From Bacteroidales bacterium (GTDB taxonomy: Bacteria > Bacteroidota > Bacteroidia > Bacteroidales > P3): a stretch of DNA of 57,509 bases. The notes below the pieces were generated by a model. That model made no database searches, was not told the DNA's origin, and worked only from the letters and a program-made list of their open reading frames with translations. The stretch covers positions 1 to 57,509 of the forward strand of contig JAGAYN010000032.1 of NCBI GenBank assembly GCA_017940465.1, read 5' to 3'. Shown one piece after another: positions 1-57,509 of this stretch; within the stretch, counting starts at the first letter, position 1; each line of letters opens with the position of its first letter. A program made the position numbers and the translations under genes.

Positions 1-140
1 AGTTGGCCGACTACATCGACTATTACAACAACAAACGCATCAAACTGAAACTAAAAATGAGCCCGGTGCAATACCGAACTCATTTCTACAGACTAATTAA
101 CTGATTTTATTAATCCGTCCAACTTTTTGGGGGCACTTCA
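1..140 (+). mobile_element. Right end of an IS3-family insertion sequence
   Basis: The window opens inside an insertion element. It holds the last codons of an OrfB-type transposase (3-104), ten bases of spacer, and a terminal repeat of roughly 114-140 that ends in GGGGGCACTTCA. The terminal CA and the transposase stop lying just inside the repeat fit IS3/IS150-type elements of Bacteroidota. The other end is outside the window, so the target duplication cannot be checked. The element stops 42 bp short of the 3' end of the convergent OmpA-family gene. Confidence 0.75.
3..104 (+). CDS. IS3-family transposase OrfB, C-terminal fragment cut by window edge
   Basis: Only the final 33 codons are present. 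They read through a YIDYYNNKRIK segment and a MSPVQYR segment and end at TGA. The pattern Y(N/I)xxR.....L...SP..YR is the usual C-terminus of the DDE integrase domain of IS3-family OrfB proteins, just after the catalytic Glu. The catalytic residues themselves lie upstream of the window, so whether the element is active cannot be judged. The frame is intact to the stop, and the stop sits just inside the terminal repeat, as expected for a complete element rather than a decayed one. Confidence 0.8.
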   Translation: MADYIDYYNNKRIKLKLKMSPVQYRTHFYRLIN

Positions 141-182
141 CGAGTGGGGATGCCCTTTGGATTGTCCGTCAAAAGCGACGTC

Positions 183-2324
183 TTACTTGATGGTGATGAC
201 GGCGCGGCGGTTCTGGTAACGGCCTTCCTCGGTGTCGTTGCTGGCAACAGGCTCCTTCGGGCCCTTGGAATCCGTGCTGATCTGCGCAGCGGGAGCGCCA
301 CGCTTCACCAGGAGTTTCTTCAGGGTTTCGGCACGCTGCTTACCGTAGCGCATATTGACAGCCTCTTTACCGATGTTGTCGGTGTGACCGGTGATGAGCA
401 CCTTCAGGTTCTTGTCGGCCTGCAGGTTCTTCACGATGGTGTTGAGGGCGTCATTGGTCTTCTCGTCGAACTGGGCATCGCTGTCGTTGGCGAACTCGAA
501 GTTCACGGTAGCGTTGATGGCATCCAGTTTCTCCTGCACCTCGACCTGCTTCATGGGCTCGGCCTTGGCGCAGACGGCGTTGATACGGTTGGCGGCATCG
601 CGAGCGGCAACGGCCTCCTTGTAGGCAGTCTCAGCGTCGTTCTGCTTGGCGGCCTCGGCCGACTTCTTGGCGTGCTCGTTGGCTTCCTTGGCCAGAGCCT
701 TGGCGGCAGGCTTGTTGCACTTGGCGGCAAAAGCGTCGGCGCTCTTGGCAAACGAAGCAGCGCTGGTGGCATAGGAATCGGCGAAGCTGCCCTGACGGCC
801 CTTCTCTGCTGCCGACTGTGCATCGGAGGCGGCGGGCTGGCTCTCGGCGATACCGGCCATGGCCAAAGCCTCACGCGACAGACGCTCGGCAAAATTCGGG
901 TTCTCATAGGGCTTCGGCTTCTCGACCGGAGCGCAGGCTATGTCAGCATTGATCTTGGCATTGCGGCTAGCAGCGATGGAAGCATCCAGACCGTCGTTGC
1001 GTGCAGCGGTGGCATAGAGGGCAGCATCGTCGGCAGCCTGGGCGGCTTCCTTGTCGCCCGACTTGGTGTTGGCGCAGCTCTTGGCGTTGGCGGCATAGGT
1101 GTCGGAGATGGAAACATAGGCAGCCTTGAAGAGGTCGTAAGCCTTGCAGTACTGTCCATTCTTGTGAGCCTCCTTGGCATCGGCGGCCTGCTTCTTGGCA
1201 GCAGCCACGGCAGCCTTGGCCTTGGCGTCGCCATTGGCGTTGGCAGCCTTCTCGGCCTCAGCAATGTCGGCATCGACATTCTCCATAGCCATTCTCATGT
1301 CAGCATCGTTCATACGCTGCTGGTTGCAACGGGCCTCCTTGGCAGCCTCGTCATCCACCTCGGCGACAGGCTCCTCGTAGGGAACCACCACCGGCGTGAC
1401 AGGCTCGCTCTTGGCCTTGTGGTTGCAGCTCCAACCAAAGTTAATACCAATCTTGGCACCCACATTCAGCAGGTTCAGAGCATCGACCTGATCGGAATTG
1501 ACCACGCCATTGTAGCCCGTAAGCTTGGGATCACTGCTCACATCACTGAGCTGGGCGGTAGTGTACATCTTGGTATTGTAGCCCTCCTCGCGGTCGAGCA
1601 GGTTGGTAATGCCATAACCGCCATAGATTCCGAGGTAGAGACCCCAGTGGTTGCTCATGGCATAGTTGAAGCCGAGGTCAGCCACGATGCTGACACCCAT
1701 CTGCTTGAGGTTCTCGATGTCGCCCTCTTCAAGGTTGGAAGCCTGGTCGGAGGTGAAGCCATAATCGGGCAGCGGGGGATTGCCATCGGCATTGATCCAC
1801 CAGCTACCAGTGCTGTAGAACCTGCCGGCAACATCGAAGCTGCCGTCGTCAGCCTTGTACTTACCGCTCAGGTTAAAGTCCAGACTGGCACCAACTCCGA
1901 AGATGAAAGCCCAGCGCTCACCCATAGGGGCACGCCAGTAGAGTTCGATAGGAACACTGAGGAACTGCATGGTCTGCACATCCTTCCAGTCACGGAAAGA
2001 GGTACGGGCATCATACTTCAGGCCATCCTTAGGGTGGGTAAGACCGGTAGCCTCCTCGACAAAGAAGTCGAAAGTGGCACCGGCACGCGACATGTTGTAC
2101 TGTACGCCGAAGCCCAAACCGAAGTGCTTGCCGAAGAAATGGGCATACTTCAACTCGCCCAAGAAGCCGAGTTTGGGATTCCAGTTACCATCGGTGGGGC
2201 TATATAGAATCGTATTCATACCGCCACCGACATTGAGACCAATATAGTTGCTATGCTGGTTCATCTGTGCACTGGCACCCAGGCCGAGCACCAGAAGACC
2301 TAACATTGTGAATATACGTTTCAT
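183..2324 (-). CDS. OmpA-family outer-membrane protein with long Ala-rich periplasmic insert
   Basis: A 713-residue protein. It has a signal peptide (cleavage near residue 20, after ASAQ), an outer-membrane beta-barrel region to about residue 290 rich in aromatic and Gly strands, a very Ala/Lys-rich helical region at about 325-590, and a C-terminal OmpA domain (about 595-713) with the peptidoglycan-binding signature GHTDNIG and the closing NRRAV motif. OmpA domains tether the outer membrane to peptidoglycan. The helical insert is unusual because it carries about six Cys residues (for example in EARCNQ, QYCKAYD, AAKCNKP) and makes the protein roughly twice the length of ordinary OmpA homologues. 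The gene starts 27 bp after the stop of the upstream T9SS cargo gene, so the two are probably co-transcribed. No terminator is visible before the IS element. Confidence 0.88.
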   Translation of the reverse strand: MKRIFTMLGLLVLGLGASAQMNQHSNYIGLNVGGGMNTILYSPTDGNWNPKLGFLGELKYAHFFGKHFGLGFGVQYNMSRAGATFDFFVEEATGLTHPKDGLKYDARTSFRDWKDVQTMQFLSVPIELYWRAPMGERWAFIFGVGASLDFNLSGKYKADDGSFDVAGRFYSTGSWWINADGNPPLPDYGFTSDQASNLEEGDIENLKQMGVSIVADLGFNYAMSNHWGLYLGIYGGYGITNLLDREEGYNTKMYTTAQLSDVSSDPKLTGYNGVVNSDQVDALNLLNVGAKIGINFGWSCNHKAKSEPVTPVVVPYEEPVAEVDDEAAKEARCNQQRMNDADMRMAMENVDADIAEAEKAANANGDAKAKAAVAAAKKQAADAKEAHKNGQYCKAYDLFKAAYVSISDTYAANAKSCANTKSGDKEAAQAADDAALYATAARNDGLDASIAASRNAKINADIACAPVEKPKPYENPNFAERLSREALAMAGIAESQPAASDAQSAAEKGRQGSFADSYATSAASFAKSADAFAAKCNKPAAKALAKEANEHAKKSAEAAKQNDAETAYKEAVAARDAANRINAVCAKAEPMKQVEVQEKLDAINATVNFEFANDSDAQFDEKTNDALNTIVKNLQADKNLKVLITGHTDNIGKEAVNMRYGKQRAETLKKLLVKRGAPAAQISTDSKGPKEPVASNDTEEGRYQNRRAVITIK

Positions 2325-2351
2325 ACTGCTAATGTCTTTTTATATTAATAC

Positions 2352-5300
2352 TTATTTTTTAATCACACGAAGCACTATACCATCGACACTGACAGTATAA
2401 CTGCCATTGACGAAGTTGGAGAAGTCGAGGGTGGTACGGTCGCCATTGAAGGTACCTTCATAGACGGTGGCACCCATAATGTTCATCACGCGGACGCTGT
2501 GGTTGAACTGAGTAGCATTCTCCACCTTGACCGTCACGTAGTCAACTGCCGGGTTGGGATAGGCAGACACAGTGGTCGATGCAGTGCCGGGCTCGACAGG
2601 CTTGTTGTCCATATCGAGGCTGTCCTGCGGGCAGGTGAAGACGGTATCGTCCTCATCGATGAAGCGGAAGCTGACATAGAAGATGTCGTTCTCGTCGAAG
2701 CCACCAACCTGCTGATAGTAGGGGGCGGTGGCGCCGTCGATCAGCTGGCCGTTGCGATACCACTGGATGGTGCTGAGGTCAATGTTATTGCTGGTGTCCA
2801 CCAGGGCGATAACATCCTCGAACAGCGGACGGGTGTACTGCTTGGAGAGTTTCACGCCAAAGGTGACGCTGCGGGGAGTACTCTCGGCATCGGGATAGCC
2901 GATGAATGCATCGTTACGGAAGGATATCCAGGCATGGTAGATACCGTGCTCAGCATCCTCGGGGACCTCGATATTCAGAGTACCCTCCAAGTTGGCGGCA
3001 TCGAAGCCGTCAAGGCTGGTCCAGTCAATATCCTGGAAGCCCTGGGCCTTGGCATTGTCGTCGAAGACCATCTTGTACTGATTGGGGGTGCTGCCACTAT
3101 TGGAATTCAGGTAGTAGGAAACCTCTGACTCGTCGCCAGCGCAGAAACCATTGATACCCACATAGAGATTGGCGATGGAGTCGTTATCCATATACTCATC
3201 GTTCACTCTGAAGTCCGGATAAATAACGCCTTGGTCGGTGGCTGTGCCGAAGGTGTTGATGAGGACATAATTGGCGGCATCGCGACCCTCAAGGACACTG
3301 CTGAAGAAGGCATTGACGGTCTTGCCAGTGCCGACAGTGGCGTCGAAATAAAGGACACTGTCCACAATCACCTTGACATCATCGGTGCCGAACGGGGCGG
3401 GATCCACCAACGAAGCCTCGCGCTCGAAGGCCAGCACGCTGCGCTCGCCGTCGTATTTCTTGACGAAGGTGCCCTGTACATTACCGGCCCTGGCTTTATA
3501 AGGATCGACCACAAGGAACTTGATGGGGTTGGAGAAGTGGTAGTTGGCATCCTCGGGGTAGCTGGCAATGACTTTATAGGTACCCACCTTGCAGGGAGTA
3601 GCCAGTGTGTCATCCTTGTAGTAAGTGACAGTGACATTCTGATCGTTGCCATCGTCGGCCTTGAACGTACCATAGATGGTGTCGGCAAAGCTCTCACCGT
3701 TGTAGACCACGCGGGCAGTGTCGCCAGCTCGGATAGAGTTTCTAATATCAACGTCATTACTACTCCACTCAATCAGATAGGATTTCTGCACGTACTGGGC
3801 AATGAAGAGGATGGTGTCCACATTGGCGGGGATGATGAGGGGGGTGACCACGGCGTCGCCGCTGTCCACACCGTCAAAGGAATTGTTATAGAACCAGCTG
3901 CCCTCCTCATGGCCTGTCTTGCGAGCCACCGGGAGCGTATCGATGGTATCCTGGTAGGCGACCACGATGTCGCTGGCAGTCTGCACACCACCGTTGAAGT
4001 CCCACACAATCACAGTAGTGTCGCGGTTGTAGTAGAAGTCCACCACGGTGTCATTCGTGCAGGGAACAAGCATTGCGCTCTGCAGGGGAGTGAAGCCAGG
4101 AAGGTTGTATGCCACAATGTACTGGGAGCCGTCCATTACGGAAGCAACCTTATTGCAGACATAGGTAATCTCGTCTTCCTTCACATAATCGGTGCGCTTG
4201 GTGTTCTGGAACCAGTGGTTGGCGGTGATTTTCACCTTGGTGGTGGGGTCGTATACATCCCACTTGGCATAGAGGGTGGTGTCGCTGGTGAGGACGTCGC
4301 GGTCGAAGTGCCAGGGGGTGGTGAAGGCGGTATCAATCCAGTAGTGTCCGAAAACGGTGTCGGCGCCCACGTAGCTGGGGCCGGCCATGGCGGGGACGAT
4401 GCGGTTGTCGGGGGTGTTGTAGACAATGGTGGTATCCTCATAGCCGGGCTGACCGATGCGGGCGTTGTAGTTGACGAAGGTCACCTTGTAACCATCCACG
4501 ACCACCCACGCATAGGTGGCGGCGTCGGCATCAGTGTTCTTATCCAGGGCGCGGCGGGGGGCCATCGTGTAATTGTCGTCCACCTTGGTGTTGAACTTAC
4601 CGCCATAGATGGTGACATCCTGAGCATTTCCATTGAGGATAGAGCCATAGTTGCCACTGGTAATCAGCATGCGGTGCTGGTGGGGATACACGGTGGTCAC
4701 GGTGAGGTTGGAGAGGCGGATGGCACCCGTGGCAGTGCTGTTGCCGGTGATGGCGCCACTGATGACGCCGTCCTTCACGATGACAGAATCCTCAGTATTG
4801 TCCACATTGAGGCTACCGGTAATGGTGTGGTTAGCCATGTTGAGGGTCACGGGTTTGCTCACCGTGGCGTTGCCGCCGGACGAGGTGATGTCGGCCAACA
4901 TGGTGATGGTGCCGCCGGCGCTCACGCTGTCGGCCGCGCGGGTGATCGTGGTGTACTCGATGCCAGTGTTGTCATTGCAGACCACAGGGGCGGTGTTGAA
5001 CACGCGGTGGGCGGGGTTGATCGTCGAGTCGGAAGCCACAGCCGTGAAAAGCGGACAGGCCTTGAAGACGCCGCCGGCACCGTCGATGATGTTACCGTAG
5101 ACATAGTACACATTGTTCTCGTCCTTGACCACCACGAAAGCCGTGTCATAGGTGCTGCTGTTAAGGTTCTGCACCAGGCGGGTGCTGCCGTCAGGCAGAG
5201 GGGTGTACTGCATGTCGATGCTTTCGGTGAGAGTGGAGAGCTCGGCAGCCATACCGGCATAGGAGGTGCTCACGTTCAGCGCATCGATGCAGTACAAGTC

Positions 5301-5462
5301 GTCCACATTGGGGGCGGCATAGACTTTTGCGCTTGTCACTGCCGCACGGTCAAGGGTCTTCACTCTGAAACTGACCAGAGTGTTGGTCTGCGCCTTGAGG
5401 CCGCTGCCAGGCATCGCTGACGCCATCAGCAATCCTAGCAAAAGAATCATTGTCTTTTTCAT
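2352..5462 (-). CDS. T9SS type A cargo protein with beta-helix, Listeria-Bacteroides repeats and YDG/MBG-like domains
   Basis: A 1036-residue secreted protein. The N-terminus is a signal peptide ending near LKAQ. Residues about 170-300 look like a parallel beta-helix (repeated T/V/N/G runs). About 325-570 contain three segments of Listeria-Bacteroides repeat type, such as the one ending DTTLYAKWDVY. About 570-760 resemble the MBG and YDG domains of large bacterial surface proteins. The last about 75 residues are a T9SS type A sorting domain: YPNPAVDYVTV, then a G-T-Y-like GSYTVSVDG turn and a basic end (IKK). It should be exported by the Sec system, then by the type IX system, and anchored or released at the surface. 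The ligand is unknown. It probably heads a two-gene unit with the OmpA-family gene downstream. Confidence 0.87.
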   Translation of the reverse strand: MKKTMILLLGLLMASAMPGSGLKAQTNTLVSFRVKTLDRAAVTSAKVYAAPNVDDLYCIDALNVSTSYAGMAAELSTLTESIDMQYTPLPDGSTRLVQNLNSSTYDTAFVVVKDENNVYYVYGNIIDGAGGVFKACPLFTAVASDSTINPAHRVFNTAPVVCNDNTGIEYTTITRAADSVSAGGTITMLADITSSGGNATVSKPVTLNMANHTITGSLNVDNTEDSVIVKDGVISGAITGNSTATGAIRLSNLTVTTVYPHQHRMLITSGNYGSILNGNAQDVTIYGGKFNTKVDDNYTMAPRRALDKNTDADAATYAWVVVDGYKVTFVNYNARIGQPGYEDTTIVYNTPDNRIVPAMAGPSYVGADTVFGHYWIDTAFTTPWHFDRDVLTSDTTLYAKWDVYDPTTKVKITANHWFQNTKRTDYVKEDEITYVCNKVASVMDGSQYIVAYNLPGFTPLQSAMLVPCTNDTVVDFYYNRDTTVIVWDFNGGVQTASDIVVAYQDTIDTLPVARKTGHEEGSWFYNNSFDGVDSGDAVVTPLIIPANVDTILFIAQYVQKSYLIEWSSNDVDIRNSIRAGDTARVVYNGESFADTIYGTFKADDGNDQNVTVTYYKDDTLATPCKVGTYKVIASYPEDANYHFSNPIKFLVVDPYKARAGNVQGTFVKKYDGERSVLAFEREASLVDPAPFGTDDVKVIVDSVLYFDATVGTGKTVNAFFSSVLEGRDAANYVLINTFGTATDQGVIYPDFRVNDEYMDNDSIANLYVGINGFCAGDESEVSYYLNSNSGSTPNQYKMVFDDNAKAQGFQDIDWTSLDGFDAANLEGTLNIEVPEDAEHGIYHAWISFRNDAFIGYPDAESTPRSVTFGVKLSKQYTRPLFEDVIALVDTSNNIDLSTIQWYRNGQLIDGATAPYYQQVGGFDENDIFYVSFRFIDEDDTVFTCPQDSLDMDNKPVEPGTASTTVSAYPNPAVDYVTVKVENATQFNHSVRVMNIMGATVYEGTFNGDRTTLDFSNFVNGSYTVSVDGIVLRVIKK

Positions 5463-5852
5463 AGCTTGTTGTTTGTGTTAATATTATATTAATTATCCTT
5501 CTTGTCCTTGTCGTTCCTTTTTTGCTAACCACGCAGGGCTATTTTACGAGTTTTCATACACAGTTTCAAGCACTTGCACAGAAATCCCATAAAACAAACC
5601 TACAGGCAAAATTACATTTTTTTTTTCAAACGCCACGTTTTTTTTCCCAACATGTGCGATTTTTCCTCCAAACAGCCCCTAACGTACTGAAATACAACAT
5701 CCTATACCCTCCGCGAAATTTTTCGTCCAAAAACAGTTTTCAGGCCGATTTTGCCCCATTTACAACAGGCTGGTTTCCAGCACCCTGGACCCACCCTCTT
5801 CTTCCCCTCTTCGTCTTTGGTAGGTATCCTCCCGGGATGCCCCTGGGGGATA
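5463..5852. other. AT-rich intergenic region, no gene seen
   Basis: This 390-bp stretch is markedly more AT-rich than its surroundings, with long T runs near 5615-5626 and 5639-5645. It must contain the promoter of the minus-strand T9SS cargo gene. A TAATTTTG match (minus strand, 5607-5614) is the best candidate -7 element, but I see no TTTG at the proper distance upstream. A plus-strand open frame here has phenylalanine-rich, low-complexity content and no homology I recognise, so I did not call it. Confidence 0.5.
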
Positions 5853-5880
5853 CAAAAAAAACCGCTCCCATGAGGAGCGG
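5853..5880 (-). terminator. Intrinsic terminator of the coiled-coil lipoprotein gene
   Basis: A perfect 7-bp stem CCGCTCC/GGAGCGG (5862-5868 with 5874-5880) with a 5-base loop is followed on the minus strand by a run of T (5853-5861). It lies 28 bp after the stop of the minus-strand gene starting at 6780. Confidence 0.85.
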
Positions 5881-5907
5881 CTTTTGGGGGTCGGCACGTC
5901 GGCCGGA

Positions 5908-6780
5908 CTACTTGGTGGAGATGACCAGATAGTCGGTGTATTTCCAGAATTGGGTGGGGTTGAGGATGCGGAGGTAGGCGGTGACGCCGCTGTCCTCTTC
6001 GTCGGCCACCAGCTCGTAGCTGTTCTCGGGGTGCTGGGTGATGAGCTGGGGTTTCTTGCGGCCAATGGTGATGGTGGTCACCTTGGTGCGGTCGATCTCG
6101 GTGAAGGTCTCGGTGTTCATGTCGGCCACCATGCCCTGCTTGCGGCCGATGCCGATGAAGCCGCCACTCTTGTTCACGATGTTGGCATCTTTGAGGTCGC
6201 TGTAGGAGCCGACCACGAACCAGGCGCGGTTGGCGTCGGCCAGCTGCTGGGCGATGTACTCGTCCTTCTCCTGGTTGGACGAGGTGAGCTCGGTGACGCT
6301 CTTGTTCAAGCCCTTGATAACCACTTTGTTGTTCTCCAACTCGGTCAGCAGTTCGGCAATCTGGGCCTCCTGCTCGGCACTGCGCTCCTCGAGGCGGGTG
6401 ACGTAGGCCTGCAGGTCGGCATTCTTCTTGCCGAGGGTGCCGATACGGCTGTTGAGCTGGGCGATTTTAGCCTTGTTGTCGGCCATGAGGGACTCGATGG
6501 AGCTCATCTGGTCGGAGATTTCCTTCTTGTGGTCGTAGGAGCCCTCGGTGTTGTTGCGGCGCATCTGCTGCACACTGGAATACTTGGAATTGATGGTCGC
6601 GAGGTTGTCCTCGATTTCGTTGAGCATGGAGAACAGGCCGTCGATTTCGGCGTCTTTGGCGGTGATGACGCCGTAGAGGGAGTCGATGGTTCCTTTCGAT
6701 TTCTCGAGTTCCTGCTGGTTGCAGGCGACAAACGCCACCGTGGTGGCCATCAGGCTCATTGCCAGAAAGATTTTCTTCAT
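5908..6780 (-). CDS. Coiled-coil surface lipoprotein, possibly of the Cbp1 collagen-binding adhesin type
   Basis: A 290-residue lipoprotein. The signal peptide ends in a lipobox with Cys20 (AFVAC). Residues about 25-190 form a heptad-rich coiled coil with many E/K/L/Q positions. The C-terminal about 100 residues form a small globular domain containing IGIGRKQG and a PTQFWKYTDYLVI end. Bacteroidota proteins of this length and plan are annotated in databases as Cbp1-family collagen-binding adhesins. I recall that resemblance but could not test it, so the adhesin role is an inference. The gene stands alone between its own terminator and a CAATAAT-N13-CGTTA element 72 bp upstream of the start. 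Confidence 0.8.
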   Translation of the reverse strand: MKKIFLAMSLMATTVAFVACNQQELEKSKGTIDSLYGVITAKDAEIDGLFSMLNEIEDNLATINSKYSSVQQMRRNNTEGSYDHKKEISDQMSSIESLMADNKAKIAQLNSRIGTLGKKNADLQAYVTRLEERSAEQEAQIAELLTELENNKVVIKGLNKSVTELTSSNQEKDEYIAQQLADANRAWFVVGSYSDLKDANIVNKSGGFIGIGRKQGMVADMNTETFTEIDRTKVTTITIGRKKPQLITQHPENSYELVADEEDSGVTAYLRILNPTQFWKYTDYLVISTK

Positions 6781-6851
6781 GTTGTCTTTTTGTTTTATTG
6801 TTTGTATTCTGCCGGTCTGTTTATCGGCTTTTATGCATTAAAGCGCTATTA

Positions 6852-6876
6852 TAACGGCAGTTGCAGGCCATTATTG
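6852..6876 (-). promoter_or_regulatory. CAATAAT-N13-CGTTA promoter-like element
   Basis: On the minus strand CAATAAT (6876-6870) is followed after exactly 13 bases by CGTTA (6856-6852). The start codon of the coiled-coil lipoprotein is 72 bp downstream. This is one of seven such elements in the window, all oriented toward the gene they precede. No TANNTTTG housekeeping element is seen in this gap. Confidence 0.6.
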
Positions 6877-6910
6877 CACATTGCGGCACAATTTAATGTT
6901 AAAAAAGGTT

Positions 6911-6950
6911 AAAATACAAAGGGTCGCCGCGGAAAAATCCGCGGCGACCC
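6911..6950 (-). terminator. Terminator of the riboswitch-controlled giant gene
   Basis: A perfect 12-bp stem (6921-6932 paired with 6939-6950, arm GGGTCGCCGCGG) with a six-base loop follows the stop codon at 6974 by 23 bp. On the minus strand it is followed by a broken T-rich tract, TTTGTATTTT. The stem is very strong although the T tract is interrupted. Confidence 0.8.
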
Positions 6951-6973
6951 GAAAAGTTGTTTCTACCTGTCGG

Positions 6974-9900
6974 CTAACGTTTTACAATCTTGGTCACGCT
7001 GCCGCCGGCACGGAGCATGTAGACACCCGCAGGCAGCCCGGAGAGGTCGAGCACCTGGATGCCCGCCGTCAGGCTGAAGCGGCCGACCGGACGGCCGGTG
7101 AGGTCGTAGAGCGCCGCCTCGACCGGACGCGACACGCTGACATTCAGCACGTCGGCCGTCGGGTTGGGCCACACATGCTCCACCTCGGCCACGGCGTCGG
7201 CAATGCCCACGGTCGTGGTGTCGGTGTGGTGGATGACGCCCACACCCGCGAGGTCAAAGCCACCGGAGGGACCCGGCGTGGGCCAGGGGTCGTTGATGAT
7301 GTGGCCGAAGGCGTCGTAGGTGCCGTACTGCGGATTGATGCTGCCCACCACATCAACGATACGCACGTGCGTGATGCTGTCGATGTTGATGCCCACGCTG
7401 TCGCGCAGCTCCTCAAGGTCGAACGGCGTGCCGTAGCCTCTGCGGAACTTGCCTGCCAGGTTGTTGATGAAAGTGGGGTCGGTGTTGCCGGTAGAGCTTG
7501 TCTGCGTGTGCGTCTGCGTAAGCGAGGTGGCCGGGAAGCGCACAAAGCGCTCGCCGTCAGAGCTCACCTCGACAAAGGCCAGCTCGAGGAAGGAATCGTT
7601 GAAGCTGTTCTCGAACACCGCGAAGTCGGGGCCGTCGCCATTGGTGATGGGATAGTCGAAGGTGAGGGTGGCCGACCCGCCGTCGCCGAGGCTGAGGACA
7701 TTGATATTGTCCGTAAGCGAAACAGGGCCAAACACATATTCAATTTCGCCATGGTCGACCATCGGCGAATTGGCAACCGAGATGTTCTGCGGTCCACGCT
7801 CCACGGTGCAGCCCGTCGCCCAGGCCACAAACACGCTGCTGTCGGCCGCGATGGCGTTGCATCCCTCGGTGCCCACCGGGCCGCAGAAAGGACCATGCTC
7901 GGGGTCAGGACCAGGGCCGGGGCCGGGATTGCCTCCGGTGGTGTCGGGCACCGAAACCGGCGTCGGCGCCTTCTCCCAGGCATTCTGCATGTTGTAGCCA
8001 TACTGGAAGTCCCAAGGCGTGGCGGAATTGATGTCGCCGAACTTGAACACGTCGCCGTTCTGGAGCGCCGTGGAGGTGCCGAAGGTGCTGAGACCGTTGA
8101 GGTTGGTCCACCAGAAGTTGTAGCCCACGGCGGGGTTCACAGGCGAGAGGCCCAGGGTGTCGCCGTTCTCGAGCACGAAGTGGATGTCGCCACCCGAGGA
8201 CGGATCTCCATCGACCCAGAAGCGCGGGTCGGCCGCGGCGATGGAATCCACCATGACCTGGGCCGTGGCGCTGCCGTTGAAGAGGAAACCCCATGCAAAG
8301 GCGGTGTCGGGCTGGCCGAAGCTGACGATAAAGGCCGCACTGTCACTGCCCGAACCCACCCAATAGAGTATGTCGGAGAAGGCAATGGTGGCATCGACAG
8401 GGTCGGTCGCAGGCGTGATTGTGGTGTCGGAAGGCGTAGTGGTGTCGATGGCGTCGACAGGGTGGATTTCTGTGCTCCATACCACACCGCCCATCGGGAA
8501 CCACTGGCCCGCATAGGGGATGGAGTCGATACCCGTTCCGAAAGCCGACTCGCCGATCTTGAGGAACGAGCCGTCGGTCACCACCGTGCTCCAACCGGCA
8601 TTGCTGTTGCCGTTGAGGATGAACTGCAGGTAGTTGCCGGGCATGGAGGTCTGGAAAGAGAGGTTGGTGTTGTCGCTGCTATAGGTGATGTCGGCAATGG
8701 CCAGCGGATTGTCCACCGAAAGGCGCGGGTCGGCATTGGCAAGGTCCACGATGGCCTGCTGGATGGTGGGGGTGCCGCTGAAGTGCAGCCCCCAGGCCAG
8801 GGCGGTGTCGGGACTGCCCCAGTTGATGGCCACCACAGCGGAGTTCTCGCCCTCGCCCAGCCAGCAGGTGACATCATCCATCGCGATGGTGGCATCCACA
8901 GGACGTGCGGCGACGGTAGCCGGAACAATGGAGGTGGCCCACAGGTCGGCGGCGATGCTGCTCACCACCACGACAGCGCCGTTATAGAGGTCGTAGTCGG
9001 AAAGCATGTCGCCATCGTCGGCCAACACGCCGTCCACCTTGAAGCGGGTGTCGGGCACCACTATCTCCACGGGGTACTCCTTGTAGGCAAAGCCCATCTC
9101 GTAGGTGGTGTAGTCGAGGATGGTGTAGACCAGACGGTGGTCTGCGGCGTCGATGTCGACCGCCATGTCCATAGCCGTGACATCGTCGCTGGGGTCGAAG
9201 CGGTAGCCCCATGCACGGGCGTTGGTGCCGTCCATCACCACGAGGATGGCCTCGGCCGGGCCGGAACCAACCCAGTAGAGGATATCGCTGGCGGCGATGG
9301 TGGCATCCACTGGCGCCACAGTGGTATCAGCAGGCGTGGTGGTGTCGTTTGTGACAAGGCTGACTTTCAGATTGTCGATACCACAGAAGTAGTTGCCCGG
9401 AGCATCGTTCATATGAATGGTGTCCGTACTCTTCCATAGGAACGTCAGACGGGCGTCAGCAGGAATGCTGTCCAACTGGGTGAAGTCGATGGTGTCGTGA
9501 TGAAGAACACGGTAGTCGGTAGGAATGGAGTCGACAGCCACGAAGTCGGAAGTGTCATTCACGATATATCCCACCAGCAAGGCAGCACCATTGCGAGCCG
9601 AGGTGCGATGGTCGAAAGTGAGCCTTGTCCCGGAAAGTGCCTGGTCGAAGGGGGGCAACACAGCGTACTTCCTGGTGCCGTAGTTCTGCTGGTTGGCCAC
9701 AAAGGTGGGATAGGTACCGTCATAGTTTCCATAAGCTATGAACGAGAAGAAAGGATCATTGACGGTTACACATCCATAGTTATTAATACTGGAGGCAGTT
9801 CCGATGCCGGAGAACCAGAGACTGGCGTCGGCGGTGGTGTCGTAGTCTGCCGTGAAGCGGCCATTGCCCACCACCGTCCAGCAGTCAGGCAGCGGAGCGG

Positions 9901-12900
9901 CTGCCACGAAGGGGCGGCCGTTGGTGGCCAGCGTGTAGCCAGAGAAATCTATCTCGTAGGGCAGTGCATGCACCGAATCGCAGAGAACCATGGGGGTAGG
10001 CTGGACGGTATCCACAGGTTCTGCGCTTCCGTATACCACCTGGATATTGTCCACATGCAGGTCGTTGTCGGCGCCGTTGGCGGTGCTTTCGCCATAGAAA
10101 GCGATGCGGATTGCCTGTCCTGCGAAGGCGGCAAGCGAAAGGGTGGCGGAATCGCCTGTGGCAGGTATGGCGCGGTAACGGTAGGAGGTGGTGTCGCTCC
10201 ATTGCGCCAGGACGGTCCAGTGGGCTCCGCTGTCGGCAGTGGCTAGGACCATGAAGCGGTCGTCGGCAAGGCCCGATGCGGCAGTGTCTATCGCCTGGGT
10301 GGTGTTATACTTGGTGAGGGCATAGTCGAATTTCAGCTCGGCATTCCCCTCGATGTTCACTGGCGGGGTGACCATCCAGCGGTTGATGGAGCCGTAGATG
10401 TTCACCTTGAAATGCGGAGAACTCCCGAGGGCGGTCGTGACACGGGTCCATGCCGAGGTCGAGTTGCCGAGCGTGGCAGTGCCGGTGGCATCGTTGAAGA
10501 GGCCTGTATGCATGCTCCAGCAGGGGAAAAGGTCAGCAGCGGCATCCACGGCATCGAAATTCATGATCCATGGCATATCGATCACAGCGCAGCCTGTCTT
10601 GAAATTGGCGGTGCGCGGACGTGTGGGGTTGCCATAGCAGAAGGTGCTCACCTCTACGTTGTAGGTTGTGGCGGGAGAGAGTTGGGTGAGTGTGTAGCTG
10701 GTGTCGCTCACCAGGGCGCTGTCGGCCGTCGTGCCGTCGGTCCAGCGGACGATATAGTCGCCTACATGGGCAGGGTCATACCAGGTCAAGGTAGCCTCAT
10801 GGGCTGTGATGCTGTCCACACCGAACGTGGCCGGGCGATTGCACGAGCTGACCGTGTCCACCATCACATCGTCTATGTAGGAGGTGATATAGGTGCTTGC
10901 CGTGGAGGCCTGGATGATGGTGATACGGCTGCCCGTACCTGCATACCCATTGAGTTCCACCTCATATTCCTCCCAGTCGTTGCTGGCAGGGATGATGGTG
11001 GCCACACGCGTGAAGGTGGTGGTGTCGTCGGTGGCGCTGCTCACACCGACCAGCAGGCGCAGCTTGTTGAACTGCGTGTTGCCGGCCTTGTGCATGAACG
11101 ACACCTTGAGGGTGTTCACCGGCTCATCGAACTCGGGGAGGAAGAAGGCGGAGTAGATGTTGCGGGTAGCATTGGAATAGTAGGAGTAGAGCTTGAGAGA
11201 CTTCTCCCCACTATAGGATGTGGAGGAATTGATGACCACATAGGGGTAGTTGTTATACGCAATAGTTCCGATATTGGAGTACACACGGTTCCAGCAGCGA
11301 TCCATGCCCTCGGCAGCTCCGGCCGGCCAACTTTCAAAGTCGACCACATAGGGCAGCGTGGCTACAGGAATGCAAAGCGTGGAGGCCTCCGCCGGGCGGG
11401 ACATGGTGGCGTTGCCGTCGCTGCACACGCTGGAGACCTGAAGCGTATAGCTGGTGGCAGGAGCGAGGTCCTCTATGGTGTAGACGGTGTCGTTGAAGTC
11501 CACCGTGTCGGACCATTCACCGGAGGCAATGATGTAGCGGTAGCTGCCGTTGTCGGAAGCATCGCTGACAGTGAAGCTTATCGTGGTGGCGCTGACGCTG
11601 TCCACCCTCACACCCTCAATGCGCTGGCACAACGGAGCAGCGTGGATATCAAAGTCGGCCACATACCACCAGCCGCTAGTGGTGTTGGCATTGTGGCGCA
11701 TGGCCATGCGGGCACCGGAGGGGGCACTGGCGAAGGTGAAGGTCTCCTGCTGGTAGGGACCATAGTAGTCGGACGCGGTCAGAGTGCGCACCACGACAAA
11801 CGTGGTGGTGTCGGTGGCATCGGTCAGGTAGCCCACATCGAACGTGCCCGACGAGGCATTGTAGGAACGGGTGCTCATGGCGAGCTCCAGGCCGCTGATG
11901 TCGTCGGCCGTCTCCGGCATCACAAAGACATCCTTGGAACCGGCGGCGCTGGGGACTATCTTCAGCGAGTAGCCCGTGGGGAAGGCGTAGGTGGAGGAGT
12001 GGCTGGCATTGAACAGGGCCACATAGCCTCCTGTGCTGCTCTTGAAGTACTGCCAGCAGGGCATCATGCCGCCCGCCACAGCGTCGGAGTAGCCGTTGGA
12101 GAGGTCCTCATAAGAGGTGAAATCCTCGTGCAGGGGGACCTGTATGGGGCCGCATCCTGTGCGGAAGGTGGTGCTGGTGGCGCCCGTCAGGGAGTCGGAG
12201 CAGAGGGTGTGCACCATGACAGTATACAAGGTGCTGGGCTCAAGTCCGCTGAGGGTGTAGGTGTTTGAGAAGATTTCCAGGCTGTCGCCCGCCGAGGTGC
12301 GGACGATGAAGTGGGTGGAGCCATTGGGGTCGGCGATGTTGAGGGTGGCCGAATAGGCGTCGATGCTGGAGACGGTGACCTGCGAAGGCTTCACGCAGCC
12401 GGCCAGTTCCTCCACCACCACGTTGTCAATACAGGCGGCGCTGTTGCGGCCACGGATAGCCATGCGGCCCGTGCTGCGACCGGCAAAGGTGACGCTGAAG
12501 GTCTCCCACCCTGTTCCGGCACCCGGCTCGCAGACGGCAATGGGGATGAAGGTCGTCTCGTCGGTGGGGTCGGTGACAACACCCACCTCGACGCCGCTGC
12601 GGGAATAGGCACTGCGCACATCGAGGGTGAGCATCAGCTGGTCGGGGCTGTCCTCAAACTCGGGGAGGACCATCAGCGGATGGCGATTGGAGGCGCCGCC
12701 CACATACACACAGCTTCCACCGTCGGAACTATAGGTTGTCGAAGAGTTGATGTAGAGGAAACTGTAGGTGGGGGGATTAGGAACGGTCCAGCAGAAGAGG
12801 TTGTTGATGAAAGCGGCGGTCTGCGAGGCGGTGACGTGGCCGTTCAGGGCATTGAAGTTCTCGCTCCACGGCAGGTCGGTGTGTTGCACCGTGACGCAGG

Positions 12901-13636
12901 GAGTGCGGAAGGGGGTGCGTATAGGATAGGTGTAGGTGCCGTCGGGGCAGATGGCCACCACCTCGACCGTATAGGCCGTATTGGCCGTCAGGCCGGAGAA
13001 GGAGCCGGAGGTGGAGGTGGTCAGCAGGCTGTCCACCATGGTGGTGCCCACCAGCAGGCGGGCGCAGTAGTTGGCGGTGCCGGCAGTGTCGGTAATGGCG
13101 AAGTCGGCTGCGGTGGCGGTGACATTGCTCACCGCGACCGACAGCGGACGCGGGCAGGTGGAGGCCACGGCTGGGTCAACGGGATAGATCACGTTGGTAA
13201 TGCCGCTGTGGTTGTAGTTTCCGCAAGTGGAAGTGGAGATGTGCAGCCACGTGGAGTTCATCGTGCCACTGCCATAGGCGGCATTGTAGCTGTTGCAGTT
13301 GAACCCGGAAGGGGTAAGCTCGATGCCCGCAGAGGGGTCGTCGTAGCGCACCCAGCTCAGGAACGAGCCGCTCATGCTGTAGGTGAAGTGCTCGTCGTAG
13401 GTGGCGATGGAGTCGAGCGCATCAATGAGATGGATGCTGCCGTTCCAGCGCACACCCCACACCACGACGGTGGGTGTGTAGGCGGCCGTGCCGTCGTCCC
13501 AGCCGATACAGACGACCGAACTGTTCGGCCCGCTGCCGGCCCAGAACTGCACGTCGCTTTCATTGATTGTCGGTTGGGCTACCAGACCTGTGGCCAGGGT
13601 CAGCCCAAGAGCGAGTGTTAGTAGTTTTTTGACCAT
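6974..13636 (-). CDS. Giant T9SS-exported modular surface protein under cobalamin riboswitch control
   Basis: A 2220-residue protein starting at the ATG at 13636, where a signal peptide begins (MVKKLLTLALG). The frame is open 54 bases further upstream, but that start would bury the signal peptide. In order: a Trp/Gly module (about 25-90), five alternations of a fibronectin III-like and a MAM-like (choice-of-anchor J) module (about 150-1420, each pair about 250 residues), three more Trp/Gly modules (from about 1442, 1577 and 1746; core YWVGSG...AWG), a surface-protein domain (about 1913-2135; DFAVFENSF, then VEVSSDG) and a T9SS type A sorting domain (about 2152-2220; WPNPTADVL, ending VKR). 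The gene follows a cobalamin riboswitch and its own promoter and ends in its own terminator, so it is monocistronic. A role in corrinoid capture is inferred from the riboswitch, not from a recognised binding site. Confidence 0.85.
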   Translation of the reverse strand: MVKKLLTLALGLTLATGLVAQPTINESDVQFWAGSGPNSSVVCIGWDDGTAAYTPTVVVWGVRWNGSIHLIDALDSIATYDEHFTYSMSGSFLSWVRYDDPSAGIELTPSGFNCNSYNAAYGSGTMNSTWLHISTSTCGNYNHSGITNVIYPVDPAVASTCPRPLSVAVSNVTATAADFAITDTAGTANYCARLLVGTTMVDSLLTTSTSGSFSGLTANTAYTVEVVAICPDGTYTYPIRTPFRTPCVTVQHTDLPWSENFNALNGHVTASQTAAFINNLFCWTVPNPPTYSFLYINSSTTYSSDGGSCVYVGGASNRHPLMVLPEFEDSPDQLMLTLDVRSAYSRSGVEVGVVTDPTDETTFIPIAVCEPGAGTGWETFSVTFAGRSTGRMAIRGRNSAACIDNVVVEELAGCVKPSQVTVSSIDAYSATLNIADPNGSTHFIVRTSAGDSLEIFSNTYTLSGLEPSTLYTVMVHTLCSDSLTGATSTTFRTGCGPIQVPLHEDFTSYEDLSNGYSDAVAGGMMPCWQYFKSSTGGYVALFNASHSSTYAFPTGYSLKIVPSAAGSKDVFVMPETADDISGLELAMSTRSYNASSGTFDVGYLTDATDTTTFVVVRTLTASDYYGPYQQETFTFASAPSGARMAMRHNANTTSGWWYVADFDIHAAPLCQRIEGVRVDSVSATTISFTVSDASDNGSYRYIIASGEWSDTVDFNDTVYTIEDLAPATSYTLQVSSVCSDGNATMSRPAEASTLCIPVATLPYVVDFESWPAGAAEGMDRCWNRVYSNIGTIAYNNYPYVVINSSTSYSGEKSLKLYSYYSNATRNIYSAFFLPEFDEPVNTLKVSFMHKAGNTQFNKLRLLVGVSSATDDTTTFTRVATIIPASNDWEEYEVELNGYAGTGSRITIIQASTASTYITSYIDDVMVDTVSSCNRPATFGVDSITAHEATLTWYDPAHVGDYIVRWTDGTTADSALVSDTSYTLTQLSPATTYNVEVSTFCYGNPTRPRTANFKTGCAVIDMPWIMNFDAVDAAADLFPCWSMHTGLFNDATGTATLGNSTSAWTRVTTALGSSPHFKVNIYGSINRWMVTPPVNIEGNAELKFDYALTKYNTTQAIDTAASGLADDRFMVLATADSGAHWTVLAQWSDTTSYRYRAIPATGDSATLSLAAFAGQAIRIAFYGESTANGADNDLHVDNIQVVYGSAEPVDTVQPTPMVLCDSVHALPYEIDFSGYTLATNGRPFVAAAPLPDCWTVVGNGRFTADYDTTADASLWFSGIGTASSINNYGCVTVNDPFFSFIAYGNYDGTYPTFVANQQNYGTRKYAVLPPFDQALSGTRLTFDHRTSARNGAALLVGYIVNDTSDFVAVDSIPTDYRVLHHDTIDFTQLDSIPADARLTFLWKSTDTIHMNDAPGNYFCGIDNLKVSLVTNDTTTPADTTVAPVDATIAASDILYWVGSGPAEAILVVMDGTNARAWGYRFDPSDDVTAMDMAVDIDAADHRLVYTILDYTTYEMGFAYKEYPVEIVVPDTRFKVDGVLADDGDMLSDYDLYNGAVVVVSSIAADLWATSIVPATVAARPVDATIAMDDVTCWLGEGENSAVVAINWGSPDTALAWGLHFSGTPTIQQAIVDLANADPRLSVDNPLAIADITYSSDNTNLSFQTSMPGNYLQFILNGNSNAGWSTVVTDGSFLKIGESAFGTGIDSIPYAGQWFPMGGVVWSTEIHPVDAIDTTTPSDTTITPATDPVDATIAFSDILYWVGSGSDSAAFIVSFGQPDTAFAWGFLFNGSATAQVMVDSIAAADPRFWVDGDPSSGGDIHFVLENGDTLGLSPVNPAVGYNFWWTNLNGLSTFGTSTALQNGDVFKFGDINSATPWDFQYGYNMQNAWEKAPTPVSVPDTTGGNPGPGPGPDPEHGPFCGPVGTEGCNAIAADSSVFVAWATGCTVERGPQNISVANSPMVDHGEIEYVFGPVSLTDNINVLSLGDGGSATLTFDYPITNGDGPDFAVFENSFNDSFLELAFVEVSSDGERFVRFPATSLTQTHTQTSSTGNTDPTFINNLAGKFRRGYGTPFDLEELRDSVGINIDSITHVRIVDVVGSINPQYGTYDAFGHIINDPWPTPGPSGGFDLAGVGVIHHTDTTTVGIADAVAEVEHVWPNPTADVLNVSVSRPVEAALYDLTGRPVGRFSLTAGIQVLDLSGLPAGVYMLRAGGSVTKIVKR

Positions 13637-13821
13637 TGTTTTGATACTGTTTTTTGTTAATAAAATTGGTTTTCCATACAGTATCGGCACAAATCAAGGG
13701 GAAAATACCAGCCGTCAAGGCAGAGGCGACCGCAATCCGTTGCACACACCACGCACGGGGTGCATCCCATTGCGTCAAGCCGGGCACTTTTCCTCGAAAG
13801 TGATACCGATCACATCGTTCT
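13637..13821 (-). promoter_or_regulatory. Leader between cobalamin aptamer and start codon (expression platform)
   Basis: About 185 bases separate the B12 box from the start codon. The segment is rich in GTGC/GCAC words able to form alternative hairpins, for example around 13748-13767, but I see no clean stem followed by a T run. The platform type (terminator or start-site masking) is therefore undecided. The 30 bases just before the start are AT-rich, as usual for Bacteroidota translation starts. Confidence 0.4.
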
Positions 13822-13985
13822 GGCAGGTCTTCTGGCTTGCTCGCGAGGCTCCGGTCTTCCCATGCACATATAACTGCGCACAGTGACCTAACAGATTGGG
13901 CCTCAACTCTCGAGCTTACAGCAGCGGGACTGCGCCGGACTTGCACCGGCTTCCCTTTTCACACCCCTCGGGGGTGACCAAAACG
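13822..13985 (-). promoter_or_regulatory. Cobalamin (vitamin B12) riboswitch aptamer
   Basis: Read on the minus strand, the conserved core appears in order: GGGAAGCCGGTG, the stem-loop GCCGGTGCAAGTCCGGC (13950-13934), CCCGCTGCTGTAAGC, then a spacer with GGTCACTGTGCGC, and finally the B12 box GCCAGAAGACCTGCC (13836-13822), which differs by one base from the classical sequence. Such aptamers bind adenosyl- or methylcobalamin and usually lower expression when B12 is plentiful. The only gene downstream on this strand is the giant T9SS cargo gene starting at 13636. Confidence 0.95.
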
Positions 13986-13989
13986 GCGG

Positions 13990-14020
13990 CAAAAGTACAA
14001 AATAAAAACCACCCGGCAAA
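13990..14020 (-). promoter_or_regulatory. Housekeeping-type promoter of the riboswitch transcript
   Basis: The minus strand has TTTG (14020-14017), 19 bases of spacer, then TACTTTTG (13997-13990), matching the Bacteroidota -33/-7 consensus. The predicted start of transcription, near 13983, falls at the first base of the aptamer. Confidence 0.8.
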
Positions 14021-14145
14021 AAAAATATTCCTCCACCCTCCGATTTCCGCCCCCGAACGCCCCATCCCACCCTTGAAAGCCATAACCAGCTGCCCGGGCC
14101 ACGGCCCGCTGCAGGCACACGTCCCCGCCGCCGTCCGGGGCTCAC
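13998..14145. other. Intergenic region, nothing further seen
   Basis: Apart from the -33 element at 14017-14020 and A-rich tracts near 14018-14028, this stretch holds C-rich sequence with no open frame, repeat or hairpin that I can support. Confidence 0.4.
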
Positions 14146-14177
14146 AAAAAAAATGCCGCCCCGAAGCGGGACAGCAT
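14146..14177 (-). terminator. Terminator of the DksA-like gene
   Basis: An 11-bp stem containing two G-U pairs (14167-14177 with 14153-14163) and a three-base loop is followed on the minus strand by eight T (14146-14153). It lies 39 bp beyond the stop codon at 14217. Confidence 0.8.
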
Positions 14178-14216
14178 TGAAGAAATGTCAAAATGTATGA
14201 TGGTATGAAAAGAATG

Positions 14217-14618
14217 CTAACGGCGGCGCTTGCTGGCCTCCTTGGCCTCGACGGTCATGGTGGCGTGGGGCACAATCATGAGGCGCTCCTTGGGGATGAG
14301 CTCGCCCGTGGCCTGGCAGATGCCGTAGGTGCCGTTCTCGATGCGCACGAGGGCGGCGCGGAGGTCGCGGATGAACTTCTGCTGGCGCACGGCCAGTTTC
14401 TGGTTCTCCTCCTTGAGCAGGGTGTTGCTCCCCTCTTCGAGGGTCTTGAAGGTGGGCGAGGTGTCGCTCACGTCGTTCTCGCTTCCGGCCACGGCCTGCT
14501 GCAGCATCTCAAGGTCCTTCTCGGCCTTTGCGATCTTGCCGAGAATCAGTTCCTTGAACTCCTGCAACTCTTCCTCGGAGTAGCGGTTCTTCTCTCTGGG
14601 GGCTTCTTGTGCTTTCAT
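14217..14618 (-). CDS. TraR/DksA-family transcription factor lacking the zinc-binding cysteines
   Basis: A 133-residue protein. The N-terminal two-thirds form the long coiled coil of DksA, which reaches into the RNA polymerase secondary channel. The C-terminus has the family signature YGICQATGELIPKERL and then PHATMTVEAK. Of the four Cys of the classical zinc finger only the first remains, the usual state in Bacteroidota. It probably tunes transcription initiation, including of rRNA genes, together with ppGpp. I chose the start at 14618 because the family begins near the MKAQEAP segment; an ATG 66 bases upstream would add an unrelated basic tail and include the promoter. It lies 65 bp beyond the rimM stop with its own terminator. 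Confidence 0.88.
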   Translation of the reverse strand: MKAQEAPREKNRYSEEELQEFKELILGKIAKAEKDLEMLQQAVAGSENDVSDTSPTFKTLEEGSNTLLKEENQKLAVRQQKFIRDLRAALVRIENGTYGICQATGELIPKERLMIVPHATMTVEAKEASKRRR

Positions 14619-14636
14619 GATGCGTCGTTTTGGTGG

Positions 14637-14644
14637 CAAAAATA
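14637..14644 (-). promoter_or_regulatory. Candidate -7 element of the DksA-like gene
   Basis: TATTTTTG on the minus strand fits TANNTTTG and lies 19 bp before the chosen start codon. I see no -33 TTTG at the proper distance. Just upstream is an 8-bp inverted repeat TTTCTCCT/AGGAGAAA that could be a weak end point for the rimM transcript. Confidence 0.4.
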
Positions 14645-14683
14645 GGTATTTTTCTCCTATCGGGAGGAGAAAATGTTTCAACA

Positions 14684-15223
14684 CTATGTGTTAATATCAC
14701 CCAGATACAAATCAATCAATCCGTTAGGGGCCTTGATGCGGAGCGTTTTTTGGTCACGGTCCACCTCTGTTATCACCTCGTCGATGACGGGGATGAGTAT
14801 CTCCACGCCGTTTTTCAACACTTGGAAGAGCGGCTGCGCCGGGAAGTCGATGACCGAAGCCAGGGTGCCGATGTCGCCACGCTCCTCGTCTATCACCTTG
14901 AAACCCACCACTTCATGGAAGTAGAACTTGTTGCCTTCCAGCTTGGGCAGCATGGTGAGGGGCAGGTATACCTCGCGGCCGGCCAGAGCGGCGGTTTGCT
15001 CGGCGGTGAGGTCCTCGAAGGTGACGACGGCCTTGTTGCCGTTGAGGTTGTCCACATGGAAGAAGTAGGGCACCAGCTGCCCCTTCACCTCGACAAAGGC
15101 CGAGTCGAGCCCCAGGTAGTCCTCCGGCGTGTCCACGTCGAGGAAGAGCACCATCTGGCCCTTGTAGCCCCAGGGCTTGGTGATGCGCCCCAGCTGATAG
15201 CAGTCTTTGATTTCCATATACAT
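14684..15223 (-). CDS. rimM: Ribosome maturation factor RimM
   Basis: A protein of about 180 residues. It contains the RimM N-terminal beta-barrel with the family signature LGRITKPWGYKGQM and the C-terminal PRC-barrel, including the FYFHEVVGFKV strand and the closing RIKAPNGLIDLYL segment. RimM binds S19 and helps assemble the head of the 30S subunit. It follows rpsP on the same strand, the widespread rpsP-rimM pairing. The start is either 15223 or 15217 (two in-frame ATG six bases apart). A strong hairpin lies just 12 bases before the first of them, which may limit its expression relative to rpsP. Confidence 0.93.
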   Translation of the reverse strand: MYMEIKDCYQLGRITKPWGYKGQMVLFLDVDTPEDYLGLDSAFVEVKGQLVPYFFHVDNLNGNKAVVTFEDLTAEQTAALAGREVYLPLTMLPKLEGNKFYFHEVVGFKVIDEERGDIGTLASVIDFPAQPLFQVLKNGVEILIPVIDEVITEVDRDQKTLRIKAPNGLIDLYLGDINT

Positions 15224-15235
15224 ATAATTTAATAA

Positions 15236-15260
15236 GGGGAAGCGCACGGTGCACTTCCCC
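15236..15260 (-). terminator. Strong hairpin between rpsP and rimM (attenuator or partial terminator)
   Basis: An 11-bp stem with one G-U pair (GGGGAAG... pairing with ...CTTCCCC) and a three-base loop is followed on the minus strand by TTATTAAATTAT. The T tract is imperfect, so it may terminate only part of the transcripts. It sits within the 78-bp gap between rpsP and rimM. Confidence 0.65.
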
Positions 15261-15301
15261 GGATGATGACTGTTGTCGGAAGGATGACTGTCGCCACGCG
15301 G

Positions 15302-15871
15302 TCAAGCCTCGGCAGGGGCCTCGGTCTCGGCGGCGGGGGCATCGCCTTCGGCGGCCTCGCCGGCATCGGCGGCAGCGGCCTCGGCCTTGGCGGCAGCCTC
15401 GGCCTCCAGGGCGGCCTGGCGCTTGGCGGCGATGGCGCTCTGCTTGGCCTCATTGGCCTTCTTCTCGGCCTCAAGACGGGCCTTGCGGGTGTTGCGAGCC
15501 GCGTTCTCGGCCTCGCTCTTCACATTGGCGATCTTGGCCTCTTTGGCCTGCAGCCACTCGTTGAAACGGCCGTCGGCCACCTCCTGGGTGATAGCGCCCT
15601 TCTCGACGCCAATCTGCAGGTGGCGGCGAAGCAGCACGCCTTTATAGCTGAGGATGCGACGCACCGTGTCGCTCGGTTGGGCACCATTCTTCACCCACTC
15701 GACGGCGCGGTCGAAGTTGAGGTCGATGGTGGCGGGGTTGGTCAACGGATTGTAGGTGCCAAGCTTCTCGATAAATCTTCCATCTCGAGGTGCACGACCA
15801 TCCGCAACAACGATGTGGTAGAAAGGCTGATTCTTCTTACCATGACGCTGAAGTCTAATTCTTGCTGGCAT
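15302..15871 (-). CDS. rpsP: 30S ribosomal protein S16 with long C-terminal tail
   Basis: A 189-residue protein whose first about 85 residues are S16 ([18 protein letters not shown], then [13 protein letters not shown] and [12 protein letters not shown]). The remaining about 100 residues are an Ala/Glu/Lys-rich helical tail. S16 in most phyla is 80-90 residues long; extended tails are common in Bacteroidota, so this is expected rather than a fusion. It stabilises the 16S body during 30S assembly. It has its own housekeeping promoter and is followed by the hairpin and rimM. Confidence 0.95.
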
Positions 15872-15924
15872 AATTGCTTAATTTTTAATTGTTTATTGTG
15901 ATTTTGTTGTTAATTAACAGACTG

Positions 15925-15956
15925 CAAAGATACAACCTTTTGCGAAACTGACCAAA
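15925..15956 (-). promoter_or_regulatory. Housekeeping promoter of rpsP-rimM
   Basis: The minus strand has TTTG (15956-15953), 20 bases, then TATCTTTG (15932-15925), followed by GCA-like sequence. The start codon of rpsP is 53 bp downstream. Confidence 0.75.
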
Positions 15957-16022
15957 TTTATTTTCATCCCCACCCGGATTTTTCTCCCGCACACCGCCCT
16001 GTTTTTTATCTCCACACCCATG

Positions 16023-16047
16023 CAATAAATGCCGAAAACGCGCGTTA
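16023..16047 (+). promoter_or_regulatory. CAATAAA-N13-CGTTA promoter-like element before the toxin-antitoxin pair
   Basis: CAATAAA (16023-16029), 13 bases, CGTTA (16043-16047), then TGGGGG. The antitoxin start codon is 26 bp further on. No TANNTTTG element is present between here and the gene. Confidence 0.65.
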
Positions 16048-16073
16048 TGGGGGCGAACAAAGCATAGAAAACG

Positions 16074-16304
16074 ATGCAAACCTCCAGTGTAAACAACGCA
16101 AGCACACCGGCCCTGCAGGGGGTGTACCTCAACATTCCGATGGCAGACTGGTCACTGCTGAAGGAACTCATCCAACGATTCGGATGGCAGTCGGAGACGC
16201 GCGAACAGCTGCTCGACCGCTTCATCGCCACCCGCCCCCAGACACCCGCCCTCAGCGAGGACGAGATCATGGCGGAAGTCCACGCAGCCAGACACGGCCT
16301 ATGA
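16074..16304 (+). CDS. Antitoxin of a PIN-domain toxin-antitoxin pair
   Basis: A 76-residue protein with a central segment VYLNIPMADWSLLKELIQ, typical of short Bacteroidota antitoxins paired with PIN toxins, and a C-terminal acidic helix (ALSEDEIMAEVHAA) likely to wrap the toxin. It shows no obvious DNA-binding motif of its own. Its stop overlaps the toxin start (ATGA, 16301-16304), so the two are translationally coupled with the antitoxin first, the usual order. The assignment rests on size, position and the partner more than on the sequence alone. Confidence 0.8.
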   Translation: MQTSSVNNASTPALQGVYLNIPMADWSLLKELIQRFGWQSETREQLLDRFIATRPQTPALSEDEIMAEVHAARHGL

Positions 16305-16702
16305 GGGTCATTCTCGACTGCAACATCTGGGTCTCCTTCCTCATCGGCCACAAGCTGGACGCCATGCGGAAGATACTCGCCACCCCATCGGTCGAGGTCT
16401 ACTCCTGCCCGCAACTGGTGGCGGAGTTGATTGACGTCGTCCGGCGCGACAAAATACGCCGACACGTCAAAGACAGCGACACCGAAGACCTCCTACGCAT
16501 CATCCGCGCCTACTGCAAGACCGTGGACCCGAAAGCGACAACCGCCACCGGACTCCGCGACGCCAAAGACCTCTACCTCCTCGCGCTGGCAGAGACCGTG
16601 GAGGCCGACTGCCTGGTGAGCGGCGACGCCGACCTCCTCGTGCTCGGGCACCACAAGGGCACCCGCATGATGCGGCTGGCGGAATTCCTCGGTACCCTCT
16701 AG
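16301..16702 (+). CDS. PIN-domain ribonuclease toxin
   Basis: A 133-residue PIN-fold protein. It has the first catalytic Asp in VILDCNIWVSFL, a Glu in LVAELIDVV, and the Asp pair of the C-terminal half in GLRDAKDLYLL and ADCLVSGDADLLVLG. Together these form the Mg-binding site of VapC-like and related PIN RNases. It probably cleaves RNA when freed from its antitoxin. The start at 16301 overlaps the antitoxin stop by four bases. A longer frame exists upstream but runs inside the antitoxin gene. The targets cannot be told from the sequence. Confidence 0.88.
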   Translation: MRVILDCNIWVSFLIGHKLDAMRKILATPSVEVYSCPQLVAELIDVVRRDKIRRHVKDSDTEDLLRIIRAYCKTVDPKATTATGLRDAKDLYLLALAETVEADCLVSGDADLLVLGHHKGTRMMRLAEFLGTL

Positions 16703-16847
16703 CCTCCCCCACCCCGCCGCCTCCGCTGTTTCCCCGCTTTTTTTGAAATAAATCCTGCGGCAGGCATACTAAAAGGAACCGGGGCGCGTTACCATATCAC
16801 CGCAGCGTCCCCTGCGCCGCGCCCTCCCCACCACGTTGATTCCCAGC

Positions 16848-16957
16848 ACCAAGTCCGTACCAACCCTATACCAAGTCTATACCATCTCTATACCAAGTCT
16901 ATGGTAGGTCCGAGAATACTCCGTGATTGCTCCGAGAATACTCCGAGGATGGAGCGG
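16848..16957. repeat. Array A: ten degenerate repeats with an 11-bp period
   Basis: Ten consecutive 11-mers without a single length change. Five are of the form ACCAAGTCTAT (16848-16902) and four of the form GAATACTCCGA (16903-16946), closed by one degenerate unit. The array fills part of the 390-bp gap between the PIN toxin gene and the promoter of the MATE operon. The rest of that gap (16703-16847) holds no open frame or hairpin that I can support. Confidence 0.85.
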
Positions 16958-16997
16958 CGACGGGACGGCCCCTGGCGAGAAAAAAAGGGCGGGGGCA

Positions 16998-17023
16998 CAA
17001 TAATATGGCGGGGGGGTGCGTTA
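16998..17023 (+). promoter_or_regulatory. CAATAAT-N14-CGTTA promoter-like element of the MATE-murB operon
   Basis: CAATAAT (16998-17004) is followed after 14 bases, one more than in the other six copies, by CGTTA (17019-17023) and GGGG. The MATE start codon is 69 bp downstream. Confidence 0.5.
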
Positions 17024-17092
17024 GGGGTGGGTTAGAAACCGTGTCTGCACGGGCGGCGGAAAGCGCCCACGCAGGCTGACAGACACACCCTG

Positions 17093-18496
17093 ATGGACAA
17101 GATACAAGAACTGGAAACCAAGCCGATAGGACACCTGCTGTGGCAGTATGCCCTGCCGGCGGTCATCACGCAGGTGGTGGCCTCGATATATAATATTGTG
17201 GACCGCGTGTTCCTCGGACAGTACGTGGGCGCACTGGCCATCGCGGGCCTTGCCATCACGCTGCCCATCATGAACATCATCCACGCCCTGGGCTCGCTGG
17301 TGGGCGTGGGCGCCAGCAGCCGCATGAGCATCGTCCTCGGCCGCAAGGATGTGCGCTGGGCGGAGAAGATATTGGGCAACAGCCTGTTGATGACCTTCTT
17401 CTTCGGCTTCCTGTTTGTCACCGGCGGCTACCTGTTCATGGACCGCATACTGGAGATGTTCGGCGCCTCGGCGGACACCATCGCCTACGCGCGCCAGTAC
17501 ATGCAGATAGTGCTCCCCGGCATGTTCTTCACCACCTTGACCTTCAACCTCACGGGCCTCATCCGCGCCAGTGGCTACCCGACCAAGAGCATGTGGATCA
17601 TGGCCGGCGGCGCGATACTGAACATCTTCCTCGACGCGCTGTTCATCAGCGTGCTGGGCCTCGGCATCGCGGGCGCCGCCTGGGCCACCACCCTCTCCAT
17701 GGTCGCCACCGCCGTGGTGGCCGTCGCCCACTTCCTCAGCCCCAAGAGCTTCATCCGCTTCCACCGCCACATCTGGGCGCCGAAGCTCTACATCTTCCGC
17801 AACATACTGCTCATCGGGCTCAGCCCCTTCCTGATGAACTTCGCCGCCTCGTTCGTGGTGGCGCTGCTCAACCGGCAGCTCATCCGCTACGGGGGCGACC
17901 TGGCCGTGGGCACCTACGGCATCGTGAACACCTACGGCGCCTTCCTGGTGATGTTCATCCTCGGCCTCTGCCAGGGGATGCAGCCCATCGCGGGCTACAA
18001 CTACGGCGCCGGCCACAGCCACCGCTTGCGGCACGTCTACACACTGACGATGAAGGTATCGCTCGTGGTCGGCATCCTGGGCACCGTGCTGGCCCTGGCC
18101 GTGCCGCGCCTCATCCTGCGCGCCTTCACCGACAGCGAGGCGCTGCTCGACCTCGGCGTGCCCGCCATGCGCTACCTGAACGTGATGATGCCGCTGATAG
18201 CCTTCACCATCACCAACTCGCAGTTCTTCCAGTCGATCGACAAGCCGTGGATCGCCATCACCACCAGCCTCTCGCGCCAGGTGCTGTTCCTCATCCCGCT
18301 GATGTTCGTCATCCCGGCCCTGATGGTGCGCGGCGGCAGCGACGGGCTGACGGGCGTGTGGGTGACCTGCACGGTGTGCGACGTGCTGGGCGCCCTGCTG
18401 GCCGCCGCCCTGCTGTGGAGCCAGCGCAAAGTCTTCCGCCCCGACTACGTCCCACCCCTCCGCCGCCCCCGCAAGGAGGCGGGCCCCAAAGAATGA
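17093..18496 (+). CDS. MATE-family multidrug/Na+ antiporter
   Basis: A 467-residue inner-membrane protein with twelve hydrophobic segments in two related halves, as in NorM/DinF-type MATE exporters. The N-terminus has the family pattern PIGHLLWQYALPAVI and then VDRVFLGQYVGALAIAGL. The second half has GLCQGMQPIAGYNYGAG. It would expel cationic compounds in exchange for Na+ or H+; the substrate is unknown. The stop overlaps the murB start (ATGA), so the two are co-translated. A short Arg/Pro-rich cytoplasmic tail follows the last membrane segment. Confidence 0.93.
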   Translation: MDKIQELETKPIGHLLWQYALPAVITQVVASIYNIVDRVFLGQYVGALAIAGLAITLPIMNIIHALGSLVGVGASSRMSIVLGRKDVRWAEKILGNSLLMTFFFGFLFVTGGYLFMDRILEMFGASADTIAYARQYMQIVLPGMFFTTLTFNLTGLIRASGYPTKSMWIMAGGAILNIFLDALFISVLGLGIAGAAWATTLSMVATAVVAVAHFLSPKSFIRFHRHIWAPKLYIFRNILLIGLSPFLMNFAASFVVALLNRQLIRYGGDLAVGTYGIVNTYGAFLVMFILGLCQGMQPIAGYNYGAGHSHRLRHVYTLTMKVSLVVGILGTVLALAVPRLILRAFTDSEALLDLGVPAMRYLNVMMPLIAFTITNSQFFQSIDKPWIAITTSLSRQVLFLIPLMFVIPALMVRGGSDGLTGVWVTCTVCDVLGALLAAALLWSQRKVFRPDYVPPLRRPRKEAGPKE

Positions 18497-19443
18497 AGAC
18501 CTACACCGACATATCCCTCCACGACCGCAACACCTTCGGCATCCGGGCCACGGCCCGCCGGCTGGTGGAGATAGAGCCCGGCGACGAAGTGCCGCGCATC
18601 AACGGCCCGATGTCCATACTCGGCGCCGGAAGCAACGTGGTGTTCCTGGGCGACTACGGGGGCACCCTCGTCACACTTGCCGACCGCGACGCAGCGACCG
18701 CCACCGGCGACACAGTGACCGCCTGGGGCGGCATGAGGATGGACAACCTCATCCAATGGACCCTCGACCACGGGCTCTACGGGCTGGAGAACCTCTCGGC
18801 CATCCCGGGGACGGTGGGGGCCAGCGCGGTGCAGAACGTGGGAGCCTACGGCCTGGAGGCCAAAGACGTGATCGAGCGCGTGGAGGCATTCGACCTCGAG
18901 AGCCGCCGGCACATCACCTTCACCAACGCCGACTGCGGCTTCGGCTACCGCCACTCGCACTTCAAGCAGTTCCCCAACCGCTACCTCATCCTGCGCGTGT
19001 GCTACCGCCTCAGCCCCACATTCACCCCCAACCTCGGCTACAAAGCCCTCGAGGACCTCCCCCACTCCACCGCGCAGCAGCTGCGCGACGCCATCGCCGA
19101 CCTGCGATGGCAGAAGCTGCCGCGTCCCGAGGAGCACGGCTCGGCGGGCAGCTTCTTCAAGAACCCGGTGGTGGACGAGGAGACCTGCCGACGCCTCAAG
19201 GAGCAGCATCCCGACATGCCCACCTATCCCGGCGGCAAACTCTCGGCCGGATGGCTCATCGACCGCGCGGGCTGGAAGGGACGCACAGAGGGGCGCGTGG
19301 GCGTGTGGCCCAGGCAGGCCCTGGTGCTCTACAACCTCGGCGGATGCGACGGCCAGGAGGTGCTGCACCTGGCACGCGCCGTGCAGGCATCGGTGGAGCG
19401 CCGATTCGGCATCACACTTGAACCTGAAGCAATATTCATTTGA
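18493..19443 (+). CDS. murB: UDP-N-acetylenolpyruvoylglucosamine reductase
   Basis: A 316-residue FAD enzyme that reduces UDP-GlcNAc-enolpyruvate to UDP-MurNAc, the second committed step of peptidoglycan synthesis. Visible are the FAD-binding segment ILGAGSNVVFLGD, the GLENLSAIPGTVGA motif, GYRHSHFK, and GSAGSFFKNP, which holds the catalytic Ser. The C-terminus has LSAGWLIDRAGWKG. The ATG at 18493 overlaps the end of the MATE gene by four bases. The reading frame extends far upstream, but only inside the MATE gene. Pairing with a MATE exporter is unusual and may only reflect shared transcription. Confidence 0.95.
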   Translation: MKTYTDISLHDRNTFGIRATARRLVEIEPGDEVPRINGPMSILGAGSNVVFLGDYGGTLVTLADRDAATATGDTVTAWGGMRMDNLIQWTLDHGLYGLENLSAIPGTVGASAVQNVGAYGLEAKDVIERVEAFDLESRRHITFTNADCGFGYRHSHFKQFPNRYLILRVCYRLSPTFTPNLGYKALEDLPHSTAQQLRDAIADLRWQKLPRPEEHGSAGSFFKNPVVDEETCRRLKEQHPDMPTYPGGKLSAGWLIDRAGWKGRTEGRVGVWPRQALVLYNLGGCDGQEVLHLARAVQASVERRFGITLEPEAIFI

Positions 19444-19447
19444 GACT

Positions 19448-20056
19448 ATGGAAAAGAGAGAGACATTCTGGCAGTGGTTCACGGACCACAACGAGCAGTT
19501 GGTGGCCCTGGGCGACCTCGACGACAAGGCGCGTCGCGACCTGGAGAACGCCCTGCAGGAGCAGTTGGAAGCCTACTGCGAGGGGCTGGCCTACGAGATG
19601 GGCGCCCCCACCGCCAACGGGCGCACGCTGACCTTCACCGCCGAAGGCGACACCGACCTCTTCCGCCAGGTGGTGGAACTGGTGGACGCGGCGCCGGACC
19701 TGGACTGGTGGGACTTCGTGGCATTCAAGCAGCCGATGGGCACCGAACTCAAGGTGCGCTTCGACCGCTACCTGTTCGACACCCGCAAGATGCACTTCCA
19801 ACAACTTGAATGCGAGGAGGAACCCGAGATGCTGGGCCTGCGTGTGGCCGTGGAGGGCGGCGCGAGCCAGGAGGAGGACTTCCAGGTGGGCGTATATGTA
19901 ACCCTCGAAGCCCTGCTGGGCGAGTTCGACTGCGCCACGCTGCTGGGCTATGTGGAGACCGTACCCCTGCCCGACGAACCCTTCAAAGCCGGCTTCCAGC
20001 CCCTGGACGACCTGCCCAGGTTCGCCGACTGGTTCAAGCGCAAACGCGACGAGTAG
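19448..20056 (+). CDS. Acidic cytoplasmic protein of unknown function
   Basis: I do not recognise this 202-residue protein with confidence. It is acidic and Trp-rich (FWQWF near the N-terminus, DWWDFVAFKQP near residue 98). It has no signal peptide or membrane segment and ends in a basic stretch FADWFKRKRDE. The start at 19448 is four bases after the murB stop, so it is the third gene of the MATE-murB operon; an earlier non-ATG start inside murB is possible. The predicted alternation of strands and helices would suit a small alpha/beta domain. A distant relation to DUF695-like proteins is possible but untested. Confidence 0.8.
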   Translation: MEKRETFWQWFTDHNEQLVALGDLDDKARRDLENALQEQLEAYCEGLAYEMGAPTANGRTLTFTAEGDTDLFRQVVELVDAAPDLDWWDFVAFKQPMGTELKVRFDRYLFDTRKMHFQQLECEEEPEMLGLRVAVEGGASQEEDFQVGVYVTLEALLGEFDCATLLGYVETVPLPDEPFKAGFQPLDDLPRFADWFKRKRDE

Positions 20057-20156
20057 CGCCTGCCTCCACAGAGACACACCGCATTGACACTCTGTGATTT
20101 AGCACCGCCTGTTGATATTATTTCCGAAAAACGGCGCCCATGTGCTGAAATTTTTG

Positions 20157-20164
20157 TAATTTTG
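20157..20164 (+). promoter_or_regulatory. -7 element of purA
   Basis: TAATTTTG followed by CACC fits the TANNTTTG consensus. It lies 22 bp before the purA start codon. No TTTG is found at the -33 distance. Confidence 0.6.
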
Positions 20165-20186
20165 CACCGCAATTCAGACTGAAAAA

Positions 20187-21482
20187 ATGACAAAGATTGA
20201 CGTTCTGTTAGGGCTGCAATGGGGCGACGAAGGCAAGGGCAAGATTGTGGATGTCCTCACCCCGGGCTATGACGTCGTGGCCCGTTTCCAAGGCGGTCCC
20301 AATGCAGGCCACACCCTCGAGTTCAACGGCACCAAGCACGTGCTCCATATCATCCCCAGCGGCATCTTCCACCAGGAGAAAACCAACCTCATCGGCAACG
20401 GTGTACTCATCGAGCCGCGCATCTTCCAGCAGGAGATCGCCGCCCTCGAGGAGAAAGGGGTGGATGCCACGAAGAACCTTTATATCAGCAAGAAAGCCCA
20501 CCTCATCCTGCCCAGCCACCGCATGATGGACGCCGCCAACGAGCAGGCCAAGGGAGGGGGCAAGATAGGCTCCACACTGAAAGGCATCGGGCCGGCCTAC
20601 ACGGACAAGATAGCCCGCAACGGGCTGCGCGTGGGCGACACGCTGGCCAGCGACTTCCTGGAGCGCTACATCATGCTCAAGGAACAGCACATCAGCATGG
20701 CGCGCACGCTGGGTTTCGACATCGACGCCTTCCGCATCGACAGCCTTCCGCTGGACGAATACGAGAAACTCTGGCTGGCAAGCCTCGACACGCTGAAGCG
20801 GTTCCGCTTTGTCAACAGCGAATACTTCATCAACCAGTGCCTCAAGGAGGACAAGAAGGTGCTGGCGGAGGGAGCGCAGGCCATGATGCTCGACATCGAC
20901 TTCGGCACCTATCCCTTCGTCACCTCGAGCAACACCATCACCGCCGGCGTATGCACCGGCCTCGGCGTGGCGCCAGGCGCCATAGGGCGTGTGATGGGAA
21001 TCACGAAAGCCTACTGCACACGCGTCGGCGCAGGCCCCTTCCCCACCGAGCTGTTCGACGAGACGGGCCGCCGCCTGTGCGAGCAGGGGCACGAGTACGG
21101 CGCCACCACCGGCCGCCCGCGCCGCTGCGGATGGATAGACATCCCGGCGCTGCGCTACGCCTGCATGATTAACGGGGTGACCGACCTCTTCGTCACCAAG
21201 CCCGACGTGATGAACGACTTCGAGGAGGTCTGCATGTGCACCTCCTATCAAATTGGCGGCCAGAGCACCGATGAAATCCCCTTCGAGTACAACACGGTGG
21301 AGATCACCCCAGAGTACACCGCATACCCCGGCTGGCAGCAAAGCCTGCAGGGCATCTCCGACTATGCCCGCCTGCCGGAGCGGCTGCGCTCCTACCTCGG
21401 CGCCATCGAGCGGATGACCGGCGTCAATATCGCCGCCGTGAGCATCAGTCCCGACAGAAAAGATGTGCTTTTCAAACAATAA
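20187..21482 (+). CDS. purA: Adenylosuccinate synthetase
   Basis: A 431-residue enzyme that joins IMP and aspartate using GTP, the first committed step from IMP to AMP. It has the N-terminal GTP/IMP loop GLQWGDEGKGKIVD with the catalytic Asp, GGPNAGHT, the switch segment KGIGPAYTDK, and the C-terminal GTP-binding region. The length is normal. It has its own -7 element and no close neighbour upstream. The last codons and stop overlap a CAATAAA-N13-CGTTA element that points to the next gene. Confidence 0.97.
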   Translation: MTKIDVLLGLQWGDEGKGKIVDVLTPGYDVVARFQGGPNAGHTLEFNGTKHVLHIIPSGIFHQEKTNLIGNGVLIEPRIFQQEIAALEEKGVDATKNLYISKKAHLILPSHRMMDAANEQAKGGGKIGSTLKGIGPAYTDKIARNGLRVGDTLASDFLERYIMLKEQHISMARTLGFDIDAFRIDSLPLDEYEKLWLASLDTLKRFRFVNSEYFINQCLKEDKKVLAEGAQAMMLDIDFGTYPFVTSSNTITAGVCTGLGVAPGAIGRVMGITKAYCTRVGAGPFPTELFDETGRRLCEQGHEYGATTGRPRRCGWIDIPALRYACMINGVTDLFVTKPDVMNDFEEVCMCTSYQIGGQSTDEIPFEYNTVEITPEYTAYPGWQQSLQGISDYARLPERLRSYLGAIERMTGVNIAAVSISPDRKDVLFKQ

Positions 21483-21501
21483 ACCAGCCACTTCGGCGTT
21501 A
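21477..21501 (+). promoter_or_regulatory. CAATAAA-N13-CGTTA promoter-like element overlapping the purA stop
   Basis: CAATAAA (21477-21483) contains the purA stop codon. CGTTA follows at 21497-21501 after exactly 13 bases. The next start codon is 53 bp downstream. Confidence 0.6.
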
Positions 21502-21554
21502 CCGACTGCAAGAAACCGCCCTTGAGGCATACTGAAAAAGAAAACTGAAGCAAG

Positions 21555-22607
21555 ATGAAAAAGACAGCCCTTGTCCTCGCGATGCTGCTGCCCTTCGTGG
21601 CCGGCGCACAGACCAAGATCAAGGAGACGGCCGTGCCGCGGTCGGTCATCCTCTCGTTGGAGAAGACCTACGACGCCTACAAGGTGCGCACCTGGTACCA
21701 GGCCCCGGGCCAGTACATAGCCGAAGTGGTCATCGACGGCCAGGACGGCCGCGCCTACTTCACCGCCGGCGGAGACTGGCAGTACAGCGCCTTCCCCGTC
21801 AAGATGGAGGAATGCCCCACCCTCATGACCGCCTATTTCACCGACAACTACCCCGGCTACCGCTCGAAGAGCATAGACTATGTGGAGGAGATGAACGGGG
21901 ACAACTACTACCGCATGATTATCACCAAGAAGGGCATCTCCGACAAGGACTTCGAGATGGTGTTCGACACGCGCGGCAAGCTCATGAAGAGCAACGCACC
22001 CGACCCCGAGGCGGTGAAGCGCGACTTCTACACCCTCAACAACCCCGACGCCACGGACGACGAGCTGAACAAGGCCACCAAGACCAGTTCCAGCCGCCAC
22101 GCCAACCGCCCCAAGCCCCGCAAGGACGAGCCCATGGTGGAACAGTTCACCCCCTGCGACGCCGCCCTGGCCGACTTCGAGAAGAGCATCGGCCAAAAGC
22201 GCTGCAAGAGCGGCCCCGACTGGGTGAATCGCAACGACCAGTACGCCGTGGCCTACTTCACCGACAAGCAGAAGGTGGAAAAAGAGGCCGTCTACGACAT
22301 CCACACCGGCAAGCCCATCATGGTGGGCAAGGTGTTGGCCAAGGACCGCTACAACAACGGCATCATGAAGTACCTGGCCGAGAAATTCAACGGCGAGAAG
22401 TACAAGATCGAAAAGATGGTGGTCTACGAGTACAACTCCAAGTTCCGCGGCGCCGACGGCAAGAAGCCCAAGCCCTACACCTACGTGGTGGTGAGCCAGC
22501 GCATCAAGAACAGCCGCGACAACAAATTCATCCGCATGGAGTTCGACAGCAAGGGCCAGTTCACCAACCTCCTCGCCCAACCTCTCGACGAGAAGGACGT
22601 GCAGTAG
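21555..22607 (+). CDS. Secreted protein with PepSY-like (beta-lactamase-inhibitor-like) domains
   Basis: A 350-residue exported protein. The signal peptide ends near VAGAQ. The mature part shows two stretches of the pattern usual for Bacteroidota PepSY-like (DUF2874) domains: YxxxxWYQAPGQYIAEVVIDGQDG near the N-terminus, and YYRMIITKKGISDKDFEMVFD further on. A basic linker (HANRPKPRKDEP) and a second region with similar strands follow (QYAVAYFTDKQKV; TYVVVSQRIK). Such proteins are periplasmic or surface exposed; their function is mostly unknown, and inhibition of proteases or other enzymes is only a hypothesis. It has its own promoter-like element and a strong terminator. Confidence 0.85.
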   Translation: MKKTALVLAMLLPFVAGAQTKIKETAVPRSVILSLEKTYDAYKVRTWYQAPGQYIAEVVIDGQDGRAYFTAGGDWQYSAFPVKMEECPTLMTAYFTDNYPGYRSKSIDYVEEMNGDNYYRMIITKKGISDKDFEMVFDTRGKLMKSNAPDPEAVKRDFYTLNNPDATDDELNKATKTSSSRHANRPKPRKDEPMVEQFTPCDAALADFEKSIGQKRCKSGPDWVNRNDQYAVAYFTDKQKVEKEAVYDIHTGKPIMVGKVLAKDRYNNGIMKYLAEKFNGEKYKIEKMVVYEYNSKFRGADGKKPKPYTYVVVSQRIKNSRDNKFIRMEFDSKGQFTNLLAQPLDEKDVQ

Positions 22608-22634
22608 TCAATACAACACATATACCTCATATCC

Positions 22635-22667
22635 AGGGATGTCCCGACACACGGGGCATCCCTTTTT
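22635..22667 (+). terminator. Intrinsic terminator of the PepSY-like gene
   Basis: A 12-bp stem with one G-U pair (22635-22646 with 22652-22663, arm AGGGATGTCCCG) and a five-base loop is followed by TTTTT. It lies 28 bp after the stop codon. Confidence 0.9.
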
Positions 22668-22714
22668 CCATGCACCGGTCCATAGGGGTCCATATCGGTT
22701 CACAGTCGAAGTAA

Positions 22715-22758
22715 ATACCTACAAGATACCTATGGGATACCTATAGGGTCCCTGGCGG
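22715..22758. repeat. Array B: four repeats with an 11-bp period
   Basis: Units ATACCTACAAG, ATACCTATGGG and ATACCTATAGG, then a degenerate fourth unit. Weaker 11-bp units of the form GGTCCATAGGG extend upstream to about 22678. The array lies between the terminator of the PepSY-like gene and the convergent mfd stop. Confidence 0.8.
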
Positions 22759-22780
22759 GTGCGGGGGGTATGTGGGCGGG

Positions 22781-25700
22781 TCAGGCGGAGAGCTGGGCGA
22801 GGAGGGCGATGGCGTCGGCGATGGAGGCCACGCTGTCGATGCTCATCGTGAGCCGTCCCGGCACCTCCTTGAGGCGGGCCCGCCGCTGGTTGGCCTGGGC
22901 GAACTGGATCACCTTCATGAAGTTGCCGCTCTGGTAGAAGGGGCTCTGCGGGTTGGACACCAGGTGCAGCACCATGCGCCCCTGCTTGAGCACAATCTTT
23001 TCGATGCCGAACTCCTTGGCCATGCGGCGGAGGGTGATGGTCTTCACCAGTTCGATGGTGGCCGGCGGCACGGGTCCGAAGCGGTCCTGCAGGCGTTGGC
23101 GGTAGGCATCGAGTTCCTCTTCGGTGGAGAGGTCGTTCAGTTCCTTGTAGAGCAGCAGGCGTTCGCTCACCGAAGTAACGTATTCGTCCAGTATGAGTAC
23201 CTCCAGGTCGGTCTCGATGGTGCACTCGCGCACGTACTCCTTCTTCTCGGCGGCCTCGGCGGCGAAGAGGTCGGCGAAGTCGCTTTCCTTGAGTTCTTCG
23301 ATGGCTTCGTTGAGGATTTTGTGGTACATGTCGTAGCCCACCTCGGAGATGAAGCCGCTCTGTTCGGCGCCGAGTATGTTGCCGGCACCGCGTATGTCGA
23401 GGTCGCGCATGGCGATATTGAAGCCGCTTCCGATAGTGGAGAACTCCTCGATGGCCTTGAGGCGGCGCTGGGCGTCGGGGGTGAGGGTGAGGAAGGAGGG
23501 GATGAGGAGGTAGCAGAACGCCTTGCGGTCGCTGCGGCCCACGCGGCCGCGCATCTGGTGGAGGTCGGAGAGGCCGAACTGGTGGGCGTTGTTGATTATC
23601 ACGGTGTTGGCGTTGGGTATGTCGAGGCCGTTCTCAACGATGGAGGTGGCCACCAGGACATCTATGTCGCCCTCGAGGAAGCGCATGAGGGTGGCCTCGG
23701 CGTCCTTGCCGTCCATGCGGCCGTGGGCCATAGCCACGCGCGCGTCGGGCACCAGCCGCTGCACGAGGCCCGCCATCTCGGGCAGGTTCTCCACGCGGTT
23801 GGAGATGAAGAAGGTCTGGCCGCCGCGGCTCATCTCGTACATGATGGCGTCGCGGATGAGCTCCTCGCTGAAGTCGGAGAGTTCGGTCTCGATGGGCTGG
23901 CGGTTGGGCGGAGGGGTCTGGATGATGCTCAGGTCGCGCGCCCCCATGAGGGAGAACTGCAGTGTGCGGGGGATGGGGGTGGCGGTGAGGGTGAGGCAGT
24001 CCACGTTGGCTTTCAGTTGTTTGAGCCGTTCCTTCACGCTGACGCCGAACTTCTGTTCCTCGTCGATGATGAGGAGGCCCAGGTCCTTGAACTTCAATTC
24101 CTTGTTGGTGATGGCGTGGGTGCCGATGAGGATGTCGATTTTGCCGGCTTCGAGGTCCTTGTAGATCTGGTTCTTTTCTTTGGTTGTACGGAAACGGTTG
24201 AGGTAGTCGATGCGGACGGGCATGCCTTTGAGGCGGTCGGAGAAGGTGTTGTAGTGCTGGTAGGCGAGGATGGTGGAGGGGACGAGGACAGCCACCTGCT
24301 TGGAGTCGCAGCAGGCCTTGAAGGCGGCGCGGATGGCCACCTCGGTCTTTCCGAAGCCCACGTCGCCGCAGACGAGGCGGTCCATCGGCGCGGTCTCCTC
24401 CATGTCGTGCTTGACGGCGACGGTGGCCTTGAGCTGGTCCGGCGTGTCCTCGTACTGGAACGACGCCTCGAGCTGCTGCTGCAGTTCGCCGTCGGCGCTG
24501 AAGGAGAATCCGCGGCTGGCCTTGCGCTTGGCGTAGAGGGCGATGAGGTCCTTGGCGATGTCCTTCACCTGGCGCTTGGTCTTCTGCTTCATCACCTGCC
24601 AGGTGTTGCTGCCGAGGCGGTTCAGTTGCGGCGCCTCGCCCTCGCGTCCCACGTAGCGCGATATCTTGTGCAGGCCGTGGATGGAGATATAGAGTACGTC
24701 GTTGTTCTTGTATATCAAGCGTATCAGTTCCTGGCTCTTGCCGTCGGTGGTCACTTTCTCCAGGCCGCTGAAGCGTCCCACGCCGTAGTCGATGTGGGTG
24801 ACGTAGTCGCCGGGTTTCAGTTCGAAGAGTTCCTTGAGGGTCAATGCCTCGTGGGCGGCAGCGAGGCTCTTGACCTTGTACTTGTGGTAGCGGTCGAAGA
24901 GTTGGTGGTCGGTATAGAGGAGCACCTTGGCCTGGTGGTCGATGAAGCCGTGGGAGAGCTGGAAGTCGAGGAAGACCGGGGGCTGGAGGTCGGCGGGGAG
25001 GAGCGAGCGGAGGCGCTTCTCCTGCGTGGCGCCGGCGGCGGTGACCATCAGGGTGTAGCCGCGCTCGGCGTAGTGGCGCAGGCTTTCGGTCAGGAGGTCG
25101 AACTGTTTGTTGAAGGCCGGCTGGGGCTCGCTCTCTGCCTCGAGGCGCAGGGCCTGGGAGAAGTAGTGGCTGTTGCCATACTCCACCACGTTGCAGCCCA
25201 GCAGTTTGCGAAGGAACTCCTCGGTGGTGCAGCTGAGTTCCTCGGGCTGCGGGAGGGTGCCGGCGACGGGGTGTGCGGTATCGGCCAGACGCTCCTCGCG
25301 TGCGCGGCGGGTCTCTTCCAGGGTGTGCTCCACCACCTGGCACGCCAGCATCAGGCTCTGGGTCCACACTGCGTCGCTTTCAGCCAGGTAGTCGGCCAGG
25401 CAGACCATCGAGGGTCCGCTCGGGGCAGAGGCGGGTGCGGAGGTGAAGTCGGGCACGATGTCGGCCCGGTCCAATTGCTTGACCGAGAGCTGTGTGGCGG
25501 CGTCGTAGGTGCGTATGGAGTCGATGGTGTCGTCGAAGAATTCCACGCGGAACGGGAGGTCGGAGGCGAAGGACCACACGTCGAGGATGCCGCCGCGCAC
25601 AGCGTACTGTCCGGGCTCGACGACGAAGTCCTCGCGCTCGAAGCCCATCTCCTGGAGGCGCTCGGCGGTGTCCCATAGGTCGCGCTGCGTGTGGTGGGCG

Positions 25701-26131
25701 AGGCGCAGCGTGGCGGCGTTCAAGGTGCGGCTGGAGACCACCTTCTCCGCCAGCGCCTCGGCCCAACTTACCACCACCGCCGGCTCGCCGCCGCCGAGGC
25801 GTTTCACCACCTCGCTGCGCATCAGCACGTTGGCATTCTCGGTCGCCTCGTCGGCGAAGCGGTAGGCGCGGCGGTAGGAGGTGGGGAAGAGGAGCGCGCG
25901 CTCGGGGCCGAGGAGGGCCTGGAGGTCGTTCTGGAGGTAGAAGGCTTCCTCCTTCGAGGCGGCCACCACCAGGTGCGAAGCCGTGGGGCGGCGCTGGGTC
26001 ACGGCGGCGATGACCACGGCCGGGAGCGAGCCGGCCATGCCGTCCACATGCAGACGGGCACCGCGCCCGGCCAGGGCATCCACGAGGCTGTCGGCCAGCC
26101 TGTTGTCATGATACAGTTCGGTAAGGTTCAT
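22781..26131 (-). CDS. mfd: Transcription-repair coupling factor
   Basis: A 1116-residue ATP-driven translocase that removes stalled RNA polymerase and recruits UvrA to lesions. It has an N-terminal UvrB-like region, the RNA polymerase-interacting domain starting at GDYVTHIDYGVGRFSG, the helicase core with Walker A GDVGFGKTEV (about residue 588) and DEEQ box (about 690), the TATPIPRTL motif, and a TRCF C-terminal domain. The start at 26131 gives the expected N-terminus; the frame continues upstream through an 11-bp repeat array, which I take as non-coding. It is the last gene of the porX-uvrA-mnmE run and lies 85 bp after mnmE. Confidence 0.96.
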   Translation of the reverse strand: MNLTELYHDNRLADSLVDALAGRGARLHVDGMAGSLPAVVIAAVTQRRPTASHLVVAASKEEAFYLQNDLQALLGPERALLFPTSYRRAYRFADEATENANVLMRSEVVKRLGGGEPAVVVSWAEALAEKVVSSRTLNAATLRLAHHTQRDLWDTAERLQEMGFEREDFVVEPGQYAVRGGILDVWSFASDLPFRVEFFDDTIDSIRTYDAATQLSVKQLDRADIVPDFTSAPASAPSGPSMVCLADYLAESDAVWTQSLMLACQVVEHTLEETRRAREERLADTAHPVAGTLPQPEELSCTTEEFLRKLLGCNVVEYGNSHYFSQALRLEAESEPQPAFNKQFDLLTESLRHYAERGYTLMVTAAGATQEKRLRSLLPADLQPPVFLDFQLSHGFIDHQAKVLLYTDHQLFDRYHKYKVKSLAAAHEALTLKELFELKPGDYVTHIDYGVGRFSGLEKVTTDGKSQELIRLIYKNNDVLYISIHGLHKISRYVGREGEAPQLNRLGSNTWQVMKQKTKRQVKDIAKDLIALYAKRKASRGFSFSADGELQQQLEASFQYEDTPDQLKATVAVKHDMEETAPMDRLVCGDVGFGKTEVAIRAAFKACCDSKQVAVLVPSTILAYQHYNTFSDRLKGMPVRIDYLNRFRTTKEKNQIYKDLEAGKIDILIGTHAITNKELKFKDLGLLIIDEEQKFGVSVKERLKQLKANVDCLTLTATPIPRTLQFSLMGARDLSIIQTPPPNRQPIETELSDFSEELIRDAIMYEMSRGGQTFFISNRVENLPEMAGLVQRLVPDARVAMAHGRMDGKDAEATLMRFLEGDIDVLVATSIVENGLDIPNANTVIINNAHQFGLSDLHQMRGRVGRSDRKAFCYLLIPSFLTLTPDAQRRLKAIEEFSTIGSGFNIAMRDLDIRGAGNILGAEQSGFISEVGYDMYHKILNEAIEELKESDFADLFAAEAAEKKEYVRECTIETDLEVLILDEYVTSVSERLLLYKELNDLSTEEELDAYRQRLQDRFGPVPPATIELVKTITLRRMAKEFGIEKIVLKQGRMVLHLVSNPQSPFYQSGNFMKVIQFAQANQRRARLKEVPGRLTMSIDSVASIADAIALLAQLSA

Positions 26132-26172
26132 TGTTTCGGATTCGGAGGTTGAGGGTCGTTGCCAGGGGGTCG

Positions 26173-26216
26173 GTGTTGACTCGGAGTTGATACGGAGTTG
26201 TCTCGGACTTGGTATT
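26173..26216. repeat. Array C: four repeats with an 11-bp period
   Basis: Units GTGTTGACTCG, GAGTTGATACG, GAGTTGTCTCG and GACTTGGTATT fill half of the 85-bp gap between mnmE and mfd. On the opposite strand the array reads as an almost identical copy of array D at 33527-33592 over about 45 bp, with two mismatches. Confidence 0.85.
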
Positions 26217-27551
26217 TCACTTCCCGACGCAGAAGCGGCTGAATATGTTCTGCAGGAGTTCATTGGAGGTTACGTCGCCGGTGATGGAGCCCAGGTGATA
26301 GAGCGCGTCGCGCAGGTCGACGGCCACGAGGTCGGCGGGCATCTGCCGCTCCAGGCCTTCGGCCACGTGCCGCAGGGCATCGCGCGTACGCCCGAGGGCC
26401 TCGTAGTGGCGCAGGTTGGAGATCAGCACGCCGTCGTTGGCTGCGGCGTCGTTCTTTATCACCGCCACCATGCTCTCCTTGAGGCTGTCGATGCCGATGC
26501 CCTCCTTGGCCGAGACGATGTGTCCGGGGGGATTGCTCTTGTGCGGCAGGTCGCACTTGTTGTGCACGAAGAAGATGTGCTTGTTCCGCATGTCGCACTC
26601 GTCGGTGATGTCGGTGATATCGGTCAGGGCATAGTCGTCGAAGGGCATGGTTATGTTGCGCACATAGAGCAGAATGGTGGCCTGCCGGGCTGCCTTGATG
26701 GAGCGTTCGATGCCGAGGGCCTCCAGCGCGTCGTCGCTCTGGCGCAGGCCGGCGGTGTCGATGAAGCGGAAGGTGATGCCGTCGATGGTCATCGTCTCCT
26801 CGATGGTGTCGCGCGTGGTGCCGGGAATGGGGCTGACGATGGCGCGTTCGTCGCCCAGCAAGGCGTTGAGCAGTGTGCTCTTGCCGGCGTTGGGACGGCC
26901 CAGTATGGCCACGGGCACCCCTCGCTTGAGGGCGTTGCCGGTGGCGAAAGAGCCGAGCAGGCCCTGCACACGGTCCTGCAGTTGCGTCACCAGGCCGAGC
27001 AATGTGCCGCGGTCGGCGAACTCCACATCCTCCTGCGAGAAGTCGAGTTCCAGCTCCATGAGCGACGTGAGGTCTACCAGCTGCTGCCGCAACGCCTTCA
27101 ACTCGTTGGCATAAGCGCCGCGCAGCTGGCTCGTGGCCAGGCGGTGCTGGGTGGGGGTGGCGGCCTCGATCAGGTCGGCCACCGCCTCGGCCTGCGAGAG
27201 GTTGAGGCGTCCGTTGAGGAAAGCGCGGCGCGTGAACTCGCCCGGTTCGGCCAGGCGTGCGCCGGCGTCGAGCAGTGCCTGCAGGAGCGCCTGCTGCACG
27301 TAGAGCGAGCCGTGGCAGGACAATTCCACGGTGTCCTCGCCGGTGTAGCTGTTCGGGGCGGGGAGGTAGACGGCCAGCCCCTGGTCGATGCCGGCCAGGG
27401 TGCGCAGGGAGGCGCGGCGCGGCGGCAGTGGAGTGGCCGGTTCAAGCAGCGGCAGCACCACATCCAGCGCCCCCGCGCCCGACACACGCAACACCGCCAC
27501 CCCTCCCATACCCGCGGGCGTGCTCACGGCGGCTATGGTGTCATTCCGCAT
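26217..27551 (-). CDS. mnmE: tRNA modification GTPase MnmE
   Basis: A 444-residue GTPase that, with MnmG, installs the carboxymethylaminomethyl group on uridine 34 of several tRNAs. It has an N-terminal tetrahydrofolate-binding domain (TIAAVSTPAGMGGVAVLRVSG), a helical domain, an inserted G domain with P-loop GRPNAGKST (about residue 219), the DTAGLR switch II and NKCD, and the C-terminal CVGK whose Cys is required for activity. The start at 27551 overlaps the upstream membrane-protein gene by 11 bases. An ATG seven codons earlier is possible, but the family starts at the chosen one. Confidence 0.96.
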   Translation of the reverse strand: MRNDTIAAVSTPAGMGGVAVLRVSGAGALDVVLPLLEPATPLPPRRASLRTLAGIDQGLAVYLPAPNSYTGEDTVELSCHGSLYVQQALLQALLDAGARLAEPGEFTRRAFLNGRLNLSQAEAVADLIEAATPTQHRLATSQLRGAYANELKALRQQLVDLTSLMELELDFSQEDVEFADRGTLLGLVTQLQDRVQGLLGSFATGNALKRGVPVAILGRPNAGKSTLLNALLGDERAIVSPIPGTTRDTIEETMTIDGITFRFIDTAGLRQSDDALEALGIERSIKAARQATILLYVRNITMPFDDYALTDITDITDECDMRNKHIFFVHNKCDLPHKSNPPGHIVSAKEGIGIDSLKESMVAVIKNDAAANDGVLISNLRHYEALGRTRDALRHVAEGLERQMPADLVAVDLRDALYHLGSITGDVTSNELLQNIFSRFCVGK

Positions 27552-28032
27552 CGTCGCCCACGTATTGGTCACCGAACAGGAGGCGCATCTCGCTGCCGCT
27601 GAGGCCGAGGTCGGCCTTGATCTTGTAGATATTCGGATAGGCCAGGAAGAGCATTACCGTGGCCACCATGGAGAGCATCAGCAGGACCGACTGTCCGCTG
27701 AGCACCGTCATGGCGCACAGCACGGCCACCACGGCCAGCATGGAGCGGTAGAGGCTGCGGACATGGTCGGCGTAGCCCCTGAGTTTGGCCTCCAGGCTGT
27801 CGGCCTGCCGCAGGGCAGGGATGCGGCGGCGTATCACCAGCAGGGCCATGCTCACGGCGGCCACGGCCAGCAGGCTGCCGGCCACGAGCATGCCCTTGGC
27901 TACGGCCTCCGACTGCTGGAACCGCCAAGGGGCGAGCCACACAAAGAGGGCCGAGGCGAGGACCAGCCCAACGGCGGTCCAGAGGCCGCCTCGCGAGGCG
28001 GTCTTCACGGTGGAGATTTCTTTTTCGTACAT
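27541..28032 (-). CDS. Small inner-membrane protein of unknown function
   Basis: A 163-residue protein with four predicted membrane segments in two pairs (about 16-34 and 44-64, then about 93-112 and 115-133). A basic cytoplasmic loop (IRRRIPALRQADSLEAKLRGY) separates the pairs. A short soluble tail ends in GDDAE. I see no catalytic motif. It begins 4 bases after the uvrA stop and overlaps the mnmE start, so it is embedded in the operon and translationally coupled on both sides. Confidence 0.85.
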   Translation of the reverse strand: MYEKEISTVKTASRGGLWTAVGLVLASALFVWLAPWRFQQSEAVAKGMLVAGSLLAVAAVSMALLVIRRRIPALRQADSLEAKLRGYADHVRSLYRSMLAVVAVLCAMTVLSGQSVLLMLSMVATVMLFLAYPNIYKIKADLGLSGSEMRLLFGDQYVGDDAE

Positions 28033-28036
28033 GCTT

Positions 28037-30781
28037 CTATTTCAGTTTAAGATACTTGGCTGTATAGGACTCCTTGCAGCGGAGCAGCTTCTCGGGCGTG
28101 CCTGCAAAGAGGATGTTGCCGCCGGCCTCGCCGCCTTCGGGCCCGAGGTCGAGCACCCAGTCGGCGCAGGCAATGATGTCCGGGTGGTGCTCTATCACGA
28201 GCACCGAGTGGCCACGCTCGATGAGGCGGTCGAACGAAGCCAGGAGTTTCTGTATGTCGTGGAAATGGAGGCCGGTGGAAGGCTCGTCGAAGATGAAGAG
28301 CACCGGCTGTTCGGCTTCGCCCTTGACCAGGAAGGAGGCCAGTTTGATGCGCTGCGCCTCGCCGCCGGAGAGGGAGGAGGAGGACTGGCCGAGGGAGAGG
28401 TAGCCGAGGCCCACCTGCTGCAACGGGAGCAGGCGTGCGTGGATGGAGCGCGTCTCGTCGCTGTCGAAGAACTCCACGGCCTGGTCTACCGTCATGTCCA
28501 GCACCTGGCTGATGTTCATTCCACGGTACAGCACCTCGAGGGCTTCGTCCTTATAGCGCGAACCGTGACACTCGTCGCAGAGCAGGTGCACGTCGCTCAT
28601 GAACTGCATGCTCACGGTGACGTAGCCCTCGCCCTGGCAGGTCTCGCAGCGTCCGCCCTCCACGTTGAAGGAGAAGAAGCCGCTCTTGTAGCCGCGCGAC
28701 TTGGCCAACGGCTGGCGGGCGTAGAGGGAGCGCACCTCGTCGAACACCTTCATGTAGGTGGCAGGATTGGAGCGCGAGGAGCGTCCGATGGGGTTCTGGT
28801 CCACCAACTCCACGGCGCTGATGCGTCGAAGGTCGCCTTCGAGGGCCATGCAGTTGCCCACATAGTCGGGGGTTCCGTCCATGCGGTGGCGCAGCACATC
28901 GTAGAGTACGCCGCGCACCAGCGAGCTCTTGCCGCTGCCGCTCACGCCGGTCACCACCGTCATCACGCCCAGGGGGAAGTCGGCGTCCACCTGTTTGAGG
29001 TTATTGGCATAGGCGCCCCTGACGGAGATGCGGTCGCGCCAGCGGCGACGCGAGGGCGGCACCTCGATGCGGAGGCGTCCCTCAAGGTAATCCAGCGTGA
29101 GGCTCTTCCCCTTGCGGACGCCCTTGGCGGCGGGAGGGCCTGCATAGACCACCTCGCCCCCGAGGCTGCCAGCCCCGGGACCGATGTCGATCAGCCAGTC
29201 GGCGGCCCGTATAATCTCCTCGTCGTGCTCCACCACGATGACGGTGTTCCCCAGGTCGCGCAGGCGCCGCAGTACGGCGATGAGGCGCTCCGTGTCGCGC
29301 GGATGCAGCCCTACGGAGGGCTCGTCCAGTATGTACATCGAGCCCACCAGGGCGCTTCCCAGCGAGGTGGCAAGCTGTATGCGCTGGCTTTCGCCGCCAC
29401 TGAGTGAGCGGCTCTCGCGGGCGAGGGTGAGATAAGGCAGCCCCACGTCCACCAGGTAGCCCAGACGGCTGCGTATCTCCTCCAGCAGGCGCTGGCTGGT
29501 CTGCCGCTCGCTGACGGTGAGTTGTCCGTCGAGGGTGGCAAACCACTGCGCCAGTTCGCCCACAGGCATCTGCGTCAGTTCGCTGATGTTCTTGCCCCCG
29601 ACGCGCACATAGTCGGCATCCTTGCGCAGGCGGTTGCCGTGACAGTCGGGGCAGAGGGTGCGTCCACGGTAGCGTGCCAGCATGACGCGGTACTGTATCT
29701 TGTATGCCTGACCCTCCACCCAGCGGAAGAATCCGTCAATGCCCTCCCACGCGCCGTCGCCATGCCACAGGATGTCCTTCTCCCTCTGTGTGAGTTCGAC
29801 GTAGGGTTTATGGATGGGGAAGTCGATGCGGGCGGCGTAGCGGATGAAGTCGCGCTTCCATTCCTGCATCCTTTCGCCGTTCCAACAGACGACGGCGTTG
29901 TCGTATATGGAGCGCGACCTGTTGGGAACCACCAGGCGCTCGTCGATGCCCACCACGTTTCCATAGCCCTGACAGGTGGGGCAGGCGCCGTAGGGGTTGT
30001 TGAACGAGAAGAAGTTCGGGTTGGGTTTTTCAAAGGTGATGCCGTCGGCCTCGAAGCGGTTGGAGAACTCCCGGTCGCCGATGCGACAGGTGCCGCGCCC
30101 CTCGAAGAAGGCGGCCTGTACGCTCTCGGCCAGCCTCGCCGCCTGCTGGTCGTCGTGGGAAATCTCTACGCGGTCCACCAATAGTTGCACCTCCTCCAGG
30201 GCCTGGCCAGAGGCGAGGAGGTCGTCGATGCGCACCACAGTGCCCTTGACCACGGCGCGCTGATAGCCTTCGCCGTGCAGTATGTCGAGTTGCGACCGCA
30301 GCGGGCGCTCGTCCGAGTCGGCCAGCGGCGCGGTGATCATGGCGCGTGTGCCGTCGGGGAGCGAGAGCAGGTGGTCCACTACGTCGCTCACCGTGTGGCG
30401 TTTCACCTCGGTGCCGCTGACGGGCGAGTAGGTGCGACCGATGCGTGCGAAGAGCAGTTTGAGGTACTCGTACACCTCGGTCTGGGTGCCCACCGTGGAG
30501 CGGGGGTTGGCGGAGGCGGTGTGCTGGCTGATGGCGACGGCGGGTGCGAGGCCGTGGATATAGTCCACCTCGGGCTTCACCATGCGTCCGAGGAACTGCC
30601 GGGCGTAGGAACTGAGGCTTTCCACATAACGCCGCTGCCCCTCGGCGAAGAGGGTGTCGAAGGCCAGGCTCGACTTGCCGCTGCCGCTGAGGCCCGTGAT
30701 GACGGTAAGTTTCCCCTGCGGGATGGCGACATTGATGTTCTTCAGGTTATTGACGCGCGCGCCTTGAATCTCTATATCCAT
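28037..30781 (-). CDS. uvrA: Excinuclease ABC subunit A (first of two in the window)
   Basis: A 914-residue ABC ATPase that finds DNA lesions and loads UvrB. It has two nucleotide-binding halves: Walker A GLSGSGKSS near residue 31 and GVSGSGKSS in the second half, with matching LSGGE(S/A)QR signature motifs. Zinc motifs are CPTCQGYG and CPDCHGNR in the first half and CETCQGEGY in the second. The first CxxC pair of the Escherichia coli insertion zinc site is absent. The start at 30781 gives the standard N-terminus (MDIEIQGARVNNLK). It follows porX by 13 bp. The paralogue at 38388 is closer to classical UvrA around the EGLSPVISIEQKS segment, so this copy may be the specialised one. Confidence 0.92.
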   Translation of the reverse strand: MDIEIQGARVNNLKNINVAIPQGKLTVITGLSGSGKSSLAFDTLFAEGQRRYVESLSSYARQFLGRMVKPEVDYIHGLAPAVAISQHTASANPRSTVGTQTEVYEYLKLLFARIGRTYSPVSGTEVKRHTVSDVVDHLLSLPDGTRAMITAPLADSDERPLRSQLDILHGEGYQRAVVKGTVVRIDDLLASGQALEEVQLLVDRVEISHDDQQAARLAESVQAAFFEGRGTCRIGDREFSNRFEADGITFEKPNPNFFSFNNPYGACPTCQGYGNVVGIDERLVVPNRSRSIYDNAVVCWNGERMQEWKRDFIRYAARIDFPIHKPYVELTQREKDILWHGDGAWEGIDGFFRWVEGQAYKIQYRVMLARYRGRTLCPDCHGNRLRKDADYVRVGGKNISELTQMPVGELAQWFATLDGQLTVSERQTSQRLLEEIRSRLGYLVDVGLPYLTLARESRSLSGGESQRIQLATSLGSALVGSMYILDEPSVGLHPRDTERLIAVLRRLRDLGNTVIVVEHDEEIIRAADWLIDIGPGAGSLGGEVVYAGPPAAKGVRKGKSLTLDYLEGRLRIEVPPSRRRWRDRISVRGAYANNLKQVDADFPLGVMTVVTGVSGSGKSSLVRGVLYDVLRHRMDGTPDYVGNCMALEGDLRRISAVELVDQNPIGRSSRSNPATYMKVFDEVRSLYARQPLAKSRGYKSGFFSFNVEGGRCETCQGEGYVTVSMQFMSDVHLLCDECHGSRYKDEALEVLYRGMNISQVLDMTVDQAVEFFDSDETRSIHARLLPLQQVGLGYLSLGQSSSSLSGGEAQRIKLASFLVKGEAEQPVLFIFDEPSTGLHFHDIQKLLASFDRLIERGHSVLVIEHHPDIIACADWVLDLGPEGGEAGGNILFAGTPEKLLRCKESYTAKYLKLK

Positions 30782-30794
30782 GCGTCGGGATGCT

Positions 30795-32354
30795 TTATCG
30801 GGTGGATTTGCCGCGCAGCAGCACCGCCGGCACGAGCACCTCCTCCATGGAGAGGCCGCCGTGCTGGAAGGTGTCGGTGTAGTACTGCACGTACTGGTTG
30901 TAGTTGTTGGGGTAGGCGAAGAAATCGTTCTCGCGGCAGAAGATGTAGCCACCGGTGACGTGCCGCCGCGGGAGGAAGAGGCTCTCGGGGTTCTTCACCT
31001 CGAAGACGTCGCGCGGGTTGTAGTCCATCAGGCGCCCCTGTTTGTAGCGCAGGTTCACGCTGATGTCGCGGTCGCCCTTGACCCTGACGGGCCGGTCGAT
31101 GCGGACGGACCCGTGGTCGGTGGTGAGGAGTATGGTGACATCGCGCGAGGCCAGCTCCTTCACCAGCTCCAGCAGGGGCGAATGCTCCATCCACGAGAGG
31201 GTGACCGAGCGGTAGGCCCGCTCGTCGGCGGCCAGTTCGCGCACTATATTGCTGTCCGTACGCGCGTGCGAAAGCATATCTATGAAGTTGTACACCACTA
31301 CATTGAGCGGGTTGCGCATCAGTTCGGGCAGGCGTTCCACCAGCCGCAGGCCGAACTGCGCGTTGAGCACCTTGCTGTAGCTGTGCTTGACGCCGATGCC
31401 ATGGCGGCGCAGGTTCTCGCCGAGGAGTTCGCTCTCGTACTGGTTCTTGTGCCCCTCTTCGTCTTCGTTGACCCAGTATTGGGGGTACTTGCGTTCGATT
31501 TCCGCGGGCAGCAGGCCGGCGAACATGGCGTTGCGGGCAAACTGCGTGGTGGTGGGCAGGAGGGCGTAGTAGAGCTCGTCGCGCTCCACGCGCACGTATT
31601 GTTCCAGCAAGGGCTGGACGGTCTTCCACTGGTCGTAGCGGAAGTTGTCGATGACGATGAGGAAGACGGGCCGCTGCTCCTTGAGCAGGGGGAAGAGGCG
31701 TTCGCGGAGCAGGGTGTGGCTCATGAGGGGTTTCGCCTCCGAGCCGGCGAGCCACTGCTGGTAGTGCTCCTCCATGAAGCGGCAGAAGAGGCGGTTGGCG
31801 TCGCGCCGCTGGGCGAGGAATATGTCGTGGATGTTGCGGTCGTCGACCGAGGCGAGCTCGAGGTCCCAGCGCACGAGCCGCCGCTGCATGTCGGCCCATT
31901 CGGCGGCCGAGAGGCCGCTGTCGAGCTGGAGGGCCAGCTCGCGGAACTGGCGCTGGTAGTCCATCGTCGAGTGCTCGTCCGCCAGGCGGCGCCCCTCGGT
32001 GAGGCGCTTCAGGGTGAGGAGCAGCTGGCTCGGGCTGACGGGCTTGACCAGGTAGTCGCTGATCTTGCCCCCGAGGGCGTCCTCCATGACGTGTTCTTCC
32101 TCGCTTTTGGTCACCATCACCACGTCCACCGCAGGCCACCGCTCCTTGATGGTGCGGAGGGTGTCCAGGCCCGACAGGCCGGGCATCTGCTCGTCGAGCA
32201 GCACCACGTCGGGCTGTGCCGCCTCCATCTCCTCCAGCGCGTCGGCACCGGAGCAGACGGGGATCACTTCATAGCCCTTCTCCTCGAGGAAAAGGATGTG
32301 GGGTTTGAGGAGGTCGATCTCGTCGTCGGCCCACAGAATCTGTGCTTTCGTCAT
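30795..32354 (-). CDS. porX: PorX-type response regulator with PglZ domain (T9SS regulation)
   Basis: A 519-residue protein. The N-terminal receiver domain (1-120) has Asp10/Asp11, the phosphoacceptor Asp54 in LLDEQMPG, Thr82 and Lys104 in YLVKPVSP. After a helical linker comes a PglZ domain of the alkaline phosphatase superfamily with IVIDNFRYDQW, LPTTTQFARNAMF (nucleophile Thr region), NFIDMLSHAR and LLTTDHGSV. This REC-PglZ plan is that of PorX, which with the kinase PorY and the ECF factor SigP controls T9SS genes in Porphyromonas gingivalis. The start at 32354 is set by the receiver domain. It heads an operon with uvrA and lies 31 bp downstream of a CAATAAA-N13-CGTTA element. Confidence 0.92.
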   Translation of the reverse strand: MTKAQILWADDEIDLLKPHILFLEEKGYEVIPVCSGADALEEMEAAQPDVVLLDEQMPGLSGLDTLRTIKERWPAVDVVMVTKSEEEHVMEDALGGKISDYLVKPVSPSQLLLTLKRLTEGRRLADEHSTMDYQRQFRELALQLDSGLSAAEWADMQRRLVRWDLELASVDDRNIHDIFLAQRRDANRLFCRFMEEHYQQWLAGSEAKPLMSHTLLRERLFPLLKEQRPVFLIVIDNFRYDQWKTVQPLLEQYVRVERDELYYALLPTTTQFARNAMFAGLLPAEIERKYPQYWVNEDEEGHKNQYESELLGENLRRHGIGVKHSYSKVLNAQFGLRLVERLPELMRNPLNVVVYNFIDMLSHARTDSNIVRELAADERAYRSVTLSWMEHSPLLELVKELASRDVTILLTTDHGSVRIDRPVRVKGDRDISVNLRYKQGRLMDYNPRDVFEVKNPESLFLPRRHVTGGYIFCRENDFFAYPNNYNQYVQYYTDTFQHGGLSMEEVLVPAVLLRGKSTR

Positions 32355-32385
32355 GGCTTTTTCCAGTGTTGGTACAGTGCTGGCA

Positions 32386-32410
32386 TAACGCCGCCGCCGC
32401 GCTTTTATTG
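32386..32410 (-). promoter_or_regulatory. CAATAAA-N13-CGTTA promoter-like element of the porX operon
   Basis: On the minus strand CAATAAA (32410-32404) is followed after exactly 13 bases by CGTTA (32390-32386) and TGCC. The porX start codon is 31 bp downstream. The surrounding 60 bases resemble the region before ugd at 51571-51631. Confidence 0.65.
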
Positions 32411-32463
32411 CCCCCGTGCGGAAGATATTTTGCCCCGGCGGCGCGGGAACGGGGAAAAAGGCG

Positions 32464-32471
32464 TATCTTTG
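32464..32471 (+). promoter_or_regulatory. -7 element of the gene at 32512
   Basis: TATCTTTG followed by CAG fits TANNTTTG and lies 40 bp before the start codon. No -33 TTTG is found at the normal distance. It diverges from the porX element. Confidence 0.6.
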
Positions 32472-32511
32472 CAGCGGAAAAAGAACATGCATACAGAGAA
32501 AGGAACATGCT

Positions 32512-33339
32512 ATGAGAAAGCCTATTGAATCTGCCGACCCCACGTTCGAGCCGTCGGAGGGCGTGGTGGACGGCCTGCACCTGACGGTGGAATACTATGC
32601 CGGGCTGGCGGTGCTGATACACCAGAACGCCGACAGCCTGACCGAGCGCGTGGCCGCGCTGCGCCGCCTGATAGCGCGCATTGAGGCCGACAGCGAGTAC
32701 CGGTCGCTGCCGGCGAACATCCCCTTCCCTATCCTCTACCGCACCTTCCGCCGCATGGGCAGGCCGGACTACGTGCGCGACCTGGGCACGGCGGAGGCCA
32801 TCCTCGGCTTTGTGCGCGGTGCCGACGAGGGCCTGTGGGACGACGAGGGCGAGGGGCTCTACCCCGCCGAGGCCCTGCTGGCGCTGCTTCCGCAGGTGCT
32901 GGACGACGAGGTGGAGCACACAGAGGACCTCCTGCGGCTGCTGGGACGCCTTCCGGCGGAGGTGGGGGGCGCGGCGGGAGCGGCGGGGGCGGCGGTGCCC
33001 CACTTCTGCCTGGTGCGCCAGGGGCTGCTGCTCGACAGCGCCTGCCGCGGACTGGTGCGCGAGGGGCTGCTGCATCCCGACACGCGCGAGGCCGACTTCC
33101 GCTACGTGTGCACCGGACAGGGCCGCCCGCCGAAGGGGCCCCTGGTGTGGACGGGCCGCAAGAACCTCTTCCGCGCCTTCGTGCTGACCCTCTTCCGCGG
33201 CCAGCCCGACCTCTGGAGCACCGCCACGCGCTGCTTCCGCCACAGCACGGGGCTCTTCCAGCCCCACATACGCAACGGCAAGCCACCCCTGGAGGACGAC
33301 CAGCGAAAACTGGACCGCGCCCTGGGCCACCAGAGCTGA
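32512..33339 (+). CDS. Protein of unknown function, faint resemblance to RteC-type proteins
   Basis: I do not recognise this 275-residue protein firmly. It is predicted to be mostly helical and soluble, with no signal peptide. A low-complexity GGAAGAAGAA segment sits near residue 157. The C-terminal part contains PLVWTGRKNLFRAFVLTLF followed by helices. This W-T-G-x-K plus helix pattern is reminiscent of the C-terminal region of RteC regulators of Bacteroides mobile elements, but the similarity is weak and could be chance. The start follows a clear -7 element and an AT-rich leader. Downstream is a palindromic repeat region rather than a simple terminator. Confidence 0.75.
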   Translation: MRKPIESADPTFEPSEGVVDGLHLTVEYYAGLAVLIHQNADSLTERVAALRRLIARIEADSEYRSLPANIPFPILYRTFRRMGRPDYVRDLGTAEAILGFVRGADEGLWDDEGEGLYPAEALLALLPQVLDDEVEHTEDLLRLLGRLPAEVGGAAGAAGAAVPHFCLVRQGLLLDSACRGLVREGLLHPDTREADFRYVCTGQGRPPKGPLVWTGRKNLFRAFVLTLFRGQPDLWSTATRCFRHSTGLFQPHIRNGKPPLEDDQRKLDRALGHQS

Positions 33340-33340
33340 G

Positions 33341-33471
33341 GCGCACTACAAGGCACTGCCGGCGGCACTACGGCCGCACTACAAGCCCGATTTTCCATCC
33401 ACCTGGCCGCGAGGCCGTTCCGCGAAGCGGGGCGGCCTCGCGCCGCATTGTAGTGCACTGTAGCGCACCGC
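33341..33471. repeat. Inverted-repeat element with flanking 10-12 bp units
   Basis: The left part holds four units starting with CACTAC or CACTGC, spaced 10, 12 and 11 bp (33343-33386). The centre is a 10-bp inverted repeat CGCGAGGCCG/CGGCCTCGCG (33408-33417 and 33433-33442) enclosing a second small stem CCGC/GCGG. The right part holds inverted copies, including TTGTAGTGC (33448-33456), which pairs perfectly with GCACTACAA (33376-33384). It lies just after the unknown gene at 32512 and might serve as its terminator, although no T run follows. Confidence 0.65.
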
Positions 33472-33488
33472 CGGCGGGGAAAGGACGC

Positions 33489-33496
33489 TACCTTTG
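33489..33496 (+). promoter_or_regulatory. -7 element of the DUF6266 gene
   Basis: TACCTTTG followed by CA is the commonest form of the Bacteroidota -7 element. The start codon is 152 bp downstream, so the transcript has a long leader that includes array D. Confidence 0.65.
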
Positions 33497-33526
33497 CAAT
33501 CGAAATCCCGGGGGGAGCACCACCCA

Positions 33527-33592
33527 ACTCCGAGACAACTCCGAGACAACTCCGTATCAACTCCGAGTCAACTCCGACCCCCCTCCGACCGA
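33527..33592. repeat. Array D: six repeats with an 11-bp period in the DUF6266 leader
   Basis: Units ACTCCGAGACA (twice), ACTCCGTATCA, ACTCCGAGTCA, ACTCCGACCCC and CCTCCGACCGA follow each other with no length change. The array lies between the -7 element and the start codon, so it should be transcribed as part of the 5' leader. It is near-identical, on the other strand, to array C. Confidence 0.9.
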
Positions 33593-33648
33593 TGGAAAAG
33601 ACATCCGGATGTACAAACCCAAATATTCACCCAAAAAAACAAACAACC

Positions 33649-34332
33649 ATGAGTAAAAACATTCAGGGGTACATGGGTACCCAAAGAGGAAAACTCGGAA
33701 CCGCCGTAGGTTCCATCTATCGTCGCCGTCAGGTCTACCGCGCCTACAACCCCAACGTCCGCAACCCGCAGACGCTGCAGCAGCAGACCAACCGCGCCAA
33801 GTTCAGCGCGCTGAGCCAGGTGTGCCGCGCCCTGTCGCCCGTCACCTCCGTGGGCCTGCGCTTCCAGGCCGACCGGCAGAACCTGCACTACCGCAACGTG
33901 TTCATGAGCCTCAACTATCCCGCCGTGCAGGCCACGACGCCGGAGGACGTGCAGGTGGGCTATGCCGCCCTGCAGGTGGCGGCCGGCGGGGCGGTGCCGG
34001 TGCTGTTCGGGACAGCGCGCTTCGACACGCCAGGCACCGTATCCGCCACCTTCGCACCCCAGCTCGAGGTGGGCGGCGCCAACGGCGACGACCGCGTCTA
34101 CCTGGCCGTCTTCAACCCGACGAACGGCACCGCCGTGGTGGGCAAACCGGTGCTGCGCGGCAGCGGGACGGTGTCGGTGGCGGTGCCCGCGACCTGGACC
34201 GGCGAGTCGGTCCACGTCTACGGCTTCGCCTGCACGCCGGAGCGCGAGACGTGGAACGAGGCCACGCGGTCGTGGATGATGCCCGACATGCCGTCGCCCA
34301 GCAGCTACCTCGGCGAAGGCGAACTGGGCTGA
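33649..34332 (+). CDS. DUF6266 family protein
   Basis: A 227-residue protein of a Bacteroidota-specific family of unknown function. The N-terminus has the family pattern: GYMGTQRGKLGTAVGSIYRRRQVYR followed by NVRNPQTLQQQTNRAKF is the diagnostic part here (glycine-rich start, then NPxTxxQxxxRxKF). The rest is predicted to be beta-rich, with VYLAVFNPTN near residue 155. No signal peptide is visible. I chose the ATG at 33649 because the family pattern starts there; an earlier in-frame ATG at 33592 would translate the end of array D. A strong terminator follows 6 bp after the stop. Confidence 0.85.
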   Translation: MSKNIQGYMGTQRGKLGTAVGSIYRRRQVYRAYNPNVRNPQTLQQQTNRAKFSALSQVCRALSPVTSVGLRFQADRQNLHYRNVFMSLNYPAVQATTPEDVQVGYAALQVAAGGAVPVLFGTARFDTPGTVSATFAPQLEVGGANGDDRVYLAVFNPTNGTAVVGKPVLRGSGTVSVAVPATWTGESVHVYGFACTPERETWNEATRSWMMPDMPSPSSYLGEGELG

Positions 34333-34338
34333 ACGCCA

Positions 34339-34373
34339 GGGAGGGGACCCGCGAGGGTCCCCTCCCCTTTTTT
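34339..34373 (+). terminator. Intrinsic terminator of the DUF6266 gene
   Basis: A perfect 12-bp stem (34339-34350 with 34355-34366, arm GGGAGGGGACCC), loop GCGA, followed by C and six T. Confidence 0.95.
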
Positions 34374-34387
34374 CATTCCGCACTGCA

Positions 34388-34412
34388 CAATATTTGCTTC
34401 GCGCCCGCGTTA
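34388..34412 (+). promoter_or_regulatory. CAATATT-N13-CGTTA promoter-like element of the TlpA-like operon
   Basis: CAATATT (34388-34394), 13 bases, CGTTA (34408-34412), then TGGGGGGG. The preferred start codon at 34441 is 28 bp downstream, the same distance class as before the antitoxin, porX and ugd. This supports that start over the ATG at 34423. Confidence 0.6.
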
Positions 34413-34440
34413 TGGGGGGGCAATGAAAAGAGAAAGCACG

Positions 34441-35856
34441 ATGAAACACCTGTATGCACTGCTGCTGGCGCTGCTCCTCCCCCTGGCCTCCCACGCCGCC
34501 AAGGAGGGCTACCGCATCAGCTTCACCGTGGAAGGCTCGCCGGACACGATGATGCTCATGTGCTACTACCACATCAACGGCCTCTGGGCCTACGACACGG
34601 CATGGAACAACGGCAAAGGCGAGTACCGCTTCGAGAAGAAGCGCACCCCGTCGCCGGGCCTCTACTACTTCAGCAACCAGAAAGGCAAGCGGCTGGACTT
34701 CGTCATCTACGCGGGCCAGACGCGCTTCTCCCTGCGCACGAAGGAGGAGGACTGGAAAGGGCACGTGAGCGTGAAAGGCTCGAGCGAGAACGAACTCTTC
34801 TTCCAGTTCCAGCACATGAACGAAACCCTCTACCGCGAGATGGACGAGGCGCAGCTCGAGATGGACTCCGCCACCTTCCGCGACACCTTCTTCCCCCGGC
34901 AGATCAAGCGTATCGACAGCGCCCGCATGGCCTTCATCGAGACCTACCCACAGGCCATGGTGTCGCGCATGATGCTGGCCACCAAAGACCCCGCCATACC
35001 GCGGCTCCACCCCGACGGCACCCGCATGAGCGACCGCGAGCGCTTCGACTGGATGATGGCCCACTACTTCGACAACGTGCCGCTGGACGACGACTTCATC
35101 GTCCGCACCCCGGAGAACGTCTTCTACCGCCGCGTGATGGACTATGTGGACGTGCACATGCGCGGCATGCCGCCGGAGATGATATGCCCGCTGCTGGACA
35201 GCGTCATCGACCGCTCGGAACCCGCGCCAGAGGTGTTCAAATGGCTCGTGCACACCCTGGCCGAGAAATTCCTGCAGAGCAAGGTGATGGTCTACGACGA
35301 GGTGTACGTCCACCTGGTGAAACGCTACTACGAGACCGGGAAAGCCTTCTGGATGTCGCCCACCGGCATCGACAAGGAGGTGGAACGGGCCACCAAATGG
35401 GAGCGCCTCCTCGTGGGACGCGTGGCTCCGGAACTCATCCTCTTCGACACCCTCCACCGCGCCGCCTCCCTGCACCACATGCCGGGGAAGTACACCCTCC
35501 TCCTCTTCTGGAGCCCCACCTGCGGCCACTGCCGCGACATCATCCCGGCCGTCTACAAAGTGTATGAGCAATATGCCGACTCGCTCCAGCTCAGCGCCTT
35601 CAGCATCCTCACCGAACCGGACGAGGTCACCGTCGGCAAATGGAAGAAATTCCTCAACGACCACCACATGCACCACCGCCGCTGGGTGGGCCTGCTGGGC
35701 GGCGAAGCCAACGTGGACTGGCGCGAAGTCTACGACGTGCAGTCCACCCCGCAGATATACCTCATCGACAACAAAGACAACACCATCCTGGCCAAGAAAC
35801 TGGGCGCCGAACTGCTCGAACGCCTCTGCCAGGACCTCATGAAGACACAGGAATAA
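34441..35856 (+). CDS. Exported TlpA-like thioredoxin-fold protein
   Basis: A 471-residue periplasmic or outer-membrane-associated protein. The signal peptide is MKHLYALLLALLLPLASHA-like. A DUF4369-like beta domain follows (YRISFTVEGSPDTMMLMCYY), then a long helical middle (DUF5106-like, about 130-320), then a thioredoxin domain from about residue 330 with the redox motif CGHC at 361-364 and the cis-Pro in STPQIYLID. It probably acts as a disulfide reductase or thiol oxidoreductase in the periplasm. An in-frame ATG 18 bases earlier exists, but the chosen start begins directly with the signal peptide. It is followed after 18 bp by the M3 peptidase gene. Confidence 0.88.
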   Translation: MKHLYALLLALLLPLASHAAKEGYRISFTVEGSPDTMMLMCYYHINGLWAYDTAWNNGKGEYRFEKKRTPSPGLYYFSNQKGKRLDFVIYAGQTRFSLRTKEEDWKGHVSVKGSSENELFFQFQHMNETLYREMDEAQLEMDSATFRDTFFPRQIKRIDSARMAFIETYPQAMVSRMMLATKDPAIPRLHPDGTRMSDRERFDWMMAHYFDNVPLDDDFIVRTPENVFYRRVMDYVDVHMRGMPPEMICPLLDSVIDRSEPAPEVFKWLVHTLAEKFLQSKVMVYDEVYVHLVKRYYETGKAFWMSPTGIDKEVERATKWERLLVGRVAPELILFDTLHRAASLHHMPGKYTLLLFWSPTCGHCRDIIPAVYKVYEQYADSLQLSAFSILTEPDEVTVGKWKKFLNDHHMHHRRWVGLLGGEANVDWREVYDVQSTPQIYLIDNKDNTILAKKLGAELLERLCQDLMKTQE

Positions 35857-35874
35857 GACAAAAACAGCACCGAT

Positions 35875-37902
35875 ATGAAACAAACCCTCGTCGCCGCCGC
35901 GGCAGCCCTGCTGCTGGCCGCCGGCTGCACCCAGAAAAAACAATCCCCAATGGACAATCCCTTCTTCACAGAATGGGGCACCCCCTACGAGTTGCCCGAC
36001 TTCGGCCGCATCAGGACCGAACACTACATGCCCGCCTTCCGGGAAGGCATGGCACGCCAAAAGGCCGAAATCGACGCCATCGCCGCCAACCCCGACGCAC
36101 CGACATTCGAAAACACCGTGCTCGCCTACGAGTACAGCGGACAACTGCTCAAGGACGTCAGCGCCGTCTTCTTCAACCTCACCGAATGCGAGAACAGCGA
36201 CGAGATGGAAGCCATCGCCGAGGAGGTCACTCCTCTGCTCTCGGCCCACGAGGACGACATCGCCCTCGACGCGCGCCTCTTCGCCCGCATCAAGGCCGTC
36301 TATGAACAGCGCGAAAGCCTCGGCCTCGACGGCGAAAGCCTGCGCCTGCTGGAAGAGCAGTACAAAGGCTTCGTCCGCGCCGGCGCCAACGTGCCCGAGG
36401 CACAGCAGCAACGCTTCCGCCAACTCAACGAACAACTCGCCTCGCTCACCCTCCGCTTCGCGCAGAACGTGCTCAAGGCCACCAACGCCTACAGCAAGAC
36501 CCTGCCCGACGGCTCGGCGGTGACCCTGGACCTCCCCACCTGGGAACCCTTCATGCAGAGCTGCGCCGACCGCAAGCTGCGCGAAGAGGTGTGGCGCGCC
36601 TACGCCGACCGCTGCCGGGGCGGCGAATTCGACAACACACCGCTCATCGACTCCATCGTCAACCTCCGCCTCGAACGCGCCAACATCCTCGGCTTCCCCA
36701 CCCACGCCGACTACGTGCTGGACAACACCCTGGCCAAGACACCCGCCAACGTCTACCGCTGCCTGACCGATATCTGGGGTCCCGCCCTCAAGCGCGCCAC
36801 GGAAGAACGCGACATCTACCATCGCATGCTCGCCGCCGACGAGCCCGGCGCCAGGCTGCAACCCTGGGACTGGCGCTACTATGCCGAGAAGTACCGCACC
36901 GAGAAATACGCCATCGACGACGCCGAGGTGCGCCCCTACTTCGCCCTCGACAGCGTGCGCGAAGGGGCCTTCATGGTGGCCGGCCGCCTCTACGGCCTCG
37001 CCTTCCGCGAACGCACCGACCTGCCCACCTACAACAAGGAAGCCCGCTGCTTCGAGGTGATGCAGGGCGACAGCACGGTGGGCTTCCTCTACATGGACTT
37101 CCACCCCCGCGCCTCCAAGCGCAGCGGCGCCTGGATGACCGAATTCCGCGGCCAGCACCGCGACCGCCAGGGCCGCAACGTGATGCCCGTCATCCAGGTG
37201 GTATGCAACTTCACCAAGCCCACTGCCGACCGCCCCTCGCTCCTCAACTTCGACGAAAGCGAGACACTCTTCCACGAATTCGGCCACGCACTCCACGGCC
37301 TCCTCTCCAAATGCACCTACCCCTCGCTGGCCGGCACCAACGTGCCGCGCGACTTCGTGGAGCTCCCCTCCCAAGTGATGGAGAACTGGTGCCGCCACCC
37401 GCAGGTGATGAAGCAGTACGCCCGACACTACCAGACCGGCGAGGCCATCCCCGACGCCCTCATCCGGAAGATAGCCGCCGCCCAGACCTACGGCCAGGGA
37501 TTCATGACCACCGAGCTCCTCGCCGCCAGCCTCCTCGACATGGACTACTACACCCTCCGCACACCGCAGCACATCGACCCCCTCGCCTTTGAGGAACAGG
37601 CCATGCAGAAAATCGGCCTCATCCCGGAAATCATCAGCCGCTACCGCAGCCCATATTTCCAACACATCTTCACCACCGGCTACGACGCAGGCTACTACTC
37701 CTACACCTGGACCGCCATCCTCGACGCCGATGCCTTTGAAGCCTTCGAGGAAAGCGGCGACCTCTTCAACCCCGACCTCGCCCGCAAGTTCCGTCACCTG
37801 CTCGAAAGCGGCAACACCGTGGAACCCATGGACCTCTACCGCGCCTTCCGCGGCAAGGAACCCAGCGCAAAAGCACTGCTCAAACGGAAAGGAATGCTCT
37901 GA
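35875..37902 (+). CDS. M3-family peptidyl-dipeptidase lipoprotein (Dcp-like)
   Basis: A 675-residue zinc metallopeptidase. A lipoprotein signal ends at Cys18 (LLAAGC). The rest is the long helical M3 fold with the zinc motif HEFGH at about residue 467 and the second zinc-ligand Glu in the following helix. The C-terminus contains the family segments SPYFQHIF and GYDAGYYSYTW. M3 enzymes of the Dcp type remove dipeptides from short peptides; the lipid anchor places this one in the periplasm. It is second in the operon after the TlpA-like protein, consistent with envelope protein or peptide turnover. Confidence 0.92.
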   Translation: MKQTLVAAAAALLLAAGCTQKKQSPMDNPFFTEWGTPYELPDFGRIRTEHYMPAFREGMARQKAEIDAIAANPDAPTFENTVLAYEYSGQLLKDVSAVFFNLTECENSDEMEAIAEEVTPLLSAHEDDIALDARLFARIKAVYEQRESLGLDGESLRLLEEQYKGFVRAGANVPEAQQQRFRQLNEQLASLTLRFAQNVLKATNAYSKTLPDGSAVTLDLPTWEPFMQSCADRKLREEVWRAYADRCRGGEFDNTPLIDSIVNLRLERANILGFPTHADYVLDNTLAKTPANVYRCLTDIWGPALKRATEERDIYHRMLAADEPGARLQPWDWRYYAEKYRTEKYAIDDAEVRPYFALDSVREGAFMVAGRLYGLAFRERTDLPTYNKEARCFEVMQGDSTVGFLYMDFHPRASKRSGAWMTEFRGQHRDRQGRNVMPVIQVVCNFTKPTADRPSLLNFDESETLFHEFGHALHGLLSKCTYPSLAGTNVPRDFVELPSQVMENWCRHPQVMKQYARHYQTGEAIPDALIRKIAAAQTYGQGFMTTELLAASLLDMDYYTLRTPQHIDPLAFEEQAMQKIGLIPEIISRYRSPYFQHIFTTGYDAGYYSYTWTAILDADAFEAFEESGDLFNPDLARKFRHLLESGNTVEPMDLYRAFRGKEPSAKALLKRKGML

Positions 37903-38012
37903 CCATGGACAACGACAACAGCTATGAGAAAACCGACCCGCAGCACCGGCAGCCGCAAGAAAGCCGGTGTCTGCGGCAGTCTGGACAACAACCAACCAAA
38001 CCAACGCTGGCA

Positions 38013-38399
38013 ATGAACCCGCTACCACTACAGATACGCTTCAACGACATCGACCAGATGGGGCACGTGAACAACGCTGTCATCATGGAATTCTTTGACC
38101 TGGGGAAGGACCATTTCTTCCGCAGCCACGGCCTGCCGCCCGAAGAGGGCGACTTCACGGTGATGGTGGTGCACTACGAAGTGGACTTCCGCTCACAGAT
38201 ACACAAGAGCGACCGCATCGCAGTGGAGACCGCAGTGGAACGCTTCGGGAGCAAGAGCCTGACGGTGATGCAACGCATCGTGGAGGAAGGGACCGGGCGT
38301 GTGTGCGCGGAATGCCGCACCGTCATGGCCGGCTACCGCCGCAGCATCGGCGCCTCCGACGTGATACCCGACGAGGTGAAGGCGCAGTTAGCGAGCTGA
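38013..38399 (+). CDS. Acyl-CoA thioesterase of the 4HBT hotdog family
   Basis: A 128-residue single-hotdog enzyme with the 4HBT signature IRFNDIDQMGHVNNAVIMEFF, in which the Asp and His line the active site. It resembles YbgC/FcbC-type acyl-CoA thioesterases and would hydrolyse an acyl-CoA whose chain cannot be predicted. I start it at 38013 because the family begins there. An in-frame ATG at 37905, just after the M3 peptidase stop, would add 36 polar residues without homology. The 3' end overlaps the convergent uvrA gene by 12 bases. Confidence 0.85.
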   Translation: MNPLPLQIRFNDIDQMGHVNNAVIMEFFDLGKDHFFRSHGLPPEEGDFTVMVVHYEVDFRSQIHKSDRIAVETAVERFGSKSLTVMQRIVEEGTGRVCAECRTVMAGYRRSIGASDVIPDEVKAQLAS

Positions 38400-41252
38400 C
38401 CGCTTGCGCATGCCCCCGGGAACAGCCCCCATGGCCTCCAGTTCCTGGCGCAGATAGCGCCCGGTGAAGCTCTCCTTTTGGTTGGCCAAAGCCTCGGGCG
38501 TGCCGCTGAAGACGATGTCGCCCCCCGCACGTCCCCCGTCGGGGCCGAGGTCTATCACCCAGTCGGCCACCTTGATGACGTCCATATTGTGCTCGATCAC
38601 CAGCACGGAATTTCCCTTGTCCACCAGACGCTGCAGCACGTCGAGCAGCACACGGATGTCCTCGAAATGCAGGCCCGTGGTGGGCTCGTCGAGGATATAC
38701 AGCGTGCGCCCCGTGTCGAGCTTGGAGAGTTCGGTGGCCAGCTTGACGCGCTGGGCCTCGCCGCCGCTGAGGGTGGTGCTCTGCTGGCCGAGGGTGATAT
38801 AGCCCAGGCCGACCTCCTGGAGGGTGACCAGTTTGCGCCTGAGCCGCGGATAGGCACCAAAAAACTCCACAGCCTCATTGACCGTCATGTCCAGCACGTC
38901 GGCGATGGACTTGCCGCGATAGCGTATCTCAAGCGTCTCGCGGTTGTAGCGCTTGCCGCCGCACACCTCGCACTGCACGTACACGTCGGGCAGGAAATTC
39001 ATCTCGATGGTGCGTAGGCCCGCACCCTTGCAGTGCTCGCAGCGACCACCGCTGACGTTGAAGCTGAAGCGTCCCGGCTTGTAGCCGCGGATACGCGCCG
39101 AGGGCAACTCGGCAAAAAGCCGCCGTATGTCGTCGAAAAATCCGGCATAGGTGGCAGGATTGGAGCGCGGTGTGCGCCCGATGGGGCTCTGGTCTATCTG
39201 AATGACCTTGTCGATGTGCTCGATGCCCTCTATGGACCGGTAGGGCAACGGCGCACGGAGCGAGCGGTAGAAATGCTGTGAGAGGATGGGTTGCAGCGTG
39301 TCGTTCACGAGGGTGGACTTGCCGCTGCCGCTCACGCCGGTGACACACACCAGCATCCCCAGCGGCAGATCGAAGTCGACGCCCCGCAGGTTGTTGCCCG
39401 TGGCCCCGCGAAGAACAAGATGCCTGCGCCCCTCCACACTGCGGCGGGCAGGAAGCGGGATGTCCTTCCGGCGGGAAAGGTAGTCGAGCGTGAGGCTGGA
39501 GGCACCGTTCCTGCCGACGTTGTCCACCGTGCCGGCATAGAGCACCTTGCCGCCATGGATGCCGGCCCCGGGGCCGATATCCACCAAATAGTCCGCCGAA
39601 AGCATCATGTCGCGGTCGTGCTCCACCACGATAATGCTGTTACCCAGGTCGCGCAGCTGCTTGAGGGAGTCGATAAGACGCTGGTTGTCGCGCTGATGGA
39701 GGCCGATGGAAGGCTCGTCCAGGATGTACAGCACATTGACCAGCTGCGAACCGATCTGCGTGGCCAGCCGGATACGCTGCGCCTCGCCGCCCGAGAGGGA
39801 CTTGGCGCTGCGGTTCATCGAGAGGTAGCCCACTCCGACATTGAGCAGGAACGAAAGGCGCTTCTGCACCTCGACCAGCACCTCGTGCGCCACCTTGGCG
39901 TCGCGCTTGTCGAGCCTCGGCTCCAGCCCCTGCAGCCATTCCTGCAGCTCCAGCAGGTCCATGTCGGCCAGCTGGCCTATGTTCTTGTCCAGGATGCGGA
40001 AGGCAAGGCTCTCGGGTTTCAGGCGGTGGCCATGGCATTCGGGACACGGCACGGTGTTCATGAAACTGGCCACCCACTTCTGCAACGACGAGGAGGTGTC
40101 GTCGAGGGCCAGGTTGGACATGTAGGTTACAATGCCCGGAAACTCGCTGAGGTAGCCCGGGTCCTCGGGATCCTCTATGGAGGTAAAGTGATTGCTGCCG
40201 TAAAGGATGGCGTTCAACGCCTCGTCGGAGAGGTCGGCAACGGGCGTGTCGAGCGTGAAGCCGTAGTGACGGCCCATGAGTTCCACCTTGCGGTAGACGT
40301 AGTTGGTGGGGGAATACTTGCCCATCACCTCGATAGCCCCCTCGCGGAAGGTCTTCCTGGGGTCGGGAATGAGCTTCTGCATGTCGATCTGTGCCACCTC
40401 GCCCAGCCCGTTGCAATGGGGACAGGCGCCGTATGGGGAGTTGAAGGAAAAGGTGTTGGGTTCGGGTTCAGGGTAGGAGATGCCGCTGTCGGGGTCCATG
40501 AGGGTGCGGCTGAAATAGCGTACCGCCCCGCTCTCGCCGTCAAGCACCATGAGGACTCCCTTGCCCTGACGGAAGGCCGTCTGCACGGCTTCGCGCAGGC
40601 GCGTCTGGTTGCCGCTGGCGCGCAGGCGGTCGACCACCAGCTCTATGTCGTGCACCTTGTAGCGGTCCACCTGCATCTTGTAGGCCAACTCCTTCACCTC
40701 GCCGTCCACCCTCACGCGCAGGAAACCCTTTTTGGCCACCTGCTCGAAGAGCTCGCGGTAGTGGCCCTTGCGTCCCTTCACCAAGGGGGCCAGCACCATG
40801 ATGTCGCGGCTGCCGTAGTCGGAACGGATGATGTCGAGTATCTTCTCCTCGCTGTAGCGCACCATAGGCTTGCCGCTGACGACGGAGTAAGCCTTGCCGA
40901 TGCGGGCATAGAGCAGACGCAGCAGGTCATAGGTGTCGGTCAAGGTGCCGACAGTGGAGCGAGGATTGTTGTTCGTGCTCTTCTGCTCGATGGAGATGAC
41001 CGGGCTCAGCCCCTCGATGAGGTCCACATCGGGCCGCTCCATGTTGCCGATAAAGTTGCGGGCATAGGCCGAAAAGGTCTCCATGTAGCGCCGTTGGCCC
41101 TCGGCATGGATGGTGTCAAATGCGAGTGAAGACTTCCCGCTCCCACTCAACCCCGTGAAGACCACCAGTTTGCCCCGCGGAATTTCCAAGTCTACATCCT
41201 GCAGGTTGTGCTCCCTGGCACCTAAAATCCTAATACTATTATCGTTGCTCAT
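38388..41252 (-). CDS. uvrA: Excinuclease ABC subunit A (second copy, more classical)
   Basis: A 954-residue UvrA. It has two Walker A motifs (GLSGSGKSS near residue 34, GVSGSGKST in the second half), two LSGGEAQR signatures, and zinc motifs CPHCNGLGE, CPECHGHR and CEHCKGAG. The early segment EGLSPVISIEQKSTNNNP is close to that of Escherichia coli UvrA, so I take this as the main repair copy. Like the paralogue at 28037, it lacks the first CxxC pair of the insertion zinc site. The start at 41252 is favoured over one seven codons earlier. It diverges from guaA across a 118-bp promoter region. Confidence 0.94.
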   Translation of the reverse strand: MSNDNSIRILGAREHNLQDVDLEIPRGKLVVFTGLSGSGKSSLAFDTIHAEGQRRYMETFSAYARNFIGNMERPDVDLIEGLSPVISIEQKSTNNNPRSTVGTLTDTYDLLRLLYARIGKAYSVVSGKPMVRYSEEKILDIIRSDYGSRDIMVLAPLVKGRKGHYRELFEQVAKKGFLRVRVDGEVKELAYKMQVDRYKVHDIELVVDRLRASGNQTRLREAVQTAFRQGKGVLMVLDGESGAVRYFSRTLMDPDSGISYPEPEPNTFSFNSPYGACPHCNGLGEVAQIDMQKLIPDPRKTFREGAIEVMGKYSPTNYVYRKVELMGRHYGFTLDTPVADLSDEALNAILYGSNHFTSIEDPEDPGYLSEFPGIVTYMSNLALDDTSSSLQKWVASFMNTVPCPECHGHRLKPESLAFRILDKNIGQLADMDLLELQEWLQGLEPRLDKRDAKVAHEVLVEVQKRLSFLLNVGVGYLSMNRSAKSLSGGEAQRIRLATQIGSQLVNVLYILDEPSIGLHQRDNQRLIDSLKQLRDLGNSIIVVEHDRDMMLSADYLVDIGPGAGIHGGKVLYAGTVDNVGRNGASSLTLDYLSRRKDIPLPARRSVEGRRHLVLRGATGNNLRGVDFDLPLGMLVCVTGVSGSGKSTLVNDTLQPILSQHFYRSLRAPLPYRSIEGIEHIDKVIQIDQSPIGRTPRSNPATYAGFFDDIRRLFAELPSARIRGYKPGRFSFNVSGGRCEHCKGAGLRTIEMNFLPDVYVQCEVCGGKRYNRETLEIRYRGKSIADVLDMTVNEAVEFFGAYPRLRRKLVTLQEVGLGYITLGQQSTTLSGGEAQRVKLATELSKLDTGRTLYILDEPTTGLHFEDIRVLLDVLQRLVDKGNSVLVIEHNMDVIKVADWVIDLGPDGGRAGGDIVFSGTPEALANQKESFTGRYLRQELEAMGAVPGGMRKRSAR

Positions 41253-41277
41253 CTCGTGGCAGTATTGTAACAAAGTG

Positions 41278-41285
41278 CAAAATTA
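41278..41285 (-). promoter_or_regulatory. Candidate -7 element of the second uvrA
   Basis: TAATTTTG on the minus strand lies 25 bp before the start codon. No -33 element is seen at the right distance. I did not find a LexA-like operator. Confidence 0.45.
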
Positions 41286-41318
41286 ACAAAATTTCCACAA
41301 GAAATATAACTTTTAACT

Positions 41319-41348
41319 TTTGTATGTGAAGAAAAAGTTGTACCTTTG
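41319..41348 (+). promoter_or_regulatory. Housekeeping promoter of guaA
   Basis: TTTG (41319-41322), 18 bases, TACCTTTG (41341-41348), followed by CA. The guaA start is 22 bp downstream. Confidence 0.8.
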
Positions 41349-41370
41349 CACTTTAATAAATATAAAAACA

Positions 41371-42897
41371 ATGGACACGATAGTCATATTAGACTTTGGT
41401 TCTCAATACACTCAGCTCATCGCTCGCAAGGTACGCGAGCAGAATGTTTACTGCGAAATCCACCCATTCGACAAAATTCCGCCCCTGACACCCGACGTGA
41501 AGGGAGTGGTGTTCTCGGGCAGTCCATTCAGCTGCAACGCCCCCGACGCGCCCATCCCCGACATGGAAGGCATTAAAGGCAAGTTGCCCCTGCTGGCCGT
41601 ATGCTACGGGGCACAGTACCTGGCCAAATGGGGCGGCGGGCGAGTGCAACAGTCCAGCACCCGCGAATATGGCCGGGCCAACCTGCAGTTTGTGGACAGC
41701 ACCAACCCTCTCATGAAGGGCATCCCCACCAACAGCCAGGTATGGATGAGCCACGGAGACACTATCGAAGCCCTCCCCGACGGCTACAAACCCATCTGCT
41801 CCACCGAGAATGTGCAGTATGCAGGCTACCAAATCGAAGGGGAACAGACCTACGCCATCCAGTTCCACCCCGAGGTTCATCACTCTGTGGACGGGCCCAC
41901 GCTGCTGAAAAACTTCGTAGTGGACATCTGCGGCTGCAAACAGGAATGGACCCCGGAGAACTTCATCGAGGCCACCGTGCAGGAACTGCGCGAGAAAGTG
42001 GGCGGCGACAAAGTGGTGCTGGGACTGAGCGGCGGCGTGGACAGCACTGTAGCCGCCGTGCTCCTCAACCGAGCCATAGGGCATCAGCTGCACTGCATCT
42101 TCGTGGACAACGGACTGCTGCGCAAGAACGAATTCGACTCCGTGTTGGAATCCTATAAGGACATGGGGCTGAACGTCAAGGGCGTAGATGCCAAGGAGCG
42201 CTTCTACAGTGTGCTTGCCGGCGTGACCGACCCCGAGAAAAAGCGCAAAGCCATCGGCAAGACCTTCATCGATGTCTTTGATGCCGAGGCAAAACAGATC
42301 ACCGATGCCAAATGGCTGGGCCAAGGCACCATCTATCCCGACGTGATAGAATCCTCCTCCGTCAAGGGTCCCAGCCAGACCATCAAAAGCCACCACAACG
42401 TGGGAGGCCTGCCAGACTACATGAAACTGCAGCTCGTGGAGCCGTTGCGCTCGCTGTTCAAGGACGAGGTGCGCCGCGTAGGTCGCCAGCTGGGCATCAA
42501 GGACGAACTCATCGGCCGCCATCCCTTCCCCGGACCCGGCCTGGCCATCCGCATACTGAGCGACATCACCCCGGAGAAGGTCCGCATACTGCAAGAGGTG
42601 GACCACATATTCATCCAGGGTCTCCGCGACGCAAACCTTTACGACAAAGTGTGGCAAGCCGGCGCCATGCTGCTGCCTGTGCAGAGTGTCGGTGTCATGG
42701 GCGACGAGCGTACTTACGAAAACGTGGTGGCGTTGCGAGCCGTGGAAAGTGTCGATGGCATGACTGCCGACTGGAGCCACCTGCCCTACGACTTCCTGGC
42801 TCGTACCAGCAATGAGATAATCAACCGCGTGAAAGGAGTCAACCGCGTAGTGTACGACATCAGTTCCAAACCCCCTGCAACCATCGAATGGGAGTAG
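41371..42897 (+). CDS. guaA: GMP synthase (glutamine-hydrolysing)
   Basis: A 508-residue two-domain enzyme converting XMP to GMP. The N-terminal class I glutamine amidotransferase has the nucleophile Cys in LLAVCYGAQ and His/Glu in QFHPEVHHS. The ATP pyrophosphatase domain has the P-loop [12 protein letters not shown], and the C-terminal dimerisation domain has [13 protein letters not shown] and ends PPATIEWE. The start at 41371 begins directly with the amidotransferase ([14 protein letters not shown]). With purA in the same window, both branches from IMP are represented, though far apart and separately transcribed. Confidence 0.98.
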
Positions 42898-42920
42898 TCC
42901 GAACGGAAAGAACACACCTT

Positions 42921-44528
42921 ATGGGCAGCAACAAGAACAAGACTCTGAAGCGGTGGCAAGTGAAGCGACTGGCCTACATCTGCCTGACGGTTCTTCTGTA
43001 CCTCACCCTCAACAGCCATGCGGAAGCGCAGGCACCCGGTACCATCCCCGTGAAGGTGAGCTACGAGACCCAGATGCTCAACGGACGCCGCTACTATGTC
43101 CACATTGTAGAGAAAGGGCAGACCGTATATTCCATCTCACGTGCCTACAAGGTGCAGGCAGTGGATGCCGTCACCCACAAGGACATACACTTCCTCCACC
43201 CGGGCGACACGGTGTGGCTGCCCGCACGTGGGCAGTTCGCCACCCCCACAGAGGAATATGAAAACAACCGTGTGGCAGAGCAGCAAAGTCCCATCACTCC
43301 CCCACCCTCACCCACAGAATCCCGACCTGTGCCCGGCACCCGTCCACTACCCTCCCAGCAACCTTCCGCCACCAATCCGCCATCCACACCGCCCGTCTCC
43401 GCCACCATCCCGCCCGAGGTGCGGAAGCCTGGCAAGACCATCCGCATATCGCTCCTCATGCCGTTGCACCTTTCCCAGATAGATGAAATATCCACGTCGA
43501 AATTCGATGTGGAGCAACGAGGCAAACGCACCTACCGCCAGTTCGAATTCATCGAGTTCTACGAGGGGTTACGGCTGGCACTCGACCGACTGGCCGAGCA
43601 AGGCATCGGCGTGGACCTCAACGTCGTAGACCTGTCTCAGAACAATGCCGAAGAGGTGCGCACGGCATTCGCCACGCGAGGAGTTGCCAATGCCGACCTG
43701 ATTATCGCCCTTCTCCTCCGCGACGCCTTCGACCAGGCCGCCACACTGGCCCGCGACTCGGGCGTGTATATCGTCAATCCCATGGCCACCCGCAGCGAGA
43801 TCTGCGCCGAAAACCCCTATATGGTCAAGATACAGCCCTCGATTGAAAGTCAGGTCGCCTCCATGCTCAACAACATGAAGGCCGAGCGCCCCGACGGGCA
43901 TCTGTACATCATCCACGGCGGTTCCAATGCAGAGAAGCCCCTCATGGCCGAACTCCGCCGCCAGCTCGGCGATCGCGAGGACATCAAATACACGCTCTTC
44001 AACTGGAGCCAGTACGCCAAACTCACCTCCACCCTCAAAGCCACACCCAATTGCAACATCCTCAGCATATACGACCACAAGAGCGACCAGATGCGCATCT
44101 ACATAGGCAACCTCCTGAACCGCCTCGCCGCATTCAAGGCCAATCCCCCCACCCTTTACACCTTTAACGACTGGACACAAGAGTATTCCGACCTGGACTT
44201 CTCGCAGCTGCAACAACTGAACTACCATACCTTCTACTCATCCTGGGACATGTCCAACGCCGTGCATGTGGACTTCCTGAAGCAATTCCGCCAGCAATAC
44301 GGGACCGAACCCACCAGCCCGTTGGCAGCCACTGCCTACGACCTCACCCTTTACCTGGTGGAGGGGCTGCACAAACGCAGCAGCGCCTTCTGGATTCAGC
44401 CCACGGCGTCACCACAAAGTCTCATCCATCCCATCCACCTCAACCGCAAACAGGCCGGCATGGAGAACGACAACGTGCAGCTCTACCGCATGGAATCGCT
44501 GCGATTTGTACCTGCCCCCACCAAATAG
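42921..44528 (+). CDS. LysM protein with type 1 periplasmic-binding fold
   Basis: A 535-residue exported protein. A basic N-terminus and hydrophobic segment (about residues 17-34) serve as signal peptide or anchor. A LysM domain follows at about 57-102 (YYVHIVEKGQTVYSISRAY, then LHPGDTVWLPA). Then come a Pro/Ser/Thr-rich linker and, from about residue 170, a domain like the ligand-binding proteins of amino-acid ABC transporters (IRISLLMPLHLSQ; HLYIIHGG). It probably binds peptidoglycan and an unknown small ligand or partner. It starts 23 bp after guaA; this neighbourhood is recurrent in Bacteroidota as far as I recall. The start at 42921 puts the basic segment of the signal first. Confidence 0.85.
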   Translation: MGSNKNKTLKRWQVKRLAYICLTVLLYLTLNSHAEAQAPGTIPVKVSYETQMLNGRRYYVHIVEKGQTVYSISRAYKVQAVDAVTHKDIHFLHPGDTVWLPARGQFATPTEEYENNRVAEQQSPITPPPSPTESRPVPGTRPLPSQQPSATNPPSTPPVSATIPPEVRKPGKTIRISLLMPLHLSQIDEISTSKFDVEQRGKRTYRQFEFIEFYEGLRLALDRLAEQGIGVDLNVVDLSQNNAEEVRTAFATRGVANADLIIALLLRDAFDQAATLARDSGVYIVNPMATRSEICAENPYMVKIQPSIESQVASMLNNMKAERPDGHLYIIHGGSNAEKPLMAELRRQLGDREDIKYTLFNWSQYAKLTSTLKATPNCNILSIYDHKSDQMRIYIGNLLNRLAAFKANPPTLYTFNDWTQEYSDLDFSQLQQLNYHTFYSSWDMSNAVHVDFLKQFRQQYGTEPTSPLAATAYDLTLYLVEGLHKRSSAFWIQPTASPQSLIHPIHLNRKQAGMENDNVQLYRMESLRFVPAPTK

Positions 44529-44540
44529 GCCACACAACTA

Positions 44541-45470
44541 ATGGAATACCAGAACACCATACAGAAAGAATTCCGCATGACCGGCCCTGGTCTGCACACC
44601 GGACGCACCGTAACCGTCACAGTGAAACCGGCCTTTGAAGACTATGGCATCGCGTTCCGCCGCACCGACCGCACCACCATCATCACCCAACCAGCCCTGG
44701 CCGACCAGGTGGGCACCACCAACCGCGGCACCACTCTCGGCAGCGGCCGCCACACCATTGCCACCATCGAGCACCTGATGTCGGCCCTGCATGGGATGAA
44801 AATAGACAACGCATTAATCGAACTGGACGGCGGCGAGGTGCCAATCCTCGACGGATCCGCCCGCCCATGGATACTGCAACTCATGCGGGTCGGCGTGCGT
44901 CCCAGCACCACTCCCCGCAAGTCCTATACCTTCAAGGAACCGCTCCACTTCGACTACGCCCCGACCGGCTCCTCGTTCTCCCTCGAACCATGCGACCATT
45001 TCGCCGTCCACTGCGAGATAGATTTCCCCAACAGCGTCATTGGACGGCAGGAGGCCGATATGAACGACCTCTCGGAATACACCACCGGCATCTCCGCATG
45101 CCGTACCTTTGTGTTCCTGCACGAGATAGAGCCCCTGCTGCATTTCAACCTCATCAAAGGCGGTAGCCTGGACAACGCCCTGGTATATGTGAACAAGGAA
45201 CTCACCCCGCGCCAGCTCAAACGGCTGGGCAAGACCTTCAACAAGGACGTGAACAACTTCAAAGTCCACGACGGCGTCCTCAATACCACCGATCCTTATT
45301 TCCCCAACGAACCCGCACGCCACAAGCTGCTTGACTTTGTCGGCGACGTGCGGCTGGTGGGCTGTATGCTCAATGCCAAGTTCTCCATCTTCAAACCCGG
45401 CCATAAAGCCAACAACGCATTTGCGCGATACCTGATGGAATATATAAAAGAACACCCTCAAAACGATTAA
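44541..45470 (+). CDS. lpxC: UDP-3-O-acyl-N-acetylglucosamine deacetylase without FabZ domain
   Basis: A 309-residue zinc deacetylase that performs the committed step of lipid A synthesis. Zinc ligands are visible in TIEHLMSAL and in ARHKLLDFVGDV (HKxxD), and the catalytic His in KPGHKANNAF. In Bacteroidota lpxC is usually fused to fabZ to give a protein of about 460 residues. Here the frame ends at a stop right after the LpxC domain, and lpxA starts 15 bp later, so no FabZ domain remains in any frame. The length matches stand-alone LpxC of Proteobacteria. It lies 12 bp after the LysM protein gene. Confidence 0.94.
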   Translation: MEYQNTIQKEFRMTGPGLHTGRTVTVTVKPAFEDYGIAFRRTDRTTIITQPALADQVGTTNRGTTLGSGRHTIATIEHLMSALHGMKIDNALIELDGGEVPILDGSARPWILQLMRVGVRPSTTPRKSYTFKEPLHFDYAPTGSSFSLEPCDHFAVHCEIDFPNSVIGRQEADMNDLSEYTTGISACRTFVFLHEIEPLLHFNLIKGGSLDNALVYVNKELTPRQLKRLGKTFNKDVNNFKVHDGVLNTTDPYFPNEPARHKLLDFVGDVRLVGCMLNAKFSIFKPGHKANNAFARYLMEYIKEHPQND

Positions 45471-45485
45471 TATATCACCCACTAT

Positions 45486-46274
45486 ATGACTTTATACGAC
45501 TTACATCCCGAAGCCAAGATAGGCGAAAATGTAACCATTTCCAACTTCACCACCATCTATGAAGACGTGGTAATCGGGGACAACACATGGATAGGTCCCA
45601 ATGTCACCATCTTCCCCGGCGCCCGCATCGGCAGGAACTGCAAGATATTCCCCGGGTCAGTGATCGCTGCCATCCCGCAGGACCTCAAGTTTGCCGGCGA
45701 GTATACCACCGTGGAAATCGGCGACAACAACACCATCCGCGAGTGCTGCACCATCAACCGCGGCACTGCCGCCAGCGGGAAGACCGTCATTGGCAACGGG
45801 AACCTGTTGATGGCCTATGTGCATGTCGCCCACGACTGCGTCATAGGCGACAACTGCGTGCTTGCCAACAACGCCACCCTTGCCGGGCACATCGTCATGG
45901 GCGACTACGTCATCCTCGGCGGCAAAACGGCATGCCTGCAGTTCATCCATATCGGATCGCACGTCATCACCCAGGGAGGCGCCCTGATAGACAAGGACAT
46001 CCCGCCCTTTGTCAAGGCGGCCCGCTATCCCATACAGTACTGCGGTGTGAACAGCCTGGGCCTGCAGCGCCGGGGCTTCTCGCAGGAAAGCATCAACCGC
46101 ATCACCGACATCTACCGCCACATCTTTGTCAAAGGCATCGCCCTGCCCGACGCTATCGAGCAGGTGAAGGAACTCTATGGCAACACCGACGAAGGCAAAC
46201 AGATACTGGCCTTCATCGGAGGCTGCAACACCGGCCTGATGAGCGGCTTCCGTTCTATTCGTAAAGCAGACTGA
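45486..46274 (+). CDS. lpxA: UDP-N-acetylglucosamine O-acyltransferase
   Basis: A 262-residue left-handed beta-helix enzyme, the first of the lipid A pathway, transferring a hydroxyacyl chain from ACP to UDP-GlcNAc. Hexapeptide repeats fill residues about 5-185. The catalytic His lies in AYVHVAHDC, and the C-terminal helical domain follows NSLGLQRRGFS. It is the last gene of the guaA-LysM-lpxC-lpxA run and stops 2 bp before the convergent thioesterase gene. Confidence 0.96.
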   Translation: MTLYDLHPEAKIGENVTISNFTTIYEDVVIGDNTWIGPNVTIFPGARIGRNCKIFPGSVIAAIPQDLKFAGEYTTVEIGDNNTIRECCTINRGTAASGKTVIGNGNLLMAYVHVAHDCVIGDNCVLANNATLAGHIVMGDYVILGGKTACLQFIHIGSHVITQGGALIDKDIPPFVKAARYPIQYCGVNSLGLQRRGFSQESINRITDIYRHIFVKGIALPDAIEQVKELYGNTDEGKQILAFIGGCNTGLMSGFRSIRKAD

Positions 46275-46276
46275 AA

Positions 46277-46687
46277 TCAGACCCTTACCATCGTGGTCTC
46301 GACAATGGCAACGACCTTGCCATTGTCGGGATTCTGTATGGTGGTCTGGTAGAGCGACGTGGTGCGCCCCGTCTTCAAAGGCTTGCATCCGGCCACCAGT
46401 TTCCGACCCACGGCGGGAGCGAGATAGTGTATCGAGGCATCGAGCGAGACCCAATGCAGCGTCCCCTCCTCCAAGTCGTCGCTGTTGGCGGCCACCGCCG
46501 AGGCGAAATCGGCCAACGTGTAGAGCACCCCGCCCATGGCCGCCCCGCGTGCATTGCAGTGGCGGTCGTCCAATTCCAGAGTGCATTCCGATTCATGGTC
46601 GCCGGCATAGGCGATATGGATGCCTGTGGCCTCGGTGGCGTAACGGTCCTGCAGGAAGACCTCGCGGGCTATAGCAGTCAGTTCCAT
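46277..46687 (-). CDS. PaaI-family hotdog thioesterase
   Basis: A 136-residue hotdog protein. The active-site segment HCNARGAAMGGVLYTLADFA fits the PaaI pattern NxxGxxHGGxxxxLAD, except that Met replaces the usual His before GG. This could lower or change activity. The rest (HYLAPAVGRKLVAGC, then TSLYQTTIQNPD) is typical. It probably hydrolyses an aryl- or acyl-CoA. The start at 46687 follows the stop of the upstream gene by 2 bases, so it is translationally coupled to the HAD-DUF4954 protein. Confidence 0.85.
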   Translation of the reverse strand: MELTAIAREVFLQDRYATEATGIHIAYAGDHESECTLELDDRHCNARGAAMGGVLYTLADFASAVAANSDDLEEGTLHWVSLDASIHYLAPAVGRKLVAGCKPLKTGRTTSLYQTTIQNPDNGKVVAIVETTMVRV

Positions 46688-46689
46688 CC

Positions 46690-48945
46690 CTATTCTCCCA
46701 GCACTGTGCGCATTTCTTCCATGTTCCAATAGGTGGCCTGGCGGAACTCGTTGTCGGCATCCTTCTGCCGGCTCTCGGCGATGCGGTCGCGCACCAGTTG
46801 CTGTATCCTGGTGTACTCGTGCCCGAAGTGCCGCCAATCGGCCTCGTCCAGCTGCTGTTTCTGAGCCAGCTGGCAGAGCACGCCATAGGCGTGTCTCATC
46901 TTCTGCTCGGGGTATTCTGCCCAGAGCGCGTCCATTCTCTTGTGGACATCGTCCCATCCTGTCAGCACCCCCTTCTCCATCTCCTCCAGCATCCGGTCCA
47001 TCTCGGAGCCGGGCACCAGCTGTCCTCCCACGTTCACCCAGCGCCGCTCGCGGGGCCCTTCCAGCGTCGGACGGCTGCCTTGCAGGGCCGACATGGCATA
47101 GTAGACCAGCATCTCCTCGTAGGCTTTATAGGCATCGCCCGGTTTGAGTATCAACGCCTTGCGCTTGCCCTTCTCCATGCCGTAGGCTTCCACCTCGGTG
47201 CCGCCGCCCTCCTGGTAGGCTTTGGTGGTCCACATATATAATAGTTCGCGCGCGACGAGCATCTCTTCGGCCGTATCCGGTGCGAAGGGGCTGAACTCTA
47301 TGTGCTGGCGCCGCAGGGTACGGCGGTCGCGCTTGGCGAACTTCGTGATGTTGCGGTTGAGGGCATACATGTTGTACATCCACCAATAGGCGGGCATCAC
47401 CTCCAGGCGGTTCTTGGCCACATTGTTGTTCACCAAGGCGAAGGGGAGCGTGATGTTCAGTTCCGACGGGTAGTCGCCCTTGGCCATGAGGGTATAGCTG
47501 GCGAAGCGGCTGGAGTGTTTCACCGACACACAGAGGCCGGGCCAGAAGCCGCGTCCGGCGCTCAACTCGCCGTCCGGCGTGCGTCCGTTGTGATTGCTGC
47601 CGAGGGTGGCGCCGCTGGCCACATTGCTCTGCCCCTGGACGAGGGCGGCGATGAGGAACGAACTGTTGTGGTGCTGTTCGTGGGCGGGGAAGATAATGCT
47701 GTTGCCCACCTCGCCACGTGCCAGGGTGCTGTTGTCGCCCACCACGGTGTCGTTCAGTCTCAGGCCATACTCCAACTTGACATTTTCACCCAGCAGGAAG
47801 CGCTCGGCTATGATGCCGTGTTCGAGGCGGCAGCCGTCGCCTATGTGTCCGTCGAGGATGGCGGTGCAGTTGCGTATCTCCACCCCGTCGCCCACCGTGC
47901 CGAGCGGCCCCTCCGGCCGGGGGGTGCTCCAGGCATCCAGGCGCTGCATCAGGGGCTTGCGGTCGCGGTAGCGTGCCCAGAGGTAGGCGTCGCCCACGGT
48001 CATCCCCTCGCAGGGGTGCACCCAGCGGCCGCCGTTCTCGTTCATCACTTCCAGCCTGATGTCGCCGTCCTGGGCGTAGCTCATTTCGCCTATGTTGAAC
48101 AACCGGCAGCGGCGTCCTATGCGATAGCCGGCCAGCCGGCGGACATCCTCCACCGTCGTGTCGTCGGCGATGGCGCAGTTCTCCAGGCGGCTGTCGGCGA
48201 TGCGGCCCACGCGTCCGAGGCGTATGGAGCCGATGAAGCGGTTGTGCCAGAGGCGGTCGAGGGCGATGCCGTCGCTGACGCGCACCGCCGTCCAGTCGTC
48301 GCAGCGGTTGCCTTGTGCCTCCAGCCGCGCCACCTCGTCGGGACGCAGGGCGCGGTAGAGGTCGAGCCGGCGGCGAAGCTCGGTGGCATTCCTGAAGACG
48401 ATGCCGCGCATGCCGAGGGATTCGGCGGTGCGCACGTTGGCTTCGTTATCGTCGATGAAGGTGCAGTCTCCGGCTTTGAGGCCGTAGCGGTCGAGGAGCA
48501 CCTGGAAGATTGCCGGGTCGGGCTTCACCAGGCGTTCGGCGCCGCTGACCACGTAGTGCTCGATCTCCTGCAGTATGCCGAACCTTTCGCGGGCTTCGGG
48601 GAAGGTCTCCATGCTCCAGTTGGTGAGGCCGAAGAGGCGCACGTCGGGCGTGTGCTTGAGGTCCTCTATCACCTCGCGCATGCCTTCCACCTCGCCCGTG
48701 AGCATCTCGCGCCAGCGGTCGCGGTAGAGGCCGATGGCTTCGCTGTATTCCGGGAAGCGTGCCTGGCACTCGGCGATGCAGGCGTCCTGGCTTTCGCCCG
48801 CGTCGATACGGTTGCGCCAGTCGGCCTCGCACACGTGGCGGAAGAACCACCAGGTGCGGGCCTCGTCGCCGAAATATTCGTTATAGACCTTGTCCGGTTG
48901 CCAGCGCACCAGGACGTTGCCGAAGTCGAAGATGATATTCTGCAT
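46690..48945 (-). CDS. Fusion of a HAD hydrolase and a DUF4954 beta-helix protein
   Basis: A 751-residue protein with two parts. Residues 1-195 are a complete HAD IA phosphatase: FDFGNVLV (nucleophile Asp), LFGLTNWS, Lys in RLVKPDPAIF, and acid pair FIDDNEANV. From about 197 a full DUF4954 protein starts with LRPDEVARLEAQGN and continues through hexapeptide-like strands (GNSIIFPAHEQHHNSSF, GATLGSNHNGRT). The latter family resembles nucleotide-sugar pyrophosphorylase or acyltransferase beta-helices and is normally separate, about 650 residues when alone. The fusion suggests that a sugar phosphate is the shared substrate, an inference. The two parts are in one frame with no internal stop. Confidence 0.88.
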   Translation of the reverse strand: MQNIIFDFGNVLVRWQPDKVYNEYFGDEARTWWFFRHVCEADWRNRIDAGESQDACIAECQARFPEYSEAIGLYRDRWREMLTGEVEGMREVIEDLKHTPDVRLFGLTNWSMETFPEARERFGILQEIEHYVVSGAERLVKPDPAIFQVLLDRYGLKAGDCTFIDDNEANVRTAESLGMRGIVFRNATELRRRLDLYRALRPDEVARLEAQGNRCDDWTAVRVSDGIALDRLWHNRFIGSIRLGRVGRIADSRLENCAIADDTTVEDVRRLAGYRIGRRCRLFNIGEMSYAQDGDIRLEVMNENGGRWVHPCEGMTVGDAYLWARYRDRKPLMQRLDAWSTPRPEGPLGTVGDGVEIRNCTAILDGHIGDGCRLEHGIIAERFLLGENVKLEYGLRLNDTVVGDNSTLARGEVGNSIIFPAHEQHHNSSFLIAALVQGQSNVASGATLGSNHNGRTPDGELSAGRGFWPGLCVSVKHSSRFASYTLMAKGDYPSELNITLPFALVNNNVAKNRLEVMPAYWWMYNMYALNRNITKFAKRDRRTLRRQHIEFSPFAPDTAEEMLVARELLYMWTTKAYQEGGGTEVEAYGMEKGKRKALILKPGDAYKAYEEMLVYYAMSALQGSRPTLEGPRERRWVNVGGQLVPGSEMDRMLEEMEKGVLTGWDDVHKRMDALWAEYPEQKMRHAYGVLCQLAQKQQLDEADWRHFGHEYTRIQQLVRDRIAESRQKDADNEFRQATYWNMEEMRTVLGE

Positions 48946-48977
48946 CCAATCAGGGGTTTGAAGGTGACATCCTCCCC

Positions 48978-49076
48978 GTGTCCTGTAGGTATCCGAGGGG
49001 TATCCTGTAGGTATTCTGGAGGTCTGTTCTTTAACTGTTCTTTAACTGTTCCTTAACTGTTCTTTAACCCGAGGCC
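48978..49076. repeat. Array E: nine repeats with an 11-bp period
   Basis: Units GTGTCCTGTAG, GTATCCGAGGG, GTATCCTGTAG, GTATTCTGGAG and GTCTGTTCTTT, then AACTGTTCTTT (twice) and AACTGTTCCTT, ending in a degenerate unit, all 11 bases long. It lies between rfbB and the HAD-DUF4954 gene. The rest of the gap has two small stems (49072-49088 and about 49104-49124) without T runs. Confidence 0.9.
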
Positions 49077-49128
49077 GTCTTCCGGCCTGGGAAACAAGGG
49101 GTTGTGATTCTGCCAGAGAGGCAGGCCG

Positions 49129-50259
49129 TTAGCGGCCGGCGTACATGTCCTCGTAGTACTTCATGTAGTCGCCCGAGGTCACCTGGTCCATCCACTCCTG
49201 GTTGTCGAGGTACCAGCGGACGGTCTTCTCGATGCCCTCCTCGAACTGCAGGCTGGGCTCCCAGCCCAGTTCGCGCTGGAGCTTGGTGCTGTCGATGGCG
49301 TAGCGCATGTCGTGTCCCGCGCGGTCGGTGACGTAGGTGATGAGGTCCATGTCCTGCCCCTCGGGGCGGCCCAGGAGGCGGTCCACGGTGTTGATGAGGA
49401 CGCGGACGATGTCGATGTTCTTCCACTCGTTGAAGCCGCCGATGTTATAGGTCTCGGCCACGCGGCCCTGATGGAAGATGAGGTCGATGGCGTGGGCGTG
49501 GTCTTCCACATAGAGCCAGTCGCGCACGTTCTCGCCCTTGCCGTAGACGGGCAGCGGCTTGCGATGGCGTATGTTGTTGATAAAGAGCGGGATGAGCTTC
49601 TCGGGGAACTGGTAGGGGCCGTAGTTGTTGGAGCAGTTGGTGACGATGGTGGGCAGGCCGTAGGTGTCGTGGAAGGCGCGCACGAAGTGGTCGCTGCTGG
49701 CCTTGGCGGCGCTGTAGGGCGAGTGGGGTTGGTACTTGAGTTCCTCGGTGAAGAACTTGTCGCCGTAGGCCATGTGGTGTTCACCACTGGAGGCTTTCGT
49801 ACTGAACGGGGGCTTCACCCCCTCGGGGTGCGTCAGTTCGAGGGCGCCGTACACCTCGTCGGTGGAGATGTGGTAGAAGCGCTTGCCCTCGTATTTCTCC
49901 GGCAGGCTCTCCCAGTAGAGCTTGGCGGCCTGCAGGAGGCTGAGGGTGCCCATGACGTTGGTCTGCGCGAAGGTGAAGGGATCCTTGATGGAGCGGTCCA
50001 CGTGGCTCTCGGCGGCCAGGTGGATGATGGCGTCCACCTGCTCCTCCTGCATCAGCCTGTAGATTCCGTCGAAGTCACAGATATCCATGCGGACGAACTT
50101 GTAGTTGGGCCTGTCCTCGATGTCCTTGAGATTGGCCAGGTTGCCGGCATAGGTGAGTTTGTCGAGGTTGATGATCTTGTACTGTGGGTATTTGCTGACA
50201 AAGAGCCTCACCACATGGCTCCCGATGAAACCGGCCCCGCCGGTGATGATGATGTTCAT
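49129..50259 (-). CDS. rfbB: dTDP-glucose 4,6-dehydratase
   Basis: A 376-residue short-chain dehydrogenase/reductase that forms dTDP-4-keto-6-deoxyglucose for deoxysugar synthesis. It has the NAD motif ITGGAGFIGSH at the start, LAAESHVDRSI, STDEVYG, the catalytic YSAAKASSDH with Tyr and Lys, and NCSNNYGPYQFPEKLIP. The start at 50259 begins directly with the Rossmann strand; two earlier in-frame ATG exist. It follows ugd by 54 bp on the same strand, a pairing suited to capsule, O-antigen or glycoprotein sugar supply. T9SS cargo is often anchored to a surface polysaccharide, so a link is possible but unproven. Confidence 0.95.
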   Translation of the reverse strand: MNIIITGGAGFIGSHVVRLFVSKYPQYKIINLDKLTYAGNLANLKDIEDRPNYKFVRMDICDFDGIYRLMQEEQVDAIIHLAAESHVDRSIKDPFTFAQTNVMGTLSLLQAAKLYWESLPEKYEGKRFYHISTDEVYGALELTHPEGVKPPFSTKASSGEHHMAYGDKFFTEELKYQPHSPYSAAKASSDHFVRAFHDTYGLPTIVTNCSNNYGPYQFPEKLIPLFINNIRHRKPLPVYGKGENVRDWLYVEDHAHAIDLIFHQGRVAETYNIGGFNEWKNIDIVRVLINTVDRLLGRPEGQDMDLITYVTDRAGHDMRYAIDSTKLQRELGWEPSLQFEEGIEKTVRWYLDNQEWMDQVTSGDYMKYYEDMYAGR

Positions 50260-50313
50260 GCGAAATGGTGTTTCTGTATTCATTATTCTACTTTCAAGTT
50301 TCAAAGTCCGCCA

Positions 50314-51555
50314 CTAATCGCGTTTGAAAATGTCGCGCGTGTAGACCTTGTGCTGCACATCGTCGAGGCTGGCGTCGTAGCGGTTGGCGATGATGGCCTG
50401 CGAGCGGCGCTTGAAGTCGTCCAGGCTCCCCACCACCTCGCTGCCGAAGAAGGTGCTGCCGGCCTCGAGGGTGGGCTCGTAGATGATCACCTTGGCGCCC
50501 TTGGCCTTGATGCGCTTCATGACGCCCTGGATGGAGCTCTGGCGGAAATTGTCGCTCCCGCTCTTCATGGTGAGGCGGTAGACGCCCACCGTGCATTCGT
50601 GCTCGCTGGCCGCGTCGTAGTCGCCACGGTTGTAGTAGTCATAGTAGCCGGCCTTCTTCAGCACCTGGTCGGCGATGAAGTCCTTGCGCGTGCGGTTGCT
50701 CTCCACGATGGCGCGGATCAACTCTTCGGGCACGTCGGCATAGTTGGCCAGCAACTGCTTGGTGTCCTTGGGGAGGCAGTAGCCGCCATAGCCGAAGGAG
50801 GGGTTGTTGTAGTGCGTCCCGATGCGGGGGTCGAGGCAGACGCCCTCGATGATGGCCTGTGTGTCGAGGCCCTTCATTTCGGCATAGGTGTCCAGCTCGT
50901 TGAAGTAGCTCACGCGCAGGGCCAGGTAGGTGTTGGCGAAGAGTTTCACCGCCTCGGCCTCCGTGCTGCCCATGAAGAGCACCGGCACCTGCTGCTCGAT
51001 GGCGCCCTCCTTCACCAGCTGGGCGAAGCGCCTGGCCTTGGCCTCCAGCTCGGGGTCGTCCTGTTCGTATCCTACGATGATGCGGCTGGGATAGAGGTTG
51101 TCGTAGAGGGCCTTGCTCTCGCGCAGGAACTCGGGGGCGAAGATGATGTTGCGGCTGCCTGTCTGCTGGCGGATGTGCGCCGTGTAGCCCACCGGGATGG
51201 TGCTCTTGATGACCATCGTGGCCGTGGGGTTGACCTGCATCACCTTCTGGATGACATCCTCCACAGCGCTGGTGTCAAAGAAGTTGCGCGTAGAGTCGTA
51301 GTTCGTCGGCGCCGCAATCACCACATATTCGGCCCCGGCATAGCCCGCCTGCCAGTCCAGCGTGGCACGCAGGGTGAGGGGCTTGTGGGCCAGGTAGTCC
51401 TCGATATAGTCGTCCTGGATGGGCGACTTACGGTTGTTCACCAAATCGACGCGCTCCGGGACGATGTCCACAGCCGTCACGTCATTGTGCTGCGCCAGCA
51501 GGGTGGCGAGCGAAAGGCCGACATATCCGGTGCCGGCAACTGCTATTTTCGTCAT
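50314..51555 (-). CDS. ugd: UDP-glucose 6-dehydrogenase family protein
   Basis: A 413-residue nucleotide-sugar dehydrogenase oxidising UDP-glucose to UDP-glucuronate. It has an N-terminal NAD motif [10 protein letters not shown], the Lys-containing substrate segment [20 protein letters not shown], and the catalytic Cys in [12 protein letters not shown]. It is slightly longer than the 388-residue proteobacterial enzyme of the short class and matches that class throughout. The start codon lies 25 bp downstream of a CAATAAA-N13-CGTTA element. It heads a unit with rfbB. Related dehydrogenases using other UDP-sugars cannot be excluded from sequence alone. Confidence 0.94.
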
Positions 51556-51580
51556 TTTTACATTATATTTAGTACCCCTC

Positions 51581-51605
51581 TAACGCGCCGCCTCCCGTTT
51601 TATTG
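51581..51605 (-). promoter_or_regulatory. CAATAAA-N13-CGTTA promoter-like element of ugd-rfbB
   Basis: On the minus strand CAATAAA (51605-51599), 13 bases, CGTTA (51585-51581), then GAGGGG. The ugd start codon is 25 bp downstream. Confidence 0.65.
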
Positions 51606-51678
51606 CCCCGCCGGAGGGATATTTTTGCCCCTTCTGCCCAAACCACTGTCTGCCAACCTGCTACACCACAGACAACTC

Positions 51679-51696
51679 CCCCCTCCCGGGAGGGGG
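51679..51696. other. Perfect 18-bp palindrome CCCCCTCCCGGGAGGGGG
   Basis: The palindrome has no loop and lies between the divergent ugd and giant-gene promoters, 74 bp behind the ugd element and 69 bp before the -7 element of the giant gene. It could be an operator for a dimeric regulator; I recognise no family site. Confidence 0.45.
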
Positions 51697-51764
51697 ACGC
51701 GAAGGAATGTTTTATAAAAAAAGTTAAAATCACGCATCTGAATGCCCACTTTCCGGAAAAAATG

Positions 51765-51772
51765 TATATTTG
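51765..51772 (+). promoter_or_regulatory. -7 element of the giant surface-protein gene
   Basis: TATATTTG followed by CATC fits TANNTTTG. The start codon is 95 bp downstream, and an 11-G tract lies in the predicted leader. No -33 TTTG is seen at the usual distance. Confidence 0.65.
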
Positions 51773-51799
51773 CATCGTGGAGCATTTCCCCGCTTTTTA

Positions 51800-51810
51800 G
51801 GGGGGGGGGG
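51800..51810 (+). repeat. Homopolymer of 11 G in the leader of the giant surface gene
   Basis: Eleven consecutive G sit 28 bp after the -7 element and 57 bp before the start codon. Tracts of this length are prone to slippage during replication. It lies outside any coding frame I accept. Confidence 0.9.
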
Positions 51811-51867
51811 TGAAAATCAACAAGTTACGAAAAATCAACAACAAATATCAATCTAAAAACAACAACC

Positions 51868-54800
51868 ATGAGAAAGAGACTATTCTTCGTGCTTGCCCTG
51901 GCGGCATTGTTGCCGCTGGGCATGAGGGCTCAGGAACTGGGCGACTACGCGGTCAGCGTGACCCAGGAGACCTACACCTCGATTGCGTCGGCCAGCCAGC
52001 TGTTGTCGAGTGTGAATGGCGACGGCGGCAGCCAGACCGTGGCACTGCCGTTCAACTTCGTATTCGGCGCTCAGACCTACACGCAGGGCACCACCCTGAC
52101 GGTGCGCCCCGACGGCTACATTTTCTTCGGCACCACCAGTCCTGGACACAATGCCAAGACTGCCTACGAGTCGACCTCGGCGAACTACTATGCCATCGCC
52201 CCCTTCTTCGTGGGCGACGGCAAAATTACCGCCAGCGGCGCCACCAGCGGTGCCTACAAGCTGGACACCGTGGATGCCGACGGCAACGCCATGCTCGTCA
52301 TCGAGTGGAAAGACCTGCAGGGCTACCATGCGCCCAACGGCAGCTACAACTACCAGCTGCGCCTCCACGCCGACGGCTCCATATCGGCCATCATCGGCAC
52401 CTGCACCGCTTCGACCTACAGCGTTGTCAAGCACAACTTCCTGCTCGTGGCCGGCACGCAGGACCGCATCAGCCTCTCCGGCACCTGGAGCTCGAATACC
52501 GTCACCTCGGAGACTCCACTCCCCGACCTCGGAGCCTCGCTGCCCGCCTCCGGCACGGTCATCACCTTTGCACCCCCCGCAAGCTTCTGCCCGCGTCCCA
52601 TCGCATCGGTAAGCGAAAGCGCCCTCGACGGAGCCACCATCTCGTGGCACCCGGTCGACGGCGCCAGCGGATACCTCGTCACCTTCGGTTCCAACGAATA
52701 CTTCACCTCCGACACCTCCTACTCCTTCACCGACCTCGCCTCCTCCCATGTCTACACTGGCAATCTGCGAACCCTCTGTTCCACAGGCGACACCAGCAAC
52801 CCCATCAGTTTCACCTTCAACACCCTCTGCGGCGAACTGACCAGCGCCTCGCTGCCCTATGTGCAGGACTTCGAGTCCGCCCCCAGCACCGGCGAGGCCA
52901 TGCCCTACTGCTGGACACGCGGCACCACCTCCACCTCCAGTCCCAAGGTGAACGACGCCGCATCCAATGCACATAGCCCCAGCAAGTTCCTCTACGTCTT
53001 CACCGCCGGCGGCATCGCCGCCCTCCCCCCGATCGACACCACCGACCTGGACATCACCGACCTCATGCTCTCCTTCTACGCCCGTTCCTCCTCCACCAAC
53101 CCCTTGCTGCTCGACGTCGGCATCATGACCGACCCGCTGGACAACTCCACCTTCCAGCTGGTGCAGCAGGTATCCGTACTGTCGCAGACCCACGAACTCT
53201 TCGAGGTGCCCTTCACCCTCTTCACCGGACACGGCGCCTACGTGGCCTTCCGCAGCGTGCAGTCGAACAACATCTACGTGGACGATGTGGTGCTGGACTA
53301 CATCCCCGACTGCATGCGCCCCGAACTGACCATCTCCGAAGTCAGCCCCTCCGGCGCCACGCTGCACCTGAGCGACGCCAACGACGTGAACCACTACATG
53401 GTCTACGTCACCGCCGGCTCCACCACCGACAGCATCGAACTGTACGACACGGTCTACACCCTGACCGACATCTCGCCCGTCACCAACGTCAGCGTGAGCG
53501 CCCTCACCCTCTGCAGCGACGGCTCCCGCACCAACGTGACCTTCGGCAGCTTCCGCACCCTCTGCAGCGCCCTTGAGGCCACCGACCTCCCCTTCATCGA
53601 GGACTTCCAGAGCACTGGCACCACCAATGCCCAGCTCTCCTCGGTGCACGACTGCTGGAATGTCATCAACTTCGGCTCCAGCAGCTTCACTAACTATCCC
53701 CAGGCTTACAGCACCGCTGGCCCCGACAACAGCACCCGCGTGGTTTACTTCTACGGATACGCAGGCCAGACCGAAATCATCGTCAGCCCACAGATCAACA
53801 CCGACCTGAACGATCTGGCTGTCTACTTCTGGGTGCGCTACGTCACCTCCGGCGTGGGCCTCACCCTCGGCACCATGAGCGACCCCACCGACGCCTCCAC
53901 CTTCCACCCCGTGCAGACGGCCACCCCGCCGTCCAGCGGCTGGCACTACCATGAATATACCCTCGCCAGCGCCCTCGCCGGCGACCACTATGTGGCCTTC
54001 CGCATGGACGGCCTCACCGGCAGCAGCTCGGGCGGCGTGATGATTGACAACATCACCATCCTGACGGCCCCCTCCTGCATGCGTCCCAACAGTCTCGCCG
54101 TGAGCGACATCACCAACAGCGAGGTGACCCTCACCGTGGATGACGCCACGCATGTGGACAACTACTATGTGGCCCTGCTCCACGGCAGCGACACCGTGGC
54201 CACCACCATCATCAGCGACACCACCCTCACCATCGACACCCTCACCGCCAACACGGCCTACACTTTCGTGGTATGGTCCCTCTGCAGCGACGGCACCCGA
54301 ACCACCGAACGCACCACCTCGTTCCGCACCGCCTGCGCCACGATTACCACCCTGCCGTGGACCGAGGACTTCGAGAGCTACACCGGCGGCAGCAGCGCCA
54401 CAGCGACCACCAGTGTCGCCAACATCCCCTGCTGGAGCTTCAGCGACCTGAACGGCAACACCACGTATGTCACCACCTCACAGCACCACGGAGGCAACCA
54501 GGGCCTGCGCTACTACGGCTCCTCCACCTACCCCTCCTACTTGATCCTGCCCCCCTTCGACGAGGACATCTCCAACCTGACGCTCACCTTCTGGATGAAC
54601 AGTGCCAACCTCAACGCCTATGTGGGCGTAGGCTACATGACCAACCCCACCGATGCCTCCACCTACACTGAAGTGGGCCAGATCTATGCCAGCGCCACCA
54701 ACACTTGGGAATTCCATGACATCATCCTCGGACCCGGTGCCGATGGCCGCATCGCCATGCGCTACTACGGCTCCTCGCAGAACATCTATCTCGACGACAT

Positions 54801-57509
54801 CACCGTCATGCTGACGCCGGCCTGTGTGCGTCCCTCCGCCGTCACGGTCGCCAACGTGGACACCACGAATGCCACCATCCGCATTGCCGACATCAATGAG
54901 ACCAACCACTACATCATCGTCTTCAGCGACGGCACCGTCACCGACAGCGTGGAGGTCTACGATTCGGTCTACACCTTCACCGACCTCACACCCGCCACGA
55001 GCTACAACCTGAGCGTGTCCACCATCTGCGACGACGGCAGCCGCACACTGGCCGTTTCGGCCAGCTTCCGGACCGAATGCGTATACATCTCCATCCTGCC
55101 CTGGCACGAGGACTTCGAGACGGGCTATGACGGCCTCTACGGCTCCTATGCCACCCGCATGCCCGGCACCTATCCCCCTTGCTACGGCTTCATCGAGCAT
55201 AACTCCTCGGCCTTCATGCACTTCACCAGCAGCAACTACCTCTATGGTGGCAGCGGCCACTCGCTGGCCTTCTATCCCGGCACTGCCAATGCCTCGAACA
55301 TCCTGATTCTGCCGCCATTCACCGAGAACATCAGCGGTCTGGAGATGACCTTCTGGCACCGCTCCGAGAACGCCCACGCAAGTGCCGGCCAGTTCGACGT
55401 AGGCTACATCACCGACCCAACCGACCGCACCACCTTCGTGCCCGTGGAGACGTGGAACTACAACGACATGACTAATTATATCGAAGCCGAGGTCACCTTC
55501 GCCGCGGCCCCCGACGGCGCGCGCATCGCTTTCCGTCACCGCACTGTGGCTTACAACTACTACTGGTTCATCGATGAAATCGACGTACACACAGCCCCCA
55601 GCTGCACACGTCCCTCCATCAGCGTGAGCGACATCGACTCCGCCAGCGCCACCCTCCACCTGGCCGATGCCAACGACGTGAACCACTACATGGTCTATAT
55701 CACCAACGGCACCGCCATCGACAGCATCGAGGTGAGCGACACCCTCCACATCTTCACCGACCTCACACCCGCCACGGGCTACAGCGTCAGCGCCGTCACC
55801 CTTTGCTCCGACGGCACGCGTACCACCGTCACCAGCACCACCTTCCGCACCTCCTGCGCCATGATTACCACCCTGCCGTGGACCGAAGGCTTCGAGAGCT
55901 TCGAGGCCGGCACCAGCGCCACGGCGGCCGTCAGTGTTGCCAATATCCCCTGCTGGGACTTCAGCGACCTGAACGGCAACTACTCGTATATCTCCACCTC
56001 GCAGCACCACGAGGGCAGCAAAGCCGTCCGCTACTACGGTTCCGCCACCTACCCCTCCTACATGGTGCTGCCCCCGTTCCAGGACGACCTCTCCGACCTG
56101 ATGTTCACCTTCTGGATGCGCAGCTCCAACGCCAATGCCTACGTGGGCGTGGGCTACATGACCAACCCCGCCGACCCGACCACCTACACCGAGGTGGCCC
56201 AGGCCCGTGCCAGCGCTACCAACACCTGGGAGTTCAAGGACATCGTGCTCGGCGCCAACGCCACCGGCCGCATCGCCCTGCGCTACTACGGTGCCTCACA
56301 GGAAATCTACCTCGATGAGTTCACCGTCATGTTGGCCCCGAGTTGCCTGCGTCCCACATCGGTGAGCGTGAGCAACATCACCCAGAGCACCGCCGACCTC
56401 ACCATCAACGACGCCAACAACACCGACCACTACATGGTCTACTACTCCACCAGCAGCGTGACCGACAGCATCGAGGTGTACGACAGCGTCTACACCCTCA
56501 CCGGCCTCTCTGCAAGCACGCAGTACACCGTCAGCGTCGTCACCCTCTGCTCCGACGGCACACGCACTCCTGCCACCACGACCCCGTTCCTCACCGAATG
56601 CGGCGCCATCACCACCCTGCCGTGGACCGAGGACTTCACCACGTGGACCAACGAAAGCGACGGTACCCAGGGCGCTCCCTGCTGGACGCTGCATTACTCG
56701 CAAAACGGCCACTACCCCTACATCGTGGCCCTCGCCGGACAGACACCCAACAGCCTGGTGTACCGCGAAAGCAACGGCGTATGCCCCATCGTCGTGTTGC
56801 CTGCCTTTGGCTACGCTCTGAGCGAACTGAGCCTCGAGTTCTATTGTACAAACATGAGCGGCTCGTCGGCCCTCATCACAGGCTACATAACCAACCCCAT
56901 CGACCGCACCACTTTCGTCCCCGTGGACACCATTTGGCTCACCAGCGGCTGGTCGCCGCACACCGTGACCTTCCCCACCACTGCCAGCGGACGCATAGCC
57001 ATCTACATGCACAGCAACAGTGGTAACGGCGGCCGCCTGGACGACATCACTGTCAGCCTGGCCGACACCACCGCCACACCACCTGACCCCACCTACTACA
57101 CCGTCAGCGCCGAGAGCGAAGACGCCACCATGGGCAGCGCCACCGTGTCGCCCAGCGGCACGGTGAACGTCGGCACGAGCGTGACCTTCACCGCCACGCC
57201 CGCCACAGGCTACACCTTCGTGGCCTGGATGGACGGCACGACGCAGGTCTCCACCGCCAACCCCTACACCACCACCGTCACCGGCAACCTCGCGCTGACC
57301 GCCACCTTCCAGGCGAGCAGCAACCCGCAGCCCACCACCTACACCGTCAGCGCGGCCACGGCCGACGCCACGATGGGAGCGGCCACGGTGACGCCCAGCG
57401 GCACGGTGAACGCCGGCACGAGCGTGACCTTCACCGCCACGGCCAACACAGGCTACCACTTCGTGGCCTGGATGAGCGGCACGACGCAGGTCTCCACCGC
57501 CAACCCCTA
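51868..57509 (+). CDS. Giant modular surface protein, probable T9SS cargo, 3' end outside window
   Basis: At least 1880 residues, open to the window edge. The signal peptide (MRKRLFFVLALAALLPLG, cleavage near RAQ) begins at the ATG at 51868. An N-terminal beta domain (to about 230; VTQETYTSIASAS) comes next, then a fibronectin III-like module (CPRPIASVSES), then six alternations of a MAM-like module (starting LPxxxDF at about residues 327, 572, 826, 1076, 1332 and 1582) and a fibronectin III-like module. From about 1743 come InlB B-repeat-like units of 81 residues (TATPATGYTFVAWMDG). The plan matches the middle of the riboswitch-controlled protein at 6974-13636, so the two are paralogues in module type. 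A T9SS sorting domain is expected beyond the window but not seen. It has a -7 element and a poly-G leader. Confidence 0.85.
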   Translation, partial: MRKRLFFVLALAALLPLGMRAQELGDYAVSVTQETYTSIASASQLLSSVNGDGGSQTVALPFNFVFGAQTYTQGTTLTVRPDGYIFFGTTSPGHNAKTAYESTSANYYAIAPFFVGDGKITASGATSGAYKLDTVDADGNAMLVIEWKDLQGYHAPNGSYNYQLRLHADGSISAIIGTCTASTYSVVKHNFLLVAGTQDRISLSGTWSSNTVTSETPLPDLGASLPASGTVITFAPPASFCPRPIASVSESALDGATISWHPVDGASGYLVTFGSNEYFTSDTSYSFTDLASSHVYTGNLRTLCSTGDTSNPISFTFNTLCGELTSASLPYVQDFESAPSTGEAMPYCWTRGTTSTSSPKVNDAASNAHSPSKFLYVFTAGGIAALPPIDTTDLDITDLMLSFYARSSSTNPLLLDVGIMTDPLDNSTFQLVQQVSVLSQTHELFEVPFTLFTGHGAYVAFRSVQSNNIYVDDVVLDYIPDCMRPELTISEVSPSGATLHLSDANDVNHYMVYVTAGSTTDSIELYDTVYTLTDISPVTNVSVSALTLCSDGSRTNVTFGSFRTLCSALEATDLPFIEDFQSTGTTNAQLSSVHDCWNVINFGSSSFTNYPQAYSTAGPDNSTRVVYFYGYAGQTEIIVSPQINTDLNDLAVYFWVRYVTSGVGLTLGTMSDPTDASTFHPVQTATPPSSGWHYHEYTLASALAGDHYVAFRMDGLTGSSSGGVMIDNITILTAPSCMRPNSLAVSDITNSEVTLTVDDATHVDNYYVALLHGSDTVATTIISDTTLTIDTLTANTAYTFVVWSLCSDGTRTTERTTSFRTACATITTLPWTEDFESYTGGSSATATTSVANIPCWSFSDLNGNTTYVTTSQHHGGNQGLRYYGSSTYPSYLILPPFDEDISNLTLTFWMNSANLNAYVGVGYMTNPTDASTYTEVGQIYASATNTWEFHDIILGPGADGRIAMRYYGSSQNIYLDDITVMLTPACVRPSAVTVANVDTTNATIRIADINETNHYIIVFSDGTVTDSVEVYDSVYTFTDLTPATSYNLSVSTICDDGSRTLAVSASFRTECVYISILPWHEDFETGYDGLYGSYATRMPGTYPPCYGFIEHNSSAFMHFTSSNYLYGGSGHSLAFYPGTANASNILILPPFTENISGLEMTFWHRSENAHASAGQFDVGYITDPTDRTTFVPVETWNYNDMTNYIEAEVTFAAAPDGARIAFRHRTVAYNYYWFIDEIDVHTAPSCTRPSISVSDIDSASATLHLADANDVNHYMVYITNGTAIDSIEVSDTLHIFTDLTPATGYSVSAVTLCSDGTRTTVTSTTFRTSCAMITTLPWTEGFESFEAGTSATAAVSVANIPCWDFSDLNGNYSYISTSQHHEGSKAVRYYGSATYPSYMVLPPFQDDLSDLMFTFWMRSSNANAYVGVGYMTNPADPTTYTEVAQARASATNTWEFKDIVLGANATGRIALRYYGASQEIYLDEFTVMLAPSCLRPTSVSVSNITQSTADLTINDANNTDHYMVYYSTSSVTDSIEVYDSVYTLTGLSASTQYTVSVVTLCSDGTRTPATTTPFLTECGAITTLPWTEDFTTWTNESDGTQGAPCWTLHYSQNGHYPYIVALAGQTPNSLVYRESNGVCPIVVLPAFGYALSELSLEFYCTNMSGSSALITGYITNPIDRTTFVPVDTIWLTSGWSPHTVTFPTTASGRIAIYMHSNSGNGGRLDDITVSLADTTATPPDPTYYTVSAESEDATMGSATVSPSGTVNVGTSVTFTATPATGYTFVAWMDGTTQVSTANPYTTTVTGNLALTATFQASSNPQPTTYTVSAATADATMGAATVTPSGTVNAGTSVTFTATANTGYHFVAWMSGTTQVSTANP
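54343..54836 (+). repeat. Intragenic duplicate, copy 1 (MAM-like module)
   Basis: This segment and 55864-56357 align in register with a constant offset of 1521 bp (507 residues) and no insertion or deletion that I can find. Both start with ATTACCACCCTGCCGTGG, and both encode a QHH segment and YYGSxTYPSY. The offset spans two modules, which suggests that a two-module block was duplicated. Confidence 0.8.
55864..56357 (+). repeat. Intragenic duplicate, copy 2 (MAM-like module)
   Basis: Partner of 54343-54836 at an offset of 1521 bp. Differences are mostly single-base changes, many of them altering residues in the first third. Confidence 0.8.
57097..57509 (+). repeat. Tandem InlB B-repeat-like units with a 243-bp period, cut by window edge
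   Basis: Unit 1 spans 57097-57339 and unit 2 begins at 57340. They share long identical stretches such as CCCAGCGGCACGGTGAACG and ACGACGCAGGTCTCCACC, far more than protein selection requires. This points to recent expansion. More units may follow outside the window. Confidence 0.88.

Follow-up and report, generated by a model that had tools for sequence, protein, structure and literature searches.

Results

A repeated two-box signal in the window and the genome

The window analysed here, a 57,509-nucleotide stretch of contig JAGAYN010000032.1 from an uncultured rumen bacterium of the order Bacteroidales, repeatedly carries two short boxes, CAATAWW and CGTTA, ahead of its genes, raising the question of whether they form a genuine gene-start signal and, if so, which sigma factor reads it. 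A previous sequence-only reading had located seven copies, six with a 13-base and one with a 14-base spacer, and all seven are present at the positions and on the strands it gave (Table 1). Its estimate that well below one copy should occur by chance also holds: CAATAWW-N12-14-CGTTA is found seven times in the window against a mean of 0.00 in 100 dinucleotide shuffles, and the genome-wide scan it proposed returned 104 matches in 2.24 Mb versus none for the backwards pattern used as a control, refuting occurrence at chance frequency. When EM was run on the reverse complements of the regions, it shifted to a different pattern, which made it unusable as a control. The repeated signal is confirmed as a genuine second class of gene-start signal in this bacterium, also used across its genus.

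Scanning the window with a weight matrix at a threshold of at least 11 bits recovered the seven exact sites and one variant, TACTAAA-N13-CGTTA; since the matrix was trained on sites of this same genome, counts within it are not independent, while tests in other genomes are. The variant class to which the eighth site belongs is supported; no obvious gene lies directly behind this site, and the MATE gene follows about 300 bp further on.

Table 1 Motif sites in the window and the genes behind them. Distances run from the end of CGTTA to the start codon.
Feature	Position	Strand	Score or match	Gene behind or remark
CAATAAT-N13-CGTTA	6852..6876	-	25.2 bits	71 bp before lipoprotein-like gene 5908-6780
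CAATAAA-N13-CGTTA	16023..16047	+	27.3 bits	26 bp before 76-codon ORF 16074-16304
TACTAAA-N13-CGTTA (variant, eighth site)	16764..16792 (whole matrix match)	+	17.7 bits	
CAATAAT-N14-CGTTA	16998..17023	+	21.9 bits	69 bp before MATE gene 17093-18496, then murB
CAATAAA-N13-CGTTA	21477..21501	+	25.5 bits	53 bp before gene for secreted-looking protein 21555-22607
CAATAAA-N13-CGTTA	32386..32410	-	27.0 bits	31 bp before porX
PorX, T9SS response regulator	30795..32354	-	NCBIfam NF052313, E 2.8e-224	Predicted regulon member
CAATATT-N13-CGTTA	34388..34412	+	26.1 bits	28 bp before TlpA-like/M3 peptidase operon
DUF4369/TlpA-like thioredoxin protein and M3 peptidase	34423..37902	+	Pfam	Predicted regulon operon
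CAATAAA-N13-CGTTA	51581..51605	-	24.0 bits	25 bp before ugd-rfbB
ugd and rfbB/rmlB-type dehydratase	49129..51555	-	Pfam	Predicted regulon operon

The 76-codon ORF is antitoxin-sized and is followed by a PIN-domain gene. For the TlpA-like/M3 peptidase operon the distance would be 10 bp instead of 28 bp, should translation begin with the ATG at 34423. The secreted-looking protein had been called PepSY-like, an identity that was not confirmed, Pfam giving no match of any kind in 21555-22607; the site ahead of its gene overlaps the end of an ORF ending at 21482.

Position and spacing of the sites

Genome-wide, 92 of 101 sites examined have a same-strand gene downstream. The start codon lies within 150 bp in 76 of these 92 (median 25 bp) and the next called gene further away in the other 16, all distances being approximate because the gene calls come from our own script. 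Among 57 exact matches in 846 kb, 40 lie on the sense strand no more than 150 bp before a gene, a class comprising 2.9% of strand-positions (p = 2e-48), so that the absence of strand bias, which the earlier reading had named as grounds for abandoning its proposal, was not observed. Only one of the 57 falls inside coding DNA, though 83% of the DNA is coding. A short, bipartite, recurrent motif could also be a non-promoter element, for example a restriction-modification target or a mobile repeat; this position bias excludes such elements for most sites, and with the strand bias toward genes and spacers that are unrelated between species, the likelihood of this explanation is negligible.

The two boxes are held at a nearly fixed distance: the gap from CAATA to CGTTA is 15 bases in 55 cases, 16 in four and 14 in two, with at most two cases at each of 13 other spacings tried. 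Two conserved boxes at near-fixed spacing, on the coding strand and close upstream of genes, are what is expected of a promoter for an extracytoplasmic function (ECF) sigma factor, and the weight matrix shows a CGT-type -10 and an AA-containing -35 box. A CGT-type -10 box and spacing of this kind resemble ECF promoters, and PvdS-type ECF promoters of Pseudomonas have AAT in the -35 box, CGT in the -10 box and a similar spacing, although organism and regulon are unrelated.

We consider it highly likely that the motif is a core promoter read by RNA polymerase with an alternative, ECF-type sigma factor rather than with sigma-A, which uses TAnnTTTG here. RnRCAATAWW would act as the -35 element and GGCGTTAT as the -10 element, with 13, sometimes 14, bases between them, and the sigma factor on RNA polymerase would recognise both. 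Transcription would probably start about 6-8 bases past CGTTA; at 40 sites, G+C content is 45-78% at bases 2-7 past CGTTA and drops to 20% at bases 9-10, which fits such a start but is only suggestive.

The motif and the housekeeping promoter exclude each other

The housekeeping TAnnTTTG box is present in 3 of 49 motif regions compared with 114 of 292 regions without the motif (Fisher p 1.2e-6), and in the latter it is itself oriented, with 114 sense versus 39 antisense occurrences. The two classes are mutually exclusive. A sigma-A (sigma-ABfr) promoter with TAnnTTTG at -7 is accordingly rejected for the motif class. Two further candidates were discarded: the sigma-54 promoter (-24/-12, TGGC...TTGC) differs in consensus and its pattern occurs in 1 of 341 upstream regions, and PM2-type dyads do not apply, as the boxes CAATAWW and CGTTA lack complementarity and none of the dyad patterns tried had a sense bias in the motif's upstream regions.

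This exclusion bears on two other explanations. Fixed-spacing bipartite sites can also be activator or repressor sites beside ordinary sigma-A promoters, and promoter binding has been reported for PorX itself (PMC8265659). Against a regulator site, TAnnTTTG is depleted rather than enriched in the motif regions and is found downstream of the motif in only 1 of 33 cases; the halves are not repeats of each other, either direct or palindromic; a 14-base spacer is tolerated in place of 13 in 4 of the 57 exact matches; and in 21 of the 76 near sites no more than 14 bp separate the motif from the start codon, so that another core promoter would hardly fit. We reject this explanation as improbable. 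Still more so is a variant sigma-A promoter of this lineage requiring no alternative sigma factor: the motif is frequent and, by eye, precedes genes of housekeeping look, but other genes of the same genome use TAnnTTTG to the exclusion of the motif, and the CGT-type -10 box and spacing are ECF-like. Taken with the paired boxes and their nearly constant distance, the mutual exclusion with TAnnTTTG supports the original proposal, and an alternative sigma factor of ECF type very probably reads the motif.

Conservation within the genus

The scan of related genomes proposed at the outset detected enrichment in all 36 genus mates sampled, while 158 other genomes of the order, one of them from the sister genus, had no comparable enrichment; among the genomes sampled, strong genome-wide use is restricted to this genus. 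Ahead of porX, 20 of 30 genus loci (window locus included; 30 loci out of 40 genomes with a match) have a site of at least 11 bits and 10 score below, whereas none of 580 shuffled 156-base stretches from the same loci reached the site score. For the TlpA-M3 operon, a sense-strand site lies within 2 kb before the M3 gene in 31 of 61 related loci versus 5 of 61 on the antisense strand, the remaining 30 falling below 11 bits. These 61 belong to a set of 80 loci; the other 19, scanned separately, include three that score at least 11 bits (L134, L153 and L156) and eight with less than 2 kb upstream. One batch of 30 loci contributed 28 to the 61-locus count, and pattern reading of this batch caught 29 of 30, missing L280 and adding one false row for L275. 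Spacer identity is 0.31 at porX and 0.27 at TlpA-M3: both boxes persist between species while the spacers diverge. Clade-specific -35 shifts were sought in stretches of six genomes (G408, G424, G426, G427, G428 and G410), which yielded few sites.

Outside this family, a promoter of this form precedes porX in 2 of 29 other families, and CAATAAA stands before porX in 7 sense versus 1 antisense cases of the 29. Together with the genome-wide use restricted to the genus, these porX promoters suggest an old regulon of type IX secretion (T9SS)/SigP type that expanded within the genus.

Predicted regulon content and relation to known systems

The class serves roughly 100-140 transcription units, with the motif accounting for about 14-16% of the upstream regions sampled. 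Type IX secretion genes carrying a site include porX, porU, porV and sov/sprA, with T9SS genes confirmed by NCBIfam. The sequence-only reading had described the targets as mostly envelope functions; the type IX secretion set does stand out, but there is no significant genome-wide excess of signal peptides (17 of 75 motif genes versus 51 of 319 others, p = 0.18), and many targets are housekeeping-like. By eye, from sequence starts, these include seryl- and glycyl-tRNA synthetase and TopA.

To our knowledge, alternative-sigma promoters are poorly known in Bacteroidota and none has been defined in uncultured rumen lineages. Our search of open PMC papers found none giving such a motif, and the earlier reading named none. 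The nearest systems are compared here. In Porphyromonas gingivalis, the ECF sigma factor SigP (PGN_0274) works with PorX/PorY, controls type IX secretion genes, and bound the promoter regions of porT, ruvA (partly co-transcribed with sov), porV and porP (PMC4800418). T9SS component genes carry the site here as well, including sov/sprA, porV, porU and porX, and the motif suggested for SigP, C(T)AAA(G/C/T)A(T)A(C)T(A/G)A, allows a reading in which CAATAAAA is included; that motif is, however, short and degenerate, with no fixed -10 box given in the parts of the source available (PMC4800418), and the regulon here is large, with many other genes. In Flavobacterium psychrophilum, the SM6 promoters have a CGT box in the -10 region, are ascribed to an ECF sigma factor and count GldN, PorU and RmlB among their targets (PMC9723704). 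Judged by the CGT box and targets rather than the full consensus, the likeness extends to PorU and the ugd-rfbB operon, whose second gene is rmlB-type; SM4-6 jointly make up 7% of start sites (PMC9723704), in contrast to the larger share of sampled upstream regions held by a single class here. PM2 of Bacteroides thetaiotaomicron, with -30/-10 elements, 75 coding genes, TGTT near -10 and the ECF sigma factors SigW-1 and SigH-1 as proposed readers, is near-palindromic and linked to oxidative stress (PMC7366714, PMC12596196), unlike the non-palindromic motif here.

Tentatively, and with somewhat less than even confidence, we suggest that this rumen genus has turned a T9SS-linked ECF sigma factor of SigP type into a near-general one, second to the housekeeping factor, its promoters having spread from a secretion core. 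If so, one in every six or seven upstream regions, roughly, would hold a SigP-type promoter, those of translation-, cell-wall- and DNA-like genes among them, while the sister genus and other sampled families have no comparable genome-wide use. The sharpness of the motif allows a genome-wide regulon to be drawn from sequence alone and connects the type IX secretion genes with a defined promoter. A sigma regulon that seemingly grew within one genus makes sigma-promoter co-evolution testable across dozens of genomes.

Candidate sigma factors

The assembly holds 11 sigma genes, none of them directly preceded by an exact motif copy, and orthologue presence singles out no ECF, since most absences could reflect incomplete assemblies. 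A conserved 197-aa ECF, here called sigma-X, is the leading candidate for the cognate factor, at somewhat less than even odds, and may be the SigP counterpart; it was not found in the window's assembly (94% complete), and upstream of its own gene, among 20 genus loci, there is one site only, at 19.2 bits. For ten ECFs, a set that does not include sigma-X, the 25 best-scoring NCBIfam families of each contain no SigP model. Somewhat less probable than sigma-X is the other main candidate, a 204-aa ECF on contig C50, whose own upstream element belongs to the motif class and which was not detected in four genus mates with assemblies 78-85% complete. Some other sigma factor is unlikely. An L195-type ECF on contig C6 was rejected as the sole sigma factor: it was not found in G408 (97% complete) or G424 (94%), although these genomes still have 36 and 33 motif matches, respectively, versus 5 and 5 for the control. 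By eye, its own upstream element reads GCAACAAA...GTCTA.

The L035-type ECF on contig C32 is a distinctly unlikely reader. Anti-sigma-like and Spy-like genes lie behind it, its identity is 58-90% across 34 of the 36 genus mates but no more than 41% in 24 genomes of other families, and GCAATAA, the same -35 element, precedes it in 22 of 30 genus loci by an eye count. Its conserved second box, however, is (G/A)TAC rather than CGTTA; it was not found in G406, which nonetheless holds 93 motif matches; and G508, of the sister genus, carries a homologue at 37% without any expansion of the motif.

An ECF/anti-sigma operon as a target is a trait of SM6, and the C32 pair has GCAATAA with (G/A)TAC in place of CGTTA. 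At one genus ECF, the CGTTA box falls within the final codons of the gene before it; the rare TTA codon there is kept while the adjacent residue varies. On the same strand as the C32 ECF, a TolQ/ExbB-like gene has an exact site 2.4 kb upstream of this ECF.

Abundance and orientation of the motif

The window contains seven matches to CAATAWW-N12-14-CGTTA, whose two boxes we read as the -35 and -10 elements of an ECF-sigma-type promoter, against none in 100 dinucleotide shuffles. Genome-wide (2.24 Mb, 56 contigs, 93.9% complete) there are 104 matches, split 57 to 47 between the strands; the same pattern read backwards, used throughout as the control, has none. The coordinates, spacings and targets that the sequence-only reading gave for the seven sites hold, with the sole exception of the protein at 21555-22607, whose proposed PepSY likeness was not confirmed with Pfam. 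A weight matrix trained on sites of this genome detected an eighth, variant site in the window, between the PIN and MATE genes. No clear gene follows it immediately, and the stretch downstream shows short repeats, as judged by eye. This site may be the promoter of MATE or of a small RNA.

That the sites point toward genes, as had been claimed for the window, was borne out on a larger scale. Genes were called by script over 846 kb in 41 stretches, the window among them (654 genes, 83% of the DNA coding); 51 of the 57 exact matches there have a same-strand gene downstream, the remaining six being four intergenic sites with an opposite next gene, one at an edge and one in coding DNA. Forty of the 57 lie on the sense strand at most 150 bp upstream of a gene, a class comprising 2.9% of strand-positions (p = 2e-48). 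With gene-caller thresholds slightly below those of the 846-kb set, 92 of 101 distinct genome sites (101 of the 104 examined) lie upstream of a same-strand gene; three others face an opposite next gene, three are in coding DNA and three have no gene in their stretch. The distance to the gene is at most 150 bp for 76 of the 92 (median of these 25 bp), and in 21 of these 76 the start codon follows at most 14 bp from the site end. A small part of the 92 sites is not independent, because eight precede paralogous DUF6266-like genes, one of them at 534 bp, and two sites are each present twice with an identical spacer. The eight DUF6266-like copies, seven with the motif within 150 bp, are at L001, L044, L048, L070, L073, L080, L183 and L188 of the window's own genome (G000). 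Exact sites can also be paired back-to-back on opposite strands.

Positions of features in the window and in further stretches (L-numbers)
Feature	Position	Strand	Remarks
76-codon ORF, target of the 16023 site	16074-16304		26 bp from site; PIN-domain gene next
Eighth, variant site TACTAAA-N13-CGTTA	16764-16792	+	matrix scan of window
Cobalamin riboswitch	13805-13997	-	Rfam RF00174, 114.5 bits; about 170 bp before the fibronectin-type gene
Fibronectin-type protein gene	6974-13636		2220 aa, T9SS sorting tail
Back-to-back exact sites	L053:7468-7687	both	9 and 7 bp before two divergent genes
Back-to-back exact sites	L054:2830-2913	both	
C50-type ECF gene	L196:1838-2452		204 aa; orthologues at L262-L291
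Frame with ECF-type sigma domain at start	L038:1438-2970		510 aa

Anatomy of the motif and exclusion of the housekeeping box

Aligned sites yield the consensus boxes RnRCAATAWW and GGCGTTAT. The gap from CAATA to CGTTA measures 15 bases in 55 cases, 16 in four and 14 in two, with at most two cases at each of the other 13 lengths between 8 and 23 bases. Expectation-maximisation on 341 upstream regions estimated about 54 sites (16%); at score 7 the matrix, trained on these same regions, finds 54 sites in the sense direction, 14 antisense, which can belong to divergent genes, and one in shuffled regions. A simpler relaxed pattern scored 49 of the 341 regions as positive.

The housekeeping sigma-A promoter box TAnnTTTG, which takes the form of TATCTTTGCA-like sites here, is rare in regions bearing the motif, with sense matches in 3 of 49 (antisense 11) versus 114 of the 292 regions without it (antisense 39; Fisher p = 1.2e-6 for the sense counts). 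It follows an exact motif in one of 33 regions. Past CGTTA, G+C lies between 45% and 78% over bases 2-7, falls to 38% at base 8 and reaches 20% at bases 9 and 10 (40 sites), a step that fits a transcription start that we infer to lie about 6-8 bases past CGTTA.

Conserved boxes and a probable variant of the -35 element

Before porX, sites of at least 11 bits occur in 20 of 30 loci of the genus, with a mean spacer identity of 0.31, and in none of 580 shuffled 156-base stretches of the same loci. At the TlpA-like/M3 peptidase (TlpA-M3) operon, the 2 kb upstream of the peptidase reach at least 11 bits in sense in 31 of 61 related loci versus 5 in antisense; these sites mostly lie 1.4-1.6 kb before the peptidase, at the start of the TlpA-like gene, and their mean spacer identity is 0.27. 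Three of 19 TlpA-M3 loci outside this count also reach 11 bits. Both footprints therefore indicate that boxes and spacing are conserved, with the spacer free to change.

Some loci carry a different -35 box. Before porX, G428 and G426 have TACGAAA at N13 from CGTTA, each scoring under 11 bits, and G404 has TACTAAA at N14, which scores 11.0 bits and was taken as a pass; three remote TlpA-M3 loci show CACGATT at N13. Stretches of seven genus genomes hold TAC[GT]AWW-CGTTA 11 times at N13 and once over eight other spacings; nine of the 11 are intergenic, ten have a same-strand next gene and five lie within 150 bp of it. We consider this form, less certainly than the main one, a minor variant of the same promoter.

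Phylogenetic range

Each of the 36 further genomes sampled from the genus contains 20-123 matches versus 0-6 for the control. Counts do not stand out in 24 other-family genomes from the same draw, no other among 159 order genomes is comparable to the window's own, and G508, from a sister genus in that family, has 6 matches versus 11 control. Among 395 phylum genomes none except the window's own exceeds 26 matches, and the genome with 26 has 29 control matches. Smaller excesses over control in order-level genomes of other families (for example G487, 42 vs 16; G548, 21 vs 5; G510, 16 vs 5; G567, 9 vs 2) might reflect smaller regulons or chance. Before other-family porX, the full motif is present in 2 of 29 regions (f90 at N13, f57 at N14; antisense none of 29), and CAATAAA alone in 7 sense versus 1 antisense. 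The closest M3 peptidase relatives of the window, up to 85% identical, are from metagenome-assembled Bacteroidales, and the nearest with a stated source came from the rumen or reticulum of roe deer, yak, goat, red deer, buffalo or sheep. G+C over the portion of the window's own genome that was sampled is 59%.

Genes behind the sites and known systems

NCBIfam identified the type IX secretion (T9SS) proteins PorU (E = 1.3e-257), PorV (3.2e-133), PorX (2.8e-224) and SprA/Sov (1.2e-148, the part within its stretch) behind exact sites; other proteins behind such sites have a T9SS sorting domain or a GWxTD domain. Pfam assigned families to 14 of 20 further target proteins; these include an ABC ATPase (site distance 247 bp), a penicillin-binding protein transpeptidase, YajC, a TonB C-terminal protein, nucleotidyl transferase, a MIP-family channel, Usp, rubrerythrin, zinc metallopeptidase and a response regulator. 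Several other targets look, by eye from their sequence starts, like translation and DNA genes. The sequence-only reading had described the targets as mostly envelope functions; a general envelope bias was not shown, because signal peptides called with a crude script are found in 17 of 75 targets versus 51 of 319 controls (p = 0.18).

ECF-type promoter regulons that include T9SS genes are an already known kind. In P. gingivalis, SigP binds the promoter regions of genes for T9SS, and its suggested motif can be read as containing CAATAAAA (PMC4800418); SM6 promoters of F. psychrophilum, attributed to an ECF sigma, have CGT at -10 and precede genes including GldN, PorU and RmlB (PMC9723704); and the near-palindromic PM2 of B. 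thetaiotaomicron stands before 75 coding genes, with the ECF sigmas SigW-1 and SigH-1 proposed as readers (PMC7366714, PMC12596196). Searches of open PMC papers brought up none giving the bipartite motif CAATAWW-N12-14-CGTTA. What appears to be new is the sequence itself, how frequent it is and that, among the genomes sampled, it is restricted to one genus.

Candidate sigma factors

The window's own assembly has 11 sigma-70 region-2 matches, namely RpoD and ten ECF-like genes. By eye, C6-type ECF genes share a conserved upstream element GCAACAAA...GTCTA across the genus (L232-L261), and C32-type genes (L202-L231) have GCAATAA in 22 of 30 loci and GCAAGAAA in 6 of 30, followed by (G/A)TAC. The C32-type gene is trailed by anti-sigma-like and Spy-like genes.

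Upstream of the C50-type ECF gene, all 29 genus loci read have CGTTA within the last codons of the preceding gene, where it forms the codon pair NCG TTA with P, T, A or S as the first residue. TTA makes up 1% of leucine codons in sampled genes of the window's own genome, and its retention while the prior residue varies looks like selection at the DNA level. A variant -35, TACT(A/T)TT, stands at N13 upstream of this CGTTA; in the 28 loci scored with the matrix, values are modest, from 3.7 to 12.3 bits. Because of the conserved CGTTA and the variant -35, the C50-type gene is probably a target of this promoter class, and perhaps of its own product.

A further candidate, the 197-aa ECF sigma-X, is present at 68-100% identity in 31 of 36 genus mates and was not found in the window's own assembly (93.9% complete). 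In all 20 loci read, TAnnTTTG stands upstream of its gene, in 19 of them at 76-82 bases from the start codon; a motif-class site of 19.2 bits precedes the gene in G410 (L292) and is absent from the other 19. Six of seven non-genus homologues keep the sigma-X sequence SINTALGRMRYA, which probably sits in the -35 recognition helix, without change; the seventh differs at one residue. The PorX-bound sequence reported for P. gingivalis sigP at -97 to -75 is an A-tract followed by TTTGC (PMC8265659), and the upstream architecture of sigma-X resembles it, which we offer as a lead. We place sigma-X and the C50 type ahead of the others as candidate readers of the motif and leave the choice open. Most absences of ECF types across the genus could reflect incomplete assemblies, an explanation that accounts less easily for the missing C6 type in G408 and G424.

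The sigma-X leader (L292-L311, L356-L361) contains stretches conserved by eye, TATCAGTTTTAACCCC in many genus loci and GGAGGC..TATCGA in several other families; the leader could be a regulatory 5' region. The long C-terminal part of the L038 frame is outer-membrane-protein-like by eye, and similar ECF matches turn up in frames of about 550 aa elsewhere in the genus. As for the cobalamin riboswitch of the window, the fibronectin-type, T9SS-tailed protein strikes us as an unusual target.
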